Assembly: GCA_025656505.1 (NCBI GenBank)
Contig: JAHXHR010000004.1
Location: 1-55,903, forward strand
Reading direction: 5' to 3'
Source: Candidatus Thiodiazotropha sp. (ex Epidulcina cf. delphinae)
Lineage (GTDB): Bacteria; Pseudomonadota; Gammaproteobacteria; Chromatiales; Chromatiaceae
DNA length: 55,903 nucleotides
In this document: piece after piece, positions 1 to 55,903 of the stretch
Layout of the letters: the number at the start of each line of letters is the position of its first letter
Numbering within the stretch: the stretch's first letter is position 1
Notes under the pieces: generated by a model
Database searches by the model: none
Told to the model about the DNA's origin: nothing
What the model saw: only the letters and a program-made list of their open reading frames with translations
Program-made: the position numbers and the translations under genes

Positions 1-92
1 TTGGGGCAGCACCGTGCAGCTGCATGTGAAGTGGAATGTATAACTTAAATTCAGGTCAATTCTGTCTTTACTATGGGGTCCACTTTAGTGTA
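1..92. other. Non-coding left edge with a 7-bp inverted repeat
   Basis: No gene is supported here. AAGTGGA (about 29-35) and TCCACTT (about 80-86) form an inverted repeat around an A/T-rich stretch, downstream of the minus-strand lysis genes. It might be a transcription end, or the end of an insertion sequence or of the prophage. No copy of the tRNA-Met 3' end is convincingly present, so the left prophage boundary cannot be placed. Confidence 0.3.
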
Positions 93-686
93 TCAAACGC
101 CAGCCATGCGCCGAAGCTGCCTCGAACCAAACCACCAGGTCACTGATGTAGTAGATAGCAGTATCACAGCCCGCACGATTTCTAACCACAGCGCCGGCAT
201 TCCAGGAACCACGCCATCTATCGCTTGATACAGCAACCAGGCAATTGCGGTTAATAGCCCTAGCGAATAAAGCGTAATCAATGGCCGCATCAAACCACGA
301 ACCACATCGACAATAGCCAGGAAGAAACCCGCTAGGTTTTTCCAGAACCCCGTCAGGCGCTGTACAGATTCCAGGCTATAGGATGCCCTGTCTGCCTCAT
401 AACTGGCAGTCATGACCTCACCGGCAACACGCTCCTCCATGATGGCCAAATCGCCCGCTGACTGCTCTCTGATCTTCTCTAAATCGATTTCAGCCTGCTG
501 CATGGCTAACTGGCGCTCGACTTCGATCTCACGAATATCCAGTTCACGCAATGCGATTTGCGTCTTTCGCTCCTCTCGAACTTCGAAGAATTTCAGCAGC
601 GCCTGAATGCCAGTGCCCGCCAGGCCCAACAGACCACCGCTTGCGGCTGACCCTACAATCCCAACAATTTCACCAAGCTCAATCAC
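93..686 (-). CDS. Putative phage holin, 3-TM gene-transfer-agent type
   Basis: This 197-residue protein has a short hydrophobic glycine-rich N-terminus (residues 1-33), a long charged heptad-like helix (about 34-105), and then hydrophobic segments near 115-150 and 165-190, with a basic end. Helix plus C-terminal membrane segments resembles the GTA_holin_3TM family, which permeabilises the inner membrane at lysis. It is the last gene of the minus-strand late operon and overlaps the DUF5675 gene by 4 nt, which fits a lysis cassette. Function is inferred from architecture and position. Confidence 0.65.
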   Translation of the reverse strand: MIELGEIVGIVGSAASGGLLGLAGTGIQALLKFFEVREERKTQIALRELDIREIEVERQLAMQQAEIDLEKIREQSAGDLAIMEERVAGEVMTASYEADRASYSLESVQRLTGFWKNLAGFFLAIVDVVRGLMRPLITLYSLGLLTAIAWLLYQAIDGVVPGMPALWLEIVRAVILLSTTSVTWWFGSRQLRRMAGV

Positions 687-1123
687 TCGATCACCTCCAA
701 CTCAAAATCTCCGCGCTCAACAGCGTCATGCAATCGGCCTAGACCCGCTCGACTGGCCAGCCCGGCACGCTGATATTGTTCTTTACCTGATTTGAGATAG
801 CCGACACGCAACGCCGGCAGAATGCAGCCCCAGGAGTGGGACCGATAACCTAACTCACGATCCCCGGCAAAATTACCGGAATGGATCAAAATACCTGAGC
901 GATCAGAAACACCCTCGACATGATAAACATCCCGATACTTCCCGCTTGCTGACTTTGCGAGGTATCGAACCTGATAGACTCCGGAAGGAATGCAGCTCTT
1001 TGATCTGACGTTGTCACGCCAGGGCAGCTCAGTTGTTCTGATCTCAGTTCCACCAGGCAACAACAGCCGGCCAAAGGTGCCCTGTGGCGATGATCCACCA
1101 CGCATCAAGATCACCTTTTTCAT
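683..1123 (-). CDS. DUF5675 family protein, probable lysis-module protein
   Basis: This 146-residue protein has the DUF5675 pattern: GTFGRLLLPGG near residue 16, TTELPWRDN near 30, SCIPSGVY near 42, then a segment with ILIHSGN near 78 and WGCILP near 98. The conserved Cys and His residues are reminiscent of peptidoglycan-active folds, but the biochemical function of the family is not established. It sits between the nuclease gene and the holin with overlapping ends, so a role in cell-wall breakdown or lysis is a reasonable inference. Confidence 0.7.
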   Translation of the reverse strand: MKKVILMRGGSSPQGTFGRLLLPGGTEIRTTELPWRDNVRSKSCIPSGVYQVRYLAKSASGKYRDVYHVEGVSDRSGILIHSGNFAGDRELGYRSHSWGCILPALRVGYLKSGKEQYQRAGLASRAGLGRLHDAVERGDFELEVIE

Positions 1124-1470
1124 CAGTAATCCTTGTACTCAGCATGACCGGCAGCAACGATCAGATCATTGACGTTTTGATGGTTCAGCCAGATCTCAGC
1201 CAAGTACCGCCCGTACTTACCCTTTCGGTCCTTTACTGTCTGAATAATTACCTTTTTTCCCAGCACCTTTTCACGCAACCAGTCACGAGACACCAAACCG
1301 GCCGGGCGCTCGCCCCCCCTTACTTCAGGCGCATCAATGCGATGCAGGCGCAACTTTTCACCATGCACCCAGGTACTCAACCCTAAATCAATATCAGCGG
1401 TCACCGTGTCACCATCATAGACACCGGTAATGATCGCCCTGTAGGTGTAGCCTGGTGCATCCATGGTCAT
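1123..1470 (-). CDS. Staphylococcal nuclease-like (thermonuclease) protein
   Basis: This 115-residue protein is a compact SNase/TNase domain. It has VYDGDTV near residue 17, LRLHRIDAPEVRGGE near 37 (the Arg/Asp/Glu catalytic cluster), and GKYGRYLAEIW near 84. The family hydrolyses DNA or RNA with Ca2+. No signal peptide is visible, so it probably acts inside the cell or is released at lysis. It overlaps gpD by 4 nt and abuts the DUF5675 gene. An ATG two codons downstream is an equally good start. Confidence 0.8.
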   Translation of the reverse strand: MTMDAPGYTYRAIITGVYDGDTVTADIDLGLSTWVHGEKLRLHRIDAPEVRGGERPAGLVSRDWLREKVLGKKVIIQTVKDRKGKYGRYLAEIWLNHQNVNDLIVAAGHAEYKDY

Positions 1471-2432
1471 TTCCTCATTTCCAGTGAAACAGTCGTTGAA
1501 AAAACATCAGCCAGCGAGTGTTCAACACGAGACGCAACCCAGCTACCATCAACCCCATCGATAAGCCCCGACAGACTGACCTCACCCTCAGCCGCTAAAC
1601 GCGGGTCACAGGGCAGGGTAATTGTGCCCACACCCTCCCCGCGCTGCAGTGACGCCAATTTGGCCGCTGCAGCCGCCTGAGCGGTGGCCTGATCTGGGTA
1701 GTTGCCCCGGAGCGTATAGGCCGGACTCCCTGCCCCCGCGCTGACCGGTTCACGCTCTCCGGATGCTGTGTTATGCCAATGCGCAACCACTGACTGATAT
1801 TTGCCTCGGTCTGCAAACGTGAATCGATAACTGCTCAGCTGATTTGCCTTGATCGTGACAGCCGGGATCAATTTCCCGCTGACTGATTTCGCCTGCCCGC
1901 GCTTCACAAACAACAAGAAACCATTCGAGGGCTTTGCGACAGCGCCATAGTCAGCAGCGATGCGGGTTAATAGATGGATGTCTGATTCATTGGTTTGATC
2001 GACTTGAGCGACGGCAACCGATGCAAGATCATCACTGACCTTGGGTGTCATACCGTGATCAGACGCCACAGCAGCAACCAGATCGCCCAGTGTTGTTTCT
2101 GAGAATGACCGAGTTTTGCGCTCTTTCAGACCTGCCCGCATATTGGCGGCCTTTCCTGCAATCGTCATCGTCAACGGCGCACCGGATACAGAAACCTCAT
2201 CTACGGTGTAACGCCCTGTAAACAAAACACCCTCACCACGATAACCCAGGCTGACCTGTAACTCTGCGCCCTTTGATGGCATAGCAACACGCCGATCCCT
2301 GTTGTCCAATGCGATGGAAACGGTATCAGACTTAAAGCCTGCCTCATCACTGACCAACAAGGAGATCAAACGATCACTTAAGCGGCTGGTGATATCAGCG
2401 CCGCCCACAATAACCTTAAAGACAGGCTGCAT
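1467..2432 (-). CDS. P2 gpD-like phage late control/tail hub protein
   Basis: At 321 residues this matches gpD of P2-type phages (COG3500), a baseplate hub component homologous to VgrG/gp27 that connects the tail tube to the spike. It opens with a beta-rich region carrying the family pattern ADITSRLSDRLISL and ends in a beta-rich domain. In P2 the order on the late strand is E, T, U, (X), D, as here. It overlaps gpX by 1 nt and the nuclease gene by 4 nt. Confidence 0.9.
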   Translation of the reverse strand: MQPVFKVIVGGADITSRLSDRLISLLVSDEAGFKSDTVSIALDNRDRRVAMPSKGAELQVSLGYRGEGVLFTGRYTVDEVSVSGAPLTMTIAGKAANMRAGLKERKTRSFSETTLGDLVAAVASDHGMTPKVSDDLASVAVAQVDQTNESDIHLLTRIAADYGAVAKPSNGFLLFVKRGQAKSVSGKLIPAVTIKANQLSSYRFTFADRGKYQSVVAHWHNTASGEREPVSAGAGSPAYTLRGNYPDQATAQAAAAAKLASLQRGEGVGTITLPCDPRLAAEGEVSLSGLIDGVDGSWVASRVEHSLADVFSTTVSLEMRK

Positions 2433-2635
2433 CAGTCCCAGAGCCTCACCACATTAACATCCGCCTCAGAATCCGGCAGCTCAGGCAATTCGATTTCAAC
2501 TCCGGCAGGCAATACAGCACCAACAGCAGACAAGCCGGGATTTGCATCAAGCACCACCTCAACGTTTCCAGCATGCCCATAATGGCGCAAACAGACCTGA
2601 TCGAGCACATCCCCATCAACTGTTCGATAAATCAT
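2432..2635 (-). CDS. P2 gpX-like tail protein (LysM-type)
   Basis: This 67-residue protein starts with YRTVDGDVLDQVCLRHYG, typical of P2 tail protein X, a small LysM-like protein in the tail. In related phages it links the tube initiator to the baseplate, and the LysM fold may touch peptidoglycan. It lies between gpU and gpD, overlapping both by a few bases, which is the usual arrangement. Confidence 0.88.
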   Translation of the reverse strand: MIYRTVDGDVLDQVCLRHYGHAGNVEVVLDANPGLSAVGAVLPAGVEIELPELPDSEADVNVVRLWD

Positions 2636-3027
2636 GCCGTATCCTCGCCATAGCGCACCAGCTCAAGGGTGAAATCAATCTTCTCCGGTACACCATCGGG
2701 CATCAGGGTGGATTGTGTTTCATCGATTCGCGTTACCGCCCACTTGCCCAAGATCCGCCCTAAACCATCCACTAGGATGCGCGGCTCTCCCTGCCCTGCC
2801 TCTGCCCGCATTTGATCAAGTTGACCGAGCCCCCCTTTGTAAAAGGGATAGATTCGGCCTGAGAGCGAAATGGTTTCCTGACCGATCCCGGCAAACTGCT
2901 GCGCTGGGCGTCGACCGATCCGGTCTTGACCCTGCCAGCGGTATTGTGTGGATCGTCCCAGCTGCTCATAAGCAGCCGACTCAATGCCAAACTGATAATC
3001 ACCTAGCTGCATCATTACCCGGTTCAT
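2632..3027 (-). CDS. P2 gpU-like tail protein
   Basis: This 131-residue protein contains the gpU family features: MMQLGDYQFGIE at the start, the WQGQDRIGRRPAQQF segment near residue 31, and ISLSGRIYPF near 54. The family (COG3499) helps complete or terminate the contractile tail, often around the tape-measure protein. It lies between the tape measure (4-nt overlap) and gpX (4-nt overlap) in standard P2 order. Confidence 0.88.
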   Translation of the reverse strand: MNRVMMQLGDYQFGIESAAYEQLGRSTQYRWQGQDRIGRRPAQQFAGIGQETISLSGRIYPFYKGGLGQLDQMRAEAGQGEPRILVDGLGRILGKWAVTRIDETQSTLMPDGVPEKIDFTLELVRYGEDTA

Positions 3028-4955
3028 GGTGACACCCCATCAAACAACGCGGCCCGCATCTGTTCGCCCTGCAATCGCTCTAACTCCTCTGCAATCGCAC
3101 GAGGATCCGCGCCGGGTGGTGGATTAACCGTAATGTGAGTGGTCTGATTGATGGCGGCGGCATTCTTTTCATTCAATGCCAATGCGTTTTTGGCTTCATC
3201 ACTACCCAGAAACGCCAGGACTCGGGTTACACCTTCACCGATCGCATCACCAAACTTTGTGCCTGAAATGAGGTTATCGTTTATCAGCGTACCGACACCA
3301 TAACCAGCTGCACCAGCAGCGCCCACAAGCCCAGCACGGCCCGCAGCTTTACCGATCAGACCCTTGTTTTTAACCAGTGTCTTGCCCAGGGATCCCAGCA
3401 AACCGCGCCCTTTCTTCATGGTGGCGATATCTTTCGCTTTTCCGAAATCACCACCCAACACAGCTTTACCGATTGAGATCGCCCGCAAGGCACTAAAACT
3501 GGCTACCGCCCCAGCAATTGCCATTGTGAGACCCGGCAGCGTATCGACCACGTCGCCCAGCCAGCCGGCCATGTTTGCCAAAGCACCCACAACCGGGGTG
3601 ATGGCAGGAAGCAACGCCGTAGAGATCGAGGTTCCCAAAGTCCGGATGTTTGCAGTCAAGCGATCCCACTGACCCTGCGCGTCATCAATGAAAGCCTGGT
3701 GACTGGCATCGACCAGCCCCGAGGAATCGCCCACAGCCTTTTGTGATTGTCTCAATGTTTTGAGGCGCTTACCCAACAGGGTAATGCCTCGGATTCCCTC
3801 CTCACCAAAGATCTGCTGCAGCTCATCGATGGTCTCTTGATCCATATTCTCAAAACCACCAATCGCCGCCGAGAGATTTTCAAGTGAAGCGATAAAGTCA
3901 AAAGACCCATCAGCGGTACGCACCAGATCAAAACCCAGATCCTCAGACGCCTTGGACATTTTCCGGAAGGTTGCAGCCAAAGCCGTGCCCGCCATGGAGC
4001 CCTGCAGGCCCGACGAATTGAGTTCACCGATCAACGCCAAGCCCTGCTCCAGCTCCACGTTGTATTGCGCCAGGCTAGGTGTGGCGTATTTCATCGACTC
4101 GCCCAGCTGCCCAAAGTTGCGAATCTGAAACTTAAACTGAGTTTTTGTCAGGAGGTCGCCGATGCGCTCCATGCGCTCCTGTGTAGTACCGGTCAGGCGA
4201 TCACCCAGGTTATTGAAAGTGGTCGCCATGACCTCGCCAACCTGCTCAGCAACACCCCCGGTAATCTTTGACATCTTGGTCACGACCATAGCACCCACGC
4301 GGGAGGCATCCGCATTCAACCCGGCCGAGTTCAGTGCATATTCACTGTTCAACACATCCAGTTCACTTTCACCGGTGCGGCGTGAGAACGCCAACGCTTG
4401 GCGCTTGGATTGAGACAACGCGGCACCGGGAGCACTGGTATTCACCACCGTACCGAGACGAGTACCGGCACGCTCAAAAGTCTGTGCATTCCCTACCGTC
4501 CGCGCGCCCACATAAGCGGCACCGGCATAGGCAGCCGCCCTGGTGCCGACCTCATCCCATGCCTTACGCAAGCGGCGGGACTGACCAACACGCTTAAGCT
4601 GTCGCTCTGTTTTTGAAATGGAACGGGTGAGTTTGGCTTGGCGCTCTGCGGCATTCTTAACATTGATGCCGTATTGGTTGGCGGCCCTTTGGGCCAGGTT
4701 GTAGCGGCGTGTTAGCTTGGCGATCTGGCGATCCAGTTCAGGGGTGGAGCGGCCAAGCTTCTTTTGCTTATCCTTGAGATTATCGAGCGTTTTCCCTAAT
4801 CTTATAAGTGAGGTGGCGCTTTTCTTCTGATCGGTCAGCCCTTTCAGGTTTTTCCGTGCGGATTTTGCCTTCTCATCCAGGGTTTGGAACGATTTATTGA
4901 ATGTCTTGCTGAGCGTAGCGCCAACAAGTACACCGATAGCGAGAGATTTTGACAT
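3024..4955 (-). CDS. Tail tape measure protein (P2 gpT-like)
   Basis: This 643-residue protein has a charged helical N-terminal third (about 1-130) rich in Lys, Gln and Arg, a central TP901-type tape measure core (about 150-420), and hydrophobic Ala/Gly-rich helices around 455-490 and 530-555. Tape measures set tail length and may be ejected into the host membrane. It is short compared with P2 gpT (about 815 residues), which would suggest a shorter tail if length scales. Its ATG overlaps the ATG of the plus-strand gene at 4954 in the sequence CATG. Confidence 0.88.
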   Translation of the reverse strand: MSKSLAIGVLVGATLSKTFNKSFQTLDEKAKSARKNLKGLTDQKKSATSLIRLGKTLDNLKDKQKKLGRSTPELDRQIAKLTRRYNLAQRAANQYGINVKNAAERQAKLTRSISKTERQLKRVGQSRRLRKAWDEVGTRAAAYAGAAYVGARTVGNAQTFERAGTRLGTVVNTSAPGAALSQSKRQALAFSRRTGESELDVLNSEYALNSAGLNADASRVGAMVVTKMSKITGGVAEQVGEVMATTFNNLGDRLTGTTQERMERIGDLLTKTQFKFQIRNFGQLGESMKYATPSLAQYNVELEQGLALIGELNSSGLQGSMAGTALAATFRKMSKASEDLGFDLVRTADGSFDFIASLENLSAAIGGFENMDQETIDELQQIFGEEGIRGITLLGKRLKTLRQSQKAVGDSSGLVDASHQAFIDDAQGQWDRLTANIRTLGTSISTALLPAITPVVGALANMAGWLGDVVDTLPGLTMAIAGAVASFSALRAISIGKAVLGGDFGKAKDIATMKKGRGLLGSLGKTLVKNKGLIGKAAGRAGLVGAAGAAGYGVGTLINDNLISGTKFGDAIGEGVTRVLAFLGSDEAKNALALNEKNAAAINQTTHITVNPPPGADPRAIAEELERLQGEQMRAALFDGVSP

Positions 4956-5202
4956 GGCAGAGAATGCCCCAAAAAAAGATTGGTTCTGGTACGTATGGAT
5001 TAGCCTGTGGATTGGGATTGTGGTCTTGATGGTGGTTGTGCCACAGAGAGCCTTTCCTGATTCGGTGCCTTTTACATTAGAAACCTTGCCTGGTTTCGTA
5101 ACAGTTGGCGCACTCTATTCAATCCCTGTTGCCTGGGTTATGGGCAAAATCTACCCCACACTTCGAGAGTTACTCTTTCAAGACGGCGAACCAATCGACT
5201 AG
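4954..5202 (+). CDS. Small membrane protein encoded antisense in the tail module
   Basis: An 82-residue reading frame on the opposite strand to the tail operon, starting MAENAPKKDWFW. It has two hydrophobic segments, about residues 11-29 and 47-64, with a charged C-terminus. GAGAGA lies about 10 nt upstream of the ATG as a modest ribosome-binding site. It fills the gap between gpE' and gpT, and its last 33 nt overlap the frameshifted E' frame. Opposite orientation and membrane character fit a 'moron', for example for superinfection exclusion. No family was recognised and the gene may be spurious. Confidence 0.42.
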   Translation: MAENAPKKDWFWYVWISLWIGIVVLMVVVPQRAFPDSVPFTLETLPGFVTVGALYSIPVAWVMGKIYPTLRELLFQDGEPID

Positions 5203-5543
5203 CTCATCGATTGGCATATCACGCAGATCCCCCAACGCCCCACCTACCCGCGCCCCAAGCAACAACACCAGGCGCTTGAGTTCGCGGGTCTCTAGGCTAA
5301 AAAACCTTCGTAACGCCCCTGGAGCTTTTCGTAATCTTTCATATCCAGCTCTTCGATGACCTCGGGCGACACATCACAGAGATTCGCAAAAAGCGCCGTT
5401 TCCCTTTCAGCCTGAGTAACACAGGCCCTTTCTGCTGCCAATTGATCTTTAACCTTTGGCCGGCGCATCTTCAGGGCTTTATACTCGGAAGCCTTCACGG
5501 TTACCGGATAGTCCAACTCGATTGCATCGTTTTTTTCTGTCAT
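5170..5543 (-). CDS. Tail assembly chaperone gpE+E' by programmed -1 frameshift
   Basis: The zero-frame product (5543..5292, 83 residues, start MTEKNDAIEL) is a Mu gp41/P2 gpE-type tail assembly chaperone. Its last codons are GGT TTT TTA GCC TAG, so the heptamer T TTT TTA (5304 to 5298) sits in the slip phase X XXY YYZ. A -1 slip there opens a frame beginning Ser-Leu-Glu-Thr-Arg and running to TAA at 5172..5170. The 124-residue fusion ends with MPIDELVDWF, a GpE-like signature. P2 makes gpE+E' in the same way between its tube and tape-measure genes. The zero-frame protein alone is also expected in excess. Confidence 0.85.
5298..5304 (-). other. -1 ribosomal frameshift slippery site T TTT TTA
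   Basis: On the minus strand the heptamer reads TTTTTTA in the zero-frame phase GGT TTT TTA, two codons before the gpE stop. It differs by one base from the P2-type site TTTTTTG. It lies exactly where tailed phages place their tail-chaperone frameshift. Confidence 0.85.
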
Positions 5544-5869
5544 GCTTTTCTCACATCTATTTCAATCGTATCGTCCCAAACATACCCCGACGGCTTCGAT
5601 GGTGTATAGAACACGAGCGCGCAGGTATAGACATCCAGCGGCAAATCAGCTGGCAACATTTTGCCTGGATTTTTGACCTGCAGGCGCGCTCCACCCCAGA
5701 TGACAGATTGCTCATTACCCTGGGAGTCAATCATCACGTTTTCAGTGAACACCAACTGAACCCGCGAAACACCCCAGGTAACCAGGTTGAACGGGTATGG
5801 CGGTCTTCCTGCAGTCACCAACCAATCGATCAGACCGTCACGGTCTAAATAAACTTTGTCCCTTATCAT
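5540..5869 (-). CDS. Hypothetical phage tail-region protein
   Basis: A 109-residue protein starting MIRDKVYLDRDGLIDWL. It contains many aromatic and beta-prone residues (PPYPFNLVTWGVSR, VIWGGARLQVKNPGK), suggesting a small beta-sandwich. No family was recognised. It sits between the tube protein region and gpE in the tail operon and overlaps both neighbours in ATGA-type junctions, so translation is probably coupled. A structural or assembly role in the tail is inferred from position only. Confidence 0.7.
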   Translation of the reverse strand: MIRDKVYLDRDGLIDWLVTAGRPPYPFNLVTWGVSRVQLVFTENVMIDSQGNEQSVIWGGARLQVKNPGKMLPADLPLDVYTCALVFYTPSKPSGYVWDDTIEIDVRKA

Positions 5870-6033
5870 CTCACCTGATCATCCCACGCTTGAGCACGCA
5901 CCAACCCCGGTTCGGGAATCAAACTAACCAAACCGGGGTTGAGTACATCCTCCTGTTCATCATCAAGGAATTGAGGCCCGCTTGTTTCTTGAGAAACAAG
6001 CAGCTCAATCGGCGGCTGATTATTCGGGGTCAT
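5866..6033 (-). CDS. Small 55-residue phage protein carrying a palindromic site
   Basis: A short frame starting MTPNNQPPIELLVSQETSG, rich in Pro, Glu and Asp and ending in AQAWDDQVR. Its TGA overlaps the ATG of the next gene (ATGA), and it fills an otherwise empty gap in a tightly packed operon, which supports coding. It encodes the peptide VSQET where the TGTTTC-YYRR-GAAACA palindrome (5983-5998) lies. No family was recognised. Confidence 0.55.
   Translation of the reverse strand: MTPNNQPPIELLVSQETSGPQFLDDEQEDVLNPGLVSLIPEPGLVRAQAWDDQVR
5983..5998. promoter_or_regulatory. TGTTTC-YYRR-GAAACA palindrome, site 1 (TTGTTTCTTGAGAAACAA context)
   Basis: Perfect arms with centre TTGA. It lies in the 55-residue gene, encoding VSQET on the minus strand. 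The flanking bases extend the palindrome to 20 bp (5981-6000). Confidence 0.85.
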
Positions 6034-6035
6034 AA

Positions 6036-6542
6036 TTAGACCCCGATATTGGCGCGGTATGCCTCCAGCTGATCCACGCCGCCAACACGGCGAACATAGT
6101 TCACCGTGTCGATCTCGATCAGCTCTTCACCGGCCACCTCCAGACGGTAATAGCGCAGACTGACGGTGACCTCATTGCTGATAGCCCCCTCGCCGCGTTT
6201 CCACTCTTGACCAGACAGCTGGTAAACCAGACCACGCATCTGCACCAATACCGGCACCTCATCGCCATTAGGCCGACGAATCGAACCGCGCGCGGTGAGT
6301 GGCGTCATGGTGTCACCCTCAGCACCGAACTGCTTCAGTACATCAAGCGGATAGGATGCAAACATCAGACCCGCATCCAGTTCAGACATCCCGCCAGACT
6401 GGATCTTGAAGTCAGCCGCACCACCTGGGGCGGTTTCCGTTTTCAGTTCAAGCGCCGGCAGTGTGATATCTGCCTCGCCCACATAGCCGCGCCCATCAAC
6501 GGACACGGAAAAGCCTACCAGCTTTTCAATATTCACTAGCAA
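6036..6542 (-). CDS. Major tail tube protein (P2 FII-like)
   Basis: This 168-residue protein matches the contractile-tail tube protein family (COG3498). It has LVGFSVSVDGRGYVGEADITLP near the start, then ALELKTETAPGGAADFKIQSGGMSELDAGLMF, and a C-terminal segment containing VNYVRRVGGVDQL, all typical of FII. It polymerises into the inner tube through which DNA passes. It follows the sheath gene, as in P2. The length is close to P2 FII (172). Confidence 0.93.
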   Translation of the reverse strand: MLVNIEKLVGFSVSVDGRGYVGEADITLPALELKTETAPGGAADFKIQSGGMSELDAGLMFASYPLDVLKQFGAEGDTMTPLTARGSIRRPNGDEVPVLVQMRGLVYQLSGQEWKRGEGAISNEVTVSLRYYRLEVAGEELIEIDTVNYVRRVGGVDQLEAYRANIGV

Positions 6543-6599
6543 TACTCCTCAAAGAGATTTTTTGTCGCGCCCTAAAACGGGCATGCAGAGAACTGGCGA

Positions 6600-7781
6600 C
6601 TATGCCGCCGGCAAGACCTCAACCAGATAGTCGTTGGTGAGTTGTGACCGGAACACAATATGCTCAGCCGGATAGGGTGGCGTGAAATCGAAATCGATGT
6701 ACACGATACCCTGTGAGATCTGATCTGGCGTGTTGAGTTCCGGGTCAGCCCACGCCTTACCGTTGATGATGGCTCCCTGGTTCTTCAGGTGGTTCATGTA
6801 GGCGTTAACCCCTTCAACCACATCCTCCAGATAGGTTTTGGTGATATTGCGATCCACCGCCCACATGTGAGCCACTTGCAGGGATTCGTTGATCATATCA
6901 GCGGTACGGCGCACACTGAGAAACGCCCACTTTGGATCACTGCTGCAAGTCCGGTTACCCCACAAACGGTAACCATCTTTATGAATGATCGTAGCAACTT
7001 CGTTTTCATTGAGATGATTTGCCCGCGCATTCACATCGCCCAGCGAGAAATCAACCGGTCTGTGTGTCCCAACGATGCCGTAGAGTTCCTGGTTGGACGG
7101 AGACCACCAAAAGCCACGCTCAGCATCGGATCGAGCGATCAAGCCGGCGACACGGGCTGAGGCAACCTGTGAGACCTCAGCATCAGCGACGGTATCCCAT
7201 ACCTTGACCTGCGGATCTACCACATAGACACGCGCCGAGCCGAACCCGTCCCGGTAGGCAATCGCGTCGGCATCATTGGTATTGGGGCCATCGGCAATGA
7301 TGACCGCACGCAACCGATCCGCAATCGCCAGCATCTCGGTCACAACCGCCGCCTGATCGGTGAACCCAGGGGCGATCAATATTCTTGGGATTGCATGGAC
7401 CGTGCCCTCAGAGGCCAGGAGCGCATGCACACCGGTATATTCACCAGTACCGGCATCAACACCACCGATCACATTGGATTGTGTTTCTGCGGCATCCACG
7501 CCCTCAGCAACACGAATCACAACCACCATCGCGCCGGCCTGATCAAAGATGCCGTCCAACATATCAGGCAAGGTGCCCAAACCGTTACCCACGGTATCCA
7601 GGCCAGCCGCTTCAAGCCGGCTGCCGGTTACCAGCACGGGCGTATTGAGCGGGAACTTTGCGGCATCCGCATCAGGGGCCGTGCCCACAATGCCAATGAT
7701 GGAACTTTTGACCGTTCTGATAGGGCGGTCACCTGTCTGGATCTCTTGAACCTCGACCCCGTGCAAATAAGCTAAAGGCAT
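6600..7781 (-). CDS. Tail sheath protein (P2 FI-like)
   Basis: This 393-residue protein has the length and features of the P2 FI contractile sheath (COG3497). It opens MPLAYLHGVEVQEIQTGDRPIRTV; its middle has a Rossmann-like domain (ILIAPGFTDQAAVV, RAVIIADGP); and near residue 270 it has GYRLWGNRTCSSDPKW, a conserved sheath signature. Its C-terminal domain ends with YPAEHIVFRSQLTNDYL. It forms the outer contractile cylinder of the tail. A gap of about 57 nt separates it from the tube gene. Confidence 0.95.
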   Translation of the reverse strand: MPLAYLHGVEVQEIQTGDRPIRTVKSSIIGIVGTAPDADAAKFPLNTPVLVTGSRLEAAGLDTVGNGLGTLPDMLDGIFDQAGAMVVVIRVAEGVDAAETQSNVIGGVDAGTGEYTGVHALLASEGTVHAIPRILIAPGFTDQAAVVTEMLAIADRLRAVIIADGPNTNDADAIAYRDGFGSARVYVVDPQVKVWDTVADAEVSQVASARVAGLIARSDAERGFWWSPSNQELYGIVGTHRPVDFSLGDVNARANHLNENEVATIIHKDGYRLWGNRTCSSDPKWAFLSVRRTADMINESLQVAHMWAVDRNITKTYLEDVVEGVNAYMNHLKNQGAIINGKAWADPELNTPDQISQGIVYIDFDFTPPYPAEHIVFRSQLTNDYLVEVLPAA

Positions 7782-7792
7782 TGTTTTCCCCC

Positions 7793-8428
7793 TTACTGGC
7801 TAGTGACTTGTTCGATCAGGTTGCCCGCCCGATCAACTAAATCATGATAGGTTTGGACGACTTCTTGCAGCGTTACTGCTGAGCCGACCTGCCGGAACGC
7901 TTGCGACTCAAAGCCATCGATGAGCGCGCGCGCAACGCGCAATTCACTGGCGCGCTGCAGCTGTAAAGCCGCCAGCTCCTCGGTTGACTCAGACAAGCCG
8001 CGTGAGGCCGCTTCAAGGCGCATAACCTCGACATCAGTTTCACTTGCCGTGCCACCGATTACACGCTCCGCTATGGCCGCTTTATCTGTCCAACCAGCAA
8101 CCTTGGCCGCGTCGGCAGATTCTGTGATCTCATTACGCACAAACTGACAGATTGCCGTGACCAAAGAGCGCGTATAGGACTGCATTTGGTCAACGTTACC
8201 GATTGGCGGGTTGCCCATCTGCTGCTGAATATTCCGGATTGGCGCCAGGCGCTGAGCGTTGATTTCATCCTCAATCGTCAGACCCGCAATCACTCCAGCC
8301 AAGACCCCATCATCCATGCCAGGAATGACGGCCTCACCCCGGAGACCTTTGTAAACTGGCGCGCGGTGCTGGTTTATTGCTGCCCACTCACGCAACGCCA
8401 AAAATTGTTCAAGAGTTACTTTTGCCAT
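7793..8428 (-). CDS. Hypothetical phage protein next to the sheath gene
   Basis: A 211-residue protein starting MAKVTLEQFLALREW. It is predominantly helical and alanine-rich, with long amphipathic stretches (about 65-140 and 150-205), and contains no membrane segment. No family was recognised. It lies between the probable fibre gene and the sheath gene, where P2-like phages keep tail fibre and fibre-chaperone genes, so a fibre-associated or assembly role is possible but not shown. Confidence 0.7.
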   Translation of the reverse strand: MAKVTLEQFLALREWAAINQHRAPVYKGLRGEAVIPGMDDGVLAGVIAGLTIEDEINAQRLAPIRNIQQQMGNPPIGNVDQMQSYTRSLVTAICQFVRNEITESADAAKVAGWTDKAAIAERVIGGTASETDVEVMRLEAASRGLSESTEELAALQLQRASELRVARALIDGFESQAFRQVGSAVTLQEVVQTYHDLVDRAGNLIEQVTSQ

Positions 8429-8443
8429 GTTTACCCCTACGCT

Positions 8444-9043
8444 TTATTTCTTCAGTTCAACCTGCATCCATTGCAGGCCGGGATAGGTGTCCCATGCGTT
8501 TGTGCTTGTATAAAGCTGAATCGAAAGCCGGTCCCCCTCCATCACAGGAATCCAGGGAGACATTACGCTTTCTTGCGGATAACCGGCCTGATTGTAGAGC
8601 GCCGTCGCGCCGGCACCCGCCAGCTCATGATTCACGTCATCATTGATACTGCTATTGATCGCCATCGCATAGGTGGCCGTATTGGTGCGATCAATTACCG
8701 TCGCGCCACTGATACGTGCGGAGCTGTACCCTGCAGGGACTACGATCTCATCATAGTTTCCGCCGCCCGGTATCGTTTCCGTGTCATCACGCACAATGGT
8801 GGTGAACTCAAGGTTCTGATAGGCCGCGACCGGCAGATCCTGAATGCCGTTGTGACGCAGAATAATGACATCACCTTCCGCATTTCCGCCTGCGATGGCT
8901 TCATGGAGCCACTTAATTGCATCAGCCAATTCCTTGGCGGTCTTGTTTGCGGGACCATCAAGGCCGCCAAGTACCTCATCCGTGATTTCGAGTAGATTGA
9001 ATTGCGCGCGCCATGTGGGAACAGGTGCGTATGGTAGTGCCAT
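8444..9043 (-). CDS. Putative tail fibre/receptor-binding protein
   Basis: A 199-residue protein. An N-terminal part including WRAQFNLLEITDEVLGG and a helical stretch (residues 35-55, KTAKELADAIKWLHEAI) is followed by a beta-rich C-terminal domain (about 80-199) with the C1q/TNF-like sequence flavour: VVPAGYSSARIS, WIPVMEGDRLSIQLY, LQWMQVELKK. Such domains form trimeric tips of tail fibres. It follows gpI, the P2 position for the fibre gene H. The fibre is short and host specificity cannot be inferred. Confidence 0.65.
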   Translation of the reverse strand: MALPYAPVPTWRAQFNLLEITDEVLGGLDGPANKTAKELADAIKWLHEAIAGGNAEGDVIILRHNGIQDLPVAAYQNLEFTTIVRDDTETIPGGGNYDEIVVPAGYSSARISGATVIDRTNTATYAMAINSSINDDVNHELAGAGATALYNQAGYPQESVMSPWIPVMEGDRLSIQLYTSTNAWDTYPGLQWMQVELKK

Positions 9044-9046
9044 GAT

Positions 9047-9763
9047 TTAACCTCTTTTCAGTGCGCCGTTAAATTGTGCCGTACCGTCATAGATCGGCGT
9101 GCATGTAGGGTTTCGGTGGCCGTATGTCTTCAGGCCGTTTGCGATGATCTGCCCATCAAAAAGACCCGCCGGAATTTCAGCGCCTGCCTGATAGAGCACA
9201 TCCAAAACTTGAACGATTGAGCCGTCATAGTTGTTCGATCCGTCATAGACATGCGTTGTGCGCGTCACCCGACGAAGACACGCCCGCACCGGCTTAACTC
9301 GATTGATTGCGGAAACGATGCGCGCCACTCGCTCAGCATCAGGCGATTCGGGTGCATTCAGTGACACCTCAAAGCAATACCAATCCGCCGCCTGCTCAGC
9401 GCCCCCATCAAAGCGCGAATCGCCGTTATAGAATGACTTCCTGTGTTCCGTGATCGTGGCATCTCCATAACCCGCAAGAGATAACACGCGCTTGATCGCC
9501 GCCGGCGTGCCTTTGATGGCATGCACCGCATGCGCATCAGCCACCACAGCCCTTTGTGTAGCCTCATCCCATTCCGGATCCCACTCATCCACCCCGAGCG
9601 TCCACGCCAGGTAGGGGAGCAGATCCAGGCGACAGGTCGCCGGGTTCCAAAGATTGGTCAGATCGTCAACATGACCAGGCGCAGCGGCCAGCAGATCCAA
9701 CGCCGCATCTGCCATGGTTTTCTGCAGCTGGGTGGCGTTATAAGGTAACAGCTCAGCACTCAT
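9047..9763 (-). CDS. Baseplate/tail protein I (P2 gpI-like)
   Basis: This 238-residue protein shows the gpI family N-terminus: AATxL-type helix, then CRLDLLPYLAWTLGVDEWDPEW near residue 47 and IKGTPAAIKRVLSLAGYGD near 83. The family forms baseplate wedges with gpJ in contractile tails. It overlaps gpJ by 4 nt. The extra C-terminal region (about 165-238) contains repeated YDGS/YDGT motifs and may serve as the fibre attachment segment. Confidence 0.9.
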   Translation of the reverse strand: MSAELLPYNATQLQKTMADAALDLLAAAPGHVDDLTNLWNPATCRLDLLPYLAWTLGVDEWDPEWDEATQRAVVADAHAVHAIKGTPAAIKRVLSLAGYGDATITEHRKSFYNGDSRFDGGAEQAADWYCFEVSLNAPESPDAERVARIVSAINRVKPVRACLRRVTRTTHVYDGSNNYDGSIVQVLDVLYQAGAEIPAGLFDGQIIANGLKTYGHRNPTCTPIYDGTAQFNGALKRG

Positions 9764-10602
9764 GCCAGATTCACCTCAATCGACTGACAGCGGCCCACCT
9801 GATAGCGCTCAAGTAGCAGATCGGCTGCCGGCTCGGCCAAGACAACACGCCTGACCTCTGGCTGATGCAATGCGGCAAAGATGCCGCCGCGTGTAATAGG
9901 GTGACCCAATCGAAATGATTCGGTGACGTATGTGTTGACCGCCTCAACCGCAGCCGTGCGGATCAGCTCCGGATCAGGCCCCGCGTCAATGGTCAGATTG
10001 GCTTTGATGGCATACTCCAACACCGCCGGCCCTTGCACAATCACTGTTTCAGTCAATGGCCGCACGGACTCATCATTCAAAGCCGCTCTCACCGCATCCA
10101 GCAATGCCTCATCCGGAATGCCATCACCAACCGCAGAGAGCACGGTCACCACCACAGCACCAAGGCCGGGGCTGTAGGTGTCCACATCCAAGACATTAGG
10201 ATCCGCAGAGAGCGAGTGATAGAGATAGCTGCCATGACTGCCGGCTGTGGTGATCCCTTCAAGCGCCATCTGGGTGCGCATCCGCAACCGATCATCGGAC
10301 TCATCGGCTTGCCGCTCGGTGGATACCAGGGCCGCCAGATTATCGAGGTCTGCACCCTCGGCCGAGTTCAGCATCACCGCACGGGCGGCCTCATTGATCC
10401 GCTGATAGATCAACAGCGCTTGATAGGCGGTCGCCTCACCATCAATCGATAACGGATCAGACTCCAGCGCCAACACAGCCGCCAACGCGGGATCTGCATT
10501 GATCAGGTAGTCTTTCCATTGCGTGACCAGGCTCTCATAGTCGATGCCCTGCACAACCTCAGGCGGTGACAGTTTGGAAAGATCAACACCAGCGAACGGC
10601 AT
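9760..10602 (-). CDS. Baseplate assembly protein J (P2 gpJ-like)
   Basis: This 280-residue protein belongs to the gpJ/gp6 family (COG3948). It has an N-terminal helical region with YQALLIYQRINEAARAVML near residue 57 and ADLDNLAALVSTERQADES near 83. A conserved centre follows (TAGSHGSYLYHSLSADPNV), then VVVTVLSAVGDGIPDEALLDAV near 160. It builds the baseplate wedge with gpI and gpW. Two secreted/hydrolase-type genes are inserted between it and gpW, breaking the usual V-W-J-I order. Confidence 0.92.
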   Translation of the reverse strand: MPFAGVDLSKLSPPEVVQGIDYESLVTQWKDYLINADPALAAVLALESDPLSIDGEATAYQALLIYQRINEAARAVMLNSAEGADLDNLAALVSTERQADESDDRLRMRTQMALEGITTAGSHGSYLYHSLSADPNVLDVDTYSPGLGAVVVTVLSAVGDGIPDEALLDAVRAALNDESVRPLTETVIVQGPAVLEYAIKANLTIDAGPDPELIRTAAVEAVNTYVTESFRLGHPITRGGIFAALHQPEVRRVVLAEPAADLLLERYQVGRCQSIEVNLA

Positions 10603-10605
10603 CGA

Positions 10606-11070
10606 TCAGAACTCCCAGACCAACTGATAGACATCCACTACAGGCATACGGATATACCGCAGACCGACACCGGTTAACGTACCGGTTAGGGAAAAATAAT
10701 CAACCGTTTCAGTATCAGAGGCATGGCGACCAGCGGCACCCCAGTGAACCATTCGATGAAATCCACCCCTCAGCTCTAGCCGAGGCGGGACCGGTAAGAA
10801 TTCGTCGATCTTTACGCCGCCGCCTAACTCCACATACCCAGCATGCGATTCATGCGAATCCACGAACATGCCGGCACCTGTGTTGAGGTAGTACCAGTCA
10901 CCAAATAACCGATGCAGCCCAACGCCCAACGGGACTTCGTTACAGCCACCACAATCGGAATGATGAATCGACCTTAGATTCAGGCGCATCTCATCCTGGA
11001 CGGTTATGTCAGCCGCCTCAAGCAAGAAGCTGGAACAAAGCGCGATCAAAAATATCACTATGCGTATCAC
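10606..11070 (-). CDS. Secreted beta-rich protein inserted in the baseplate operon
   Basis: A 154-residue protein with a clear signal peptide (residues 1-19, IVIFLIALCSSFLLEA|AD). The mature part is beta-rich with alternating aromatic/Gly segments (WYYLNTGAGMF, YVELGGGV, LELRGGFHRM) and ends in an aromatic residue (LVWEF), as many small outer-membrane barrels do. DCGGC near residue 41 holds a Cys pair. It resembles acyloxyacyl/PagL-type or other small barrels only in a general way, and no family is claimed. Its place between gpW and gpJ suggests a moron or envelope-modifying gene. Confidence 0.65.
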   Translation of the reverse strand: MIRIVIFLIALCSSFLLEAADITVQDEMRLNLRSIHHSDCGGCNEVPLGVGLHRLFGDWYYLNTGAGMFVDSHESHAGYVELGGGVKIDEFLPVPPRLELRGGFHRMVHWGAAGRHASDTETVDYFSLTGTLTGVGLRYIRMPVVDVYQLVWEF

Positions 11071-11570
11071 GGTATAACCTCCAAGATGGGTTTACTCTTC
11101 ATGGCGCGGACCATCGCGGCAGGCGAAGGAATGCGCGGAAACTTTGGCGGCGGCTGCCAACCCGCATGCCGATAGATTCGGGCATTGAATGACGAACAAA
11201 CCAGGCCGCCCTCATCGGCCGACGGCTTGAGACGAAACAAGTTAAATAACCCGATCCGGAACAGATCCAGCCAGTCATAACGGATCCGCTTTGCGGCAAA
11301 CTCGAACGCAGCGCGCCGGACTGTTTCTTGAGAAACAGGACAGCGGAACACATCGAAGGGGTGGCGATAACTCAGCAGCGGCACGATGCGCGGACCTGAC
11401 CAGTGCAGCTCAACCACGAAAGCGCCTGTACCAATACGCACCGCAATGGCCGTGTGGGTGTAAGGGGAACTAGTCACCCAACTCACCAGCCGCCAAAACC
11501 ACGCATCAGCCCGCTTGAGCGCAACCAAGTCGCCATCACCTATCTGGTGCTTGACTTGCTCATACTTCAT
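11067..11570 (-). CDS. Permuted papain-like (YiiX/NlpC-P60 type) hydrolase
   Basis: This 167-residue protein has the circularly permuted papain-fold pattern. GDLVALKR near residue 12 and SPYTHTAIAVR near 35 give the catalytic His. Later, GGLVCSSFNARIY near 123 gives the nucleophile Cys. Relatives cleave amide or ester bonds in cell-wall peptides or lipids. It overlaps the next gene (secreted beta-rich protein) by 4 nt, so the pair is co-translated. Placement in the baseplate operon suggests either a virion-associated wall hydrolase or an accessory gene. Confidence 0.75.
   Translation of the reverse strand: MKYEQVKHQIGDGDLVALKRADAWFWRLVSWVTSSPYTHTAIAVRIGTGAFVVELHWSGPRIVPLLSYRHPFDVFRCPVSQETVRRAAFEFAAKRIRYDWLDLFRIGLFNLFRLKPSADEGGLVCSSFNARIYRHAGWQPPPKFPRIPSPAAMVRAMKSKPILEVIP
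11322..11337. promoter_or_regulatory. TGTTTC-YYRR-GAAACA palindrome, site 2
   Basis: Centre TTGA, in the papain-like hydrolase gene, again encoding VSQET. The flanks C and G extend the palindrome to 18 bp. Confidence 0.85.
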
Positions 11571-11923
11571 AGATAAATGCCCGGTAGCGTGATCTCTCGC
11601 CCTTCTGGGATGTAGGTCCCCACCAGGTCCAGAACAATGGCACCGGCTTCACCACTCGACACACTCACGCGACTCAAGTTGAATCTTGGCTCCCAGCGAT
11701 CCAACGCCTCAGCGGTGGCAGCGATCAAAGAGACTTGTGTCTGACCATCCAACGGTGAATCAATCAGCTCAAAAATCCGTGACCCAAAATCCCGGCGCAT
11801 CACTCTGGTGCCGAGTGGGGTTGTCAGAATGTTCCTGATTGACTGGCGTAAATGATCCACGCCAGACAGGGCCGAGCCGTCTGTTTGATTTAATCCAATC
11901 ATGTTGGGTAATAAAAAACCCAC
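11567..11923 (-). CDS. Baseplate assembly protein W (P2 gpW/gp25-like)
   Basis: This 118-residue protein has the gp25-like pattern: GLNQTDGSALSGVDHLRQSIRNILTTPLGTR near residues 9-40, then RRDFGSRIFELID. gp25-like proteins clamp the sheath and wedge at the baseplate. It is separated from gpV by an extra 204-residue gene and is followed by the papain-like hydrolase. The length is typical. Confidence 0.92.
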   Translation of the reverse strand: MGFLLPNMIGLNQTDGSALSGVDHLRQSIRNILTTPLGTRVMRRDFGSRIFELIDSPLDGQTQVSLIAATAEALDRWEPRFNLSRVSVSSGEAGAIVLDLVGTYIPEGREITLPGIYL

Positions 11924-11933
11924 CGAAGCGGGT

Positions 11934-12548
11934 TTAGGTAATGTTTAAGATGGCCGCCACGTCCGGCGGGGCCGTGCGTTCGATAATGGCTCTCATGCAG
12001 GGGTCCGCCGCAGTGGTCACCATCGCCAACGCGGCAGCCAAACGGGTTTCAAAATCCAGCAGTTTAGTGATCTGGTTTGTGATCCATTGGACACGCTCAA
12101 CTAAATCAGCCGTGAGCTGATCGATTGTCTGCAGCGCTGATTCAATCGCCTGCGCGCCTTGGTCAATAGCGAGACTCATTTCTGATAGCGCCTCACTGAT
12201 TCGGGCGGTGATAACATCACCGGCACCGAGTAGGTCATCAAAAAAAGCCACATGACCAGCACATCCGTCCGGCTCCTCGATAAACTCCGCCATGGCCCTG
12301 ATTGTGACCTTAACCTCAACCAACCGCCTTGGGCTGGCCAGATCGGTGAGGTGGGTGTCCCAGGCTGTCAACTGTGCGGAAAACGCATCCATGCGGGCCA
12401 GTGCTCCCGCGATATTCGCGAGTCCAAGCTTCAAGAGTCGTGTGCGCAACGCATCAAATTCAATAAAGAAACCAGCAATCTGATCCTCGAACGGATTAAC
12501 GCTGACCGCACCGCTGGTTTTTAGGAGTTGCGAAATTTCTGCTTTCAT
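11934..12548 (-). CDS. Hypothetical helical phage protein between gpV and gpW
   Basis: A 204-residue protein, almost entirely helical (for example RISEALSEMSLAIDQGAQAIESALQTIDQL near residues 110-140), with heptad-like spacing. It has no membrane segment and few cysteines. No family was recognised. It overlaps gpV by 1 nt and lies about 10 nt from gpW, so it is in the baseplate operon. A structural or chaperone role is inferred from position. Confidence 0.65.
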   Translation of the reverse strand: MKAEISQLLKTSGAVSVNPFEDQIAGFFIEFDALRTRLLKLGLANIAGALARMDAFSAQLTAWDTHLTDLASPRRLVEVKVTIRAMAEFIEEPDGCAGHVAFFDDLLGAGDVITARISEALSEMSLAIDQGAQAIESALQTIDQLTADLVERVQWITNQITKLLDFETRLAAALAMVTTAADPCMRAIIERTAPPDVAAILNIT

Positions 12549-13048
12549 TATGGATGCGAATGATGATTAGTGTTGCCGCCGCCATCGATCAATAGGCCGC
12601 CGACAAAAACCGAGCCACCAATGGTGACGTCTCCCTCAATCGTTACACCGCCCGGCGCAATCAATTCCACCGATGCCCTGGCTGTGAGTGTGGCGCTGAG
12701 CTTGTGCTGTTTGCGATCATAGAGAATCACTGTTCCGTCAGCATACTGATGAAGATGGACATCCGGGTCATTCGATGGCGCGGGATGCGCGTCTTGATAT
12801 AGTCCCACCAAAACCACCGATTGAGCCGGATCACCGTTCACGGATAACAAGACAACCTGCTCACCGATCTCCGGCGGGTGCCAACCGCTATTCCCGCCCG
12901 CCCGAAGCGCCAGCCAAGGACGCCAGGCGGTCACCAGCTCGCCGGCTGTTACCTTGACGCGGGCGGTCTCATGATCAACCTCAGAGACCTTTCCCAGTAC
13001 AACCAAATTAGCCAAGCGACGGCCCAACTCTGCAACCTCAAAACTCAT
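12548..13048 (-). CDS. Baseplate spike protein V (P2 gpV-like)
   Basis: This 166-residue protein has an OB-fold N-terminal domain (GKVSEVDHETARVKV, WLALRAGGNSGWHPPEIGEQVVLLS) and a beta-helical C-terminal tip (GVTIEGDVTIGGSVFVGGLLIDGGG). It ends in HHSHP, a Fe-coordinating His pattern seen at the tip of gpV spikes. It pierces the outer membrane on tail contraction. It starts the gpV-gpW-gpJ-gpI run. Confidence 0.92.
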   Translation of the reverse strand: MSFEVAELGRRLANLVVLGKVSEVDHETARVKVTAGELVTAWRPWLALRAGGNSGWHPPEIGEQVVLLSVNGDPAQSVVLVGLYQDAHPAPSNDPDVHLHQYADGTVILYDRKQHKLSATLTARASVELIAPGGVTIEGDVTIGGSVFVGGLLIDGGGNTNHHSHP

Positions 13049-13575
13049 TCCGTTACCTGCTCATAGTCACCCGCGTGGCCCGTGCCAACATCAGGCATCC
13101 AGCCCAGCTTGACGGTGTGCGGCACGATGCCACCACCCCACACCGATTCGCCCATAAAGACATCCTGCTCCCAAGCCACATACCAGGACTCGCACCCCTC
13201 AGCGCCGGGCTTGAACTCACCAGGCCCGGCCGTGATGGCTTCCGGATCACCGACAAGCTCACCCAAACCAAAACGGGCGCGCTTGACTAAGCGGAAAACG
13301 GCGGCGGCAAAATTCCTGACCTCGATATCAACACCCGGTGTCAGGTTGCTCAGCACACAATGGGCGGTGAAACTGCAACGCAAGGCGTCACGACCATCCC
13401 CCGCATCACGCCCCTCATCGATGCGTTCCAGCTCCAACAGCAGCGCCGGGGTATTGATCGTTTCATCATGCGCATCGGATCGATACGCCTCGACCGTATC
13501 AAGCCTGGCATCAAGGTGTGACTTGAAAAAACGCACCTGCGCATCGTGAACCGTTTTCAGATCACCGGCGTTCAT
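13045..13575 (-). CDS. Putative tail completion/terminator protein
   Basis: A 176-residue protein starting MNAGDLKTVHDAQVRFF. It contains TPALLLELERIDEGRD near residue 41 and VEVRNFAAAVFRLV near 81, which resembles gp37-like/DUF1834 or tail-terminator proteins at this genome position. In P2-like phages the corresponding genes (R and S) act in tail completion and head joining. It overlaps gpV and the minor tail protein Z gene at its ends. The assignment rests on position and general flavour. Confidence 0.6.
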   Translation of the reverse strand: MNAGDLKTVHDAQVRFFKSHLDARLDTVEAYRSDAHDETINTPALLLELERIDEGRDAGDGRDALRCSFTAHCVLSNLTPGVDIEVRNFAAAVFRLVKRARFGLGELVGDPEAITAGPGEFKPGAEGCESWYVAWEQDVFMGESVWGGGIVPHTVKLGWMPDVGTGHAGDYEQVTE

Positions 13576-14164
13576 GTTCTAGGGCATACTCCAGTTCGTG
13601 GGATAGGATCTTGCGGAACCGGTCCCGTGCAAATTGTTCAATACGCGCATCCAATTTCCCGGCGCTATCGTCCAGCGAAGCACCTAGCAGTTCGACCGGG
13701 AAACGACCGCGATTCAATGACCCGTGCGCGGCGCTGTATCGTCGGTGCTTCGGGTGATAACCGGGATGCCCTTCCTGTCGGTTGCGGGCCGACCTGATCC
13801 AGACCTTGGGTTGTGAGCCATACACCGAGCGGTAAAAGGTCCCTGCGTAGGTTTTCCCCTGCACACGAGCACCCGCTCGGTGGCGGCTCCAACTCACCCG
13901 CCCGGTTTCGTGTAGCGGTACTGGGTTTAGTCCAACCCATAACAGCCCGTCATTGTCACGCAAGGAGATATGCACGCGCTGATACTGCTTGAGTTTTGGA
14001 TGTGCCATACCACTATCACGGCCGACTTGGCGGAGTATCAGCGTGCGCAGTGCGTTAAGGGTTTTCCTGACCGCCCGCTTGATGGCTGTCTTGACAGCAC
14101 GGGAAGTCCGATCCAGGCCCAGGGTCAAATCATCGGTGATCAGGTCAAAATCCAGATCAATCAT
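13562..14164 (-). CDS. Minor tail protein Z-like (gpZ)
   Basis: A 200-residue basic protein. The N-terminal helix (TSRAVKTAIKRAVRKTLNALRTLI), LRQVGRDSGMAHPKLKQYQRV, a WVGLNPVPLHETG segment and a Arg/His-rich loop resemble the prophage minor tail protein Z family (PF06763). The role is at the head-tail junction or tail completion. The palindrome TGTTTCTCAAGAAACA (14165-14180) abuts its ATG, leaving no visible Shine-Dalgarno other than sequence in the palindrome. Confidence 0.7.
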   Translation of the reverse strand: MIDLDFDLITDDLTLGLDRTSRAVKTAIKRAVRKTLNALRTLILRQVGRDSGMAHPKLKQYQRVHISLRDNDGLLWVGLNPVPLHETGRVSWSRHRAGARVQGKTYAGTFYRSVYGSQPKVWIRSARNRQEGHPGYHPKHRRYSAAHGSLNRGRFPVELLGASLDDSAGKLDARIEQFARDRFRKILSHELEYALEHERR

Positions 14165-14180
14165 TGTTTCTCAAGAAACA
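14165..14180. promoter_or_regulatory. TGTTTC-YYRR-GAAACA palindrome, site 3 (intergenic)
   Basis: Centre TCAA. This is the only intergenic copy, filling the whole 16-nt gap between the FII-like gene and gpZ, directly before the gpZ ATG. Confidence 0.85.
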
Positions 14181-14522
14181 CTATTGCCACGGTGAATTCG
14201 TCGACGGCGGTGGAGATGGCGGGGCCAAAAACAACCAGGTGAAGCCGTTATCCATCGGATCAGTATCAACAAGAGCCCAGGTAACCCCCTCAACAATCAG
14301 CGGGTCGCCCTTGTTGAGCAACGATGCATCACAGGACCTGGCCAGTAGCTCGGAGCCATCCCGCCCAACCGTTAGACCCTCAGCGGCGCGGCGCTCACGG
14401 CCCAAGGTCACACGCTCACCGGTGTGTCTGATTGCGTACAGCTCCCCGAAGGGAGCCATCACTGGGATAGCGAATTCATCCGGGTCTAGCAGGTCAGCCA
14501 GGTCCGCATCATCGATGATCAT
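14181..14522 (-). CDS. Head-tail joining protein (lambda FII-like)
   Basis: A 113-residue protein. It opens MIIDDADLADLLDPDEFA and has a beta-rich core ending GVTWALVDTDPMDNGFTWLFL, the pattern of lambda gpFII-type head-tail attachment proteins. The family caps the head connector and receives the tail. It is located between the FI-like small gene and gpZ, as in lambda-type head modules joined to P2-type tails. Confidence 0.7.
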   Translation of the reverse strand: MIIDDADLADLLDPDEFAIPVMAPFGELYAIRHTGERVTLGRERRAAEGLTVGRDGSELLARSCDASLLNKGDPLIVEGVTWALVDTDPMDNGFTWLFLAPPSPPPSTNSPWQ

Positions 14523-14740
14523 TATTCGCCGGTTTCGCCAGACCTACCGCTATCGCCGCCGTCTTGATCTTCAGTTTTTTTGGAGGTTGCGACCGGCTTC
14601 TTTTTACGGATTGCCGCTTGCGCGGTTCCTGTCAGGATCTTGGAATCCCGCAGTTCACAGGTGAACGGCTTGCCTTTTTTCACGACCCTACCCTCAACAC
14701 GGACATCCTGCAGGGCAGTCATCTCTACTCGCTTGCTCAT
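14522..14740 (-). CDS. Small head protein (lambda FI position)
   Basis: A 72-residue protein starting MSKRVEMTALQDVRVEG. A short folded core is followed by a Lys-rich and then Asp/Gly/Ser-rich disordered tail (about 44-72). It sits between the capsid gene and the FII-like gene, where lambda has FI, a DNA packaging helper. Sequence similarity to FI is not evident, so the role is positional inference. Confidence 0.6.
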   Translation of the reverse strand: MSKRVEMTALQDVRVEGRVVKKGKPFTCELRDSKILTGTAQAAIRKKKPVATSKKTEDQDGGDSGRSGETGE

Positions 14741-14811
14741 GATTCTGTTAGCTCCAAATCAAAAAAGAATGGGCGTCGATGACGCCCATGTGTTAACCCA
14801 AAGGAGACGTA

Positions 14812-16680
14812 TTATTGTGCGATTGAGAACGCTTGTGGGTTGCGGTTCTGGAAATCAACGTCCTGAAAGACGCGGATCACTAGACCATCGGAAGCCGCTT
14901 TAGCGGCCTGATCAACCTGGAGATCCATTACTCCCCAAAAACCAAAAATAAGCTGAGAGAAATCTCCATGAAGCCAGGTGGCGGCAGGTACGTTGTTGGA
15001 CACCTCAGCACGGTAACCGTTGACTTCGCCATCTTCCCAGATGAACTTCGCGGTGCCGGCGGCCTTTTCGGTCACCTTCGCCGCGCCACGTTCTGATGCG
15101 GCGGTCAGATAGGCCATCGCACTCACATCCGCGTTATGACCGGCAACAGCGGTTTCCATGGCAACCATAGACGCCCAGGCCATCCCAGGCGCTGGACGAG
15201 CCACCGCGTTAACGCCGGTCATATTGAGTAAACCGACTGGGGTATTCAGCGTGCCGTCGGCAGCAATGGCCGCGTAATCGATGGCCACACCAATTCCATC
15301 AACCAGATCCTTTGTAATAAAGCGCTCAACACCCAAACTGGATTGCTTACGCATGCGACGGGTCACCGGCACAGCGCCGGCGATTGTCTTGGGCGTCAGC
15401 GGTAATGTTGTTAGATCAAAGTCTGAAGTGTCAACATCCTCATCCTCGCCCAGCCAGTAAAAGTTTGCGCCGGCGGTCTTTTTCGGGATGTCAGCATCAC
15501 CGACCAGGCCGGTAAGCATCTGCGCGCCCAACTTACCGACCAGCGCCTTGTTGCGAATGATATCAATAAACTCCTCCTCCATCAGATCGGTAGCCACCAG
15601 CTCGGCACCCTTGCCGGTTGTCTTCTGCATCAGACCAAGCCGCATCGCCAGGTAGGCATGAGGCACATAAAAGCCCCGCGACTCCTTACCCACGACATCC
15701 GCCATGGCCAGACTGATGGCGCGTTCCCGGCCGGCCTTTTTCCAGTCACCGGTCGCTACGGCATTGATGGCGCGCATCAGATTAAAGCCTTCCAGGTCAC
15801 GCATGGTGATGCCGGCATCCGTGATACCAGGCAGACCATCCCGAGACTCAGTGCCAACCGGGGCGGCAGGCGTAGCGGTTGGCTTAATGCGATCCATAAT
15901 CGCAATGCGCGCCTGGTCGGTTGTCCAGTTTTCGGCGACCGCCTGAGATGCGATATCACGCTGGGTAAACTGGTCACCCATGGCGGTGATCTCTGCGATG
16001 CGGGACTGCTCTTGAGCGCGAATGGAATCGGCGTCAGTAGTGCGCTGATCGTCGGCGCTAGGAGTGGTTGGTTTAGCCACGAGTTTTCCTCCAGTAGGAT
16101 TGTCAAAAGTACGGCCTACGCCGACAGTCGGATCAGCCGGAACAGAAACCATGCTGATTTCGTATGGTTCCCAATCGATCACACGGTAGACCTCCTTATC
16201 GTCTGTGCGTGATTCGAGAACGATTTCATGCACCACGTATCCGATCGATACATGAGAGCGGACGCCATCAGCGATATCCTGCAGGATCTCTTCACCCATC
16301 GCGCCGCGCGAAAATTTAAGTTTTGCGCGGGTGCGCTTGTCACCGTCAAGCCAAAAGCGAGCCACTACTCCCACCTGTGATCGGTGGCCATGAGAATCCA
16401 ATACCGGCGCGCCGTTTTTCATCCGGTCCATACGAATGGCAACTGAGGTGTGATCCAGTATCTCTTCACCGTACCAAAGGCGGACGGGGTACTCACTGGA
16501 AGCTGCTACTTCAACCGTGCGCTTTTTTTCGTTCAGCGTAGACAGATCGACCGAAAACTCACGGGTCTGAACATCGTCATTCAGCTCACGAACCAGATCC
16601 CGGATATCTTCAGGAATCGTTCTTTGTGTCGTCTGACTTGTCGGTGGAATCGTCGTCGTCATCGGTTTTCTCTTTGTCAT
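14812..16680 (-). CDS. Prohead protease-major capsid protein fusion (HK97 type)
   Basis: A single 622-residue frame joins two proteins that are usually separate. Residues about 40-205 form a U35-type prohead protease, with SHGHRS near 95 and RSHVSIGY near 140 holding the probable catalytic His and Ser. Residues about 215-290 look like a scaffold/linker, and about 300-622 form an HK97-fold capsid protein. In-cis fusion implies self-cleavage to release the shell protein. The start overlaps the portal C-terminus by 71 nt; a second ATG at 16662 shortens the overlap. It ends just before the FI-position gene. Confidence 0.88.
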   Translation of the reverse strand: MTKRKPMTTTIPPTSQTTQRTIPEDIRDLVRELNDDVQTREFSVDLSTLNEKKRTVEVAASSEYPVRLWYGEEILDHTSVAIRMDRMKNGAPVLDSHGHRSQVGVVARFWLDGDKRTRAKLKFSRGAMGEEILQDIADGVRSHVSIGYVVHEIVLESRTDDKEVYRVIDWEPYEISMVSVPADPTVGVGRTFDNPTGGKLVAKPTTPSADDQRTTDADSIRAQEQSRIAEITAMGDQFTQRDIASQAVAENWTTDQARIAIMDRIKPTATPAAPVGTESRDGLPGITDAGITMRDLEGFNLMRAINAVATGDWKKAGRERAISLAMADVVGKESRGFYVPHAYLAMRLGLMQKTTGKGAELVATDLMEEEFIDIIRNKALVGKLGAQMLTGLVGDADIPKKTAGANFYWLGEDEDVDTSDFDLTTLPLTPKTIAGAVPVTRRMRKQSSLGVERFITKDLVDGIGVAIDYAAIAADGTLNTPVGLLNMTGVNAVARPAPGMAWASMVAMETAVAGHNADVSAMAYLTAASERGAAKVTEKAAGTAKFIWEDGEVNGYRAEVSNNVPAATWLHGDFSQLIFGFWGVMDLQVDQAAKAASDGLVIRVFQDVDFQNRNPQAFSIAQ

Positions 16681-18118
16681 CGCCTGTGTTTTGCTCCGCC
16701 TTCAGTAAGCCCTTTTGCCCAAGGATCTCCTCTTCCCACGCGATTTCATCAAACAGCTCCTCGGGATCTTCACCCCGGCTGCGAATTACATTTGAACGGG
16801 AATCGGTTCGGCTCTTGATGCTCTTCTCATTGGCAACCGCTTCATCTCTAGGACTGACCCATTGCCAACCACGTGCCTGAAAATGCGGTTTGTTGATACG
16901 GTCAAAATCCGAAAACCGCAGCGGAAGAACACCATTTAAAATGGCCATCTTGAGCCAGTTGGTCCTAATACGAATCATCAGCCCGTCAATAAAAAGGCCC
17001 TGCAGCAATCGATAGAGATCGCGGTCATCCAGCTCAGTGTCACGCAGTGACGACCAGCTCATCTCAGCGCCATCGTTGGCAAGTCTGGGATAAGAGATGC
17101 CGGAACCACTTGAAACGCCACGTAAACTGTTGCGGATGAAATCACCAAAGTTGGCATTCGGGTGATTGCTCAAACCCTCCACCCAATCGATGCCATACGG
17201 CAACAGTTGCGCCGTGCCCGCTTCCAGCTCCTCGATCAACTCGCCATCGTCGGTTTCTGGCTCGCTAATCGCATCCGGGTTCTGTTTGTAAAATCCGATA
17301 TTCTTCGCGCCGAACTCAGCCGCGATCATTTCCGATTCGCGGTATTCGCCGACGTGATGCAGATCGACCATAGACGCATGTAACCAAGGGAAACCGCGCG
17401 CTTGATGGGGCCGCCAAGGATCAAGTGTATGGATCAACTCATCGGCGGGTATGCGCTCATATTGCTGCCCGCCTATTGACTGGTAACGATCACCGGGATG
17501 CTGGACCAATAAGTAATAAGCAACCGGGCGCTCCCATTCGTTAAACTCCACACCCATTCGGATGATGTTGCCGTTGTTCAGTTCAGCGTTCAGTTTTCGA
17601 TCCAGTCGGTCGGCTTCCAGTATTTGTAGCGCATACCCACACTTATTCTCAAAGCCAAACACCTCACGGACGAGCACCTCCCCGTCGCGAGCTAAGGTCT
17701 CAATCCACAGGTGCAGGAACCGGATCAGCGAATAGCGGCCCGTAACATCGCAAACCCCCTGCATCACCCAACCTTTCCAACCCTCCTCTATGAGGGCGTT
17801 GGTTCCTTTGTCTGGTACACCTGATGGCAGGCGGGCGAGATTCTGGTGGCGCGGCCCTCGGGGGCCGATGACCTTGGTTTTGAGTAGTGTGTAAAAACGC
17901 TTGGCATACGGGTTATTGATCGACTGCTCACGCGCGCGGCTCACCAGTGTAGGTAGATCCCGAAAGATCAACTCATTGGCGCTCATCGCATTGGCGCGCG
18001 CATTCCATGACAGTTTTAAGCGGTCATTTTCCGCTGCCTTAAACCCGGCCGACCGACGCAAATACCTCAGCGCCAGGCGCTGCAATAGCCCCGGTTTTTT
18101 CTTCTTCTGTTTCGGCAT
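16610..18118 (-). CDS. Phage portal protein (lambda gpB family)
   Basis: This 502-residue protein is a PF05136-type portal. It has an Arg/Lys-rich N-terminus, LVSRAREQSINNPYAKRF near residue 55, and the conserved ADELIHTLDPWRPHQARGFPWL near 220. It also has an SGSGISYPRLANDGAEMSWSSLR signature near 335 and an acidic disordered tail rich in D/E/K. It forms the dodecameric ring through which DNA enters and leaves the head. No good Shine-Dalgarno precedes the ATG; an (AAAC)n repeat lies there instead. Confidence 0.93.
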   Translation of the reverse strand: MPKQKKKKPGLLQRLALRYLRRSAGFKAAENDRLKLSWNARANAMSANELIFRDLPTLVSRAREQSINNPYAKRFYTLLKTKVIGPRGPRHQNLARLPSGVPDKGTNALIEEGWKGWVMQGVCDVTGRYSLIRFLHLWIETLARDGEVLVREVFGFENKCGYALQILEADRLDRKLNAELNNGNIIRMGVEFNEWERPVAYYLLVQHPGDRYQSIGGQQYERIPADELIHTLDPWRPHQARGFPWLHASMVDLHHVGEYRESEMIAAEFGAKNIGFYKQNPDAISEPETDDGELIEELEAGTAQLLPYGIDWVEGLSNHPNANFGDFIRNSLRGVSSGSGISYPRLANDGAEMSWSSLRDTELDDRDLYRLLQGLFIDGLMIRIRTNWLKMAILNGVLPLRFSDFDRINKPHFQARGWQWVSPRDEAVANEKSIKSRTDSRSNVIRSRGEDPEELFDEIAWEEEILGQKGLLKAEQNTGDDKEKTDDDDDSTDKSDDTKNDS

Positions 18119-18183
18119 GGTTTAACGTTTGTTTGTTTGTTTGCTTGTTTGTTTCAATCCACGCGTCAATGATGGACGCGACT
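18119..18183 (-). repeat. Tetranucleotide (AAAC)n leader before portal, with a small hairpin
   Basis: On the minus strand the portal leader reads as repeated AAAC/AAGC units (about 18125-18155), immediately before the ATG and without a Shine-Dalgarno. Just upstream, CGCGTC-N7-GACGCG (about 18161-18179) forms a 6-bp hairpin. Tetranucleotide tracts can change length by slippage, which would alter leader spacing. Confidence 0.55.
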
Positions 18184-18714
18184 TTAACGAAAATTAAATT
18201 TAACTGAGCGAGGTGAGCGAGGTTTTACACCAGCTGCAACTTGTTCATTTTCATACATGCGGGCATAGCGATCCCGTAGCTTGATGAGTATATCCAGCGG
18301 CATGTATTTAACCCGGTGCCCCTCAACCTCATACTCTTCCTGGATCTTGCTTGCTCTCCTCTCAATCATCGCGCGCAAGGCATCCAGGGTGCGCTTAACA
18401 TGAGAACGCTGGTCACCCACAGCGGCAACCAGATCAGGTAAGACTCGAATCATGCCTGACCCCAAGGTCACCCGCTCGCCAGCATCACTCACCACATAAA
18501 CAACGGCTTTATAATCACCCGCCACCCATGCGGCAGTATTTTCGCTGGTCAGATCGATTGTATGCCACGCACCGGCACCGACCGACTCGATATCGATTTC
18601 TGACGGGCCGCGTAATGCATAGTGCAATGTCCAGCCGTTATCAGCGGCATAGTCCAGCTCCTCGCGTTCCCAGGAAACGATATCACCGGCTCTAATCTGT
18701 GTGGGTTCTGTCAT
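18184..18714 (-). CDS. gpW-position head joining protein
   Basis: A 176-residue protein in two parts. The N-terminal beta-rich domain (about 1-95) starts MTEPTQIRAGDIVSWEREEL. The C-terminal helical part, containing DALRAMIERRASKIQEEY and ILIKLRDRYARMYENE, resembles the gpW-like motif of head-tail joining proteins. It lies between the large terminase and portal genes, the place of lambda W. It overlaps the terminase gene by 4 nt. The joining role is inferred. Confidence 0.65.
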   Translation of the reverse strand: MTEPTQIRAGDIVSWEREELDYAADNGWTLHYALRGPSEIDIESVGAGAWHTIDLTSENTAAWVAGDYKAVVYVVSDAGERVTLGSGMIRVLPDLVAAVGDQRSHVKRTLDALRAMIERRASKIQEEYEVEGHRVKYMPLDILIKLRDRYARMYENEQVAAGVKPRSPRSVKFNFR

Positions 18715-20714
18715 CGGTTACGCCGCCGCTTGATTTTGAATCGCCCGCCCTGCTTTTCAGGCGGAACATCTTCGAATGTTTCTTGGGAAACACTGTCACT
18801 CATCGGGAACAACTCAACTTGCACGATGGACTGTTCGAGTACATCCCACTGGTCAGGGCGCATTAAATGGATGCGCCGCGCCCGCGCACTGTGTAAAGCG
18901 TAGACTTCGCAGTCTGTGGCCTCATTGCGCCGGCCGCTTTTAAGCTGCCAGACCTTCCGGTTTCTAATACGTCGATGCGGGGCTTTTGTCTCAGCCGTCA
19001 CCTGATCAAAATAATCAGCCCGTACATCGGCATAGATATGCATGTGTTCAGGGCCTGCCCCTTGCTTGGCCAAGCGTGGCGCTATCCAGTCCTTTGCCTT
19101 GTTGGTGCCCACGATGTAAACCTTGACGCCGTACTTGTCGGCCTTGGTTTGTTTCTTTGGGTTCCAATGGTCGACGCTGCGGATCTTCGGCGTTGTGAAA
19201 ATCTCGGGGTCTGTCTGTTCAGACGAACCCTTGACCGCCATGATCAATACATCCCGGTGTTTTTTACTGCGCGTGCGCACCCAGTGATAGACGGCATCGG
19301 AGCTTGTGCCGTCTGATGAGTCGATCGATACAGCCGACAAGCGGACACGCCCACCCCGCTTCAACTCAAATCCATTAGTGAACAGCAAGCTATCCAGCGT
19401 ATCCCACACGGGGTCTGTCTTTAACCGTGTGTCTTCCGCCGGCAGCTCACCCCAGTAGATCCCCCAGGATTCCTCACCGCGCCCCCAGGCACGCAGGATG
19501 ACCGCCAGGCGGTTATGCTGCACGTCAACACCGGCTGTCACCAGCAACCCACCCACCGGGACAGTTAACTCCGGGTAATCCATCGTTAACTCGCGGAGCG
19601 TATCCGCGTCCGCCTCTTCGCCCTTAAACTCATAAGGACGGCCCAGTTTCGAATTGACAAAAACGATCTTTGCGTTTTCGTCGCCTTGGGCGGCACGGTA
19701 TTCAGCCTTGAGGTGATCACGCACCAGATCAATAACGCCCGCGCCCGGCAGGCACGAATAAAGCTCGCTTAGCCCCATAAACCCCGCGACACCGTTATAG
19801 GGGGCGGTCGGCGTCCAACCACAATAGGGATCATTGTCAGCGACGGCCTGGCGCACTGTGTCGCGGATGTTTTCTTTACGCTGGTAATCATCCCAAGGTG
19901 CGCCGCAATGCGGACATACATAGACAGCGGTTTCAGGCAGCGCGCGCCCATAGACCGGGTGGTCCGGTCCTGAGTCCGCCGTCGACCAAACGACATTATC
20001 GAAATTCAAAACATGGCTATCACCGCAGCTATGACAGGTAACCGGCAACACCCGCTTGTCTGACTGCTCGATGTGCTCTTCAACACGGGACAAGCCAGCA
20101 ATCGAGGGCGTCCCACCCATCACGCGCTTGCCTTGACGAGCACGTTTCACGCGTTCCCAAAGCAACAGGATGGCGTCACCTTGCTCCTTTACGTTATCCT
20201 TGGCGTCATCGGGTTCCTCGACAATAACCAGTTTTGCTGGTGTCGACTTAACCTTGTGGATCGAGCCGGAACCACCCAGCTTTAAAAAACCGCCTGGAAA
20301 CTTTTTGAACAGAGAGCGGTTGCCCGACTTCCTGGACGTTGAAACATCTATCCGGTTCGCAAGCCTTGGTGAAGCGTTAACCGATGGTGTGAATTTCTCA
20401 TCCACGAATTCACGCGCCGCTTCATCGGCAGCGAACAGCATCACGATAGCGCCAGGGTCAAGGTCAATGCGTTTACCCAGAAACGCAATCAACCCAAACG
20501 TCCAGCCGATCTGTGCCGCCTTCATTGCGACAACCTCAGGAATGCCAGGATCATCCAGCGCCATAAATATGCCAAAAAAATATGGCGCGTAGTCGAGACT
20601 ATACAAGCCTGGAAGATCAGCGCCCTCTTCAGGGAGATAAAAATAATTTTCAGCCCACTCAATCGTCGGAATCAGTTTCGGCGGCACGAACTCCTTCGCC
20701 ACTCGCCTCAGCAT
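18711..20714 (-). CDS. Terminase large subunit (lambda GpA family)
   Basis: This 667-residue protein is a PF05876 terminase. It has an N-terminal ATPase domain (WAENYFYLPEEGADLPG; EVVAMKAAQIGWT as the Walker-A-like segment), VIVEEPDDA near the Walker B position, and a zinc-like CHSCGDSH...CPHCG cluster. The C-terminal nuclease domain contains AGVDVQHNRL and SIDSSDGTSSDAVY. It packages DNA into the head. The frame is open up to 20789, but the ATG at 20714 gives the family-typical start and a smaller overlap (55 nt) with the small subunit. The palindrome at 18777-18792 lies within the gene. Confidence 0.93.
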   Translation of the reverse strand: MLRRVAKEFVPPKLIPTIEWAENYFYLPEEGADLPGLYSLDYAPYFFGIFMALDDPGIPEVVAMKAAQIGWTFGLIAFLGKRIDLDPGAIVMLFAADEAAREFVDEKFTPSVNASPRLANRIDVSTSRKSGNRSLFKKFPGGFLKLGGSGSIHKVKSTPAKLVIVEEPDDAKDNVKEQGDAILLLWERVKRARQGKRVMGGTPSIAGLSRVEEHIEQSDKRVLPVTCHSCGDSHVLNFDNVVWSTADSGPDHPVYGRALPETAVYVCPHCGAPWDDYQRKENIRDTVRQAVADNDPYCGWTPTAPYNGVAGFMGLSELYSCLPGAGVIDLVRDHLKAEYRAAQGDENAKIVFVNSKLGRPYEFKGEEADADTLRELTMDYPELTVPVGGLLVTAGVDVQHNRLAVILRAWGRGEESWGIYWGELPAEDTRLKTDPVWDTLDSLLFTNGFELKRGGRVRLSAVSIDSSDGTSSDAVYHWVRTRSKKHRDVLIMAVKGSSEQTDPEIFTTPKIRSVDHWNPKKQTKADKYGVKVYIVGTNKAKDWIAPRLAKQGAGPEHMHIYADVRADYFDQVTAETKAPHRRIRNRKVWQLKSGRRNEATDCEVYALHSARARRIHLMRPDQWDVLEQSIVQVELFPMSDSVSQETFEDVPPEKQGGRFKIKRRRNR
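18777..18792. promoter_or_regulatory. TGTTTC-YYRR-GAAACA palindrome, site 4
   Basis: Centre TTGG, within the 3' end of the large terminase gene, encoding VSQET. Confidence 0.85.
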
Positions 20715-21186
20715 CGCTATCAATACCCGATGGGTAATCCGCGATAGTTTTGAGGGCAGCGCGCAGTGGCTCACTGATAAGCTGTTCATCCAGATTTAAA
20801 CTGTACTTTGATTCCAAGCCGGCGATGATTTTTGCCTCAGCGGCCTGGACCGCAGATCGACCACGGGCAGCCCATGAGCTGAGTATCGGTTCGAGTGCGG
20901 CAACCTCGACAAGGTTTTCCGCTTGCTTATGGAAATTCAGTTCTTTCAGCGCCGCGCCGGCGCTAGATTCCCTGATCCGTGCGGATGTCAACGAAGCTTC
21001 CTCTTCGCGCCCGCTGGCGGTAGCGCGTAAAGCTGATGTGTACGCCAGCAGCCATTCCCGATAGGTTCCGGTTTTTGGGATGACGCCCTTAATCACCAGC
21101 TTTGAGACGGCCTGCTGTGTGATGCCAACCAGAGAACCAAACCATGATTGTGATGCGTCGATGTCGAGAGCCTCGAACAAGAACAA
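20659..21186 (-). CDS. Putative terminase small subunit (Nu1-like)
   Basis: A 175-residue protein with an N-terminal winged-helix DNA-binding region (SLVGITQQAVSKLVIKGVIPKTG) followed by a helical body and an acidic tail. It has the Nu1/TerS layout and lies directly before the large subunit. Start codons are TTG: AGGGGG precedes TTG at 21180 at good spacing, so that codon is the likelier start and the protein would be 173 residues. It recognises the packaging site. Confidence 0.8.
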   Translation of the reverse strand: MFLFEALDIDASQSWFGSLVGITQQAVSKLVIKGVIPKTGTYREWLLAYTSALRATASGREEEASLTSARIRESSAGAALKELNFHKQAENLVEVAALEPILSSWAARGRSAVQAAEAKIIAGLESKYSLNLDEQLISEPLRAALKTIADYPSGIDSDAEASGEGVRAAETDSDD

Positions 21187-21283
21187 CCCCCTATAGCCTT
21201 CTGGATCTGCTGGAATTTCGCGGCTTCCCTCACCGTACCGCGGGAGGTGCTGGAAGGACCCAACCTTTTTTGCTCAGTCATAT

Positions 21284-21598
21284 CTACTTGAGCAAGTAAA
21301 CAACGCTCCCGACCATCACGCCGACCACCAGACCGAACACGGATGAAATGGTCAACCGGATCGCCCATTCATTTATTTGCGTCTTCCCGCGATCACCTGC
21401 CCCAACGATCTCTAAATTCCTGACGCGCTGCTCATGCTCATCAAGACGGTGATGTGCGCGCTTCAGTCCGGCCGTCTGCGATGCTATCCGTTCTTCAACA
21501 CGTTCGATCACGCGGAGCGCGGCAACCGCCTCATCCAGTTTACGCTCGATGCGTTGCCGCCAACTCATTTCCGACAGCTCAGGTGGATTTTCCGTCAC
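21284..21598 (-). CDS. Coiled-coil membrane-anchored protein
   Basis: A 104-residue protein. Residues 12-70 form a charged coiled coil (RKLDEAVAALRVIERVEERI, HRLDEHEQRVRNLE), and residues 81-102 are one membrane helix near the C-terminus (ISSVFGLVVGVMVGSVVYLL). The architecture resembles XhlA-type or other small lysis/anchor proteins. It is the first gene after the presumed Q-controlled terminator, so it would be expressed with the late genes. No specific function is claimed. Confidence 0.65.
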   Translation of the reverse strand: MTENPPELSEMSWRQRIERKLDEAVAALRVIERVEERIASQTAGLKRAHHRLDEHEQRVRNLEIVGAGDRGKTQINEWAIRLTISSVFGLVVGVMVGSVVYLLK

Positions 21599-21613
21599 AG
21601 TAAAGGCCCGGTA

Positions 21614-21648
21614 ATAAAAAAACCCGCGACCGTTGCCGGTGCGGGTTC
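21614..21648 (-). terminator. Intrinsic terminator between Q and late genes (tR'-like)
   Basis: On the minus strand AACCCGCACCG-GCAA-CGGTcGCGGGTT is followed by TTTTTTT. The stem is 11 bp with one bulge and a GNRA-like loop. It lies directly downstream of the probable late promoter and ahead of the structural operon. This is the position of lambda tR', where Q allows read-through. Confidence 0.85.
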
Positions 21649-21675
21649 TTGTGTCAGTAATACGAAGTTAACGTA

Positions 21676-21704
21676 AATCTAGTCGATAGTGGTCGACCAG
21701 TCAA
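21676..21704 (-). promoter_or_regulatory. Probable late promoter (PR'-like) next to Q
   Basis: On the minus strand TTGACT (21704-21699) and TAGATT (21681-21676) are separated by exactly 17 nt. The -35 overlaps the stop codon of the Q-like gene. The spacer contains GTCGACC and TCGAC, repeats that could be the Q binding element. The terminator follows within about 50 nt of the expected start. Confidence 0.65.
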
Positions 21705-22081
21705 GCCTTGATGTTGATATTCTGTTCATCGTGAATCATCGTGGCGACCATCACCTCGCCTGACCGCCGGATATCCCGACACTTTGTTTTGCTTATTTGT
21801 AGCGCTAACCCAATTGCACGCTCTGAGTATTCATGGAAGTAATACATTGCCAGCACCGTGTAAGATTCTTCATTGATCGCACGCACTTTACACAGCACAC
21901 GATCCATCTTATCGGCGATTTCATCATCGGGAATCGGCGTGGCTTCGCCGTGTTCACTCAAGTGGGCTGCCTTTGAAGCGTAACCCAGGCCGATACCCCT
22001 GATGGCGCGGAAGTGTTTCGCCCAGTGATTCAACATATCCCGCGCTGGCTTTAACCAGTCGTCGTTATGCTGCGTCGTCAT
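21701..22081 (-). CDS. Antitermination protein Q-like
   Basis: A 126-residue protein (from the ATG at 22081, MTTQHNDDWLKPAR). It has features of the PF06530 antitermination Q family: NHWAKHFRAIRGIGLGY near residue 17, PDDEIADKMDRVLCKV near 52, then YTVLAMYYFHEYSERAIGLALQISKTK, a region-4-like helix-turn-helix. Q modifies RNA polymerase at the late promoter. The following promoter-terminator pair supports this. An earlier in-frame ATG at 22135 exists but overlaps the preceding gene more. Confidence 0.75.
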   Translation of the reverse strand: MTTQHNDDWLKPARDMLNHWAKHFRAIRGIGLGYASKAAHLSEHGEATPIPDDEIADKMDRVLCKVRAINEESYTVLAMYYFHEYSERAIGLALQISKTKCRDIRRSGEVMVATMIHDEQNINIKA

Positions 22082-22376
22082 CTTTACATTCTCTCCAATG
22101 GTCTTCACATCGCATTTTTGCCGATTCAACATCACCGAACGTTCCGAGGTACTTTCGGTTTGTGGGTTGAGGCTGTCCCAGTTGGTAATGGGTCTTCACG
22201 CCAGCCTGTACAGGCGGGGTTGATCGCTTGCCGATGATCCAATCACGGTAATCACCCCACCACCCAACCACTGGGCCATGAGCTGAAAACCACCAACAGC
22301 CATCGACCTTGGCTGCTGAGATCAAATAATCATAATTCGACCTCAGGAAATACCGGTCCGGTCTATCCCAATCCAT
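22065..22376 (-). CDS. Hypothetical phage protein upstream of Q
   Basis: A 103-residue protein starting MDWDRPDRYFLRSNYDYLISAAKVDG, rich in Trp, Tyr and Asp, with a HWRECKDDDAA C-terminus. No family was recognised. It overlaps Q by 17 nt and lies just downstream, in the direction of transcription, of the 9-bp repeat array. Small genes between replication and Q genes are common in lambdoid phages. Confidence 0.55.
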   Translation of the reverse strand: MDWDRPDRYFLRSNYDYLISAAKVDGCWWFSAHGPVVGWWGDYRDWIIGKRSTPPVQAGVKTHYQLGQPQPTNRKYLGTFGDVESAKMRCEDHWRECKDDDAA

Positions 22377-22623
22377 TTGCCAACCTTGCCAACCTATGAT
22401 TTATAGGTTGGCAACACATAACTCATTGATTCCATTATTACTTGCCAACCTTGCCAACCTTGCCAACGGGGTTATATACATGAGAGAGGTATTTAGGCGT
22501 GTGCGCTGGGCGTGCGGGCGTGTGTGTAGGGGGTTGGCAACGTTGGCAACGTTGGCAATGGCCTTGTGTGGCGCGGGTTTCAGTCTAGCCAACCTAAAAT
22601 TTAGAGGTTGGCAAGGTTGGCAA
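22377..22623. repeat. Array of twelve 9-bp repeats (TTGCCAACC), possible replication origin
   Basis: The unit TTGCCAACC or its complement occurs at 22377, 22386, 22406, 22442, 22451, 22460, 22532, 22541, 22550, 22586, 22606 and 22615, with one-base variants. Copies are packed head-to-tail without gaps in groups of two or three and inverted between groups. Two groups face each other over A/T-rich centres (22389-22411 and 22589-22611). The array lies between the VapE-like helicase gene and the Q region. Iteron-like binding sites for an initiator are the likeliest reading. Confidence 0.8.
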
Positions 22624-22636
22624 ATATCCCTATCTT

Positions 22637-24106
22637 TCATGCGGTTTCCCCCCGGAATGGATCATCCTCGATCATCTCCATGGGCCGCACATAAACACGT
22701 TGCTGTGTTTTTTTACCTGGTTTCAGCAGGTCAGGCAATAACTTTCTTTCCTTCCTCCATCCCACCGCTTTCATGATAGGGGCAATGCGATTCATATGCG
22801 CCCGCTGGATATACGGGGCATCCATGCCAATAGCTTCAGTCAGTAATTGATAGGAAGAATAGTATTGACCTGTATTGCAGGACAGGAATTCAAGTAATTT
22901 ATCTTCCCACGGGTCACGCTGTAATCGATCGTCTTGCAGATCCCCGATCAAGACCCGCTCGGTTTCATCAGAAACCCACCAATACTCACCGGATTGATAT
23001 AAAGACAGCGCTTCAGCCCATAATTGATCCCGGTTAACTCTCAACCAACTGACATCAACCTTTCTACACTGCACTGGCCAGTAGCGGCGGTTACCAGAAT
23101 AATCTTTAAGGTATTCATCTTGGTTTGTAGTGCCAATGAAAACAGTCTGGCGTAGAAAATCCTGAGCATTGTGTCCATAGCTGGGTCGGTAACGGTCACG
23201 CCGCTGAGAAAAGAATGCCTTGGCGGCTGTGGTCTCGGCTTTATTGAAGTTGTCCAGCTCGGCCAGCTCGGCACCCCACACGCCCTGGATGACCTGATAG
23301 GCGTCTTTCTCACCAATAGGCAAGGGTGCATCAGAAAACCAATCGCCAAACAAGATAGAGACCGCAGTTGACTTGCCCTTGCCCTGTTCGCCCTCAAGGA
23401 TTAATACCGTGTCCATCTTGCAGCCAGGCTGCATCACACGCGCTACTGCACCGATCAGGAACTTTCCACCGATTGCCGCTAAGTATCTCGTATGCTCCGA
23501 TGCATCAAAGACCTCTTTCAACCAAACATTGAGGCGAGACACCCCATCCCAGCGGAGCTTTTGTAAATAGTCTCGCACAGGATGGAAGCGGTGACGCTGA
23601 GACGCTATCAGTATGGCGTCAACGATCTCTGATCGCGGTGGTGGTGGCATTTTATAACAGCGATGAAACCAAGCCCGCAACCGGGCGGCGTCTGCGTCTG
23701 TCCATTCCCCCTCGGTCGCCTGCATGGGTGGCGCTTTCTGCATTGTGAGGCGATAAGAGAAGTCACAATAGGCTAAAACACCATCCCACCTTGGGTCATT
23801 CAATAAGATCGTTTCCAGGTTGGCCAAATGGGGTTTGATCATGCCGCCATCAGTACGATCAAGTCCCTTGAACCAGAATTGCTCTTTAATGGATTGCGCC
23901 GCGTCATCCTCATAGATATCCAGTGGCGGCTGGTTATCTGGTCCCATTTCCTTGTCAGGATGGTGTTTCTCGGGAAACAATCCCGAGTCACCACCTTCTG
24001 TACTGCGTTGCGCTTGACTCAGTGCGGCATCAATTTGTTTTTTAACAGCGCCTAGACCGGCAATGACATGCAGGTCGTTAAAATCCGCGGGCGGCCTATC
24101 ACTCAT
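22637..24106 (-). CDS. VapE-type replicative helicase/ATPase
   Basis: This 489-residue protein matches the virulence-associated E family (PF05272). It has DVWL-like SRLNVWLKEVFDA near residue 187, Walker A EGEQGKGKST near 238, WGAELAELDNF as Walker B near 276, RRDRYRPSYGHNAQDF, and the sensor FIGTTNQDEYLKDYSGNRRYWPV near 325. Such proteins work with a primase in phage DNA replication. It overlaps the primase gene by 4 nt. The palindrome at 23964-23979 lies in its N-terminal coding part. Confidence 0.9.
   Translation of the reverse strand: MSDRPPADFNDLHVIAGLGAVKKQIDAALSQAQRSTEGGDSGLFPEKHHPDKEMGPDNQPPLDIYEDDAAQSIKEQFWFKGLDRTDGGMIKPHLANLETILLNDPRWDGVLAYCDFSYRLTMQKAPPMQATEGEWTDADAARLRAWFHRCYKMPPPPRSEIVDAILIASQRHRFHPVRDYLQKLRWDGVSRLNVWLKEVFDASEHTRYLAAIGGKFLIGAVARVMQPGCKMDTVLILEGEQGKGKSTAVSILFGDWFSDAPLPIGEKDAYQVIQGVWGAELAELDNFNKAETTAAKAFFSQRRDRYRPSYGHNAQDFLRQTVFIGTTNQDEYLKDYSGNRRYWPVQCRKVDVSWLRVNRDQLWAEALSLYQSGEYWWVSDETERVLIGDLQDDRLQRDPWEDKLLEFLSCNTGQYYSSYQLLTEAIGMDAPYIQRAHMNRIAPIMKAVGWRKERKLLPDLLKPGKKTQQRVYVRPMEMIEDDPFRGETA
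23964..23979. promoter_or_regulatory. TGTTTC-YYRR-GAAACA palindrome, site 5
   Basis: Centre TCGG on the plus strand (CCGA on the minus), in the VapE-like gene, encoding LFPEKH. A weaker relative, GGTTTC-ATCA-GAAACC, lies at 22961-22976. Confidence 0.85.
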
Positions 24107-25197
24107 TCAGCGGCCTCCTGAGTGCATGAAAAATCAGGGAAGACCGTCAACCCGTCGACAAGCTTCGCGGCCGCCTCGGCTTTCTCCCGGCCTGCATTGT
24201 CATCATCACCACAAAAGATCATGTCTGAATCGGGATATACCCCTCTAAAAGCTGCCGCGACCGGCGGCATGTTGCCCACATCAAATGTGACGACAACAGG
24301 CAACCCTGTAGCCTGCAGGATGGATGCCGCTGTTGCATAACCTTCGGCAAAACAAATTACCGAAGCATCAGAAGCGATAAGGTGTCCGTCTATCGACGGA
24401 CGTTGTTTTAATGCGGCGCTGTCTTGTAGTTCGCAGACATGAAAAAGGCATTGCTTTCGTCCAAACCGAGGAAAAGTCTTTTTGCCGGACGCAAAGATAA
24501 ACTGACAGTCAACCAGTTTCCCGGATACGTCACGCATGGGCACAACAATAGTGCCGCGCTTGAGATACCTGAATGACGTTTTTTCGATGTCGATTTCCCC
24601 GCGTTTATTGCGTTCAAAAAAGTAGCTTATACCGGCTTTATCGTTGATGATCTCAATGGTTTCAGTCTCAATGTGTGTAACCCACAGGAACGGCCATGGC
24701 ACAAAATAAACACCGTATGCGCGCACTTTTTTAGTTTGTAAATAAGGGGACACGCCCGAGGTATCTAACAAGCCTTCATTGATCAATCGGCTCACTGTGT
24801 CTGATACTCGATCATTCCAGGCTAGCAGGGCTTGCTCATCGCGCTCGATCTCTTCCACACGCTGCGTGCGCCTGGCTTCCGCATCCTGTTTGCGTTGGCG
24901 CTTCTCCTCCTTTGTCAGCTCGCCTGCCTTGATTTCGTGGCCGTTGCGCCTGGCCTCAGCGACCAGAGTGCCAATACTTACGCCGCTGCGGTTGAATGAC
25001 CTCCAGACTAACTTGGCATCACGGGGCTTATATTTATCTGACCGGCTGCTCCAGGCGTCCCAATCAGCAAAGCCCAGCTCGCCGAATTCTGATTTAATAG
25101 CCATGCCCATCTGTACCCAGGTGTGACGGTCATGCGGGTCGATGGCAGTTAAAGCGGCGGCCACATCATCAAGTGTAAGATCCAGCCCTTTAGTCAT
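24103..25197 (-). CDS. TOPRIM primase with PriCT-2 domain
   Basis: A 364-residue protein. Residues about 5-90 match the PriCT-2 domain (ALTAIDPHDRHTWVQMGMAIK, WRSFNRSGVSIGTLVAEAR), followed by a charged linker. A TOPRIM core follows at about 255-345, with CFAEGYATAASI supplying Glu and IFCGDDDNAGREKA supplying the Asp motif. It probably primes phage replication with the VapE helicase. The ATG at 25197 overlaps the end of the upstream gene; earlier ATGs at 25203 and 25218 overlap more. Confidence 0.85.
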   Translation of the reverse strand: MTKGLDLTLDDVAAALTAIDPHDRHTWVQMGMAIKSEFGELGFADWDAWSSRSDKYKPRDAKLVWRSFNRSGVSIGTLVAEARRNGHEIKAGELTKEEKRQRKQDAEARRTQRVEEIERDEQALLAWNDRVSDTVSRLINEGLLDTSGVSPYLQTKKVRAYGVYFVPWPFLWVTHIETETIEIINDKAGISYFFERNKRGEIDIEKTSFRYLKRGTIVVPMRDVSGKLVDCQFIFASGKKTFPRFGRKQCLFHVCELQDSAALKQRPSIDGHLIASDASVICFAEGYATAASILQATGLPVVVTFDVGNMPPVAAAFRGVYPDSDMIFCGDDDNAGREKAEAAAKLVDGLTVFPDFSCTQEAAE

Positions 25198-25474
25198 CAG
25201 CATCCGCCCTAGCCCCAATAATGCGTTCTATGCGAAACGCAACCTGAGCACCAAACAGTGATCCCGTTACCGTGCCAATGATGTAAGGCAGAAATAACAC
25301 CCAGCTCATTTCAGCCAGAATAAGTTCGCGGAATGTTAAAAAAAATATGCCATTAGAGAAAACGGCCGTAACCATGTGATAGGTAAGATTGTTTCTGTTG
25401 CGTGACCTGGATGTCAGTGTAAATGCGACATTCTGGATAAACGCCAGCGCGGCGATGGTGACCACAACAATCAT
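25190..25474 (-). CDS. Small three-helix membrane protein
   Basis: A 94-residue protein with hydrophobic segments at about 1-20, 32-50 and 57-80, basic residues in the first loop (SRSRNRNN) and an acidic end (RADADD). It resembles phage DUF-type membrane proteins with a conserved NLTYHMVTAVFSNG segment. Some phages of marine bacteria encode similar proteins near replication genes. The function is unknown. It overlaps its neighbours by a few bases, so it belongs to the early operon. Confidence 0.65.
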   Translation of the reverse strand: MIVVVTIAALAFIQNVAFTLTSRSRNRNNLTYHMVTAVFSNGIFFLTFRELILAEMSWVLFLPYIIGTVTGSLFGAQVAFRIERIIGARADADD

Positions 25475-25665
25475 GTCACCAACCTCATATCGAGGTCCTG
25501 AGGGCCGTCCATCCTGGACAATCGGCCGTCAGGTCGCCACGCCGTGGCCCTCCACCACCCATCGCTTCCCAACCAAGCGCCAATAATATATTGCTCTGTT
25601 TGCTCCCATATGTGGGCTTTCTGACCGCTGCGGGTCTTAATGACTGTTGGGTCAATCAAGCTCAA
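25471..25665 (-). CDS. Hypothetical small phage protein
   Basis: A 64-residue protein starting MSLIDPTVIKTRSGQKAHIWEQ. It has a Trp-rich centre (GAWLGSDGWWRATAWRPDG) that looks like a small beta fold. It overlaps both neighbours by 4 nt (ATGA junctions), which supports coding. No family was recognised. Confidence 0.6.
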   Translation of the reverse strand: MSLIDPTVIKTRSGQKAHIWEQTEQYIIGAWLGSDGWWRATAWRPDGRLSRMDGPQDLDMRLVT

Positions 25666-26231
25666 GACTGAGCATCCCTGGCGGCCTCGATTGCCGCCTT
25701 GAATGTGACTGCTGCCCCGATCAGATCATTCAGCTCACTTTCCGCGCACGCTAGCTTTTCAGGCGCGTCGTTGCTATCAATAACGCCGTCACCCAGCAGG
25801 TCGCCTACAGCCTCCACGGCCTCCGCGAATTCACGTGCCAATCGCCCAAGATCATAAGCCGATCCACGCCTCGTTACCGCTGGGATTTTGGCCGTAAGAA
25901 GACCGGCTCTCGCAAGCAGTTGCCGATATAGCACCATGCGCTCCCGCTCGGGCAGCGCCTCAATGACAGCCTCCTCGATATCAACATCGAGCCTAATCTC
26001 ACCCCGCAGACGGCGCATGACGATCTGACGGTTTTCGCGCAGATCACCGAACGCATCATCCGACGACTTGAACGTAATGCGACGATCAGCGGGATCAGGA
26101 TAGTGAGCATGGTAGATCTCGCGCACACGGTCCGCATACGTCGATTGCTTTTCGACCGTGCCATTCAGCCAGTTTTCTATACACCGGCCGATCAATCGTG
26201 ATCTTGGCTCTCTTGCATTAAGCTTACCCAT
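25662..26231 (-). CDS. Hypothetical early phage protein, helical
   Basis: A 189-residue protein starting MGKLNAREPRSRLIGRCIENWLNG. It has a basic N-terminal half with VRREIYHAHY-like helices and an acidic, alanine-rich helical C-terminal half. It is the first gene of the replication block after the plus-strand interruption. No family was recognised. A regulatory (CII-like) or replication accessory role would fit the position but is not shown. Confidence 0.6.
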   Translation of the reverse strand: MGKLNAREPRSRLIGRCIENWLNGTVEKQSTYADRVREIYHAHYPDPADRRITFKSSDDAFGDLRENRQIVMRRLRGEIRLDVDIEEAVIEALPERERMVLYRQLLARAGLLTAKIPAVTRRGSAYDLGRLAREFAEAVEAVGDLLGDGVIDSNDAPEKLACAESELNDLIGAAVTFKAAIEAARDAQS

Positions 26232-26267
26232 TGTAATTCACTTGTCCTTGGCGTTCAGCCTCAATAC

Positions 26268-26741
26268 GTGCCCCATCATCCCGTTTCTAATAAACCACTC
26301 AGAGAATGTTTTTCGATCGTTCCAGAGCACATTGCTACCTATGGAGGAAAACAGAACTTTGGATGGGCGATCTTTGAAATTAAGCGCGTTTGGCTCGAAG
26401 CAGAGTTTCATGTCGTTTGGGAGCGAGAAGAAGGTCGACTTATAGACCTCACCCCCAGGGAAGCCCCGTTGAGTAAAATACTCTTTGTCCATGACCCAAA
26501 ACGGAAGTATGAAGGAATCCAGGTCGATAGCGTCTTTAAAGCCCTCACCAAGAACCCAAGCGTCAAACGTTTCATCGAGCTTGCCGGAGAACACTTCAGA
26601 GCTACGAACGAAGGCGATCTGGCTAAGATAAATACCGGCCCCATCATACAATGCAGCCCCGAACTCAAAGCGAGGATTCTCAAAATACAAAACGAGATGG
26701 ACGAGGTGAAACAGGCGATCTTCAGCGAATATGCTCGATAG
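26268..26741 (+). CDS. Conserved protein resembling SEC-C-associated hypothetical family
   Basis: A 157-residue plus-strand protein with a GTG start. The core NFGWAIFEIKRVWLEAEFHVVW followed by RLIDLTP and ILFVHDPKRKYEG fits, from memory, a family of bacterial proteins often linked to SEC-C metal-binding domains. The C-terminal part (about 100-157) is helical. It points against the surrounding early operon, like a moron expressed in the lysogen. A 182-residue frame on the opposite strand overlaps it fully, but this conserved pattern favours the plus strand. No Shine-Dalgarno is obvious. Confidence 0.65.
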   Translation: MPHHPVSNKPLRECFSIVPEHIATYGGKQNFGWAIFEIKRVWLEAEFHVVWEREEGRLIDLTPREAPLSKILFVHDPKRKYEGIQVDSVFKALTKNPSVKRFIELAGEHFRATNEGDLAKINTGPIIQCSPELKARILKIQNEMDEVKQAIFSEYAR

Positions 26742-26873
26742 CGCAGATGTGATACCTGGTGATCGCTTATTTATTAAGTGCAGCATTTGACTGACCCATT
26801 TTTTGATACCCCAACGTCATACACACACCTCCATCGATGCTCTAACCTGTCTGTGTAAGAAGGAGAACCCACC

Positions 26874-27091
26874 GTGCTACACTTCAGATCGCAAAACATG
26901 AAACACACCAACAATGGATTCCCCTATGAGCGAAATAAACCTGGAAGTCGCGGAAACTATCATCGCCCTGGACAAGGTTGCTCGAAGCTTTTCAAGCGCT
27001 TGCCGAAGATATCCCGCCAGACATGCCCGGCGTTGCGAGCAAGGTTCACAGTTGGACTCATTCTTTGAGAGGAGCAGACTCCAATCACTAA
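26874..27091 (+). pseudogene. Small gene with an apparent +1 frameshift
   Basis: AAGGAG precedes a GTG at 26874. A better protein start is ATG 26926 (MSEINLEVAETIIALDKVA). Its frame then degrades, while the +1 frame continues sensibly as EAFQALAEDIPPDMPGVASK and ends SLRGADSNH at TAA 27089-27091. Removing one base near 26983, at codon CGA, would join them into a roughly 54-residue protein. It could be a frameshifted gene, a sequencing error, or +1 recoding. Its 3' end lies in the 77-bp direct repeat. Confidence 0.45.
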
Positions 27092-27150
27092 GTTTCTTGC
27101 GCGCTGGGTCCAGCCAAGCGTCATCTCTTGGCACCCCCATCGCCTTAAAC
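27074..27150 (+). repeat. 77-bp direct repeat, copy 1
   Basis: This is about 96% identical to 27718-27794, starting GCAGACTCCAATCACTAAG. Both copies begin within a few bases of a plus-strand stop codon. The two copies bracket the divergent pair of small genes at 27145-27712. Confidence 0.85.
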
Positions 27151-27393
27151 CGCTCCTTTCCGCATGTCGGCCACGGCGACTTCAAAATTAATGATTCTTT
27201 GCACAGCAACAGCGTAGGGAGGAGATACATCTGTCAGGACCAACACACCGTCCCTCAAGGGGATACTACCGTCCCATTCATCATCATTGACTTCAATACA
27301 GCCAAAGTGCTCTTTGAGTTGTTCTGCTACCATGGTCTTACCGCAACCTTGCGGTCCGTAGACAACCACTGAGTTTTTAGGAGCTTTATTCAT
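27145..27393 (-). CDS. Minimal P-loop protein (Walker A only)
   Basis: An 82-residue protein. Residues 8-20 give a full Walker A motif (VVYGPQGCGKTMV), followed by HFGCIEVNDDEWDG and a hydrophobic strand GVLVLTDVSPP that may act as Walker B. The protein stops there, far short of a normal NTPase. AAGAGG lies 11 nt before the ATG. Its ATG overlaps that of the divergent plus-strand gene in CATG (27391-27394). Similar mini P-loop proteins occur in phages; the function is unknown. It shares GPQGxGKT with the protein at 32068. Confidence 0.65.
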   Translation of the reverse strand: MNKAPKNSVVVYGPQGCGKTMVAEQLKEHFGCIEVNDDEWDGSIPLRDGVLVLTDVSPPYAVAVQRIINFEVAVADMRKGAV

Positions 27394-27712
27394 GGACTTT
27401 CGATACCTCTTTTTTCCTTACTGCCTGTTGGAGCAACAAGATGGAAGTTATGCCGTTGTTAACCGTCGCTACAAACCCCTGGGGTTCACAACTCAGGATT
27501 GGGTTAACTATGAGGACCATCCGATTCTGATAACCACTGAAGGGCTTGGGCCTAAAACAATAAAAAAGCTTTCTTACAAGGGATCTACAGACTCTAGCGC
27601 CATATACCTTTATGGAAGCGGCCACGTCCCAACCTCTTCTAAGAAGAACATGGACGCATACCAGAAAAGATTGGCGCTGCTGGCAAAACTCAAAATTAAA
27701 CCGGTTAAATAA
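27392..27712 (+). CDS. Conserved hypothetical phage protein
   Basis: A 106-residue protein starting MDFRYLFFPYCLLEQQDGSYAVVNRRYKPLG. The aromatic N-terminus and VNRRYKPLGFTTQDWVNYE pattern look like a conserved phage family of unknown function. The C-terminus is lysine-rich (LAKLKIKPVK). AGGAG lies 8 nt upstream of the ATG, so the start is well supported. It is divergent from the mini P-loop gene. The second 77-bp repeat begins 6 nt after its stop. Confidence 0.7.
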   Translation: MDFRYLFFPYCLLEQQDGSYAVVNRRYKPLGFTTQDWVNYEDHPILITTEGLGPKTIKKLSYKGSTDSSAIYLYGSGHVPTSSKKNMDAYQKRLALLAKLKIKPVK

Positions 27713-27717
27713 GAGAA

Positions 27718-27794
27718 GCAGACTCCAATCACTAAGTTTCTTGCGCGTTGGGTCCAGCCAAGCGTCATCTCTTGGCACCCCAATCGCCTTAAGC
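27718..27794 (+). repeat. 77-bp direct repeat, copy 2
   Basis: This is the second copy of the repeat at 27074-27150. Differences are few single-base changes (for example C to T in GCGCGT and C to A in CCCCA). It ends about 36 nt before the next gene's ATG. Confidence 0.85.
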
Positions 27795-27830
27795 CACCCC
27801 TTCACATTCAATTCCTCACGAGGTTTCACT

Positions 27831-28052
27831 ATGGCACTCAAAGAAGTCGATCTGGAAACATTGCAGCAGCACGTAGACGCCTTAAATATCATTGTCAACC
27901 TGCTTCTCACAGAAATGTCGGAGAGCAACCCGGACAGCCTTAACCGGTTGCTTCAGCAGCTCCGAAAAATAATTGATACATCGCCGCAACTGCATCCCAC
28001 CCTTACATACATGACCTTTAGGGAGCTGATTGATGGCGGAAGCAGGCACTAA
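27831..28052 (+). CDS. Small helical protein near the immunity region
   Basis: A 73-residue protein starting MALKEVDLETLQQHVDALNIIV, almost entirely amphipathic helix, ending ELIDGGSRH. ACGAGG lies 8 nt upstream of the ATG. An opposite-strand frame of 75 residues overlaps it but is less protein-like. It faces against Cro-initiated transcription, so it may be silenced when the early operon is active. The function is unknown. Confidence 0.6.
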   Translation: MALKEVDLETLQQHVDALNIIVNLLLTEMSESNPDSLNRLLQQLRKIIDTSPQLHPTLTYMTFRELIDGGSRH

Positions 28053-28109
28053 CCCATGCTTCTCAGCATGAAACGTACCGGCCAAGATTACTTTAGGGTC
28101 GTAGTCCAT

Positions 28110-28319
28110 CTAATCGCTCCTCTCCATGAGATCAGGCCTGAGTTCTTTAGCAGTAACTTTCCCGTCAGAAGCAACCTCAATCGACCTACTCAATATCTTG
28201 CTTGGTCGCCGGAAACCTGATGCGATCTGTTTTAAATACACGACTTTTGTGCCGACTTTATCGGCTAGGCGTGCCACTTCGCTACCGCCATGGGCGGCTA
28301 TGTATGTTTTCATGTCCAT
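28110..28319 (-). CDS. Cro-like repressor of the YdaS family
   Basis: A 69-residue protein with a YdaS/Cro-type helix-turn-helix: GGSEVARLADKVGTKVVYLKQIASG, followed by KVTAKELRPDL, a typical YdaS ending. It is divergent from the CI gene, as Cro is in lambdoid switches. The promoter on the same strand puts the expected transcript start at about 28319, at or next to the ATG (28319 or 28313), so the mRNA may be leaderless. It probably represses CI or its own promoter through the TAGCA-N-TGCTA sites. Confidence 0.8.
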   Translation of the reverse strand: MDMKTYIAAHGGSEVARLADKVGTKVVYLKQIASGFRRPSKILSRSIEVASDGKVTAKELRPDLMERSD

Positions 28320-28325
28320 GCGGAA

Positions 28326-28353
28326 ATAATAGCAATGCTGCGATTAATGTCAA
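28326..28353 (-). promoter_or_regulatory. Early leftward promoter with operator
   Basis: On the minus strand TTGACA (28353-28348), a 16-nt spacer, and TATTAT (28331-28326). The operator ATAGCAATGCTGC (28329-28341 on the plus strand) covers the -10 and part of the spacer, so repressor binding should block polymerase. It drives the Cro-like gene and the early operon. Confidence 0.8.
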
Positions 28354-28374
28354 TAGTAAAGCTGTTTGATCTCG

Positions 28375-28387
28375 CTAGCAGCGCTAG
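28375..28387. promoter_or_regulatory. CI/Cro operator-like palindrome CTAGCAGCGCTAG
   Basis: This 13-bp palindrome lies 14 nt before the CI start codon and matches the operator at 29294 at 10 of 13 positions (shared core TAGCAGNGCTA). It is probably an autoregulatory site for the CI gene. No convincing -35/-10 for CI was identified. Confidence 0.6.
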
Positions 28388-28400
28388 TTAACTTCGTGGA

Positions 28401-29102
28401 ATGAACAAGAGACGCGACTTAACACCAGACGAAAAAACTGCCGCCGCTCGACTAAAGGCTATTTTTACTCGAAAAAAGAGAGAGCTAGGCTTTACCCAGG
28501 AAACCATTTCATATGCCGCCGGGTGGACATCGCCATCTGCTTTCGGCCAGTATGCAAATGGGGTTATCCCAATTAATCTAAATTCACTAATCCTGCTATC
28601 CAAGTTATTACAGGTCGATCCATCAGAAGTTTTCCCCCAATTAGCCGATCGCCTAATACCACGCAACGCTGACAATGAGAACGTTTTTAAAGGACCAGAG
28701 GTAAGAGGACTCGTGCCATTGATATCATGGGTCCAGGCAGGCGGTTGGCATGAAGTGGCGGACCTGTCTGATCGTGCTGATGCAGAACTTATATTGCCTT
28801 GCCCAGCCGGTCACGGGACACAGACATTTGCCCTACGGGTCGAAGGCGACTCCATGACTGCGCCACACGGAAAAAGCTACCCTGAGGGTTGTATCATTTT
28901 CGTAGATCCCGATCAGCGGGGTGGAGTAGTGAGTGGCAACCGAGTCATCGCTGAACTTAGCAGCGAAAACGCAGTGACTTTTAAGGTGTACATTGAGGAT
29001 GCTGGAAAGCGATTCCTGAAACCCCTTAACGCTCAATACCCTCCCATCACCGAGCAATTTAAAATCCTCGGCAAAGTCATTGGCAAGTGGGAATCAGAAT
29101 AA
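28401..29102 (+). CDS. CI-type repressor with S24 self-cleavage domain
   Basis: A 233-residue protein. The N-terminal HTH (residues about 15-70, FTQETISYAAGWTSPSAFGQYANG) is followed by an S24/LexA-like domain. That domain has the cleavage-site dipeptide Ala-Gly in ISWVQAGGW near residue 113, the Ser nucleophile in VEGDSMTAP near 150, and the general-base Lys in VTFKVYI near 197. This is a RecA-inducible lysogeny repressor. It is divergent from the Cro-like gene with operators on both sides. Confidence 0.93.
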   Translation: MNKRRDLTPDEKTAAARLKAIFTRKKRELGFTQETISYAAGWTSPSAFGQYANGVIPINLNSLILLSKLLQVDPSEVFPQLADRLIPRNADNENVFKGPEVRGLVPLISWVQAGGWHEVADLSDRADAELILPCPAGHGTQTFALRVEGDSMTAPHGKSYPEGCIIFVDPDQRGGVVSGNRVIAELSSENAVTFKVYIEDAGKRFLKPLNAQYPPITEQFKILGKVIGKWESE

Positions 29103-29280
29103 AGAGCGACTTCAAAATCGCCATACCTTAAAATAACTCCCCAGATTTTTCCATCATTGTGGTGGATCGCTGTCTGGCGTGAATAGGTCAATGATCTTCC
29201 GCTTCCTTTCCCAAAGCTCATAATTAGGCAACTCTAACAAAACAAACTTAGCTACGCAAAAATAAAATACAGCATAGCTA

Positions 29281-29309
29281 TTGACCGAGAAGGATAGCAG
29301 TGCTATTAT
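29281..29309 (+). promoter_or_regulatory. Early rightward promoter with perfect operator
   Basis: TTGACC (29281-29286), a 17-nt spacer and TATTAT (29304-29309). A perfect palindrome ATAGCA-G-TGCTAT (29294-29306) covers the end of the spacer and the start of the -10. The geometry mirrors the leftward promoter. It should drive the 98-residue gene, the antirepressor, the ParB-like gene and onward to int. Confidence 0.85.
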
Positions 29310-29357
29310 TTTTTTGTGGCGAAGTCATTGTTTTTACGTATAAGGATTGGTCAACCC

Positions 29358-29654
29358 ATGAAAAAAGATTTAGAAAACAACGGTCGGGAATGCAACCTGT
29401 TTCCCGAGAAACAGCCGGAGCTGGTCACGAGGCGCACCGTTTCCTTACACCCAGCGATCACACACCGGCAGATGCTCATCCTGCTGACGGCCATCGACGG
29501 CGAGATAAAACGCATCAGCAAAAATAACTATGTCATCCAGCCGCGCCACCCGGCTCACAGCAACATAAACATCGTTAAATTTCCCCACCATAAAAACCAG
29601 CTCGGCGCAACCGGACCGGCGTTACCCATGAGTAACGATATCCGAGAGGAATGA
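29358..29654 (+). CDS. Hypothetical early rightward protein
   Basis: A 98-residue protein from ATG 29358 (MKKDLENNGRECNLFPEKQPE); a GTG at 29316 would extend it by 14 residues. AAGGA lies 11 nt upstream. The middle (SLHPAITHRQMLILLTAIDGEIKRI) is helical; the end is basic. No family was recognised. It is the first gene after the operator-controlled promoter, and the palindrome at 29398-29413 lies in its 5' part, encoding LFPEKQ. Confidence 0.6.
   Translation: MKKDLENNGRECNLFPEKQPELVTRRTVSLHPAITHRQMLILLTAIDGEIKRISKNNYVIQPRHPAHSNINIVKFPHHKNQLGATGPALPMSNDIREE
29398..29413. promoter_or_regulatory. TGTTTC-YYRR-GAAACA palindrome, site 6
   Basis: Centre CCGA, identical to the minus-strand reading of site 5. 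It lies in the first gene of the rightward operon, encoding LFPEKQ. The flanks C and G extend it to 18 bp. Confidence 0.85.
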
Positions 29655-29773
29655 GAAACGCCGGGAGAACGCGAGATGATCGGCTTGACAATCATCAAAG
29701 AACCGGCTAGTTTCGATGGCGCTGCAGTAAATCCTGTAGCCGGGACTGACATCCTGCCAATCAGAGCGCACCA

Positions 29774-29798
29774 GGCGCTCACTCGAAGCGCTTTTTTT
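29774..29798 (+). terminator. Intrinsic terminator-like hairpin before the C4-like RNA
   Basis: GCGCT-N7-AGCGC followed by seven T residues. It could stop transcripts coming from the operator-controlled promoter. P1-type immI regions contain processing and termination signals here. The stem is short, so strength is uncertain. Confidence 0.5.
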
Positions 29799-29818
29799 AC
29801 GCCCGAAAACCAATTTAT

Positions 29819-29891
29819 GGTGGGCCGTATGGGGGCTCTTCGGAGCGCCGCCCCTCTGAGCGGTCATGTCAGCCCTGTACGGCCTGCCACC
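29819..29891 (+). ncRNA. C4-like antisense RNA controlling the antirepressor
   Basis: A closing stem pairs GGTGGGCCGTA (29819-29829) with TACGGCCTGCCACC (29878-29891). Inside, GGGGCTCTTCGGAGC...GCCCC forms a UUCG-capped hairpin, and CTGA...TCAG a second one. Position and stems match the C4 RNA class of P1/P7-type phages, which blocks antirepressor translation. CTCTGA (29854-29859) and GTCATG (29863-29868) are complementary to TCAGAG (29931-29936) and CATGAC (29945-29950) at the ribosome-binding site and start of the next gene. An Icd/Ash-like reading frame (29676-29945) runs through it in frame with ant, as in P1. Confidence 0.75.
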
Positions 29892-29945
29892 CGCTTGACT
29901 GACATCAATGGTGGTAGTTCTCTAACCCTATCAGAGAGCACCGCC

Positions 29946-30548
29946 ATGACAGAACTCATCCCGTTAACCCAGCGTTTTATTGCTGGAGCTTCAACACGGA
30001 CCGTATCCGCCCGCAAACTCCACAAATTCCTTAGTTCCAAACGCCAATTCTCCGACTGGATTAGGAACCGAATTAATCAATACGGTTTCACTGAAAATCA
30101 GGACTACATTTTGGTTTCACAAAAAAGTGAAATCAAAGGCAAAGGCGGTGACCGCCGATCCCTGGACTACTACCTCACCATCGATATGGCCAAAGAGCTG
30201 GCGATGGTCGAGCGCACTGATCGCGGACGGGAAGCCCGACGATACTTCATCTCCTGCGAAAAGCAGTTAATCGAGCAGCAAGAGCAAAAGCAACTCCCGC
30301 AATCGTCACAACGCTTTTTAGTGCTGATGGAAAATGGGCAGATCACCTCCGCTCAGCCAGTACCGATCGATTGTTACGCATTTCGGCACGAGGACATACC
30401 CCGGATTTTGAAAGAGCACGGCAAAATCGCCATTAATAAACAGGATTTGATTACTATCACCAGAGCGGTCATCGAGATCAAGACCGCGCTAGACAGGATG
30501 GATGATGATGAGTCACAAAATGAAAAACTTAGTCACGCTAGCCATTGA
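29946..30548 (+). CDS. AntA/AntB-type antirepressor
   Basis: A 200-residue protein from ATG 29946 (MTELIPLTQRFI). Residues about 15-105 match the AntA domain: VSARKLHKFLSSKRQFSDWIRNRI, GFTENQDYILVSQKSE, DYYLTIDMAKELAMVERT, GREARRYFISCEK. Antirepressors bind and inactivate phage repressors. It lies directly downstream of the C4-like RNA and overlaps the ParB-like gene by 47 nt. The C-terminal part contains IPIDCYAFRHEDIPR and a helical end. Confidence 0.88.
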   Translation: MTELIPLTQRFIAGASTRTVSARKLHKFLSSKRQFSDWIRNRINQYGFTENQDYILVSQKSEIKGKGGDRRSLDYYLTIDMAKELAMVERTDRGREARRYFISCEKQLIEQQEQKQLPQSSQRFLVLMENGQITSAQPVPIDCYAFRHEDIPRILKEHGKIAINKQDLITITRAVIEIKTALDRMDDDESQNEKLSHASH

Positions 30549-32046
30549 AATCGTAGGCATATCTCAACTAACCAAAGCCTGTGGTCTCAAATCCAGAAAT
30601 GCAATTAAAACATGGGAACGATCCGGCCGAATCCCCATCGATGCCAAGACCGACTATCCGGGCATCATTGAGCATGAGACATGCGGCCAGGTAACTCGGG
30701 TGGGAATCTGGCGGAATCAGCTTGATACCCTGAAGCCTGGCGTCGTGTACCGCGTTCCTATTAAATTACTGAACCGCGACCACGATCAACCGCGCAAATG
30801 TTTTAACACGGAAAAGCTGGAGGAACTGGCGCTGTCTATGGGAAAGGACGGCCAGGAAACTCCTATTAAATTTTCATATTCCGGTGGTGAGCTACTCATC
30901 AAACACGGCGAGCGACGCTACCGGGCTGCGCGTATCGCAAAAATGGATACGCTGTACGGTATTCTTGATGATCAAAAGGATGAGACTGATCACGATCGCA
31001 TCCTAAAACAAATCACTGACAACATGGGTGAGCCGTTGACCGCCTGGGATTGGGTTGAGACGTTCAAACAGCTCCATGATGACGGCATGCCCGATCAAAT
31101 GATTTCTGATGAGCTTACAGCGCGCGGCATTAAGGGGTTTTCTCGACCCGCGATCAACAACTATCGGCGATTATTCAAGCTGCCAGAAGAAATTCAGGAC
31201 ATGATCAAGTCTGGTTGGTTAACACCTTCGCATGGTAAGCAGATCCTTGGACAGGCAAAACACTTTAACATCAAGCATCAGTTATATTACATTTTATCTG
31301 ACCGGCAGAAGAATGGAGACACCCCTACGCTTTATGACATTGATATAGAGATTAGGGATATTTACAGAAAAGAATACCCTTGTATCGATGACCAGATGAA
31401 CGATGTAGATGATTTTCCACTTTATTGCCCGTTTGATTATGAGACTGAATGTGATGGCTGTGAATTCAAACACACCATCAAGCTCAATAACGGTCATGAA
31501 GATACATTTTGTACCCACACGGCTTGTTACCAAAATAAATGCGCATTAGTTGATGCAACTCAAGAGCAAGGTCAGCTAGGCGCATCAGATGCCCAAGACC
31601 AAGACGGCGAATTAAGTCCCACTGAAACCCCGTCAATCGCCGCCCCAAACAATGAACCACCGCAACCAGAACAGCCGTCACCTGATCAAGCGTGCTCTCA
31701 AGAGATCGAGAAATCAACCTTGGATGTAGTCATAGAGCAAGAACAACAAAAGAAGACATACAAGCGCCGGGTGTTAGATGCATTAAAAACCGCCCCCGTT
31801 GAGGATATCGATTTAATCCTGGTCTATTGCGCTTTCTCTGATGAGCAGTTAGATGGTGACCCCGCAACCTTAAAGGCTGTCGCTTCACGCATGCAGCCTG
31901 ATTCGGAAGAAATGAAAAGGGTAGCTGCTACCTGCGTCATCAATTATTTATTCGATAGCCGGGTTGCGGAAATCGGCGCTCACCTGGGGGTTTCATATAA
32001 GCCTCTTGAGCATTCTGAAGATGAAAATATAGGGCTTAAGTTTTAG
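30502..32046 (+). CDS. YdaS-HTH/ParB fusion DNA-binding protein
   Basis: This 514-residue protein combines several domains. Residues about 8-70 resemble a YdaS/Cro HTH (AIEIVGISQLTKACGLKSRN, ERSGRIP). Residues about 80-160 are a ParB N-terminal domain with DQPRKCF and the CTP-binding motif GERRYRAARIA. Residues about 170-260 are the ParB HTH (AWDWVETFKQLHDDG, FSRPAINNYRRLFKLPEEIQ, GWLTPSHGKQIL). A Cys-rich segment (about 305-345, ECDGCEF, CTHTACYQNKC) may bind zinc. A Pro/Glu/Gln linker and a helical end follow. ATGs at 30505 and 30508 are alternatives. It is the obvious candidate to bind the TGTTTC-YYRR-GAAACA sites. No ParA lies in the prophage. Confidence 0.85.
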   Translation: MMMSHKMKNLVTLAIEIVGISQLTKACGLKSRNAIKTWERSGRIPIDAKTDYPGIIEHETCGQVTRVGIWRNQLDTLKPGVVYRVPIKLLNRDHDQPRKCFNTEKLEELALSMGKDGQETPIKFSYSGGELLIKHGERRYRAARIAKMDTLYGILDDQKDETDHDRILKQITDNMGEPLTAWDWVETFKQLHDDGMPDQMISDELTARGIKGFSRPAINNYRRLFKLPEEIQDMIKSGWLTPSHGKQILGQAKHFNIKHQLYYILSDRQKNGDTPTLYDIDIEIRDIYRKEYPCIDDQMNDVDDFPLYCPFDYETECDGCEFKHTIKLNNGHEDTFCTHTACYQNKCALVDATQEQGQLGASDAQDQDGELSPTETPSIAAPNNEPPQPEQPSPDQACSQEIEKSTLDVVIEQEQQKKTYKRRVLDALKTAPVEDIDLILVYCAFSDEQLDGDPATLKAVASRMQPDSEEMKRVAATCVINYLFDSRVAEIGAHLGVSYKPLEHSEDENIGLKF

Positions 32047-32067
32047 CTGTTTTTTGAGGACCACGAA

Positions 32068-32403
32068 ATGACCAAACTGAAGCATGGACAACCCCTTGTG
32101 ATTATCGGCCCGCAAGGCTCTGGAAAAACCATCCGAGCAAAAGAGATCGCCGAGAAGTGCGGGACCTATCAGTATGCATTCTTGGACGATATCTTATCCG
32201 ATATGCCGCTGGATGAACTGCTCACTGGCAAACCTGACACCGTGATCGTGGAGGAGGCTTTCTGCAGTAAAAAACAGCTAGCCAGATTGAAAGCAGTCAT
32301 AACAAAAAAGGGTGCGCCAAACTTTATCTTTGTATCCAACTCCCACAGCAACTTCCCAGAGCCGCATACAAGCCGACGGTTCAGATTTCTTAGAATCAAT
32401 TGA
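32068..32403 (+). CDS. Minimal P-loop protein beside the ParB-like gene
   Basis: A 111-residue protein with Walker A IIGPQGSGKTIRA near residue 13 and hydrophobic DTVIVEEAFC as a possible Walker B near 59. The end is basic (TSRRFRFLRIN). It lacks the KGGVGKT signature of ParA. It starts 22 nt after the ParB-like gene with TGAGGA upstream, so the two are probably co-expressed. It shares GPQGxGKT with the mini protein at 27145, but the rest is not alike. Confidence 0.7.
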   Translation: MTKLKHGQPLVIIGPQGSGKTIRAKEIAEKCGTYQYAFLDDILSDMPLDELLTGKPDTVIVEEAFCSKKQLARLKAVITKKGAPNFIFVSNSHSNFPEPHTSRRFRFLRIN

Positions 32404-32412
32404 GGTGACTGA

Positions 32413-32532
32413 ATGCCAAAACCGACCGAAAAAAAGCTCCATGAAACCTTGCTAGACATCAAGATCGCAGAACTGCCTGACACCACTGAGCGAGTGCTAA
32501 GGATACCAAGTGCAACCTCGCTTACTCACTAA
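32413..32532 (+). CDS. Small 39-residue protein
   Basis: A short frame starting MPKPTEKKLHETLLDIKIAE with GAGG at 7 nt upstream. It fills the gap between the P-loop gene and excisionase and overlaps the latter by 23 nt. No family was recognised; the frame may be chance. Confidence 0.4.
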   Translation: MPKPTEKKLHETLLDIKIAELPDTTERVLRIPSATSLTH

Positions 32533-32854
32533 AGCCGACGCGGCATCCTATTGCGGTATGTCGGAGCGGATCTTCGATGAGGAGATCCAGCCATATATCC
32601 GCAAGCGATTGATCAAGAAAGGAAAAAAGCGAGATATGGTCCGTTATGACACCAGCCACCTTGACGCATTCATAGAAACTTTGCCTACAATAGCCCCTGC
32701 GGACGCCCGCCGGGAGGAATCTATATGCAACAACCGGCAGGACTCTACAAGAGGGGAGAAATCTGGCACATCGACAAGGTCGTTACAGTCGGCAGGGTCA
32801 GAAAGTCTCTTCGACAATCTACTGGATGCCGAGAGATCAGCGACGCAAAGCTGA
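32510..32854 (+). CDS. Excisionase-like HTH protein
   Basis: A 114-residue protein with a GTG start. Residues 1-60 resemble an AlpA/MerR-type HTH: LLTKADAASYCGMSERIFDEEIQPYI, then RYDTSHLDAFIE. The C-terminal half is Ser/Arg-rich and probably disordered. It overlaps the integrase by 130 nt in another frame. It directs excision with the integrase. The long overlap is unusual, and the real stop may be irrelevant to folding. Confidence 0.7.
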   Translation: MQPRLLTKADAASYCGMSERIFDEEIQPYIRKRLIKKGKKRDMVRYDTSHLDAFIETLPTIAPADARREESICNNRQDSTRGEKSGTSTRSLQSAGSESLFDNLLDAERSATQS

Positions 32855-33906
32855 TATTTGATCGGCTCATAGCGAAAACAAAGGAGGAAATACTATATGG
32901 TCCAGAAAGACTAGAGCACTCATTCAGAGAGGCTGCCGTTCAATACGTGCTGTCAATAGAGCGGCGCGGTAAAGACGCTACCAGGGCTAAACAGGATCTT
33001 CGGTTACTTGATCCTTATATCGGGGAATTGCCAATCTCTCACATCCACCAGGGCGCCTTCATGGGGTTTGAGAGTGACCAGTATGGCGTCAGACGATCTA
33101 GCACGATAGCACGGGCCTACAGGACGGCGGTGGCTGCGTTGAACTACGCCGCAAGAGTGCTGAGGGATGGGAATATCCCCTGGCTGGCATCCGCGCCGCC
33201 AACGATCACGGCACCGGACTGGAAAGACCAACTACCACCCTATCATTTGGATTGGACTGAACAAGACCGCCTGGCCCGGCAAATGGAAAAAAAAACAGCC
33301 AGGCACCTGATCGCGCCTATGCTGTTTGGGATAAATTGCGGGGCCAGGGAACAGGAAATCTGTGCATTAAGGTGGGAATACGAAGTGCTGACGCCTGAGT
33401 TACCAAAGGGAGCTGTCTGGTGGGTGCCCCCCGAAATCAGAAAGGGGAACTCAAAACGCGCCGCCTCAAAACAGTCCGGCCGTTATTTAGTTTGTAATGC
33501 GGCGGCCAGGTCAGTGATTGATGGTCAGCGTGAAAACAGATCAGATCTGGTATTCCCAGGTCCTGACGGAAGTCAGATCGGGCGGCTCAATAACAGTGGA
33601 TGGAGGACCGCATGGAAAAAGGCAGGCTTTCCGACTGAAGGCGTCAAAAGGGGGGTGCATAATCTCCGCCACACATTTGGGGCACGCATGGAGGCGGCTG
33701 GTATTCCGTGGGAATATCGCAAGGTGTTATTGGGCCATGAAATACAGGATGTAACGGCACACTATAGCCCTCCAGGACTTGCCCGATTGCTTGAAGAGGC
33801 GGAGAAAGTGCAAAGAGGGACGACGGTTGTGTTAAGGCCCGTCCCACAAATAACCCACAGCGAGGAAAAAAGACGCGACACGAAGGCCGCTAACTCATTG
33901 ATTTAA
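32725..33906 (+). CDS. int: Tyrosine-type integrase
   Basis: A 393-residue tyrosine recombinase. The catalytic Arg is in NCGAREQEICALRW near residue 210, the His-x-x-Arg is in HNLRHTFGARME near 313, the second His is in LLGHEIQDVTAHYS near 338, and the Tyr nucleophile is in that last segment (AHYS). GGGAGGA precedes the ATG. It ends one base before the tRNA-Met 3' end, the usual arrangement for integration into a tRNA gene. Confidence 0.95.
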   Translation: MQQPAGLYKRGEIWHIDKVVTVGRVRKSLRQSTGCREISDAKLIFDRLIAKTKEEILYGPERLEHSFREAAVQYVLSIERRGKDATRAKQDLRLLDPYIGELPISHIHQGAFMGFESDQYGVRRSSTIARAYRTAVAALNYAARVLRDGNIPWLASAPPTITAPDWKDQLPPYHLDWTEQDRLARQMEKKTARHLIAPMLFGINCGAREQEICALRWEYEVLTPELPKGAVWWVPPEIRKGNSKRAASKQSGRYLVCNAAARSVIDGQRENRSDLVFPGPDGSQIGRLNNSGWRTAWKKAGFPTEGVKRGVHNLRHTFGARMEAAGIPWEYRKVLLGHEIQDVTAHYSPPGLARLLEEAEKVQRGTTVVLRPVPQITHSEEKRRDTKAANSLI

Positions 33907-33907
33907 C

Positions 33908-33984
33908 TGGTAGCAAGGGGCAGACTCGAACTGCCGACCCCAGCATTATGAGTGCTGTGCTCTAACCAACTGAGCTACCTTGCC
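33908..33984 (-). tRNA. tRNA-Met (anticodon CAU)
   Basis: On the minus strand, 77 nt read GGCAAGG...CCTTGCTACCA, with a 7-bp acceptor stem (first pair G-U). The D-arm is GCTC...GAGC, the anticodon loop is CTCATAA, and the T-arm has TTCGAGT. CCA is encoded. The 3' end abuts the integrase gene, so this is the likely phage attachment site (attR side). Confidence 0.93.
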
Positions 33985-34036
33985 AAAGACGTTGTGAGAG
34001 GCTGAAATATACTGTTGCCTCAGCCTAGTGTCAATA

Positions 34037-35128
34037 TCAGACATTGAATCGGAAATGGATGACATCTCCATCCCTGACGACATATTCTTTACCCTCGGAG
34101 CGTAGCTTACCGGCCTCCCGGGCGCTCTGCTCTCCCTTGTAGCTGACGAAATCCTCGTAGGCAACGACTTCGGCGCGTATGAAACCCCGTTCAAAATCGG
34201 TGTGGATCACCCCTGCCGCTTGCGGCGCGGTGGCGCTTTCGGGAATCGTCCACGCCCTGACCTCCTTCTCGCCTGCGGTGAAATAGGTCTCAAGCCCAAG
34301 CAGTTTATACCCTGCCCTGACGACCCGGTTCAGACCCGGCTCATCCAACCCCATGTCGGCGAGAAACTCCCCTCTCTCCTCTTCGTCCAACTCAACCATC
34401 TCTGCTTCGATGGCGGCGCAGACCGGCACCACTTCCGCCCCTTCATCGGCCGCCAAGACGGACAGGGTATCGAGATAGGCATTATTTTCAAACCCGTCTT
34501 CCGCGACGTTGGCGATATAGAGCACCGGCTTGACGGTCAACAGAAACAGATCCCGTATATCGGATCTCTCATCCTCGCTGAGATCCATGCCGCGCACCGG
34601 TTTGCCGCTATCCAAGCGGCTGTGAATCCTCTCCAGAAGGGCCTTGTGCGTCAGCCCCTTCTTGTCGCCGGTCTTGGCCTGTTTCGCGCTCTTATCCAGG
34701 GCCTTTTCCACCGATTCCAGATCCGCCAGCGCCAACTCGGTATTGATCACCTCTACGTCACCGGCGGGATCGACCCGGCCGGCGACATGCGCCACATCGT
34801 CGTTTTCAAAACAGCGCACCACTTGGGCGATGGCATCGGTTTCACGAATATTGGCCAAAAACTTGTTGCCCAGTCCCTCACCCTTGGAGGCGCCGGCAAC
34901 CAGACCGGCGATATCGACGAACTGCATGCTGGTGGGGATGACGGCCTGTGGTTTGACGATATCGGCGATCACATCCAGACGGGGATCGGGCAAGGGCACC
35001 ACTCCCACATTGGGGTCTATGGTGCAAAAAGGGTAGTTTTCCGCCGCAATGGCGGCTCTGGTCAAGGCATTGAACAAAGTCGATTTACCGACATTCGGCA
35101 AGCCTACGATAGCGCATTTGAAACCCAT
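34037..35128 (-). CDS. ychF: Ribosome-associated GTPase/ATPase YchF
   Basis: A 363-residue protein from ATG 35128 ([16 protein letters not shown]). It has the P-loop [29 protein letters not shown] as G3 with the YchF family signature, and TGS-like C-terminal [13 protein letters not shown] and [18 protein letters not shown]. The family is an Obg-like ATPase linked to ribosome function and stress. The open frame runs to 35206, but the family start is at 35128. It is the first host gene beyond the tRNA. Confidence 0.95.
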
Positions 35129-35235
35129 GAAGGAGGCCCCCGAAAAAAGGGGCCAGCATACCGGAAAGACGCGCTGATTTGCACTCCGCTGAACCCGGCA
35201 GTTCAAGCTATCGATTCAACCTAACAACCGCAGTG

Positions 35236-35553
35236 TTAGTAACCGCCGCCGTGTATGGTAAACAATTTCCCGAAATTGGCTATCCGCAACACATCTCGTA
35301 CCGCCTCGTTTCCGTTCATTAACACTACGCTGTCGGCCTGGCTGGTGCTGTGCTCACGAAGTTGCAACAGCATCCCCATTGCAGAACTGTCTAAATACTC
35401 CGCGTCGGCCAAATCGACAACGAAGTGCATTTCCCCCCTGGGAAAAGCCTTATAGGCCTGCATGAACTCTTGATGGGTGGAGAAATCAAACCGCCCGGCT
35501 ATGTTGATGGTGACGGTTTTTTCATCGCCGGATAATTCGCTGAATATGGACAT
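35236..35553 (-). CDS. STAS-domain anti-anti-sigma factor
   Basis: This protein is a single STAS domain of about 105 residues. It has VTINIAGRFDFSTHQEFMQAY near the start, then VVDLADAEYLDSSAMGMLLQL. The Ser in DSSAMGML is the family's phosphorylation site. Such proteins take part in partner switching with an anti-sigma kinase or in chemosensory/biofilm control. No kinase gene is adjacent. The start at 35553 is preceded by GGGAGGT; the ATG one codon earlier is less well spaced. Confidence 0.85.
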   Translation of the reverse strand: MSIFSELSGDEKTVTINIAGRFDFSTHQEFMQAYKAFPRGEMHFVVDLADAEYLDSSAMGMLLQLREHSTSQADSVVLMNGNEAVRDVLRIANFGKLFTIHGGGY

Positions 35554-35620
35554 CATACCTCCCTGAGACTGCCTGATTCTATGCGGTGCTTGTCAATGCT
35601 ATCGACAATGACGGGAAAAG

Positions 35621-35875
35621 CTTAACCAGAATATTTCACCCGGCCGCTGATGATATGAATTAACCTTTTGATTTAACATGTGATTTATGCAATATTAGCC
35701 AAGTGCAAAGTGTTACCCGGCAACGCTGAACGCGCCCTCGCACCGAACTCGTCGCTCAGGGACGGTATTTCCTCAATCATCCATAGCTTAAGGCTATTGA
35801 CTCAATCACAAATCCGCCCCTGAACAACGAGTTCGGCACGATCATCACGTTCCTGGGTGAAACATCCGGGTTAAG
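35621..35875. mobile_element. MITE-like repeat, left copy
   Basis: This 255-bp element opens CTTAACCAGAATATTTCACCC and closes GGGTGAAACATCCGGGTTAAG, so its own ends are inverted repeats. Internally CGAACTCGTCGCTCAGGG faces CCCCTGAACAACGAGTTCG. It is about 90% identical, in inverse orientation, to 36694-36947. The intergenic region from 35557 to 35870 holds nothing else recognised. Confidence 0.85.
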
Positions 35876-36644
35876 GTGAGTATGTCGTAGATTCCGTGTG
35901 CCGCTCAAGGAGTTCCTCAGCCAGGCGCATGAACTCCTTCGCTGATCGGCTGGAAGGCTTGTACTCGAATATCGTTCGTCCGATTCCCGGGCATTCGGCA
36001 ATCACCACTGCTTCATGGATCGAAGTATTCAACAACTGCTCGGGAAAGTGCTTCCTGAGTTTGGCCTCAATCTCTTTGCAGAGTCTCCGGCGGGGAAAAT
36101 AGCGATTCAACCCGATCCATTCCCTGACCGGCCTATCGAGATAGGGTTCGAACTTCTTCAAGGTCGTCAGCATTTTAGCCAGACCGTTCAAAGACATAGG
36201 ATCGCCATTCACAGGTATAAGGACTTCGTCGGCGGCAAATACGGCATTTGCCGCCAGCAGGCCTGAAGAAGGTGGGCAATCGAACAATACGAATGCCTGG
36301 TTTGTCATCAGCCCTTCCAACGCCTGCCGTAACAGCCGGGCGCGGGAGGCGCCGCCGTCCTGGCGATACTCGACCTCCTGCAGCTTCGCGCCTGCCGGAA
36401 TCAAGGTGAGCATATCCCTGATGCCGAGCCGCACCGTCGAGGGATCCGCGTCATTCAATATCACTTGATCGATCCCTTTCGAAGGTGTGCGAAAGATGCC
36501 GTAGCTTGCCGCCAGTTGTCCCTGCGGATCGAGATCAATAACGCTGACCCTGTGACCCGCGAGCGCCAGGGCATGCCCCAGATTGGTGGTAATCGTAGTC
36601 TTTCCCACACCACCTTTTTGATTGATGAGCGCAATTCGCCGCAT
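35871..36644 (-). CDS. Orphan ParA-family ATPase
   Basis: A 257-residue protein with the deviant Walker A INQKGGVGKTTI at residue 7, DLDPQGQLAASYG, and FDCPPSSGLLAANAVFAADEVLIP. It resembles ParA/Soj-type ATPases that position cargo or DNA. No parB lies beside it. It is framed by two inverted MITE-like repeats. Its stop codon TAA (35871-35873) is formed by the terminal GTTAAG of the left repeat, so its last residues were probably replaced by the insertion. The right repeat ends about 50 nt from the start and may affect its promoter. Confidence 0.88.
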   Translation of the reverse strand: MRRIALINQKGGVGKTTITTNLGHALALAGHRVSVIDLDPQGQLAASYGIFRTPSKGIDQVILNDADPSTVRLGIRDMLTLIPAGAKLQEVEYRQDGGASRARLLRQALEGLMTNQAFVLFDCPPSSGLLAANAVFAADEVLIPVNGDPMSLNGLAKMLTTLKKFEPYLDRPVREWIGLNRYFPRRRLCKEIEAKLRKHFPEQLLNTSIHEAVVIAECPGIGRTIFEYKPSSRSAKEFMRLAEELLERHTESTTYSP

Positions 36645-36693
36645 GCGGTATCCTGTTCGGGTTTCCCGATAAAGATCCTGCCGACTTCTTCGG

Positions 36694-36947
36694 GTTAACC
36701 CGGATGTTTCACCCGTGAACGTGATGATCGTGCCGACCTCGTCGCTCAGGGGCGGATTTGCGATTGAGTCAATAGCCTAAGCTATGGATGATTGAGGAAA
36801 TACCGTCCCTGAGCGACGAGGTCGGTGCGAAGGCGCGTTCAGCGTTGCCGGGTAACACTTTGCACTTTACTAATATTCCGTAAATTACATGTTAAATCAA
36901 AAAGTTAATTCATATTGTCAGCGGCCGGGTGAAATGTCCGGGTTAAG
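36694..36947. mobile_element. MITE-like repeat, right copy
   Basis: This is the inverse copy of 35621-35875, opening GTTAACCCGGATGTTTCACCC and closing GGGTGAAATGTCCGGGTTAAG. The inner pair CCGACCTCGTCGCTCAGGG / CCCTGAGCGACGAGGTCGG is perfect here, unlike the left copy. Between 36948 and 37228 nothing else is recognised. Confidence 0.85.
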
Positions 36948-37228
36948 TGGCCAAGCCGTCCGTTTTCTCATCCGATACCATGGATATACAGAGGTCTTTG
37001 ATCTAAAAGGAAAATAGCTCCACTGACGAGGCTATCGACCTGGCAAGCCGATTCTTTAGAATGCCTCATCCTGCCTGGGGCGGCTAAAAACAGGCTCGTG
37101 TATACTATTTCGCAGCGATCATGGGCATCGTCGGGTACACTACTCATAGGTATTCTATCGGGATACCGCCTACAGTTTGCCGTGGGCAGGCTCGATGGAT
37201 CATTTCACGATACTCGGACTTAATACGA

Positions 37229-38155
37229 TTGAAGCCGGCATTTTCAGTGCTGTTATTCCTGGGGTTTCTGCGCCTCGCCCATGCGGTCACCTTCGACTTG
37301 CCCGCGGAGGGTGATGATGTTGTCGGGCGGATTTTCACCCTCACTACGCGCTACGAAGAGACCTTCTCCGATATCGCCCGCATCTATGACATAGGCTATC
37401 GACAGATGGTGGCGGCCAATCCCGATGTGGACGCTTGGCTACCGGGTGAAGGTTCGGAAGTGGTTATTCCTCAGCAGTACATCCTGCCTCCCGGACCCCG
37501 GGAAGGCTTGGTCATAAACCTCGCCGAGTTGCGACTCTACTATTTCCCCGAAGAGCGGCCGGTGGTGGTCACCTATCCGATCGGCATAGGACGTGAGGGA
37601 TGGAGCACGCCGACGGGAAAGACCACCGTCATAGGTAAGAAAGAGGGTCCGAGCTGGACTGTGCCTGAATCCATTCTCAAGGAACATGAAGAGGAAGGGG
37701 ATCCGCTGCCGCCTGTGATCCCTCCGGGTCCGGACAATCCCCTGGGGAGTCACGCCATCTATCTCGGCATGAACGGTTACCTGCTGCACGGCACCAACAA
37801 ACCCTACGGGGTGGGGATGCGGGTCAGTCACGGCTGCATCCGCCTCTACCCTGAGAACGTTACGCGTTTTTTCGAGGAAATTGAAATCGGCGTACCGGTT
37901 AGAATTATCGATAAACCTTTTAAAGCCGGCTGGCTGAAAGGTGAATTGTATGTCCAGGTGCATCCGCCACTGATCGAATATGTCGAGGAGAAGGGACACA
38001 ACTACACGGAACTGGTCGACGCGGTGATTACCCGATTGGGGGAAGATGAACGCAGACCCGACTGGGATCAGTTGCAAGACTTTGCAAAACAGAAGACCGG
38101 CATACCCATGCCGCTCTACCTATGGAAGGGAAACAGCATCGCCGGGGGAGGATAG
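37229..38155 (+). CDS. Periplasmic L,D-transpeptidase (YkuD)
   Basis: A protein of about 308 residues if started at TTG 37229, which gives a clean signal peptide (KPAFSVLLFLGFLRLAHA). The open frame reaches back to 37121. A LysM-like segment (TLTTRYEETFSDIARIYDIGYRQMVAANP) binds peptidoglycan. The YkuD catalytic domain follows: LLHGTNKPYGVG, then RVSHGCIRLYPENV with the Cys nucleophile. It forms 3-3 cross-links or attaches lipoproteins. Confidence 0.9.
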   Translation: MKPAFSVLLFLGFLRLAHAVTFDLPAEGDDVVGRIFTLTTRYEETFSDIARIYDIGYRQMVAANPDVDAWLPGEGSEVVIPQQYILPPGPREGLVINLAELRLYYFPEERPVVVTYPIGIGREGWSTPTGKTTVIGKKEGPSWTVPESILKEHEEEGDPLPPVIPPGPDNPLGSHAIYLGMNGYLLHGTNKPYGVGMRVSHGCIRLYPENVTRFFEEIEIGVPVRIIDKPFKAGWLKGELYVQVHPPLIEYVEEKGHNYTELVDAVITRLGEDERRPDWDQLQDFAKQKTGIPMPLYLWKGNSIAGGG

Positions 38156-38232
38156 GGAACTCACGGGTCGTGAACAAAGGACAAAATCGCCGGTCGATCT
38201 CCCGTTTTCACTAATAATCGGCCTAAATCGCC

Positions 38233-38289
38233 TTGATTTTCGCATTATGTGCATTTATTATATTTTTTATCTATAGTATTTTCGCATTA
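38233..38289 (+). promoter_or_regulatory. Promoter with twin ATTTTCGCATTA repeats before tetR
   Basis: TTGATT (38233-38238), 17 nt, TATTAT (38256-38261). The 12-bp direct repeat ATTTTCGCATTA occurs at 38236-38247, over the -35, and at 38278-38289, 42 bp (four helical turns) downstream. This would suit autoregulation, although TetR proteins usually bind palindromes. Confidence 0.55.
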
Positions 38290-38307
38290 AAGGGATCGTA
38301 AAAATCC

Positions 38308-39045
38308 ATGAAAGTCAGCAAGCAGGAAAAGGCGAAAACCCGCAAGCGGATTCTTCAGGCCGCTTCGGACGTCATTATCGAGAAAGGTTTCAAATCCGCC
38401 TCCATGCGGGAAATCGCACGGCGCGCCAAGGTGGGTGACGCCACTATCTATAACTACTTCGCCACCAAGGAGAAACTTCTCTACCATTATTGTGAACGGA
38501 AACAAGATGAGGTGGCAGAGGCGCTCAAGCAGATCGAGGACTTTCATGAATACAGCTTGCAGGAGCAGTTGCAGCAGTTGGCCGAAACGGAACTGGCCTT
38601 GTGGTTGCCCGATCGGGAGTTTCTGGCCGAGGTATTCGAACTGACCTTCTACTCATCCCTTGCCGGCAACGTCAATCTGGCCGGAACACGCAAGCGATTC
38701 AAGCGCATGGTTGAGGATATGATTGACGCCGCCATTGAGGCCGGAGAGATCCCGGATCAACCCTATCGGGAACTGCTGGCGCCGCTCTACTGGGACTATT
38801 TCATCGGTATTCTCGCCTATTGGTTGAAAGACGACTCGGCAGACCATGCCGACACCACCCAACTGATCGACCGCAGCGTGGAAATCATTGCCATGGTGCT
38901 GCATACCGGCATGATAGGCAAAACCCTGGATCTGCTCTCATTCCTGTTCCGCAGCCGGATCTATCGCCATCTGGAGATACTGGAAGAGCGCGGCTCACCC
39001 TGGCAAAAGGCGAAACGCCGCTTCATGGGCGGTGACGATGACTAA
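38308..39045 (+). CDS. TetR/AcrR-family regulator
   Basis: A 245-residue protein. The N-terminal HTH (residues about 8-60: TRKRILQAASDVIIEKGFKSASMREIARRAKVGDATIYNYFATKEKLL is the family pattern) is followed by a helical ligand-binding domain. It heads a tight operon with the ABC1 kinase, a membrane protein and an alpha/beta hydrolase, probably controlling them and itself. The ligand is unknown. Confidence 0.92.
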   Translation: MKVSKQEKAKTRKRILQAASDVIIEKGFKSASMREIARRAKVGDATIYNYFATKEKLLYHYCERKQDEVAEALKQIEDFHEYSLQEQLQQLAETELALWLPDREFLAEVFELTFYSSLAGNVNLAGTRKRFKRMVEDMIDAAIEAGEIPDQPYRELLAPLYWDYFIGILAYWLKDDSADHADTTQLIDRSVEIIAMVLHTGMIGKTLDLLSFLFRSRIYRHLEILEERGSPWQKAKRRFMGGDDD

Positions 39046-40333
39046 ATCGGTCCCGACCGGCAAGCTAGGGCGTTCCGGTGTGGCCGGCAAGGCGTTTCTG
39101 AAGGTCGGCGGCAAACAGCTTACACACCTCGCCAAACGTCCGTTCTTATCTGAATCCGCCTGCCGAAAGCATCAGCAGGCGCTGGATGACGACACGGCGC
39201 GCATCTTATTCAAGGCGTTTTCCCAATTGCGGGGCACCGCACTGAAGATCGCCCAACTGCTGAGCATGGAGACCCATCTCCTGCCCGAGTCGCTACGCAG
39301 GGAGTTGTCAAAATCCTACCACCAGGTGCCTCCCTTAGGCCGGCCGTTGGTACGCAAGGTGATTCAGCAGGCATTCGGCGCATCACCGGAGGCGGTCTTT
39401 TCCGGTTTCGATTTCAAGGCATTTGCCGCCGCCAGCCTGGGCCAGGTGCATGCAGCCCGCAATGGACACAAAGAGGATCTGGCGGTAAAGCTTCAATACC
39501 CGGGAATCGATGTCACTATCGATAACGACATGCAACTGGTCCGATTGCTGGTGAAACGCACCCGATATGCAAGATTGCTGCTCTCCTCCCTCGATGAAAT
39601 CGAACAACGCCTGCGCGAGGAGGTGGATTACCGGCTGGAAGCGGATAACACCGAATGGTTCCAACACCACTTGTCGTTGCGAAACGTCACGATCCCCCAG
39701 GTTCACCGGGATTTGTCATCAAGGCGCGTGCTGACCACCACCTGCCTCGGGGGAGAGCACCTGGAGCAGTGGCTGCGGCAAAATCCCACGCAGCAAAGCC
39801 GCGACCACTTCGGTCAACTTTTGTATGATGTTTTCGTGAACTCCTTTTATGGTCTGCACGCCCTGCATGCAGACCCCAATCCGGGCAATTACCTGTTTAC
39901 GGAAGAGGGAACGTTGGGATTATTGGATTTTGGCTGCGTCCGGTATTTTTCAGCGGAATTCGTTACCCTGATGCCGAAACTGTTACGCGCCTATATGGAT
40001 CAGGATGCCCAAGCCATAATCGCTGCTTATCAACAATTCGGCATGGTATCCAACATGTCGGACGAGGCGTTACAGGCATTCTACGACAAGGTCTTACAGC
40101 CGTTCGGGGACTGGCTGACCAAACCGTTCAAGAGCGGACGCTTCAATTTCGCCGGCCATAGCGTGTCCTATACGAAAGAGGGGTGGGAATCGTTCAGGCA
40201 ACTTGCCGGTGTCAACAAAATCGATGGCCTGGCTGACGAGTTCATCTATTTTGATCGCACTTTCTTTGGCCTCTACCAGATCTTCGAACGCATGGGCGCA
40301 ACGGTCAATATGGAACACCGGTGGCTGGTATGA
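39038..40333 (+). CDS. ABC1/UbiB-family atypical kinase
   Basis: A 431-residue protein. It has the KxGQ-like motif RGTALKIAQLLS near residue 63 (KIAQ), the Ala-rich loop AAASLGQVH near 127, DLAVKLQYPG with the catalytic Lys, HADPNPGNYLF as the catalytic loop, and LLDFGCVR as the DFG motif. ABC1 proteins act in ubiquinone or lipid metabolism. GTG 39032 is an alternative start; the gene overlaps TetR by 8-14 nt. Confidence 0.88.
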   Translation: MTKSVPTGKLGRSGVAGKAFLKVGGKQLTHLAKRPFLSESACRKHQQALDDDTARILFKAFSQLRGTALKIAQLLSMETHLLPESLRRELSKSYHQVPPLGRPLVRKVIQQAFGASPEAVFSGFDFKAFAAASLGQVHAARNGHKEDLAVKLQYPGIDVTIDNDMQLVRLLVKRTRYARLLLSSLDEIEQRLREEVDYRLEADNTEWFQHHLSLRNVTIPQVHRDLSSRRVLTTTCLGGEHLEQWLRQNPTQQSRDHFGQLLYDVFVNSFYGLHALHADPNPGNYLFTEEGTLGLLDFGCVRYFSAEFVTLMPKLLRAYMDQDAQAIIAAYQQFGMVSNMSDEALQAFYDKVLQPFGDWLTKPFKSGRFNFAGHSVSYTKEGWESFRQLAGVNKIDGLADEFIYFDRTFFGLYQIFERMGATVNMEHRWLV

Positions 40334-40752
40334 ACAAGGCGCTGCTATGGGGCGGCGGCTTCAGCCTGTCAGCCGGCTTACTGCATTTCGCTATCATCGT
40401 CGGCGGCGCTGACTGGTATCGTTTTTTCGGCGCAGGCGAAGCGCTCGCCCGACTGGCGGAGCAAGGTTCGCCGATACCCGGAGCGATCACCGCCGCGATC
40501 GCCCTGGTGCTGTTGCTTTGGGGGCTGTATGCCTTTGCCGGCGCGGGATTGACTCGCCGCCTTCCCTGGCTCAAACCGGCATTGATCGCCATAACCGCCG
40601 TCTACCTGCTGCGGGGCCTGGCGCTGTTTCCGGCAATACTGCTCGCCCCGCACACAATCGATGCATTCCTGGTCTGGAGTTCCGCTGTCAGCCTGTTTAT
40701 CGGCATGGTCTATCTCAGCGGCACCCGGCAGATGATCTGGGAAAATTCATGA
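40330..40752 (+). CDS. Four-helix membrane protein
   Basis: A 140-residue protein with four hydrophobic segments: about 8-25, 53-73, 85-105 and 115-132. The start ATGA overlaps the kinase stop. No family was recognised. Membership in the kinase/hydrolase operon suggests a lipid or membrane-related function. Confidence 0.75.
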   Translation: MNKALLWGGGFSLSAGLLHFAIIVGGADWYRFFGAGEALARLAEQGSPIPGAITAAIALVLLLWGLYAFAGAGLTRRLPWLKPALIAITAVYLLRGLALFPAILLAPHTIDAFLVWSSAVSLFIGMVYLSGTRQMIWENS

Positions 40753-41660
40753 CCGATAGCGCCCCCGAATCACCCGCCGATAATCCATTCACCAACTTTA
40801 AACTGCCGCTCGGCGTACGGCTGTTCCTGTTCTCTGCACGATTGATGTTCACCTTGTTGGGGCAGGTCTCGCCCAGGTTGGCGGGAAAGATCGCGCTGCG
40901 ATTCTTTATGACCCCGCCGAACTTTGCTATGCCTCGGCGTGAACAGGCCTCAAGCGATACTGCCGAGCTGCGCTTTCAGGAAATCGATGGCGAAACCATT
41001 GCCGTGCGCGCCTGGGGGGAGGGTCCGACAGTACTGCTCTCCCACGGTTGGGGAGGACGCGGCACACAATTCTTCGCATTTATCGAACCGCTGGTGGCCG
41101 CAGGCTATCGCGTCGTCGCATTCGACGCACCGGCCCATGGTGACTCCTCCGGGAAACGCACCAATATGTTGAAAGTCAGCAGCACCGCTGCCGCGGTGGC
41201 CAATCAGGAAGGTCCGGTCAGGGCCCTGATCTGCCACTCCTTCGGTTGCGGCACCGCCCTGCTGGCTATCAACCGATTGGCGCTATCGGCCGAGAAGGTC
41301 ATTCTTTTCAGTTGCTTCTCCGATATTTTCTGGATCACCGGGCGGTTCGCCGAGGCATTTGCCATGAATGGGCGCTCCACCGCCGCGATGAGGGGGGAAG
41401 CCCATAGACGCTATGGCGACGCCTTTGGGACACCCTGGCAATGGCCTCAACTGTCACCGCTCCATACCATTAAACAGGTCAACGGCGATCTCCTGCTGAT
41501 CCATGACAGACAGGATGCCGAGATCCCCTACGATCACGCCCTTGAGCTGATAAAGAACGCCCCCGCCGCAGAACTGATCACCACTAACCGGCTGGGACAC
41601 AGAAAGATCCTGATGAGCAAAAAGTGCGTCGATGCGTGCGTCGTTTTTATCAATAGCTGA
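40749..41660 (+). CDS. Alpha/beta hydrolase
   Basis: A 303-residue protein. It has the oxyanion region SHGWGGRG near residue 98, the nucleophile elbow ICHSFGCG near 160, Asp in LLIHDRQDAEIPYD near 250 and His in NRLGHRKIL near 280, giving a full triad. One hydrophobic helix (about 22-45) could anchor it in the membrane. The ATGA junction couples it to the membrane protein. The substrate is unknown. Confidence 0.9.
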   Translation: MTDSAPESPADNPFTNFKLPLGVRLFLFSARLMFTLLGQVSPRLAGKIALRFFMTPPNFAMPRREQASSDTAELRFQEIDGETIAVRAWGEGPTVLLSHGWGGRGTQFFAFIEPLVAAGYRVVAFDAPAHGDSSGKRTNMLKVSSTAAAVANQEGPVRALICHSFGCGTALLAINRLALSAEKVILFSCFSDIFWITGRFAEAFAMNGRSTAAMRGEAHRRYGDAFGTPWQWPQLSPLHTIKQVNGDLLLIHDRQDAEIPYDHALELIKNAPAAELITTNRLGHRKILMSKKCVDACVVFINS

Positions 41661-41685
41661 GCGACAGCCCTATGCTGGAGTACAG

Positions 41686-41985
41686 TTAATCCTAAAAACC
41701 GCAGTTGGACGGGGTGAAGTGTGCGCTTGCGGGGGTGCAGGGCAAGGGTCGCTCCCGCACATCCCTGTGCTTGCGACACTTGTGCATCCTTGCACGGCGC
41801 GCAACGACACGGAATAGTTATGCTATTCCAAGGCGTTGCAACGCAGCCATGCGCCGCCGCAAACGTGCAATTCACCCCGTAGCCTGGTTCACCCGGCAGG
41901 TGAATAGACAAATCGAAGTCAATAATTTGCCTATCAGTAGTTTAGTGTCAGGATGGAGCGGTCAACTGCGGTTTTTAGGTTAATC
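41686..41985. repeat. Long palindromic intergenic element with 16-bp inverted ends
   Basis: CCTAAAAACCGCAGTT (41691-41706) is inverted at 41964-41979. Nested inside, GGGGTGAA pairs with TTCACCCC, and a central hairpin GGAATAG-TTATG-CTATTCC lies near 41814. The whole interval 41661-42012 has no gene and forms a large imperfect hairpin, typical of a MITE. TTAA flanks both ends. Confidence 0.75.
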
Positions 41986-42012
41986 ACCACTATCGGTCAG
42001 GAGCCGGGAGCG

Positions 42013-42984
42013 CTAACTTTCCATAGTAATGACGACCTTTCCTTTATGACGACCTTCTCCGAAGTAACGGAACGCTTCAGGCGTATCACGCAAGATGTAA
42101 GTTTTGTCGATAACGGGGGCGACCTTACCGGCTTCGATAAGCGCTTTCAGATCCGCCAAACCCTTGTTTGGCCCCTCCGCAACGATACGGAATTTCCGAC
42201 GCCCGGTTGTTGAACCCCATAGTCCCAGAAAGAGCGCTTGAAGCATTCGAGGGATGGCTCCTCCGATCATGGCGTAAGTTCCGCCGGGGCTTAATGCACG
42301 CTTGTAATCGAACATCGATCGAAACCCTTGGCAATCAAGAATCAAGTCATATCGCTGCCCGTTTCGGGTAAAATCCTCTTGTGTGTAATCGATAACATGG
42401 TCAGCGCCAACCGAGCGAACGACGTCCAACTTATGTGTGTTGTCCACGCCCGTGACTTCCGTCCCGGTGAGCTTAGCAAGCTGCACCGCAAATGTACCCA
42501 CACCACCGCCGGCGCCGTTGATCAAAACTTTTTGTCCGGGTTGAATCCGTCCGGCGTTGCGAAGTCCTTGGAGGGCTAAAACCCCTGCTTGGGGTATTGC
42601 GGCGGATTCTGCGAAAGTCAAATTAACGGGCTTCGGCTCCAGGGCGCTTTCCCGTGCGCACGCATACTCGGCAAAACCGCCCCAGCTATCCCATAGGTCG
42701 CCAAACACCTCATCGCCCGGTTGGAATCGCGTTACCTTTCCGCCGACCGCTTCGATCGTTCCGGCGACATCAGCGCCGAGTATCCGTTTCGTTGCCTTAG
42801 GCTTCAGGAGGCCGAACAGTAGGCGGTTTACAAACGTGCCGCGCTGAAACTCCCAGTCCCACGAATTGACGGATGACGCATGAACATTGATCAGCACCTC
42901 GTCGTCCTTCGGTGCGGGTTTCGCCACCTCTTTGAGCTGTAGGTGGTCGGGTGATCCATATTCCGTAAATACAATCGCTTTCAC
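42013..42984 (-). CDS. Zinc-free MDR family NADPH oxidoreductase
   Basis: A 323-residue protein from GTG 42984 (VKAIVFTEYGSPDHL). It has GADVAGTIEAVGG near residue 70 and the nucleotide-binding NGAGGGVGTFAVQLAKLTG near 145, and VLRDTPEAFRYF near the end, typical of quinone oxidoreductase-like MDR enzymes. It lacks the zinc-ligand Cys/His set of ADHs. The frame is open back to 43128, but homologues start at the GTG. No Shine-Dalgarno is evident. Confidence 0.85.
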   Translation of the reverse strand: MKAIVFTEYGSPDHLQLKEVAKPAPKDDEVLINVHASSVNSWDWEFQRGTFVNRLLFGLLKPKATKRILGADVAGTIEAVGGKVTRFQPGDEVFGDLWDSWGGFAEYACARESALEPKPVNLTFAESAAIPQAGVLALQGLRNAGRIQPGQKVLINGAGGGVGTFAVQLAKLTGTEVTGVDNTHKLDVVRSVGADHVIDYTQEDFTRNGQRYDLILDCQGFRSMFDYKRALSPGGTYAMIGGAIPRMLQALFLGLWGSTTGRRKFRIVAEGPNKGLADLKALIEAGKVAPVIDKTYILRDTPEAFRYFGEGRHKGKVVITMES

Positions 42985-43142
42985 TAAACTGAAACTGTAT
43001 TCAATCGTGTCAGGTGAATCAATTTCACGTTGCACGGTAAGATGCCGTTCATGCGCCTCCTTTTTGTCCCATAGCCATGCTCTCTGCCATACGCGCCATG
43101 TTACGCTGACTGGGCGGCATGAATCCACAAAGATCGTTTTCG

Positions 43143-43349
43143 GCTTTTTGTGCCTGGGTTCACAGAAGGCTGTGGGTATTTAATTCACTATCCGTGCTGG
43201 AATGGGGGTGTTCGTCCGGTTATCCGCTTTTTACCATAGTTCAGGCAGTGGTGGGCGGCGCCTATCCCATGGGAAGGCTGGATCACCGGTTCGATGTTGG
43301 AACCGCCGGCCGTTTACAATTCACGTATTTACGATAAGGAAACCAAACA
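43143..43349 (+). promoter_or_regulatory. Leader of the first haem-protein gene (duplicated)
   Basis: This region is strongly similar to 44255-44493. The shared blocks include GGGTTCAC...GGC.GTGGG.ATTTAATTCA, TTTTTACCATAGTT, GGCGCCTATCCCATGG and CCGCCGG.CGTTTA. Alternating complementary GC blocks (ACCGGTTC/GAACCGCCGG-like) suggest a structured 5' RNA. It does not match GEMM or other riboswitch consensus sequences known to me. No other feature is seen in 42985-43142. Confidence 0.6.
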
Positions 43350-44129
<780 letters not shown>

Positions 44130-44205
44130 TGACCGTTCCCGCGAGAGAGGGAGGTCACGTAGAGACGGTTAGTCATCCGGTTCCATAGCAGGAACGACGA
44201 TGGCG

Positions 44206-44229
44206 AAAGGGGGGCAAGCGCCCCCCTTT
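44206..44229 (+). terminator. Intrinsic terminator after the poly-Asp gene
   Basis: AAAGGGGGGC...GCCCCCCTTT hairpin followed by ATCTTTTT. It separates the two paralogous genes, so each is its own transcription unit. Confidence 0.85.
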
Positions 44230-44254
44230 ATCTTTTTGCCCCATTTTTTGTGCC

Positions 44255-44493
44255 TGAGTTCAACATAGGGCCGTGTTTTGTGCGCGGGTTCACGGAAGGC
44301 CGTGGGCATTTAATTCATTATCGACGCTGGGTATGGGCGTAACCGAGATGGAAGTGCTTGTCTGAGAATGGCTTTTTACCATAGTTTAGGCGGCTAGAGG
44401 GAAGGTGGCGCCTATCCCATGGTAGGGCTGGTTCCCGGTTCAGTGAAGAGCCGCCGGTCGTTTATAGTTCACGTATTATAGAGAGATGTAACA
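44255..44493 (+). promoter_or_regulatory. Leader of the second haem-protein gene (duplicated)
   Basis: This is the duplicate of the leader at 43143-43349. Inside it, TGTGCCTGAGTTCAACATAGGGCCGTG and TGTGCGCGGGTTCACGGAAGGCCGTG look like a further local duplication. GAGAGATG lies before the ATG. Confidence 0.6.
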
Positions 44494-45804
44494 ATGCAGT
44501 ATAGAAAACAACGGAGTTTACCCCTTTTACTGATGGGCGGTGCTGTGCTCTTGGGTGTTAACGGAGCGAGTGCTTTTTCATTTAGAACCAGTGACATCAC
44601 AACCTATTGTTCGAGTAACGGCTATAGTTTGACGCCGGCGTACCAGGCGGACAGTTGCTCGGCTTGCCACAACGATAAAGCGACGGGCATGGCCGCCTAC
44701 AACAGCGGCAACTATGAGTTTTTCTGTCCACCGCCCGTCGTAGTGGGGCCGAGCCCGACCTGTACCGATGCGGACTTCGACGGTTATTTCGCCGAGGGCG
44801 GCAGTTGCGGCACCGTTGCGGATTTCAATGACAACAACAGCAGCGCCTACCCGGGTGCACCGGAAATTTGTGACGATGGCATCGATAACGACGGCAATGG
44901 CCTTGTCGACACGGCCGATGCGAACGCCGTGGGCTGCGCGGCTAGCTGTACCGACCAGGATGGCGACCGTTACAGCGTTGAAGGCGGCAGTTGCGGCCCG
45001 ATAGATTGCGACGACAACAACATCGCCATCAACCCAGGCACGTCGGAGATCTGCAGCGACGGTGTCGACAACAACTGTAACGCCCGAGTGGATGCCGCAG
45101 ATGGTGCTTGCGCCACCGTCGGCTTCACCCATCCCTTCGGCTGGGGGAAGCCTGAGAAACAGCATCGGGACTATGTGGATGACAACGGTGTATCCGAGTG
45201 TCTTTCCTGCCACTCCATCGACACGACGGACCGGAATTCGCCCACGAGCTGTTACCGTTGCCACGGCAAGGAGTGGGATGATCCCAACACCGGCGGAAAC
45301 GGAAATACCGGCTTCACTCATCCTTTCGGCTGGGATGATCCTGAGAAACAGCATCGGGACTATGTGGGTGACAACGGCGTATCCGACTGTCTCTCCTGCC
45401 ACTCCATCGACACGGCGGACCAAAATTCGCCCATGAGCTGTTACAGTTGCCACGGCCAGGAGTGGGATGATCCCAACACCGGCGGCAATGGCGGCGGCAA
45501 TAACGGTTTCATTCATCCCTTCGGCTGGCTCGATCCCGAGGACAGTCATCCGGACTATGTGAATGACAACGGCGTATCCGACTGTCTCTCTTGCCACTCC
45601 ACCGACACGGCGGACCGGGATTCGTCCATGAGCTGTTACAGTTGCCACGGTCAGGAATGGGAGAACCCCACAACGGGGACCGGTTCTCATAAGAAAAAGA
45701 AAGGTTCTCATGAGAAAAAGAAAGATTCTCATGAGAAAAAGAAAGATTCTCATGAGAATAGAAAAAGCTCACGCAAGGAAAAGAGCAAGCGTAGAGACCA
45801 CTAG
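44494..45804 (+). CDS. Secreted heptahaem cytochrome with a Lys-rich tail
   Basis: A 436-residue protein. The signal peptide spans 1-27 (LLLMGGAVLLGVNGASA). Seven CXXCH sites lie at 55-59, 236-240, 253-257, 299-303, 316-320, 364-368 and 381-385. Residues about 89-206 hold two MopE-type metal repeats. Three modules of about 64 residues (from 211, 274 and 339), each with FTHPFGW-like start, CLSCHS and CY[RS]CHG, carry two haems each. Residues 398-436 are basic, with heptads SHKKKKG, SHEKKKD, SHEKKKD, SHENRKS. It is probably exported and electron-transferring. It differs from its paralogue by the haem modules and the opposite-charge tail. Confidence 0.92.
   Translation: MQYRKQRSLPLLLMGGAVLLGVNGASAFSFRTSDITTYCSSNGYSLTPAYQADSCSACHNDKATGMAAYNSGNYEFFCPPPVVVGPSPTCTDADFDGYFAEGGSCGTVADFNDNNSSAYPGAPEICDDGIDNDGNGLVDTADANAVGCAASCTDQDGDRYSVEGGSCGPIDCDDNNIAINPGTSEICSDGVDNNCNARVDAADGACATVGFTHPFGWGKPEKQHRDYVDDNGVSECLSCHSIDTTDRNSPTSCYRCHGKEWDDPNTGGNGNTGFTHPFGWDDPEKQHRDYVGDNGVSDCLSCHSIDTADQNSPMSCYSCHGQEWDDPNTGGNGGGNNGFIHPFGWLDPEDSHPDYVNDNGVSDCLSCHSTDTADRDSSMSCYSCHGQEWENPTTGTGSHKKKKGSHEKKKDSHEKKKDSHENRKSSRKEKSKRRDH
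45682..45765 (+). repeat. Four 21-bp repeats encoding the basic heptads
   Basis: Units of 21 bp, consensus GATTCTCATGAGAAAAAGAAA, encode SHEKKKD-type heptads. In-frame tandem duplication is the likely origin of the tail. Confidence 0.85.
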
Positions 45805-45829
45805 TCGTCTGATTCCATAAGACGATGGT

Positions 45830-45861
45830 AAAGGGGGGGCGTGCGCCCCCCCTTTTTTTTT
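45830..45861 (+). terminator. Strong intrinsic terminator after the heptahaem gene
   Basis: AAAGGGGGGGCGTGCGCCCCCCC followed by nine T residues. A smaller hairpin TCGTCT...AGACGA lies just upstream. Confidence 0.92.
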
Positions 45862-46038
45862 CACTCGACGCAGCGGGGCCGTGTAGGGGGGCGGTGTTAC
45901 GCGGGCGCTCGTTGCTGCACGGGGTTTCCGTTGATGCCGGAATCAAGCGGATCAGGCATCGTCGATGAATAGCTGATGCCCTCCCATGCCGCCTCTGATA
46001 GAATCAGCCGTTGACTCCGAACGAAATCCATAAAGCTT

Positions 46039-47154
46039 ATGGCGCTCAACACCACAGAAGAAATCATTGCTGACCTGAAGCAGGGCAAGATGGTCATCAT
46101 CATGGATGACGAGGATCGTGAAAACGAGGGCGACTTGGTCATGGCTGCCGAGCACGTGACGCCTGAAGCGATCAATTTCATGGCCCGCTATGGCCGCGGG
46201 TTGATCTGCCTGACCCTGACCAGAGGGCGCTGTAGCCAATTGCGCCTGCCCTTGATGGTGACCACGGACGATGGACTCTCGGCCACCAATTTCACCGTCT
46301 CGATCGAGGCCGCCGTCGGTGTTACGACGGGCATCTCTGCGGCGGACCGGGCCACCACGGTGCTGGCGGCCGTAGCGCCGGACGCGAACCCTCAGGATCT
46401 GGTGCAACCGGGCCACATCTTTCCGCTGATGGCTCAGCCGGGGGGGGTGCTGGTGCGCGCCGGGCATACCGAAGCGGGTTGTGATCTGGCGCGTCTTGCA
46501 GGCCATTCCCCTGCCTCGGTTATCGTGGAGATCCTCAATGAGGACGGCACCATGGCGCGGCGTTGCGATCTGGAGAAATTCGCTGCGGCACACGGCCTGA
46601 AGATAGGCACCATCGCCGATCTCATCCAATACCGGGTGCAAAACGAAACCACCATCGAGCGGGTGAGCGAGTGCCACTTTCCAACCCGGTTCGGCGATTT
46701 TCGCTTGGTGGCGTACCAGGATATGGTGGGCAATGAACTCCATTTGGCCCTGGTCAGAGGTCATCCTTCCGCGGATCGGCCCGTCCTGGTCCGTGTGCAT
46801 ATGCAGAACAGCCTCTGCGATCTCTTCGAAACCAATTTCAACGAATGCGGTTGGCCGCTGCGCAGCGCCATCAAGACGATCGGCAAAGAGGAAGAAGGGG
46901 TGATCGTGGTGCTGCGAAACCATGACACGCCAAGGGAGATCGTCCAGCGCATGATGGATATGCAGGTCGTCGACTCGATGCAGCGGCAAAACATGAGAAA
47001 GGATACGAGCAAGGAGTTGCGCACCTATGGTGTCGGCGCGCAGATCCTCTCCGACCTGGGTGTGCGTAAGATGCGCGTGCTCAGCGCTCCCAAGAGCATT
47101 CACGGTCTTTCGGGGTTCGCTATGGAAGTCACCGAGTATGTGACGGGTGAATAG
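46039..47154 (+). CDS. ribB: 3,4-dihydroxy-2-butanone-4-phosphate synthase with degenerate GCH-II domain
   Basis: A 371-residue RibBA-type protein. Residues 1-200 are RibB with [17 protein letters not shown] and the active-site Arg/His elements ([28 protein letters not shown]). Residues about 210-371 look like a GTP cyclohydrolase II domain, but the zinc-ligand segment (normally HSECLTGD...RCDCG) is replaced by [10 protein letters not shown]...NECGWPL. The second activity is therefore probably lost. It makes the butanone phosphate for riboflavin; the neighbour ribH uses it. Confidence 0.93.
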
Positions 47155-47216
47155 TCCTGCGGCATCCCAAACGCGATCAGATTTCTTGATTCTTAGGTTT
47201 CAATTTCAGGGTAAGC

Positions 47217-47690
47217 ATGATGAGTATAAAGACGATTGAAGGGGCGATGACTGTCAGCGATGCACGCTTTTGCCTGGCGGCGGCGCGCTTCAACGGCTTT
47301 ATTGTCGAAAGTCTGGTGGATGGGGCCGCCAATACCCTGAAGCTGCACGGCGCCGGTGAAGAGGATATCACCCTGGTGCGCATGCCGGGCGCGTTTGAGA
47401 TGCCGATCGTGTTGCAGAGGCTGGCGGCCAAGGGGGAGTATGATGCAATCATTGCGCTTGGCGCGGTGATCCGCGGCGGGACTCCCCATTTCGACTATGT
47501 GGCCGGTGAGTGCGTCAAGGGGATGGCCCAGGTGAGTCTCAGGCAGGGTGTGCCGATCGCCTTCGGCGTATTGACGGTGGACAGCATCGAGCAGGCGATC
47601 GAGCGCGCCGGCGCCAAGGCGGGGAACAAGGGGGCGGAGGCCGCCCTCTCTGCGATTGAAATGGTCAACCTTCTGCGCCGGATCGGTTGA
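47217..47690 (+). CDS. ribH: 6,7-dimethyl-8-ribityllumazine synthase
   Basis: This 157-residue protein is lumazine synthase. It has [21 protein letters not shown] near the start, then [35 protein letters not shown] with the active-site His-containing loop, and [21 protein letters not shown]. It condenses the ribB product with the pyrimidine. The ATG at 47220 is an alternative. It overlaps nusB by 1 nt (TGATG). Confidence 0.95.
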
Positions 47691-48121
47691 TGAGCGAAAA
47701 ACGCCGTCAGTCTCGCAGGCACGCGGTTCAAGCCATCTACCAATGGCAGATGGCCGGCCAGGATCTCGCCGATATCGCCGAGCAGTTTTTTGATGAACAG
47801 GACACGGACACCTTTGAAATCCCCTATTTTCAGGATCTGCTTCGCGGTGTCCCGATCCATCTGGGAGAGCTGGATGCACTGCTCAAGCCCGCTTTGGACC
47901 GGGCCATTGACAGCGTCGATCCGGTAGAACGGGCGATTCTCAGGCTGGGCGTCTACGAATTGCGTTATAAGTCCGAGGTGCCCTATCGCGTAGTGATCAA
48001 CGAGGCGGTGGAGTTGGCCAAGATGTTCGGCGCCGAACAGGGCCATAAATTCGTCAATGGCGTGCTTGACCAAGTGGCCAAGCAGGCCCGCTCTGTCGAG
48101 ATCAAGGCGGATAAGAGGTGA
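47690..48121 (+). CDS. nusB: Transcription antitermination factor NusB
   Basis: A 143-residue protein starting [20 protein letters not shown], with the Arg-rich N-terminus and the C-terminal helix ILRLGVYELRYKSEVPYRVVINEAVELAKMFG typical of NusB. It binds boxA with NusE in rRNA antitermination. The ribH-nusB-thiL order is standard in gammaproteobacteria. The start is the ATG in the TTGATGAGC junction. Confidence 0.96.
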   Translation: MSEKRRQSRRHAVQAIYQWQMAGQDLADIAEQFFDEQDTDTFEIPYFQDLLRGVPIHLGELDALLKPALDRAIDSVDPVERAILRLGVYELRYKSEVPYRVVINEAVELAKMFGAEQGHKFVNGVLDQVAKQARSVEIKADKR

Positions 48122-48124
48122 TAT

Positions 48125-48304
48125 TGTCGGGTTCGGAGCCGCCCGGTAGAACGTCCATCTCATTACCCATTCATATCTCAGGTAATTTTGAGTGGATATC
48201 TGTTTAGGCTTAGAAACCCGTAGGTCACGTTGCGCGGCTACGTGACATCCCCATTGAGTCAGGTAGCCGCTCCGCGTCAACCTGACCTACGACTGAACCC
48301 GACA
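48125..48304. repeat. 180-bp palindromic element with TGTCGGGTTC ends
   Basis: TGTCGGGTTC (48125-48134) is inverted at 48295-48304. Inside, GTAGGTCACGT...CTACGTGAC and GTCAGG...CCTGACCTAC form hairpins. It occupies most of the nusB-thiL gap and resembles a REP/MITE repeat. Confidence 0.7.
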
Positions 48305-48411
48305 TTTCTCTCGATTTCGCTGGTTTGTGGTTTTTTACGGCTTTATTCTTCCATACATGGAAAGTTACACTGCCGGGCCTAAGGGGAGAACCAGAACCGT
48401 CAGCAACCGCA

Positions 48412-49398
48412 ATGAATCAGAGACGAGCAACAGCGGAATTCGATATTATCAGGCGCTACTTCAGCGCCTTGACGCCCTCTCGGGACGATGTCGATTTGGG
48501 GATAGGCGACGATGCCGCACTCTTGCTGGCGCCTCGGGGCATGGGGTTGGCGCTGAGTATCGATACCCTGGTGGCCGGGGTGCATTTTTTCCCCGATGTC
48601 TCGCCGGCGTCTCTTGGCTACAAGGCGTTGGCGGTCAATCTCAGTGATCTGGCCGCGATGGGCGCGGAACCGGCCTGGGCGACGTTGGCGCTGACTCTTC
48701 CGCAGATCGATGAGTCATGGATCGCTGCCTTCAGTCAGGGGTTCGCGGCATTGGCGGGACAATATGGGGTGCAGTTGGTGGGAGGGGACACCACATACGG
48801 TCCGATGAGTATTACAGTGCAGGTCCAGGGTTTTGTGCCGGCCGGAGAGGGGTTGCGCCGTAGCGGCGCCCGGGCGGGCGATGATATCTTTGTCACCGGC
48901 AGCCTCGGAGACGCTGCGCTTGCCCTGAACCGGTTGCAGCGTGGATTGCCCGAACCGCCGGACGCCGTGCTGCTCAAGGAGCGTCTCGAGAGGCCGCAGC
49001 CGAGAGTGGAGGCAGGACTTGCCCTGAGGGATGTAGCCACCAGCGCCATCGATATCTCCGACGGTCTGTTGGCGGACCTGGGGCGCGTGCTTGAAGCCAG
49101 TGGGGTCGGCGCCCGGCTGGAATTGGTGAATATCCCTCTCTCCAAGGCCGTCGCCGCAGAGGTCCATGCAACGGGCGACTGGTCGATAGGCGTGGCCGGC
49201 GGCGACGACTACGAGCTCTGTTTCACGCTCCCCCCGGGGCGGCGTTCGCAAGTGAACGAACTCTCCGGGCGGCTGAATCTGTCGATGACACGGATCGGAC
49301 GCATCGAAGAAACGCCGGGACTGCGCTGTTTCGGTATGGATGGCGGCCTGTGGGCGCCGAGCCATGACGGCTATGAGCATTTTTCTGCAAATGGGTGA
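48412..49398 (+). CDS. thiL: Thiamine-monophosphate kinase
   Basis: A 328-residue protein from ATG 48412 (MNQRRATAEFDII). It has DVDLGIGDDAALL near residue 25, STDTLVAGVHF-like SIDTLVAGVHFF, KALAVNLSDLAAMGAEP, VQLVGGDTTYGP, and IDISDGLLADLG. It phosphorylates TMP to TPP. The frame extends upstream to 48325 but lacks homology there. It ends within the pgpA start region. Confidence 0.95.
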   Translation: MNQRRATAEFDIIRRYFSALTPSRDDVDLGIGDDAALLLAPRGMGLALSIDTLVAGVHFFPDVSPASLGYKALAVNLSDLAAMGAEPAWATLALTLPQIDESWIAAFSQGFAALAGQYGVQLVGGDTTYGPMSITVQVQGFVPAGEGLRRSGARAGDDIFVTGSLGDAALALNRLQRGLPEPPDAVLLKERLERPQPRVEAGLALRDVATSAIDISDGLLADLGRVLEASGVGARLELVNIPLSKAVAAEVHATGDWSIGVAGGDDYELCFTLPPGRRSQVNELSGRLNLSMTRIGRIEETPGLRCFGMDGGLWAPSHDGYEHFSANG

Positions 49399-49870
49399 GA
49401 AATCCAGGCCGAAGATGAGAAACCCGGTGCATTTGGTTGCATTCGGTTTCGGCAGCGGCCTGTTGCCCAAGGCGCCCGGCACCTATGGCTCCCTGGTGGG
49501 GGTGCCGGTCTATCTGTTGATCCGGTCGCTCTCGACCGGCTATTATTTAATCACCGTCCTGGCCGCTTTTGTGTTGGGTGTCTGGATCTGTGAGCGGACT
49601 TCCCGCGATCTCGGGGTGCATGATCACCAGGGTATCGTGTGGGACGAGATCGTAGGTTATCTGGTGGCGATGGCGGCCGCCCCCACGGGGTGGGGGTGGG
49701 TGGTGGTCGGTTTTCTACTGTTTCGGTGGTTCGATATCGTCAAGCCCTGGCCGATACGCTGGATCGACAACAAGGTGGGGGGCGGTCTCGGGATTATGTT
49801 GGATGATCTGCTGGCGGGTATCTTTGCCGCCGTTGCAATGGCCTTACTCGACTATACGGGGTGGTTTTGA
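49373..49870 (+). CDS. pgpA: Phosphatidylglycerophosphatase A
   Basis: A 165-residue protein from ATG 49373, with RNPVHLVAFGFGSGLLPKAPGTYGS and GVHDHQGIVWDEIVGYLVA as PgpA family motifs. It has several membrane segments (about 45-75, 85-110, 135-160). It removes the phosphate from PGP in the inner membrane. ATG 49415 (MRNPV) is the alternative start. Confidence 0.92.
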   Translation: MSIFLQMGEKSRPKMRNPVHLVAFGFGSGLLPKAPGTYGSLVGVPVYLLIRSLSTGYYLITVLAAFVLGVWICERTSRDLGVHDHQGIVWDEIVGYLVAMAAAPTGWGWVVVGFLLFRWFDIVKPWPIRWIDNKVGGGLGIMLDDLLAGIFAAVAMALLDYTGWF

Positions 49871-50518
49871 ATGAGAAACGGATTATTGGCCGTGCTGATG
49901 CTGATCGGTATCGCTCCTTGCCAGGTCTTCTCGGCCGAACGGATTATCGTTGAGGCGCTGTTTACCGGCAAGGCGATGGTCAGGGTGGATGGCGTCAGAA
50001 GGTTGCTGAAACGCAATCAGCCCTCGCCGGAAGGTCTGCTGCTGATTTCAGCGACCAGCAAGGAGGCGGTCATCGAACTGGATGGGGAACGCCGGGTCTA
50101 TCCGTTGGGAGGCCACATCACCACGCGCTTTTCCACGCCTGAACACCTCACCGCCAAGGTCTGGCGCGACCAGGCCGGCGCCTATGCCACGGTAGGGACG
50201 ATCAACGGACTGACCGTGAATTTCCTTGTGGATACCGGCGCAACCGCTGTCGCCATGCATGCAAACCAGGCAAAGCGTCTGGGTATCTCCTATCGGATTG
50301 AGGGTAAACCGATCTATGTCAATACGGCCAATGGGACCACCCCCGCCTATGAAGTGACCCTGGATCGGGTTCAGGTCGGGGATATCACCCTGCGCCGGAT
50401 CAGGGGCTTTGTCATCGACAGCATCGGCCCGGGAAGGGTCCTGCTCGGAATGAGCTTCCTCAAGCGGGTGAAGATGGAGAATAGGGGCGAGGTGTTGCTC
50501 CTGGAGCGGAAATTCTGA
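49871..50518 (+). CDS. Retropepsin-like (clan AA) aspartic protease
   Basis: A 215-residue protein with a signal peptide (residues 1-22, LLAVLMLIGIAPCQVFSA). The C-terminal half (about 95-215) is a TIGR02281-like domain with NFLVDTGATAVAMH, the DTG active-site motif, and VLLGMSFLKRV at the usual end. The protein is periplasmic or membrane-bound. It follows pgpA without a gap. Confidence 0.85.
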   Translation: MRNGLLAVLMLIGIAPCQVFSAERIIVEALFTGKAMVRVDGVRRLLKRNQPSPEGLLLISATSKEAVIELDGERRVYPLGGHITTRFSTPEHLTAKVWRDQAGAYATVGTINGLTVNFLVDTGATAVAMHANQAKRLGISYRIEGKPIYVNTANGTTPAYEVTLDRVQVGDITLRRIRGFVIDSIGPGRVLLGMSFLKRVKMENRGEVLLLERKF

Positions 50519-50522
50519 TCAA

Positions 50523-51341
50523 TCAAACAGGATCAGTGATTTTATCCCGCTCGATCAGCGCATAGGCCGAATGGTTGTGAATCGACTCGAAATTCTCCGA
50601 TTCGACGGTATAGGCGCTGATCCGTTCCTCGCCATTCATCTGAACGGCGATATCCCGCACCATGTCTTCGACAAACTTCGGGTTGTCGTAGGCGTGTTCA
50701 GTGACAAACTTTTCGTCGGGTCTCTTGAGTAGTCCGTAGAGTTCGCATGAGGCCTGACCCTCGACCATGTCGATGATCTCTTCGATCCAGATAAAGCCGT
50801 TGGTCCTGGCCTGAACGGTCACGTGGGAGCGTTGGTTGTGTGCGCCGCGGTCCGAGATCTTCTTTGAACAGGGGCAGAGGCTGGTTACCGGGATCACCAC
50901 CTTGATCTCGATGATGGGTTTACCCCCATGGATTTCGCCAATCAGGGTAACGTTATAGTCGAGCAGGCTTTTTACCCCTGAAACCGGCGCGGTTTTGTTG
51001 ATAAAGAAGGGGAAATTCATCTCGATATGGCCGGATTCCGCTTCCAGACGATCGGTCATTTCGGCCAGCATATCCTTGAACGATTCCACGGTGACTTCCG
51101 TTTCGTGGCTGTTCAGGATCTCCACGAAGCGGGACATGTGGGTGCCTTTGAAGTTGTGCGGCAGATTCACGTACATGTTGAAATTCGCAATGGTGTGCTG
51201 CTCTCCCTCGCTACGGTCTCTGATCCTCATGGGGTGGCGGATATCCTTGATGCCGACCTTATTGATGGCGATCCGGCGGGTATCGGCGCTGTTCTGCACA
51301 TCGGCTATCTGGGAGCCGCTAAGGGGAGTCTTGTCGAACAT
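50523..51341 (-). CDS. folE2: GTP cyclohydrolase FolE2 (MptA family)
   Basis: A 272-residue protein. It has [23 protein letters not shown] with the Cys-pro-Cys metal-binding site, [34 protein letters not shown], and [13 protein letters not shown] near the C-terminus. The family makes dihydroneopterin triphosphate and can use metals other than zinc; many are regulated by zinc. Its upstream region contains a 23-bp inverted repeat hairpin rather than a clear Zur box. Confidence 0.95.
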
Positions 51342-51409
51342 ATTGGTGCTTCCTGCCCCACCGTGCGGGGTGTGGGCTTGTGATGAAATCAGTGTTGCAA
51401 GGGTATCCA

Positions 51410-51470
51410 GTGTACTGTCTCATACTAATGCGCGCCTCTGATATCACGCATTAGTTATGAGACAGTACAC
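51410..51470. repeat. Hairpin of two 23-bp arms upstream of folE2
   Basis: GTGTACTGTCTCATA-CTAATGCG faces CGCATTAGtTATGAGACAGTACAC with one bulged base; the loop is about 14 nt. It lies in the gap 51342-51638 between ispA and folE2, with no gene in it. The remaining part of the gap has only small hairpins (for example CCTCTTCTCAAGAGG near 51620). Confidence 0.75.
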
Positions 51471-51638
51471 GGGACCACTCAATGGGAACAACTGATAGAA
51501 CATCAGGTATTTTTAACCTGAATCCGCGAACCCATGGATTGAGAATTCAGTTGCGACAACCGAACCCCGGAATATAGGGGCGGACAGAAAATTATCCCCA
51601 GAATCGGGGGGTGGAGTCAAACCTCTTCTCAAGAGGGG

Positions 51639-52541
51639 TCAGTGTTTTCGGGCCGTAATGTATTGCGCGATCCATCGCAACGGATCTGCCTCGGCGTTGA
51701 AATCCTCAAGGTTCCATAGGGCCTCCCGCAGTAGTTCGTCCACTTTTTCCTTGGCGCCATGCAGACCCAGCAGTGAAGAATAGGTCGGCTTTTGCTGGGC
51801 GATATCCTTGCCCTTGGTCTTGCCGAGCGTTTCGGTGTCGCCTTCCACATCCAGGATGTCGTCGCGGATCTGGAATGCCAAGCCGATGCATTTGGCATAG
51901 CGATCGAGATGGGTGGTCAGTGACTTTTCAGCCGTTGGATTGAGTTGGCTGCTGATGCGCACAGCGGCGCGGATCAGTGCGCCGGTCTTATGAATGTGCA
52001 GGCTTTCCAATTCGGCCAGGTTGAGCTCTTTGCCCACCGCCTCCAGATCGATGGCCTGCCCACCTGCCATGCCGCGAGAACCACTGGCGCGCGCCAGGGT
52101 CTCGATCATGGCCAGCCGGGTTCGGGCGTCGGCCTGCATGCGCTGGTCGCAGCAGAGGCACTGAAACGCCAGGGTCTGCAGAGCATCGCCGACCAGGATA
52201 GCCGTTGCCTCATCGTAGGCGCGGTGACAGGTGGGCCGGTTGCGCCTCAGGTCGTCATCATCCATGGCCGGTAGATCGTCATGGACCAATGAATAGGTGT
52301 GGATGAACTCTATCGCACAGGCAGGGGTATCGAGCCGTTCCTGCGATATACCCAGCGCCCGACCGGCCGCATAAACCAGTAACGGCCGGATGCGCTTGCC
52401 GCCGTTGAGTGAGGCGTATCGCATCGCTTCATGCAGGCGTGTCGGCAGGGTGCCGTTGTTGGGGAGAAGCCGGTCCAGGGAGTGCTCGACACGTTGTCGG
52501 CACTGACGTGCGAAATCATCCAGCGCTTCATTCGTTGTCAT
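51639..52541 (-). CDS. ispA: Farnesyl/geranyl diphosphate synthase
   Basis: A 300-residue protein from ATG 52541 (MTTNEALDDFARQC). It has GGKRIRPLL, LVHDDLPAMDDDDLRR (first DDxxD) and LAFQIRDDILDVEGD (second). It makes C15 diphosphate for isoprenoids. The frame is open upstream to 52631 but that part overlaps xseB. The first gene of the operon is xseB. Confidence 0.95.
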   Translation of the reverse strand: MTTNEALDDFARQCRQRVEHSLDRLLPNNGTLPTRLHEAMRYASLNGGKRIRPLLVYAAGRALGISQERLDTPACAIEFIHTYSLVHDDLPAMDDDDLRRNRPTCHRAYDEATAILVGDALQTLAFQCLCCDQRMQADARTRLAMIETLARASGSRGMAGGQAIDLEAVGKELNLAELESLHIHKTGALIRAAVRISSQLNPTAEKSLTTHLDRYAKCIGLAFQIRDDILDVEGDTETLGKTKGKDIAQQKPTYSSLLGLHGAKEKVDELLREALWNLEDFNAEADPLRWIAQYITARKH

Positions 52542-52785
52542 CGGAGAAGGGCTCCAGGGCGGATGTTCGAGCGTCACCGTTGAGAATACGGACCTTCTGC
52601 TCCGCTTCTTGCAACGCCTCTTGGCAGACACGGGTCAGGGTCACGCCCCGCTCGAACGATTGCAGGGACTCCTCGAGAGACTGATCACCCTGCTCCAGGG
52701 ATTCGACCAGGGTCTCCAACTCCTTCAACGCCTTTTCGAAGGTGGGTGTTTTCTGTTTTCTAGGCACGTTTCTCTTTACAGTCAT
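52528..52785 (-). CDS. xseB: Exodeoxyribonuclease VII small subunit
   Basis: An 85-residue protein with TFEKALKELETLVESLEQGDQSLEESLQSFERGV, the XseB signature. It pairs with XseA to degrade single-stranded DNA. It overlaps ispA by 14 nt; xseB-ispA is a classical gammaproteobacterial pairing. The region 52786-53027 up to parE has no gene. Confidence 0.95.
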   Translation of the reverse strand: MTVKRNVPRKQKTPTFEKALKELETLVESLEQGDQSLEESLQSFERGVTLTRVCQEALQEAEQKVRILNGDARTSALEPFSDDNE

Positions 52786-53012
52786 TGTTTCATTAACCCG
52801 GCCGTGTGGTTTTATTGATTGAGAACGCCACCTACATATCCGACGCTAAAACTAACCTACCCTATGATGGGGGTCAATGATGGCGAAAATCCTGATACGC
52901 TTAATGTTGAAACGATGGCGGTTTTCATAGGATGAGGAAAGGCATGGATCAAGGCTCGCCAGCCATATCGCAGGTGTGTAAACTCCCCGCCGTTGAGTTA
53001 TAGATACCATAG

Positions 53013-54917
<1,905 letters not shown>

Positions 54918-54929
54918 AGATAGAGTGAA

Positions 54930-55049
54930 ATGAATCCCTATAGCAAAAAACAGGTGAGCGAACAGGACCGTCAGTTGCTTTCGCTGAGCGGTGACTATAG
55001 CCGATCGGTGGGGCAGGGCTTGTCGATCTTGCCTGGAGAAATGCGATGA
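54930..55049 (+). CDS. Small 39-residue protein between parE and SCO
   Basis: A short frame starting MNPYSKKQVSEQDRQLLSLS and ending LPGEMR. Its TGA overlaps the next ATG (ATGA), and GAG lies before its start. No family was recognised. Translational coupling to the SCO gene is possible. Confidence 0.45.
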   Translation: MNPYSKKQVSEQDRQLLSLSGDYSRSVGQGLSILPGEMR

Positions 55050-55660
55050 CACACGCTATGCAGAGACGCTTGCTCTTTATCGCCATCGGCCTGCTGGGGG
55101 GGGTGCTTATATGGATGCTGGTGGTCTGGCGCCCTGCGGGTGAGGAGGCTGGCGAGGCATCCGATGGCCGGTTGTCAACACCGCCCGAGGGGGGTGGATT
55201 TTCCCTGGTTTCCTACCGAGGGCCGGTGAACCTGAGCGATTTTCATGGAAAAGTGGTGCTGCTCTATTTCGGCTATACCTGGTGTCCCGATATCTGTCCT
55301 ACCAATCTGGCAATGATGAGTGCAGCTCTGAATGAGATGCGTTCGGATGAACTCGCCGGGGTACAAGGGATCTTTATCAGTGTCGATCCTCATCGTGACA
55401 CCCCGCAGCGATTGAAAGCGTATGTCGAATACTTCCATCCGCAATTGCTGGGTCTTACCGGATCCGATGTGGAGATCGCCGTGACGGCAGGGCGTTACGG
55501 GGCTGCCTACCGTCCGGTGAAAGAGGATGCTGAAGGCCAATACGCGGTTGATCACACAGCGGATACCTACATCATCGATCGCCGGGGGAAACTGGTTATG
55601 GCATTACCCCATGGTTCAGGTGTCGAAGCGTTGCTGGCGGTTATCCGGTCACTGCTTTAG
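55046..55660 (+). CDS. SCO1/SenC family copper chaperone
   Basis: A 204-residue protein with an N-terminal membrane anchor (residues 8-28). The thioredoxin-like domain has VVLLYFGYTWCPDICPTN with the CxxxC copper site, FISVDPHRDTPQRL, and AVDHTADTYIID supplying the His ligand. It delivers copper to cytochrome c oxidase or keeps cysteines reduced. It is the last gene in the window. Confidence 0.93.
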   Translation: MTHAMQRRLLFIAIGLLGGVLIWMLVVWRPAGEEAGEASDGRLSTPPEGGGFSLVSYRGPVNLSDFHGKVVLLYFGYTWCPDICPTNLAMMSAALNEMRSDELAGVQGIFISVDPHRDTPQRLKAYVEYFHPQLLGLTGSDVEIAVTAGRYGAAYRPVKEDAEGQYAVDHTADTYIIDRRGKLVMALPHGSGVEALLAVIRSLL

Positions 55661-55708
55661 GGAACCAGTGCTTTACTAACCTACTAAATCCAGGGAGTAC
55701 TAGGGGGC

Positions 55709-55857
55709 GTTCTCAATTACCTGAGTGAGCGTGATTCTGAGTCATTTTTCGTGCCGGCAAGGCGCGATGAGGCGCAATAGTCATTCTATTGCAACGAATC
55801 GCAACGCCGCCGGCGCGGAAAAGGGCCGGAATCACGCCGCGAACGATGATTGAGAAC
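55709..55857. repeat. Palindromic intergenic element with AATAG hairpin
   Basis: GTTCTCAAT (55709-55717) is inverted at 55849-55857. Inside, GCGTGATTC faces GAATCACGC and a central GCAATAG-TCATT-CTATTGC hairpin is followed by TCGCAACGCCGCC. The element has no coding potential. The central hairpin and downstream GCAACGC are shared with the element at 41686-41985. Confidence 0.75.
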
Positions 55858-55903
55858 ACCCCCTATGCCTATTTCTTCTTCACTCCCACTCTCAGTCGTA
55901 GGT

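Follow-up and report, generated by a model that had tools for sequence, protein, structure and literature searches.

Which protein reads six copies of a 16-letter mirror-image word scattered over a prophage of the clam symbiont Candidatus Thiodiazotropha, and to what end? The word (the pattern TGTTTCYYRRGAAACA, in its palindrome form here GTTTCYYRRGAAAC) was noticed in a 55,903-nucleotide stretch of DNA (the 'window'), in which, to judge by the relative G063, the leftmost 1.3 kb or so of the prophage is missing. The sequence comparisons below make it quite probable that the six palindromes are dispersed parS-like sites at which the orphan ParB-family protein encoded by this prophage loads.

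Distribution and sequence of the palindromes

A pattern scan of the window recovered six matches at exactly the coordinates of the initial annotation, with none over 100 dinucleotide shuffles. That annotation had claimed that the palindromes are confined to the prophage and had proposed a scan of the whole host genome; in its 3.43 Mb the exact pattern occurs at six places, every one on the prophage and on the same contig, and the 22 kb of host DNA in the window is clean even at two or fewer mismatches. Four of the sites lie inside likely genes (11322, 18777, 23964 and 29398), rather than the five first counted, those at 5983 and 14165 being intergenic.

5983..5998, no strand: palindrome site 1, TGTTTCTTGAGAAACA, between genes that stand 166 bp apart; G063 identity 16/16
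11322..11337, no strand: palindrome site 2, inside gene 11067-11570 (minus strand); G063 identity 16/16
14165..14180, no strand: palindrome site 3, exactly filling the 16-bp gap between genes 14181-14522 and 13562-14164 (both minus strand); G063 identity 14/16, 60-bp flanks 75%
18777..18792, no strand: palindrome site 4, in the gene for the large terminase subunit, at its 3' end (residue ~666 of 692); G063 identity 15/16, 60-bp flanks 63%
23964..23979, no strand: palindrome site 5, early in the helicase gene; G063 identity 13/16, 60-bp flanks 51%
29398..29413, no strand: palindrome site 6, ~90 bp downstream of the -10 box of a PL-like promoter, in the first gene of a strand-coherent run leading to parB; G063 identity 15/16, 60-bp flanks 46%

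Taken together, the sites are identical to their counterparts in G063 at 89 of 96 positions and the 60-bp flanks at 526 of 767, and the helicase genes of G063 and of G173 each carry a site in the same part as site 5. The coding sites fall in two reading frames and the others are intergenic; therefore, the conserved unit is the DNA and not a peptide, and peptide conservation was rejected as the cause of the coding sites.

A seventh palindrome, at 22962, shares 5-bp core arms with the six around the centre ATCA. When one mismatch and any centre are allowed, the window's genome has 13 places (versus 2 for a reversed control pattern), seven of them outside the prophage, including one that is parS-like (C11:29369); the corresponding backgrounds are 34 places in G063 (6 in the prophage; reversed control 19) and 17 in G173 (4 in the prophage; reversed control 11). 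One YYRR-centre match outside the window's prophage, at C26:32892, lies near genes that by eye resemble a trp operon.

The sites share G at base 1 with parS and have C or T at base 6. Among 35 exact-arm sites, read by eye off the full listing with 22962 included, 34 have a pyrimidine at base 6 of both half-sites (this base is C in the NBS of Noc and A in host parS), so that the earlier description of the word as a parS/Noc hybrid is apt; a separate base-6 count used a hand list of 42 sites that did not include 22962 or one-mismatch matches without a YYRR-like centre. Spacing between sites is more regular than random in the window (P 0.0037), in G570 (P 0.0012) and over six genomes combined (1.8e-5), in an exploratory test that was devised after the sites had been seen and in which the window and G063 are not independent.

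The ParB-family protein and its surroundings

The right part of the prophage holds the candidate partner of the sites, together with the genes and promoter-like sequences against which its role has to be judged:

28326..28353, minus strand: PR-like promoter TTGACA-16-TATTAT with one CI-operator-like palindrome (consensus matches only)
28401..29102, plus strand: CI-type repressor with S24 peptidase domain (domain and profile matches)
29269..29309, plus strand: PL-like promoter TTGACC-17-TATTAT with two CI-operator-like palindromes (consensus matches only)
29358..29654, plus strand: small gene that contains site 6, with similar ORFs in G063 and G173
29676..30548, plus strand: AntA/AntB anti-repressor gene (Pfam and PHROG matches), the true start of which probably lies near 29946
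30502..32046, plus strand: ParB-family protein of 514 aa, with an N-terminal helical HTH-like domain, ParB_N with a GERRYRA motif, HTH_ParB and C-terminal helices
32725..33906, plus strand: tyrosine integrase adjoining tRNA-Met (domain match; att copies in G063)
33908..33984, minus strand: tRNA-Met, the presumed attachment site and right prophage end (att copies in G063)

The 514-aa protein is a member of the ParB/Spo0J family by its N-terminal and HTH domains, both at curated cut-offs (Pfam PF02195, 43.6 bits against 26.3, and PF17762, 32.5 against 22.6; NCBIfam TIGR00180, 72.2 bits against 58.45). Its AlphaFold model (pLDDT 77) is matched by Foldseek to ParB, Noc and KorB, and the highest target-normalised TM-score among the listed chains of these types belongs to KorB of the KorB-KorA complex (8qa9_B, 0.68). 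The motifs HGERRYRA and DQPR, taken to be those of the CTP pocket, are present, as the initial annotation's ParB-domain protein with a CTP motif would lead one to expect, and Box III deviates (DNMGEP); residues Q96, P97, R98, G136, E137 and R139 are invariant across eight ParB homologues. The N-terminal domain of the relatives gave weak matches to YdaS (E 0.0089) and HTH_23.

In the specificity code of Jalal 2020 (PMC7383237), an arginine at residue 173 reads G at base 1. With both positions mapped by alignment plus the offset of 28 between them, the 173 equivalent is invariant in 8/8 homologues, and the 201 equivalent is S in five of the eight and G or A in the other three, with sites in which base 6 is likewise a pyrimidine. 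The code may thus apply to the phage ParB, with partial support: base 1 fits in 8/8, and position 201 is S in just 5/8.

Scanned in every frame, 11 contigs or pieces yielded no ParA Walker motif of the form KGGxGK[T/S], and a regular-expression search of the ParB protein found no ParA-binding motif. A small P-loop gene at 32068-32403 was considered as a shared partner and dropped, because among 13 elements it matches only itself and one ORF of the window (E 0.004).

Co-occurrence of the sites and the protein

The initial annotation had assigned the palindromes to this protein and had suggested a scan of related prophages. Among 194 family genomes, just two others (G063 and G173) carry a close full-length ParB homologue, and both have sites in the same prophage (six and four, respectively, at one mismatch or fewer). 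A lone ParB query found no match in viral contigs, and alignment-based queries were required; an IMG/VR contig encoding a 36%-identical ParB has six sites (at two or fewer mismatches, any centre). In the opposite direction, two DNA-only scans of IMG/VR listed 115 loci (one of the scans taking in 80 of 89 matched stretches), and a second site at one mismatch or fewer was present in two of them, counted within the piece of each locus examined; the ParB profile matches exactly these two.

Across 11 ParB contigs there are 35 exact-arm sites in 319 kb, and the eight contigs found via ParB alone (the window, G570 and G571 being left out) hold 19 in 213 kb. Among 94 pieces from terminase or helicase relatives lacking a ParB match there are none in 1.43 Mb, these control pieces being at most ~22 kb long, so that a ParB gene further away could escape. 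Of these 94 loci, 80 come from the terminase and 14 from the helicase; whole contigs were searched for the 50 longest of the terminase set, in a run with no positive control alongside, giving no ParB profile match and one contig (G574) with a single site. In each of G570 to G573, parB is the only window gene with a BLAST match, and in 12/12 elements checked a site at one mismatch or fewer lies within parB or up to ~1.6 kb upstream (a raw count, with no chance rate attached). The pattern has exceptions. Four relatives, mostly fragments, have just one or two sites, and two prophages of G080, with one site each at an identical position in terminase, were for that reason expected to carry a ParB; none lies within 60 kb around either, and the prediction failed.

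The outcome of searches for a palindrome family varies by method. An unsupervised search gave, as observed number over simulation maximum, 6/2 in the window, 6/2 in G063, 4/2 in G173, 5/2 in G204, 6/4 in VarioGold, 5/3 in Yong-DA, 5/5 in Aval, 6/7 in G570 and 4/4 in G571, and 1 or 2 in 46 real pieces lacking ParB; the motif ranked first in G570 and G571, yet without exceeding simulations there, and was not recovered in G572, G573 or G443. In an exact-arm test, the window and Yong-DA exceed simulations, as do G570 and G571 with 6-bp arms; VarioGold and Aval do not. A test seeded on perfect 16-bp palindromes, which is blind to the window's own imperfect sites, gave 6 versus a simulation maximum of 3 for VarioGold, 5 versus 2 for Aval, 5 versus 1 for Yong-DA and 6 versus 5 for G570. 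The phages VarioGold (of Variovorax) and Aval have a similar dispersed layout with a different palindrome, GTGCANACGTNTGCAC; no palindrome family above simulation was seen in two other phages with a ParB-domain protein, 7-7-1 and Versailles (the latter over 50 of its 58 kb).

These comparisons argue for a strong link between site and ParB in a diverse set of phages; the word, identical or nearly so, accompanies related ParB proteins in other phages and is likely to be the DNA target of such proteins. Three lines strongly support the earlier assignment of the palindromes to the ParB-domain protein of the phage: the two-way co-occurrence, the ParB-less relatives and the exclusion of CI discussed below.

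A possible role for the sites

The most likely role of the sites is to load a ParB clamp, expressed early, that would coat and regulate the phage DNA. The protein would be made from the CI-controlled early operon upon induction or infection and would bind the sites through its helix-turn-helix; it would then close as a CTP-dependent clamp and slide, and with several well-spread sites such clamps could coat most of the phage genome. With a site in or upstream of parB in every relative checked, the protein may also regulate its own operon. Since the phage has an integrase and no ParA came to light, partition is a less likely output than the control, insulation or protection of its DNA. An organising, silencing, occlusion or spread-clamp role, as the initial annotation had imagined, is plausible on this evidence. 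Tentatively, the arrangement might be general: many temperate phages may possess a ParA-free ParB system consisting of an early clamp and ~4-7 roughly regularly spaced cognate sites, in which the clamps blanket the entire phage genome during lytic growth and set it apart from host DNA. The site would differ from protein to protein (GTTTCYYRRGAAAC in this prophage and GTGCANACGTNTGCAC in both VarioGold and Aval) and be orthogonal to host parS.

The closest competitor, somewhat unlikely on balance, is a KorB-like long-range silencer, in which site-loaded clamps mainly repress specific promoters (those of the own PL operon and of lytic genes), perhaps with a clamp-locking partner, and coating is incidental. 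The structural match to KorB of the KorB-KorA complex, the placement of site 6 just behind the PL-like promoter and the site in or near parB in all 12 elements would suit such a silencer, as would the action of KorB on promoters up to 1.5 kb away; however, sliding of ParB alone represses weakly (PMC11790492), and all but one of the six window sites fall within or between late or replication genes, kilobases from both promoter-like sequences. More doubtful is an anti-silencer acting as VirB does, with ParB sliding off its sites and clearing phage DNA, incoming or induced, of the host's xenogeneic silencers; VirB is ParB-related and counters H-NS silencing (PMC10770331), and sites dispersed over the lytic region would suit such a role.

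Classical partition centromeres, used with a host ParA in trans, are improbable. A ParB homologue with multiple 16-bp palindromes is what such a system would have, and the SopB of N15 has four IR sites (PMC7205306), but the 11 contigs contain no ParA-type Walker motif, the ParB has no ParA-binding motif, and the element has an integrase, with att repeats in G063. Decoys or tethers for the host chromosomal ParB are very improbable: the palindrome arms equal those of parS, but in 34 of the 35 exact-arm sites neither half has the A found at base 6 of host parS, the host ParB has the pair R/G at the 173/201 equivalents, and the sites follow the phage ParB rather than the host's. Lastly, CI operators or stoperators, of which a large mycobacteriophage group has dispersed examples (PMC9283540), were rejected as hardly credible, since PR and PL have separate CI-operator-like palindromes of their own (AGCANTGCT, the core of which matches twice in the window and five times in G063, there in two clusters around cI), the sites are symmetric where stoperators are asymmetric and transcription-oriented (PMC4351075), and G173, G570, G571, G572 and G573 (some of them fragments) have sites with no BLAST match to the window's CI.

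Comparison with known systems

Orphan proteins of the ParB-CTPase fold are widespread on phages and prophages, mostly lacking a ParA-binding motif as here, and their role there is described as open; no DNA target is given in the passages cited (PMC12704722), whereas a cognate site is proposed here. Such a site, common to diverse phages and almost missing from ParB-less relatives, would make the role of a phage ParB directly testable. The pairing may account for palindromes dispersed in other phages too, for example in the cluster O mycobacteriophages.

In those phages (Corndog), 34 dispersed TGTTCGGNNNCCGAACA palindromes, mostly off promoters, accompany a ParB-like protein, gp90, with no parAB (PMC4351075); in contrast to the present sites they are 17 bp long and far more numerous, the phages are not obviously temperate, and the palindromes and gp90 are not linked in the passages cited from that report. 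Noc of Bacillus is likewise an orphan ParB relative with 16-bp sites and C at base 6 (PMC7383237; PMC8429893), but its NBS has A at base 1 (an NBS-type site, A1 with C6, is not matched by the G1 sites here, with C or T at base 6), the phage ParB scores 60.7 bits against the Noc family model TIGR04285, far under its cut-off of 315, and the present system is phage-encoded and phage-confined.

The KorB protein of the plasmid RK2/RP4 has several scattered operators, and dispersal of the IR sites of N15 was reportedly described by Ravin and Lane in 1999. Phage N15 resembles this prophage in being a temperate phage with a ParB homologue, SopB, and a few palindromic sites (PMC7205306), although as a prophage N15 is a linear plasmid, partitioned with SopA, and here an integrase, no detected ParA and another palindrome are found. 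KorB with its OB operators would be comparable as a ParB-fold CTP clamp put to regulatory use on a mobile element (PMC11790492), differing in operator sequence and element, with an extra N-terminal helical domain and most sites in the late region here. The present system appears to be a variant of the orphan-ParB (KorB/N15-like) systems.

Distribution of the palindromes

The initial annotation had assigned six copies of the palindrome TGTTTCYYRRGAAACA to the prophage, and all six were borne out as exact matches at the coordinates claimed for them, while a motif scan of the whole genome (3.43 Mb) found none outside the prophage. No TGTTTCYYRRGAAACA turned up in 100 dinucleotide shuffles, and with up to two mismatches allowed the prophage count stayed at six and that of the neighbouring 22 kb of host DNA at zero. 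Four of the sites lie inside genes (not five, as originally proposed). The site at 14165-14180 fits exactly as the entire gap separating two genes, where it would provide the downstream gene with its ribosome-binding region. A seventh palindrome, of the form GTTTC-4-GAAAC (window 22962-22975, in the helicase gene), has the centre ATCA and different outer bases, and is possibly a product of chance.

A close, nearly full-length homologue of the prophage's ParB-family protein (514 residues; gene at 30502-32046, plus strand) was found in three of 194 genomes of the family: that of the window, G063 (55%) and G173 (52%). A fourth, G168, holds a partial match (E 2e-27). The exact site is present in six of the 194, namely those three together with G034, G154 and G168 (one each); in G168 it lies on a separate contig from ParB, and the ParB contig carries one 14-bp core site. 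At up to one mismatch, the G063 and G173 prophages contain six and four sites, a reading against which the genome-wide background (one mismatch, any centre) counts, with 34 places in G063 versus 19 in a reversed control, and 17 versus 11 in G173. The six G063 sites pair one for one with those of the window, and stand out by their conservation: 89 of 96 site bases are identical, as compared to 526 of 767 alignment columns in the 60-bp flanks, and three of the sites lie in the most diverged DNA, where flanks are 46-63% identical. The structural genes of G173 and of G204 (a more distant IMG/VR contig, its ParB 36% identical) are mostly different from the window's, and four and six sites, respectively, are nonetheless found there. 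In the reverse-complemented stretch of G063 contig C7 (near 2035, 11335 and 44849), the tRNA-Met end has a third copy beside the prophage, which suggests that another element has integrated at the same site.

Co-occurrence of sites and ParB

IMG/VR was scanned with two patterns of 14 fixed bases, which matched 44 and 89 stretches, 115 distinct loci from among these being listed. Two of the 115, L097 and L168, contained a second site (up to one mismatch, within the available piece), and these two alone matched the ParB profile, at E-values of 8e-36 and 1e-32. A control set was assembled from 80 pieces recovered by the window terminase (the best 80 of 81) and 14 recovered by its helicase; no ParB match was found in these pieces, and their 1.43 Mb contained no exact-arm GTTTCNNNNGAAAC site (arms without mismatch, any centre) and one GTTTCYYRRGAAAC at one mismatch. 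The corresponding counts in eleven ParB contigs (319 kb) were 35 and 42, and in the eight contigs (213 kb) left after dropping the window, G570 and G571, all found through the motif, 19 and 25. Because the control pieces could miss a more distant ParB gene, the search was extended to the complete contigs behind the 50 longest terminase records; these yielded a single site, in one contig, and no match in a ParB profile search that was run without its own positive control (the same tool, with a similar profile, recovered the known ParB gene elsewhere). Furthermore, of all window genes, ParB alone has a BLAST match in every one of four other contigs (G570 to G573). A counter-result comes from two ParB-less prophages of one genome (G080, contig C1, 654351 and 2168926), which both have a single CGTTTCCCGAGAAACG site in their terminase gene, at matching positions. 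Taken across these several genomic lines, the sites are very probably linked to the protein.

Protein and site specificity

The AlphaFold model of the window ParB (mean pLDDT 77, pTM 0.56, 8 sequences) predicts an N-terminal helical domain, a ParB nucleotide fold, a helix-turn-helix region and C-terminal helices. By E-value, Foldseek ranks ParB, Noc and KorB first; of these chains, that of KorB (8qa9_B) has the highest target-normalised TM-score (0.68), and a small sulfiredoxin chain that shares the nucleotide fold scores higher (0.71). The protein passes the NCBIfam ParB model and fails the Noc model. No ParA-binding motif was found in it, nor any ParA-type Walker motif in the eleven contigs or pieces scanned.

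Base 6 is a pyrimidine in both half-sites of 34 of the 35 exact-arm sites (the exception being window 22962), and is A in the two host parS sites, which share a contig with the host parB. According to Jalal and colleagues (PMC7383237), the G at base 1 is read by R173, and base 6 depends on position 201; in the host ParB the equivalent residues are R and G. The fit of the phage proteins to these rules is partial, since the 173 equivalent is R in all eight and the 201 equivalent is mixed (S in five, G or A in three). These differences suggest that the phage sites may be insulated from the host ParB.

Gene organisation of the prophage

In its gene content the prophage resembles a temperate phage with a contractile tail, with the following layout:

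Minus strand: tail sheath, tape measure, portal, terminase, helicase and primase genes
Plus strand, adjoining tRNA-Met: S24-type CI repressor, AntA anti-repressor, ParB-family gene and integrase
28353-28326, CI flank: leftward promoter-like sequence with CI-operator-like palindromes
29281-29309, CI flank: rightward promoter-like sequence with CI-operator-like palindromes

G063 has five copies of the core AGCANTGCT, of which three precede and two follow the CI gene, as in the operator arrangement of lambda. Because of these clusters, and of the palindromes at both promoter-like sequences, CI appears to have operators of its own. As parB lies downstream of the rightward promoter-like sequence and its CI-operator-like palindromes, its expression is probably CI-controlled and early. 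The -10 box of that promoter-like sequence lies about 90 bp upstream of site 6 (29398). A 142-bp direct repeat, 80% identical (window 27017-27158 and 27661-27802), is also present in the stretch from the CII-like gene to cI.

Spacing and possible coverage

The sites are more evenly spaced than expected at random, with P 0.0037 for the window, P 0.0012 for G570 and 1.8e-5 for six genomes combined, by a test picked after inspection of the data and not under 0.05 individually for G173, G204, G571 or G573. In all twelve elements checked, parB itself or the roughly 1.6 kb upstream of it contains a site (a count without a chance rate). Together, these features of the sequences suggest that the sites may serve both control of the protein's own operon and broad coverage. 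Going by its family, the window ParB would be a sliding CTP clamp, and such a clamp may, judging from the number and spread of the sites, coat the phage genome rather than repress one or two promoters, a reading that stands about level with its rivals.

Comparison with known systems

VarioGold (OP296522) and Aval (OP131589) have a similar layout, with a ParB of the same fold on the cI side. The GTTTC site is absent from both; they carry six and five copies, respectively, of another 16-bp palindrome, GTGCANACGTNTGCAC-like, one within each parB, in numbers that exceed simulations by two of three methods for VarioGold and one of three for Aval, and so with method-dependent support. Phages 7-7-1 and Versailles show no palindrome family above simulations, and the dispersed-site arrangement is therefore not universal to phage ParB-domain proteins. 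Five dispersed GTTCAGACGTCTGAAC palindromes also occur in Aphanizomenon phage Yong-DA (ON073792.1; 3727, 15525, 19738, 31876 and 38138), whose circular record carries mostly polysaccharide genes besides ParA and ParB and resembles a plasmid more than a phage. In the accessible portions of the open-licence literature, no description turned up of dispersed cognate sites for phage ParBs of this kind; the nearest cases there are the unexplained palindromes of Corndog (PMC4351075), N15 and KorB.
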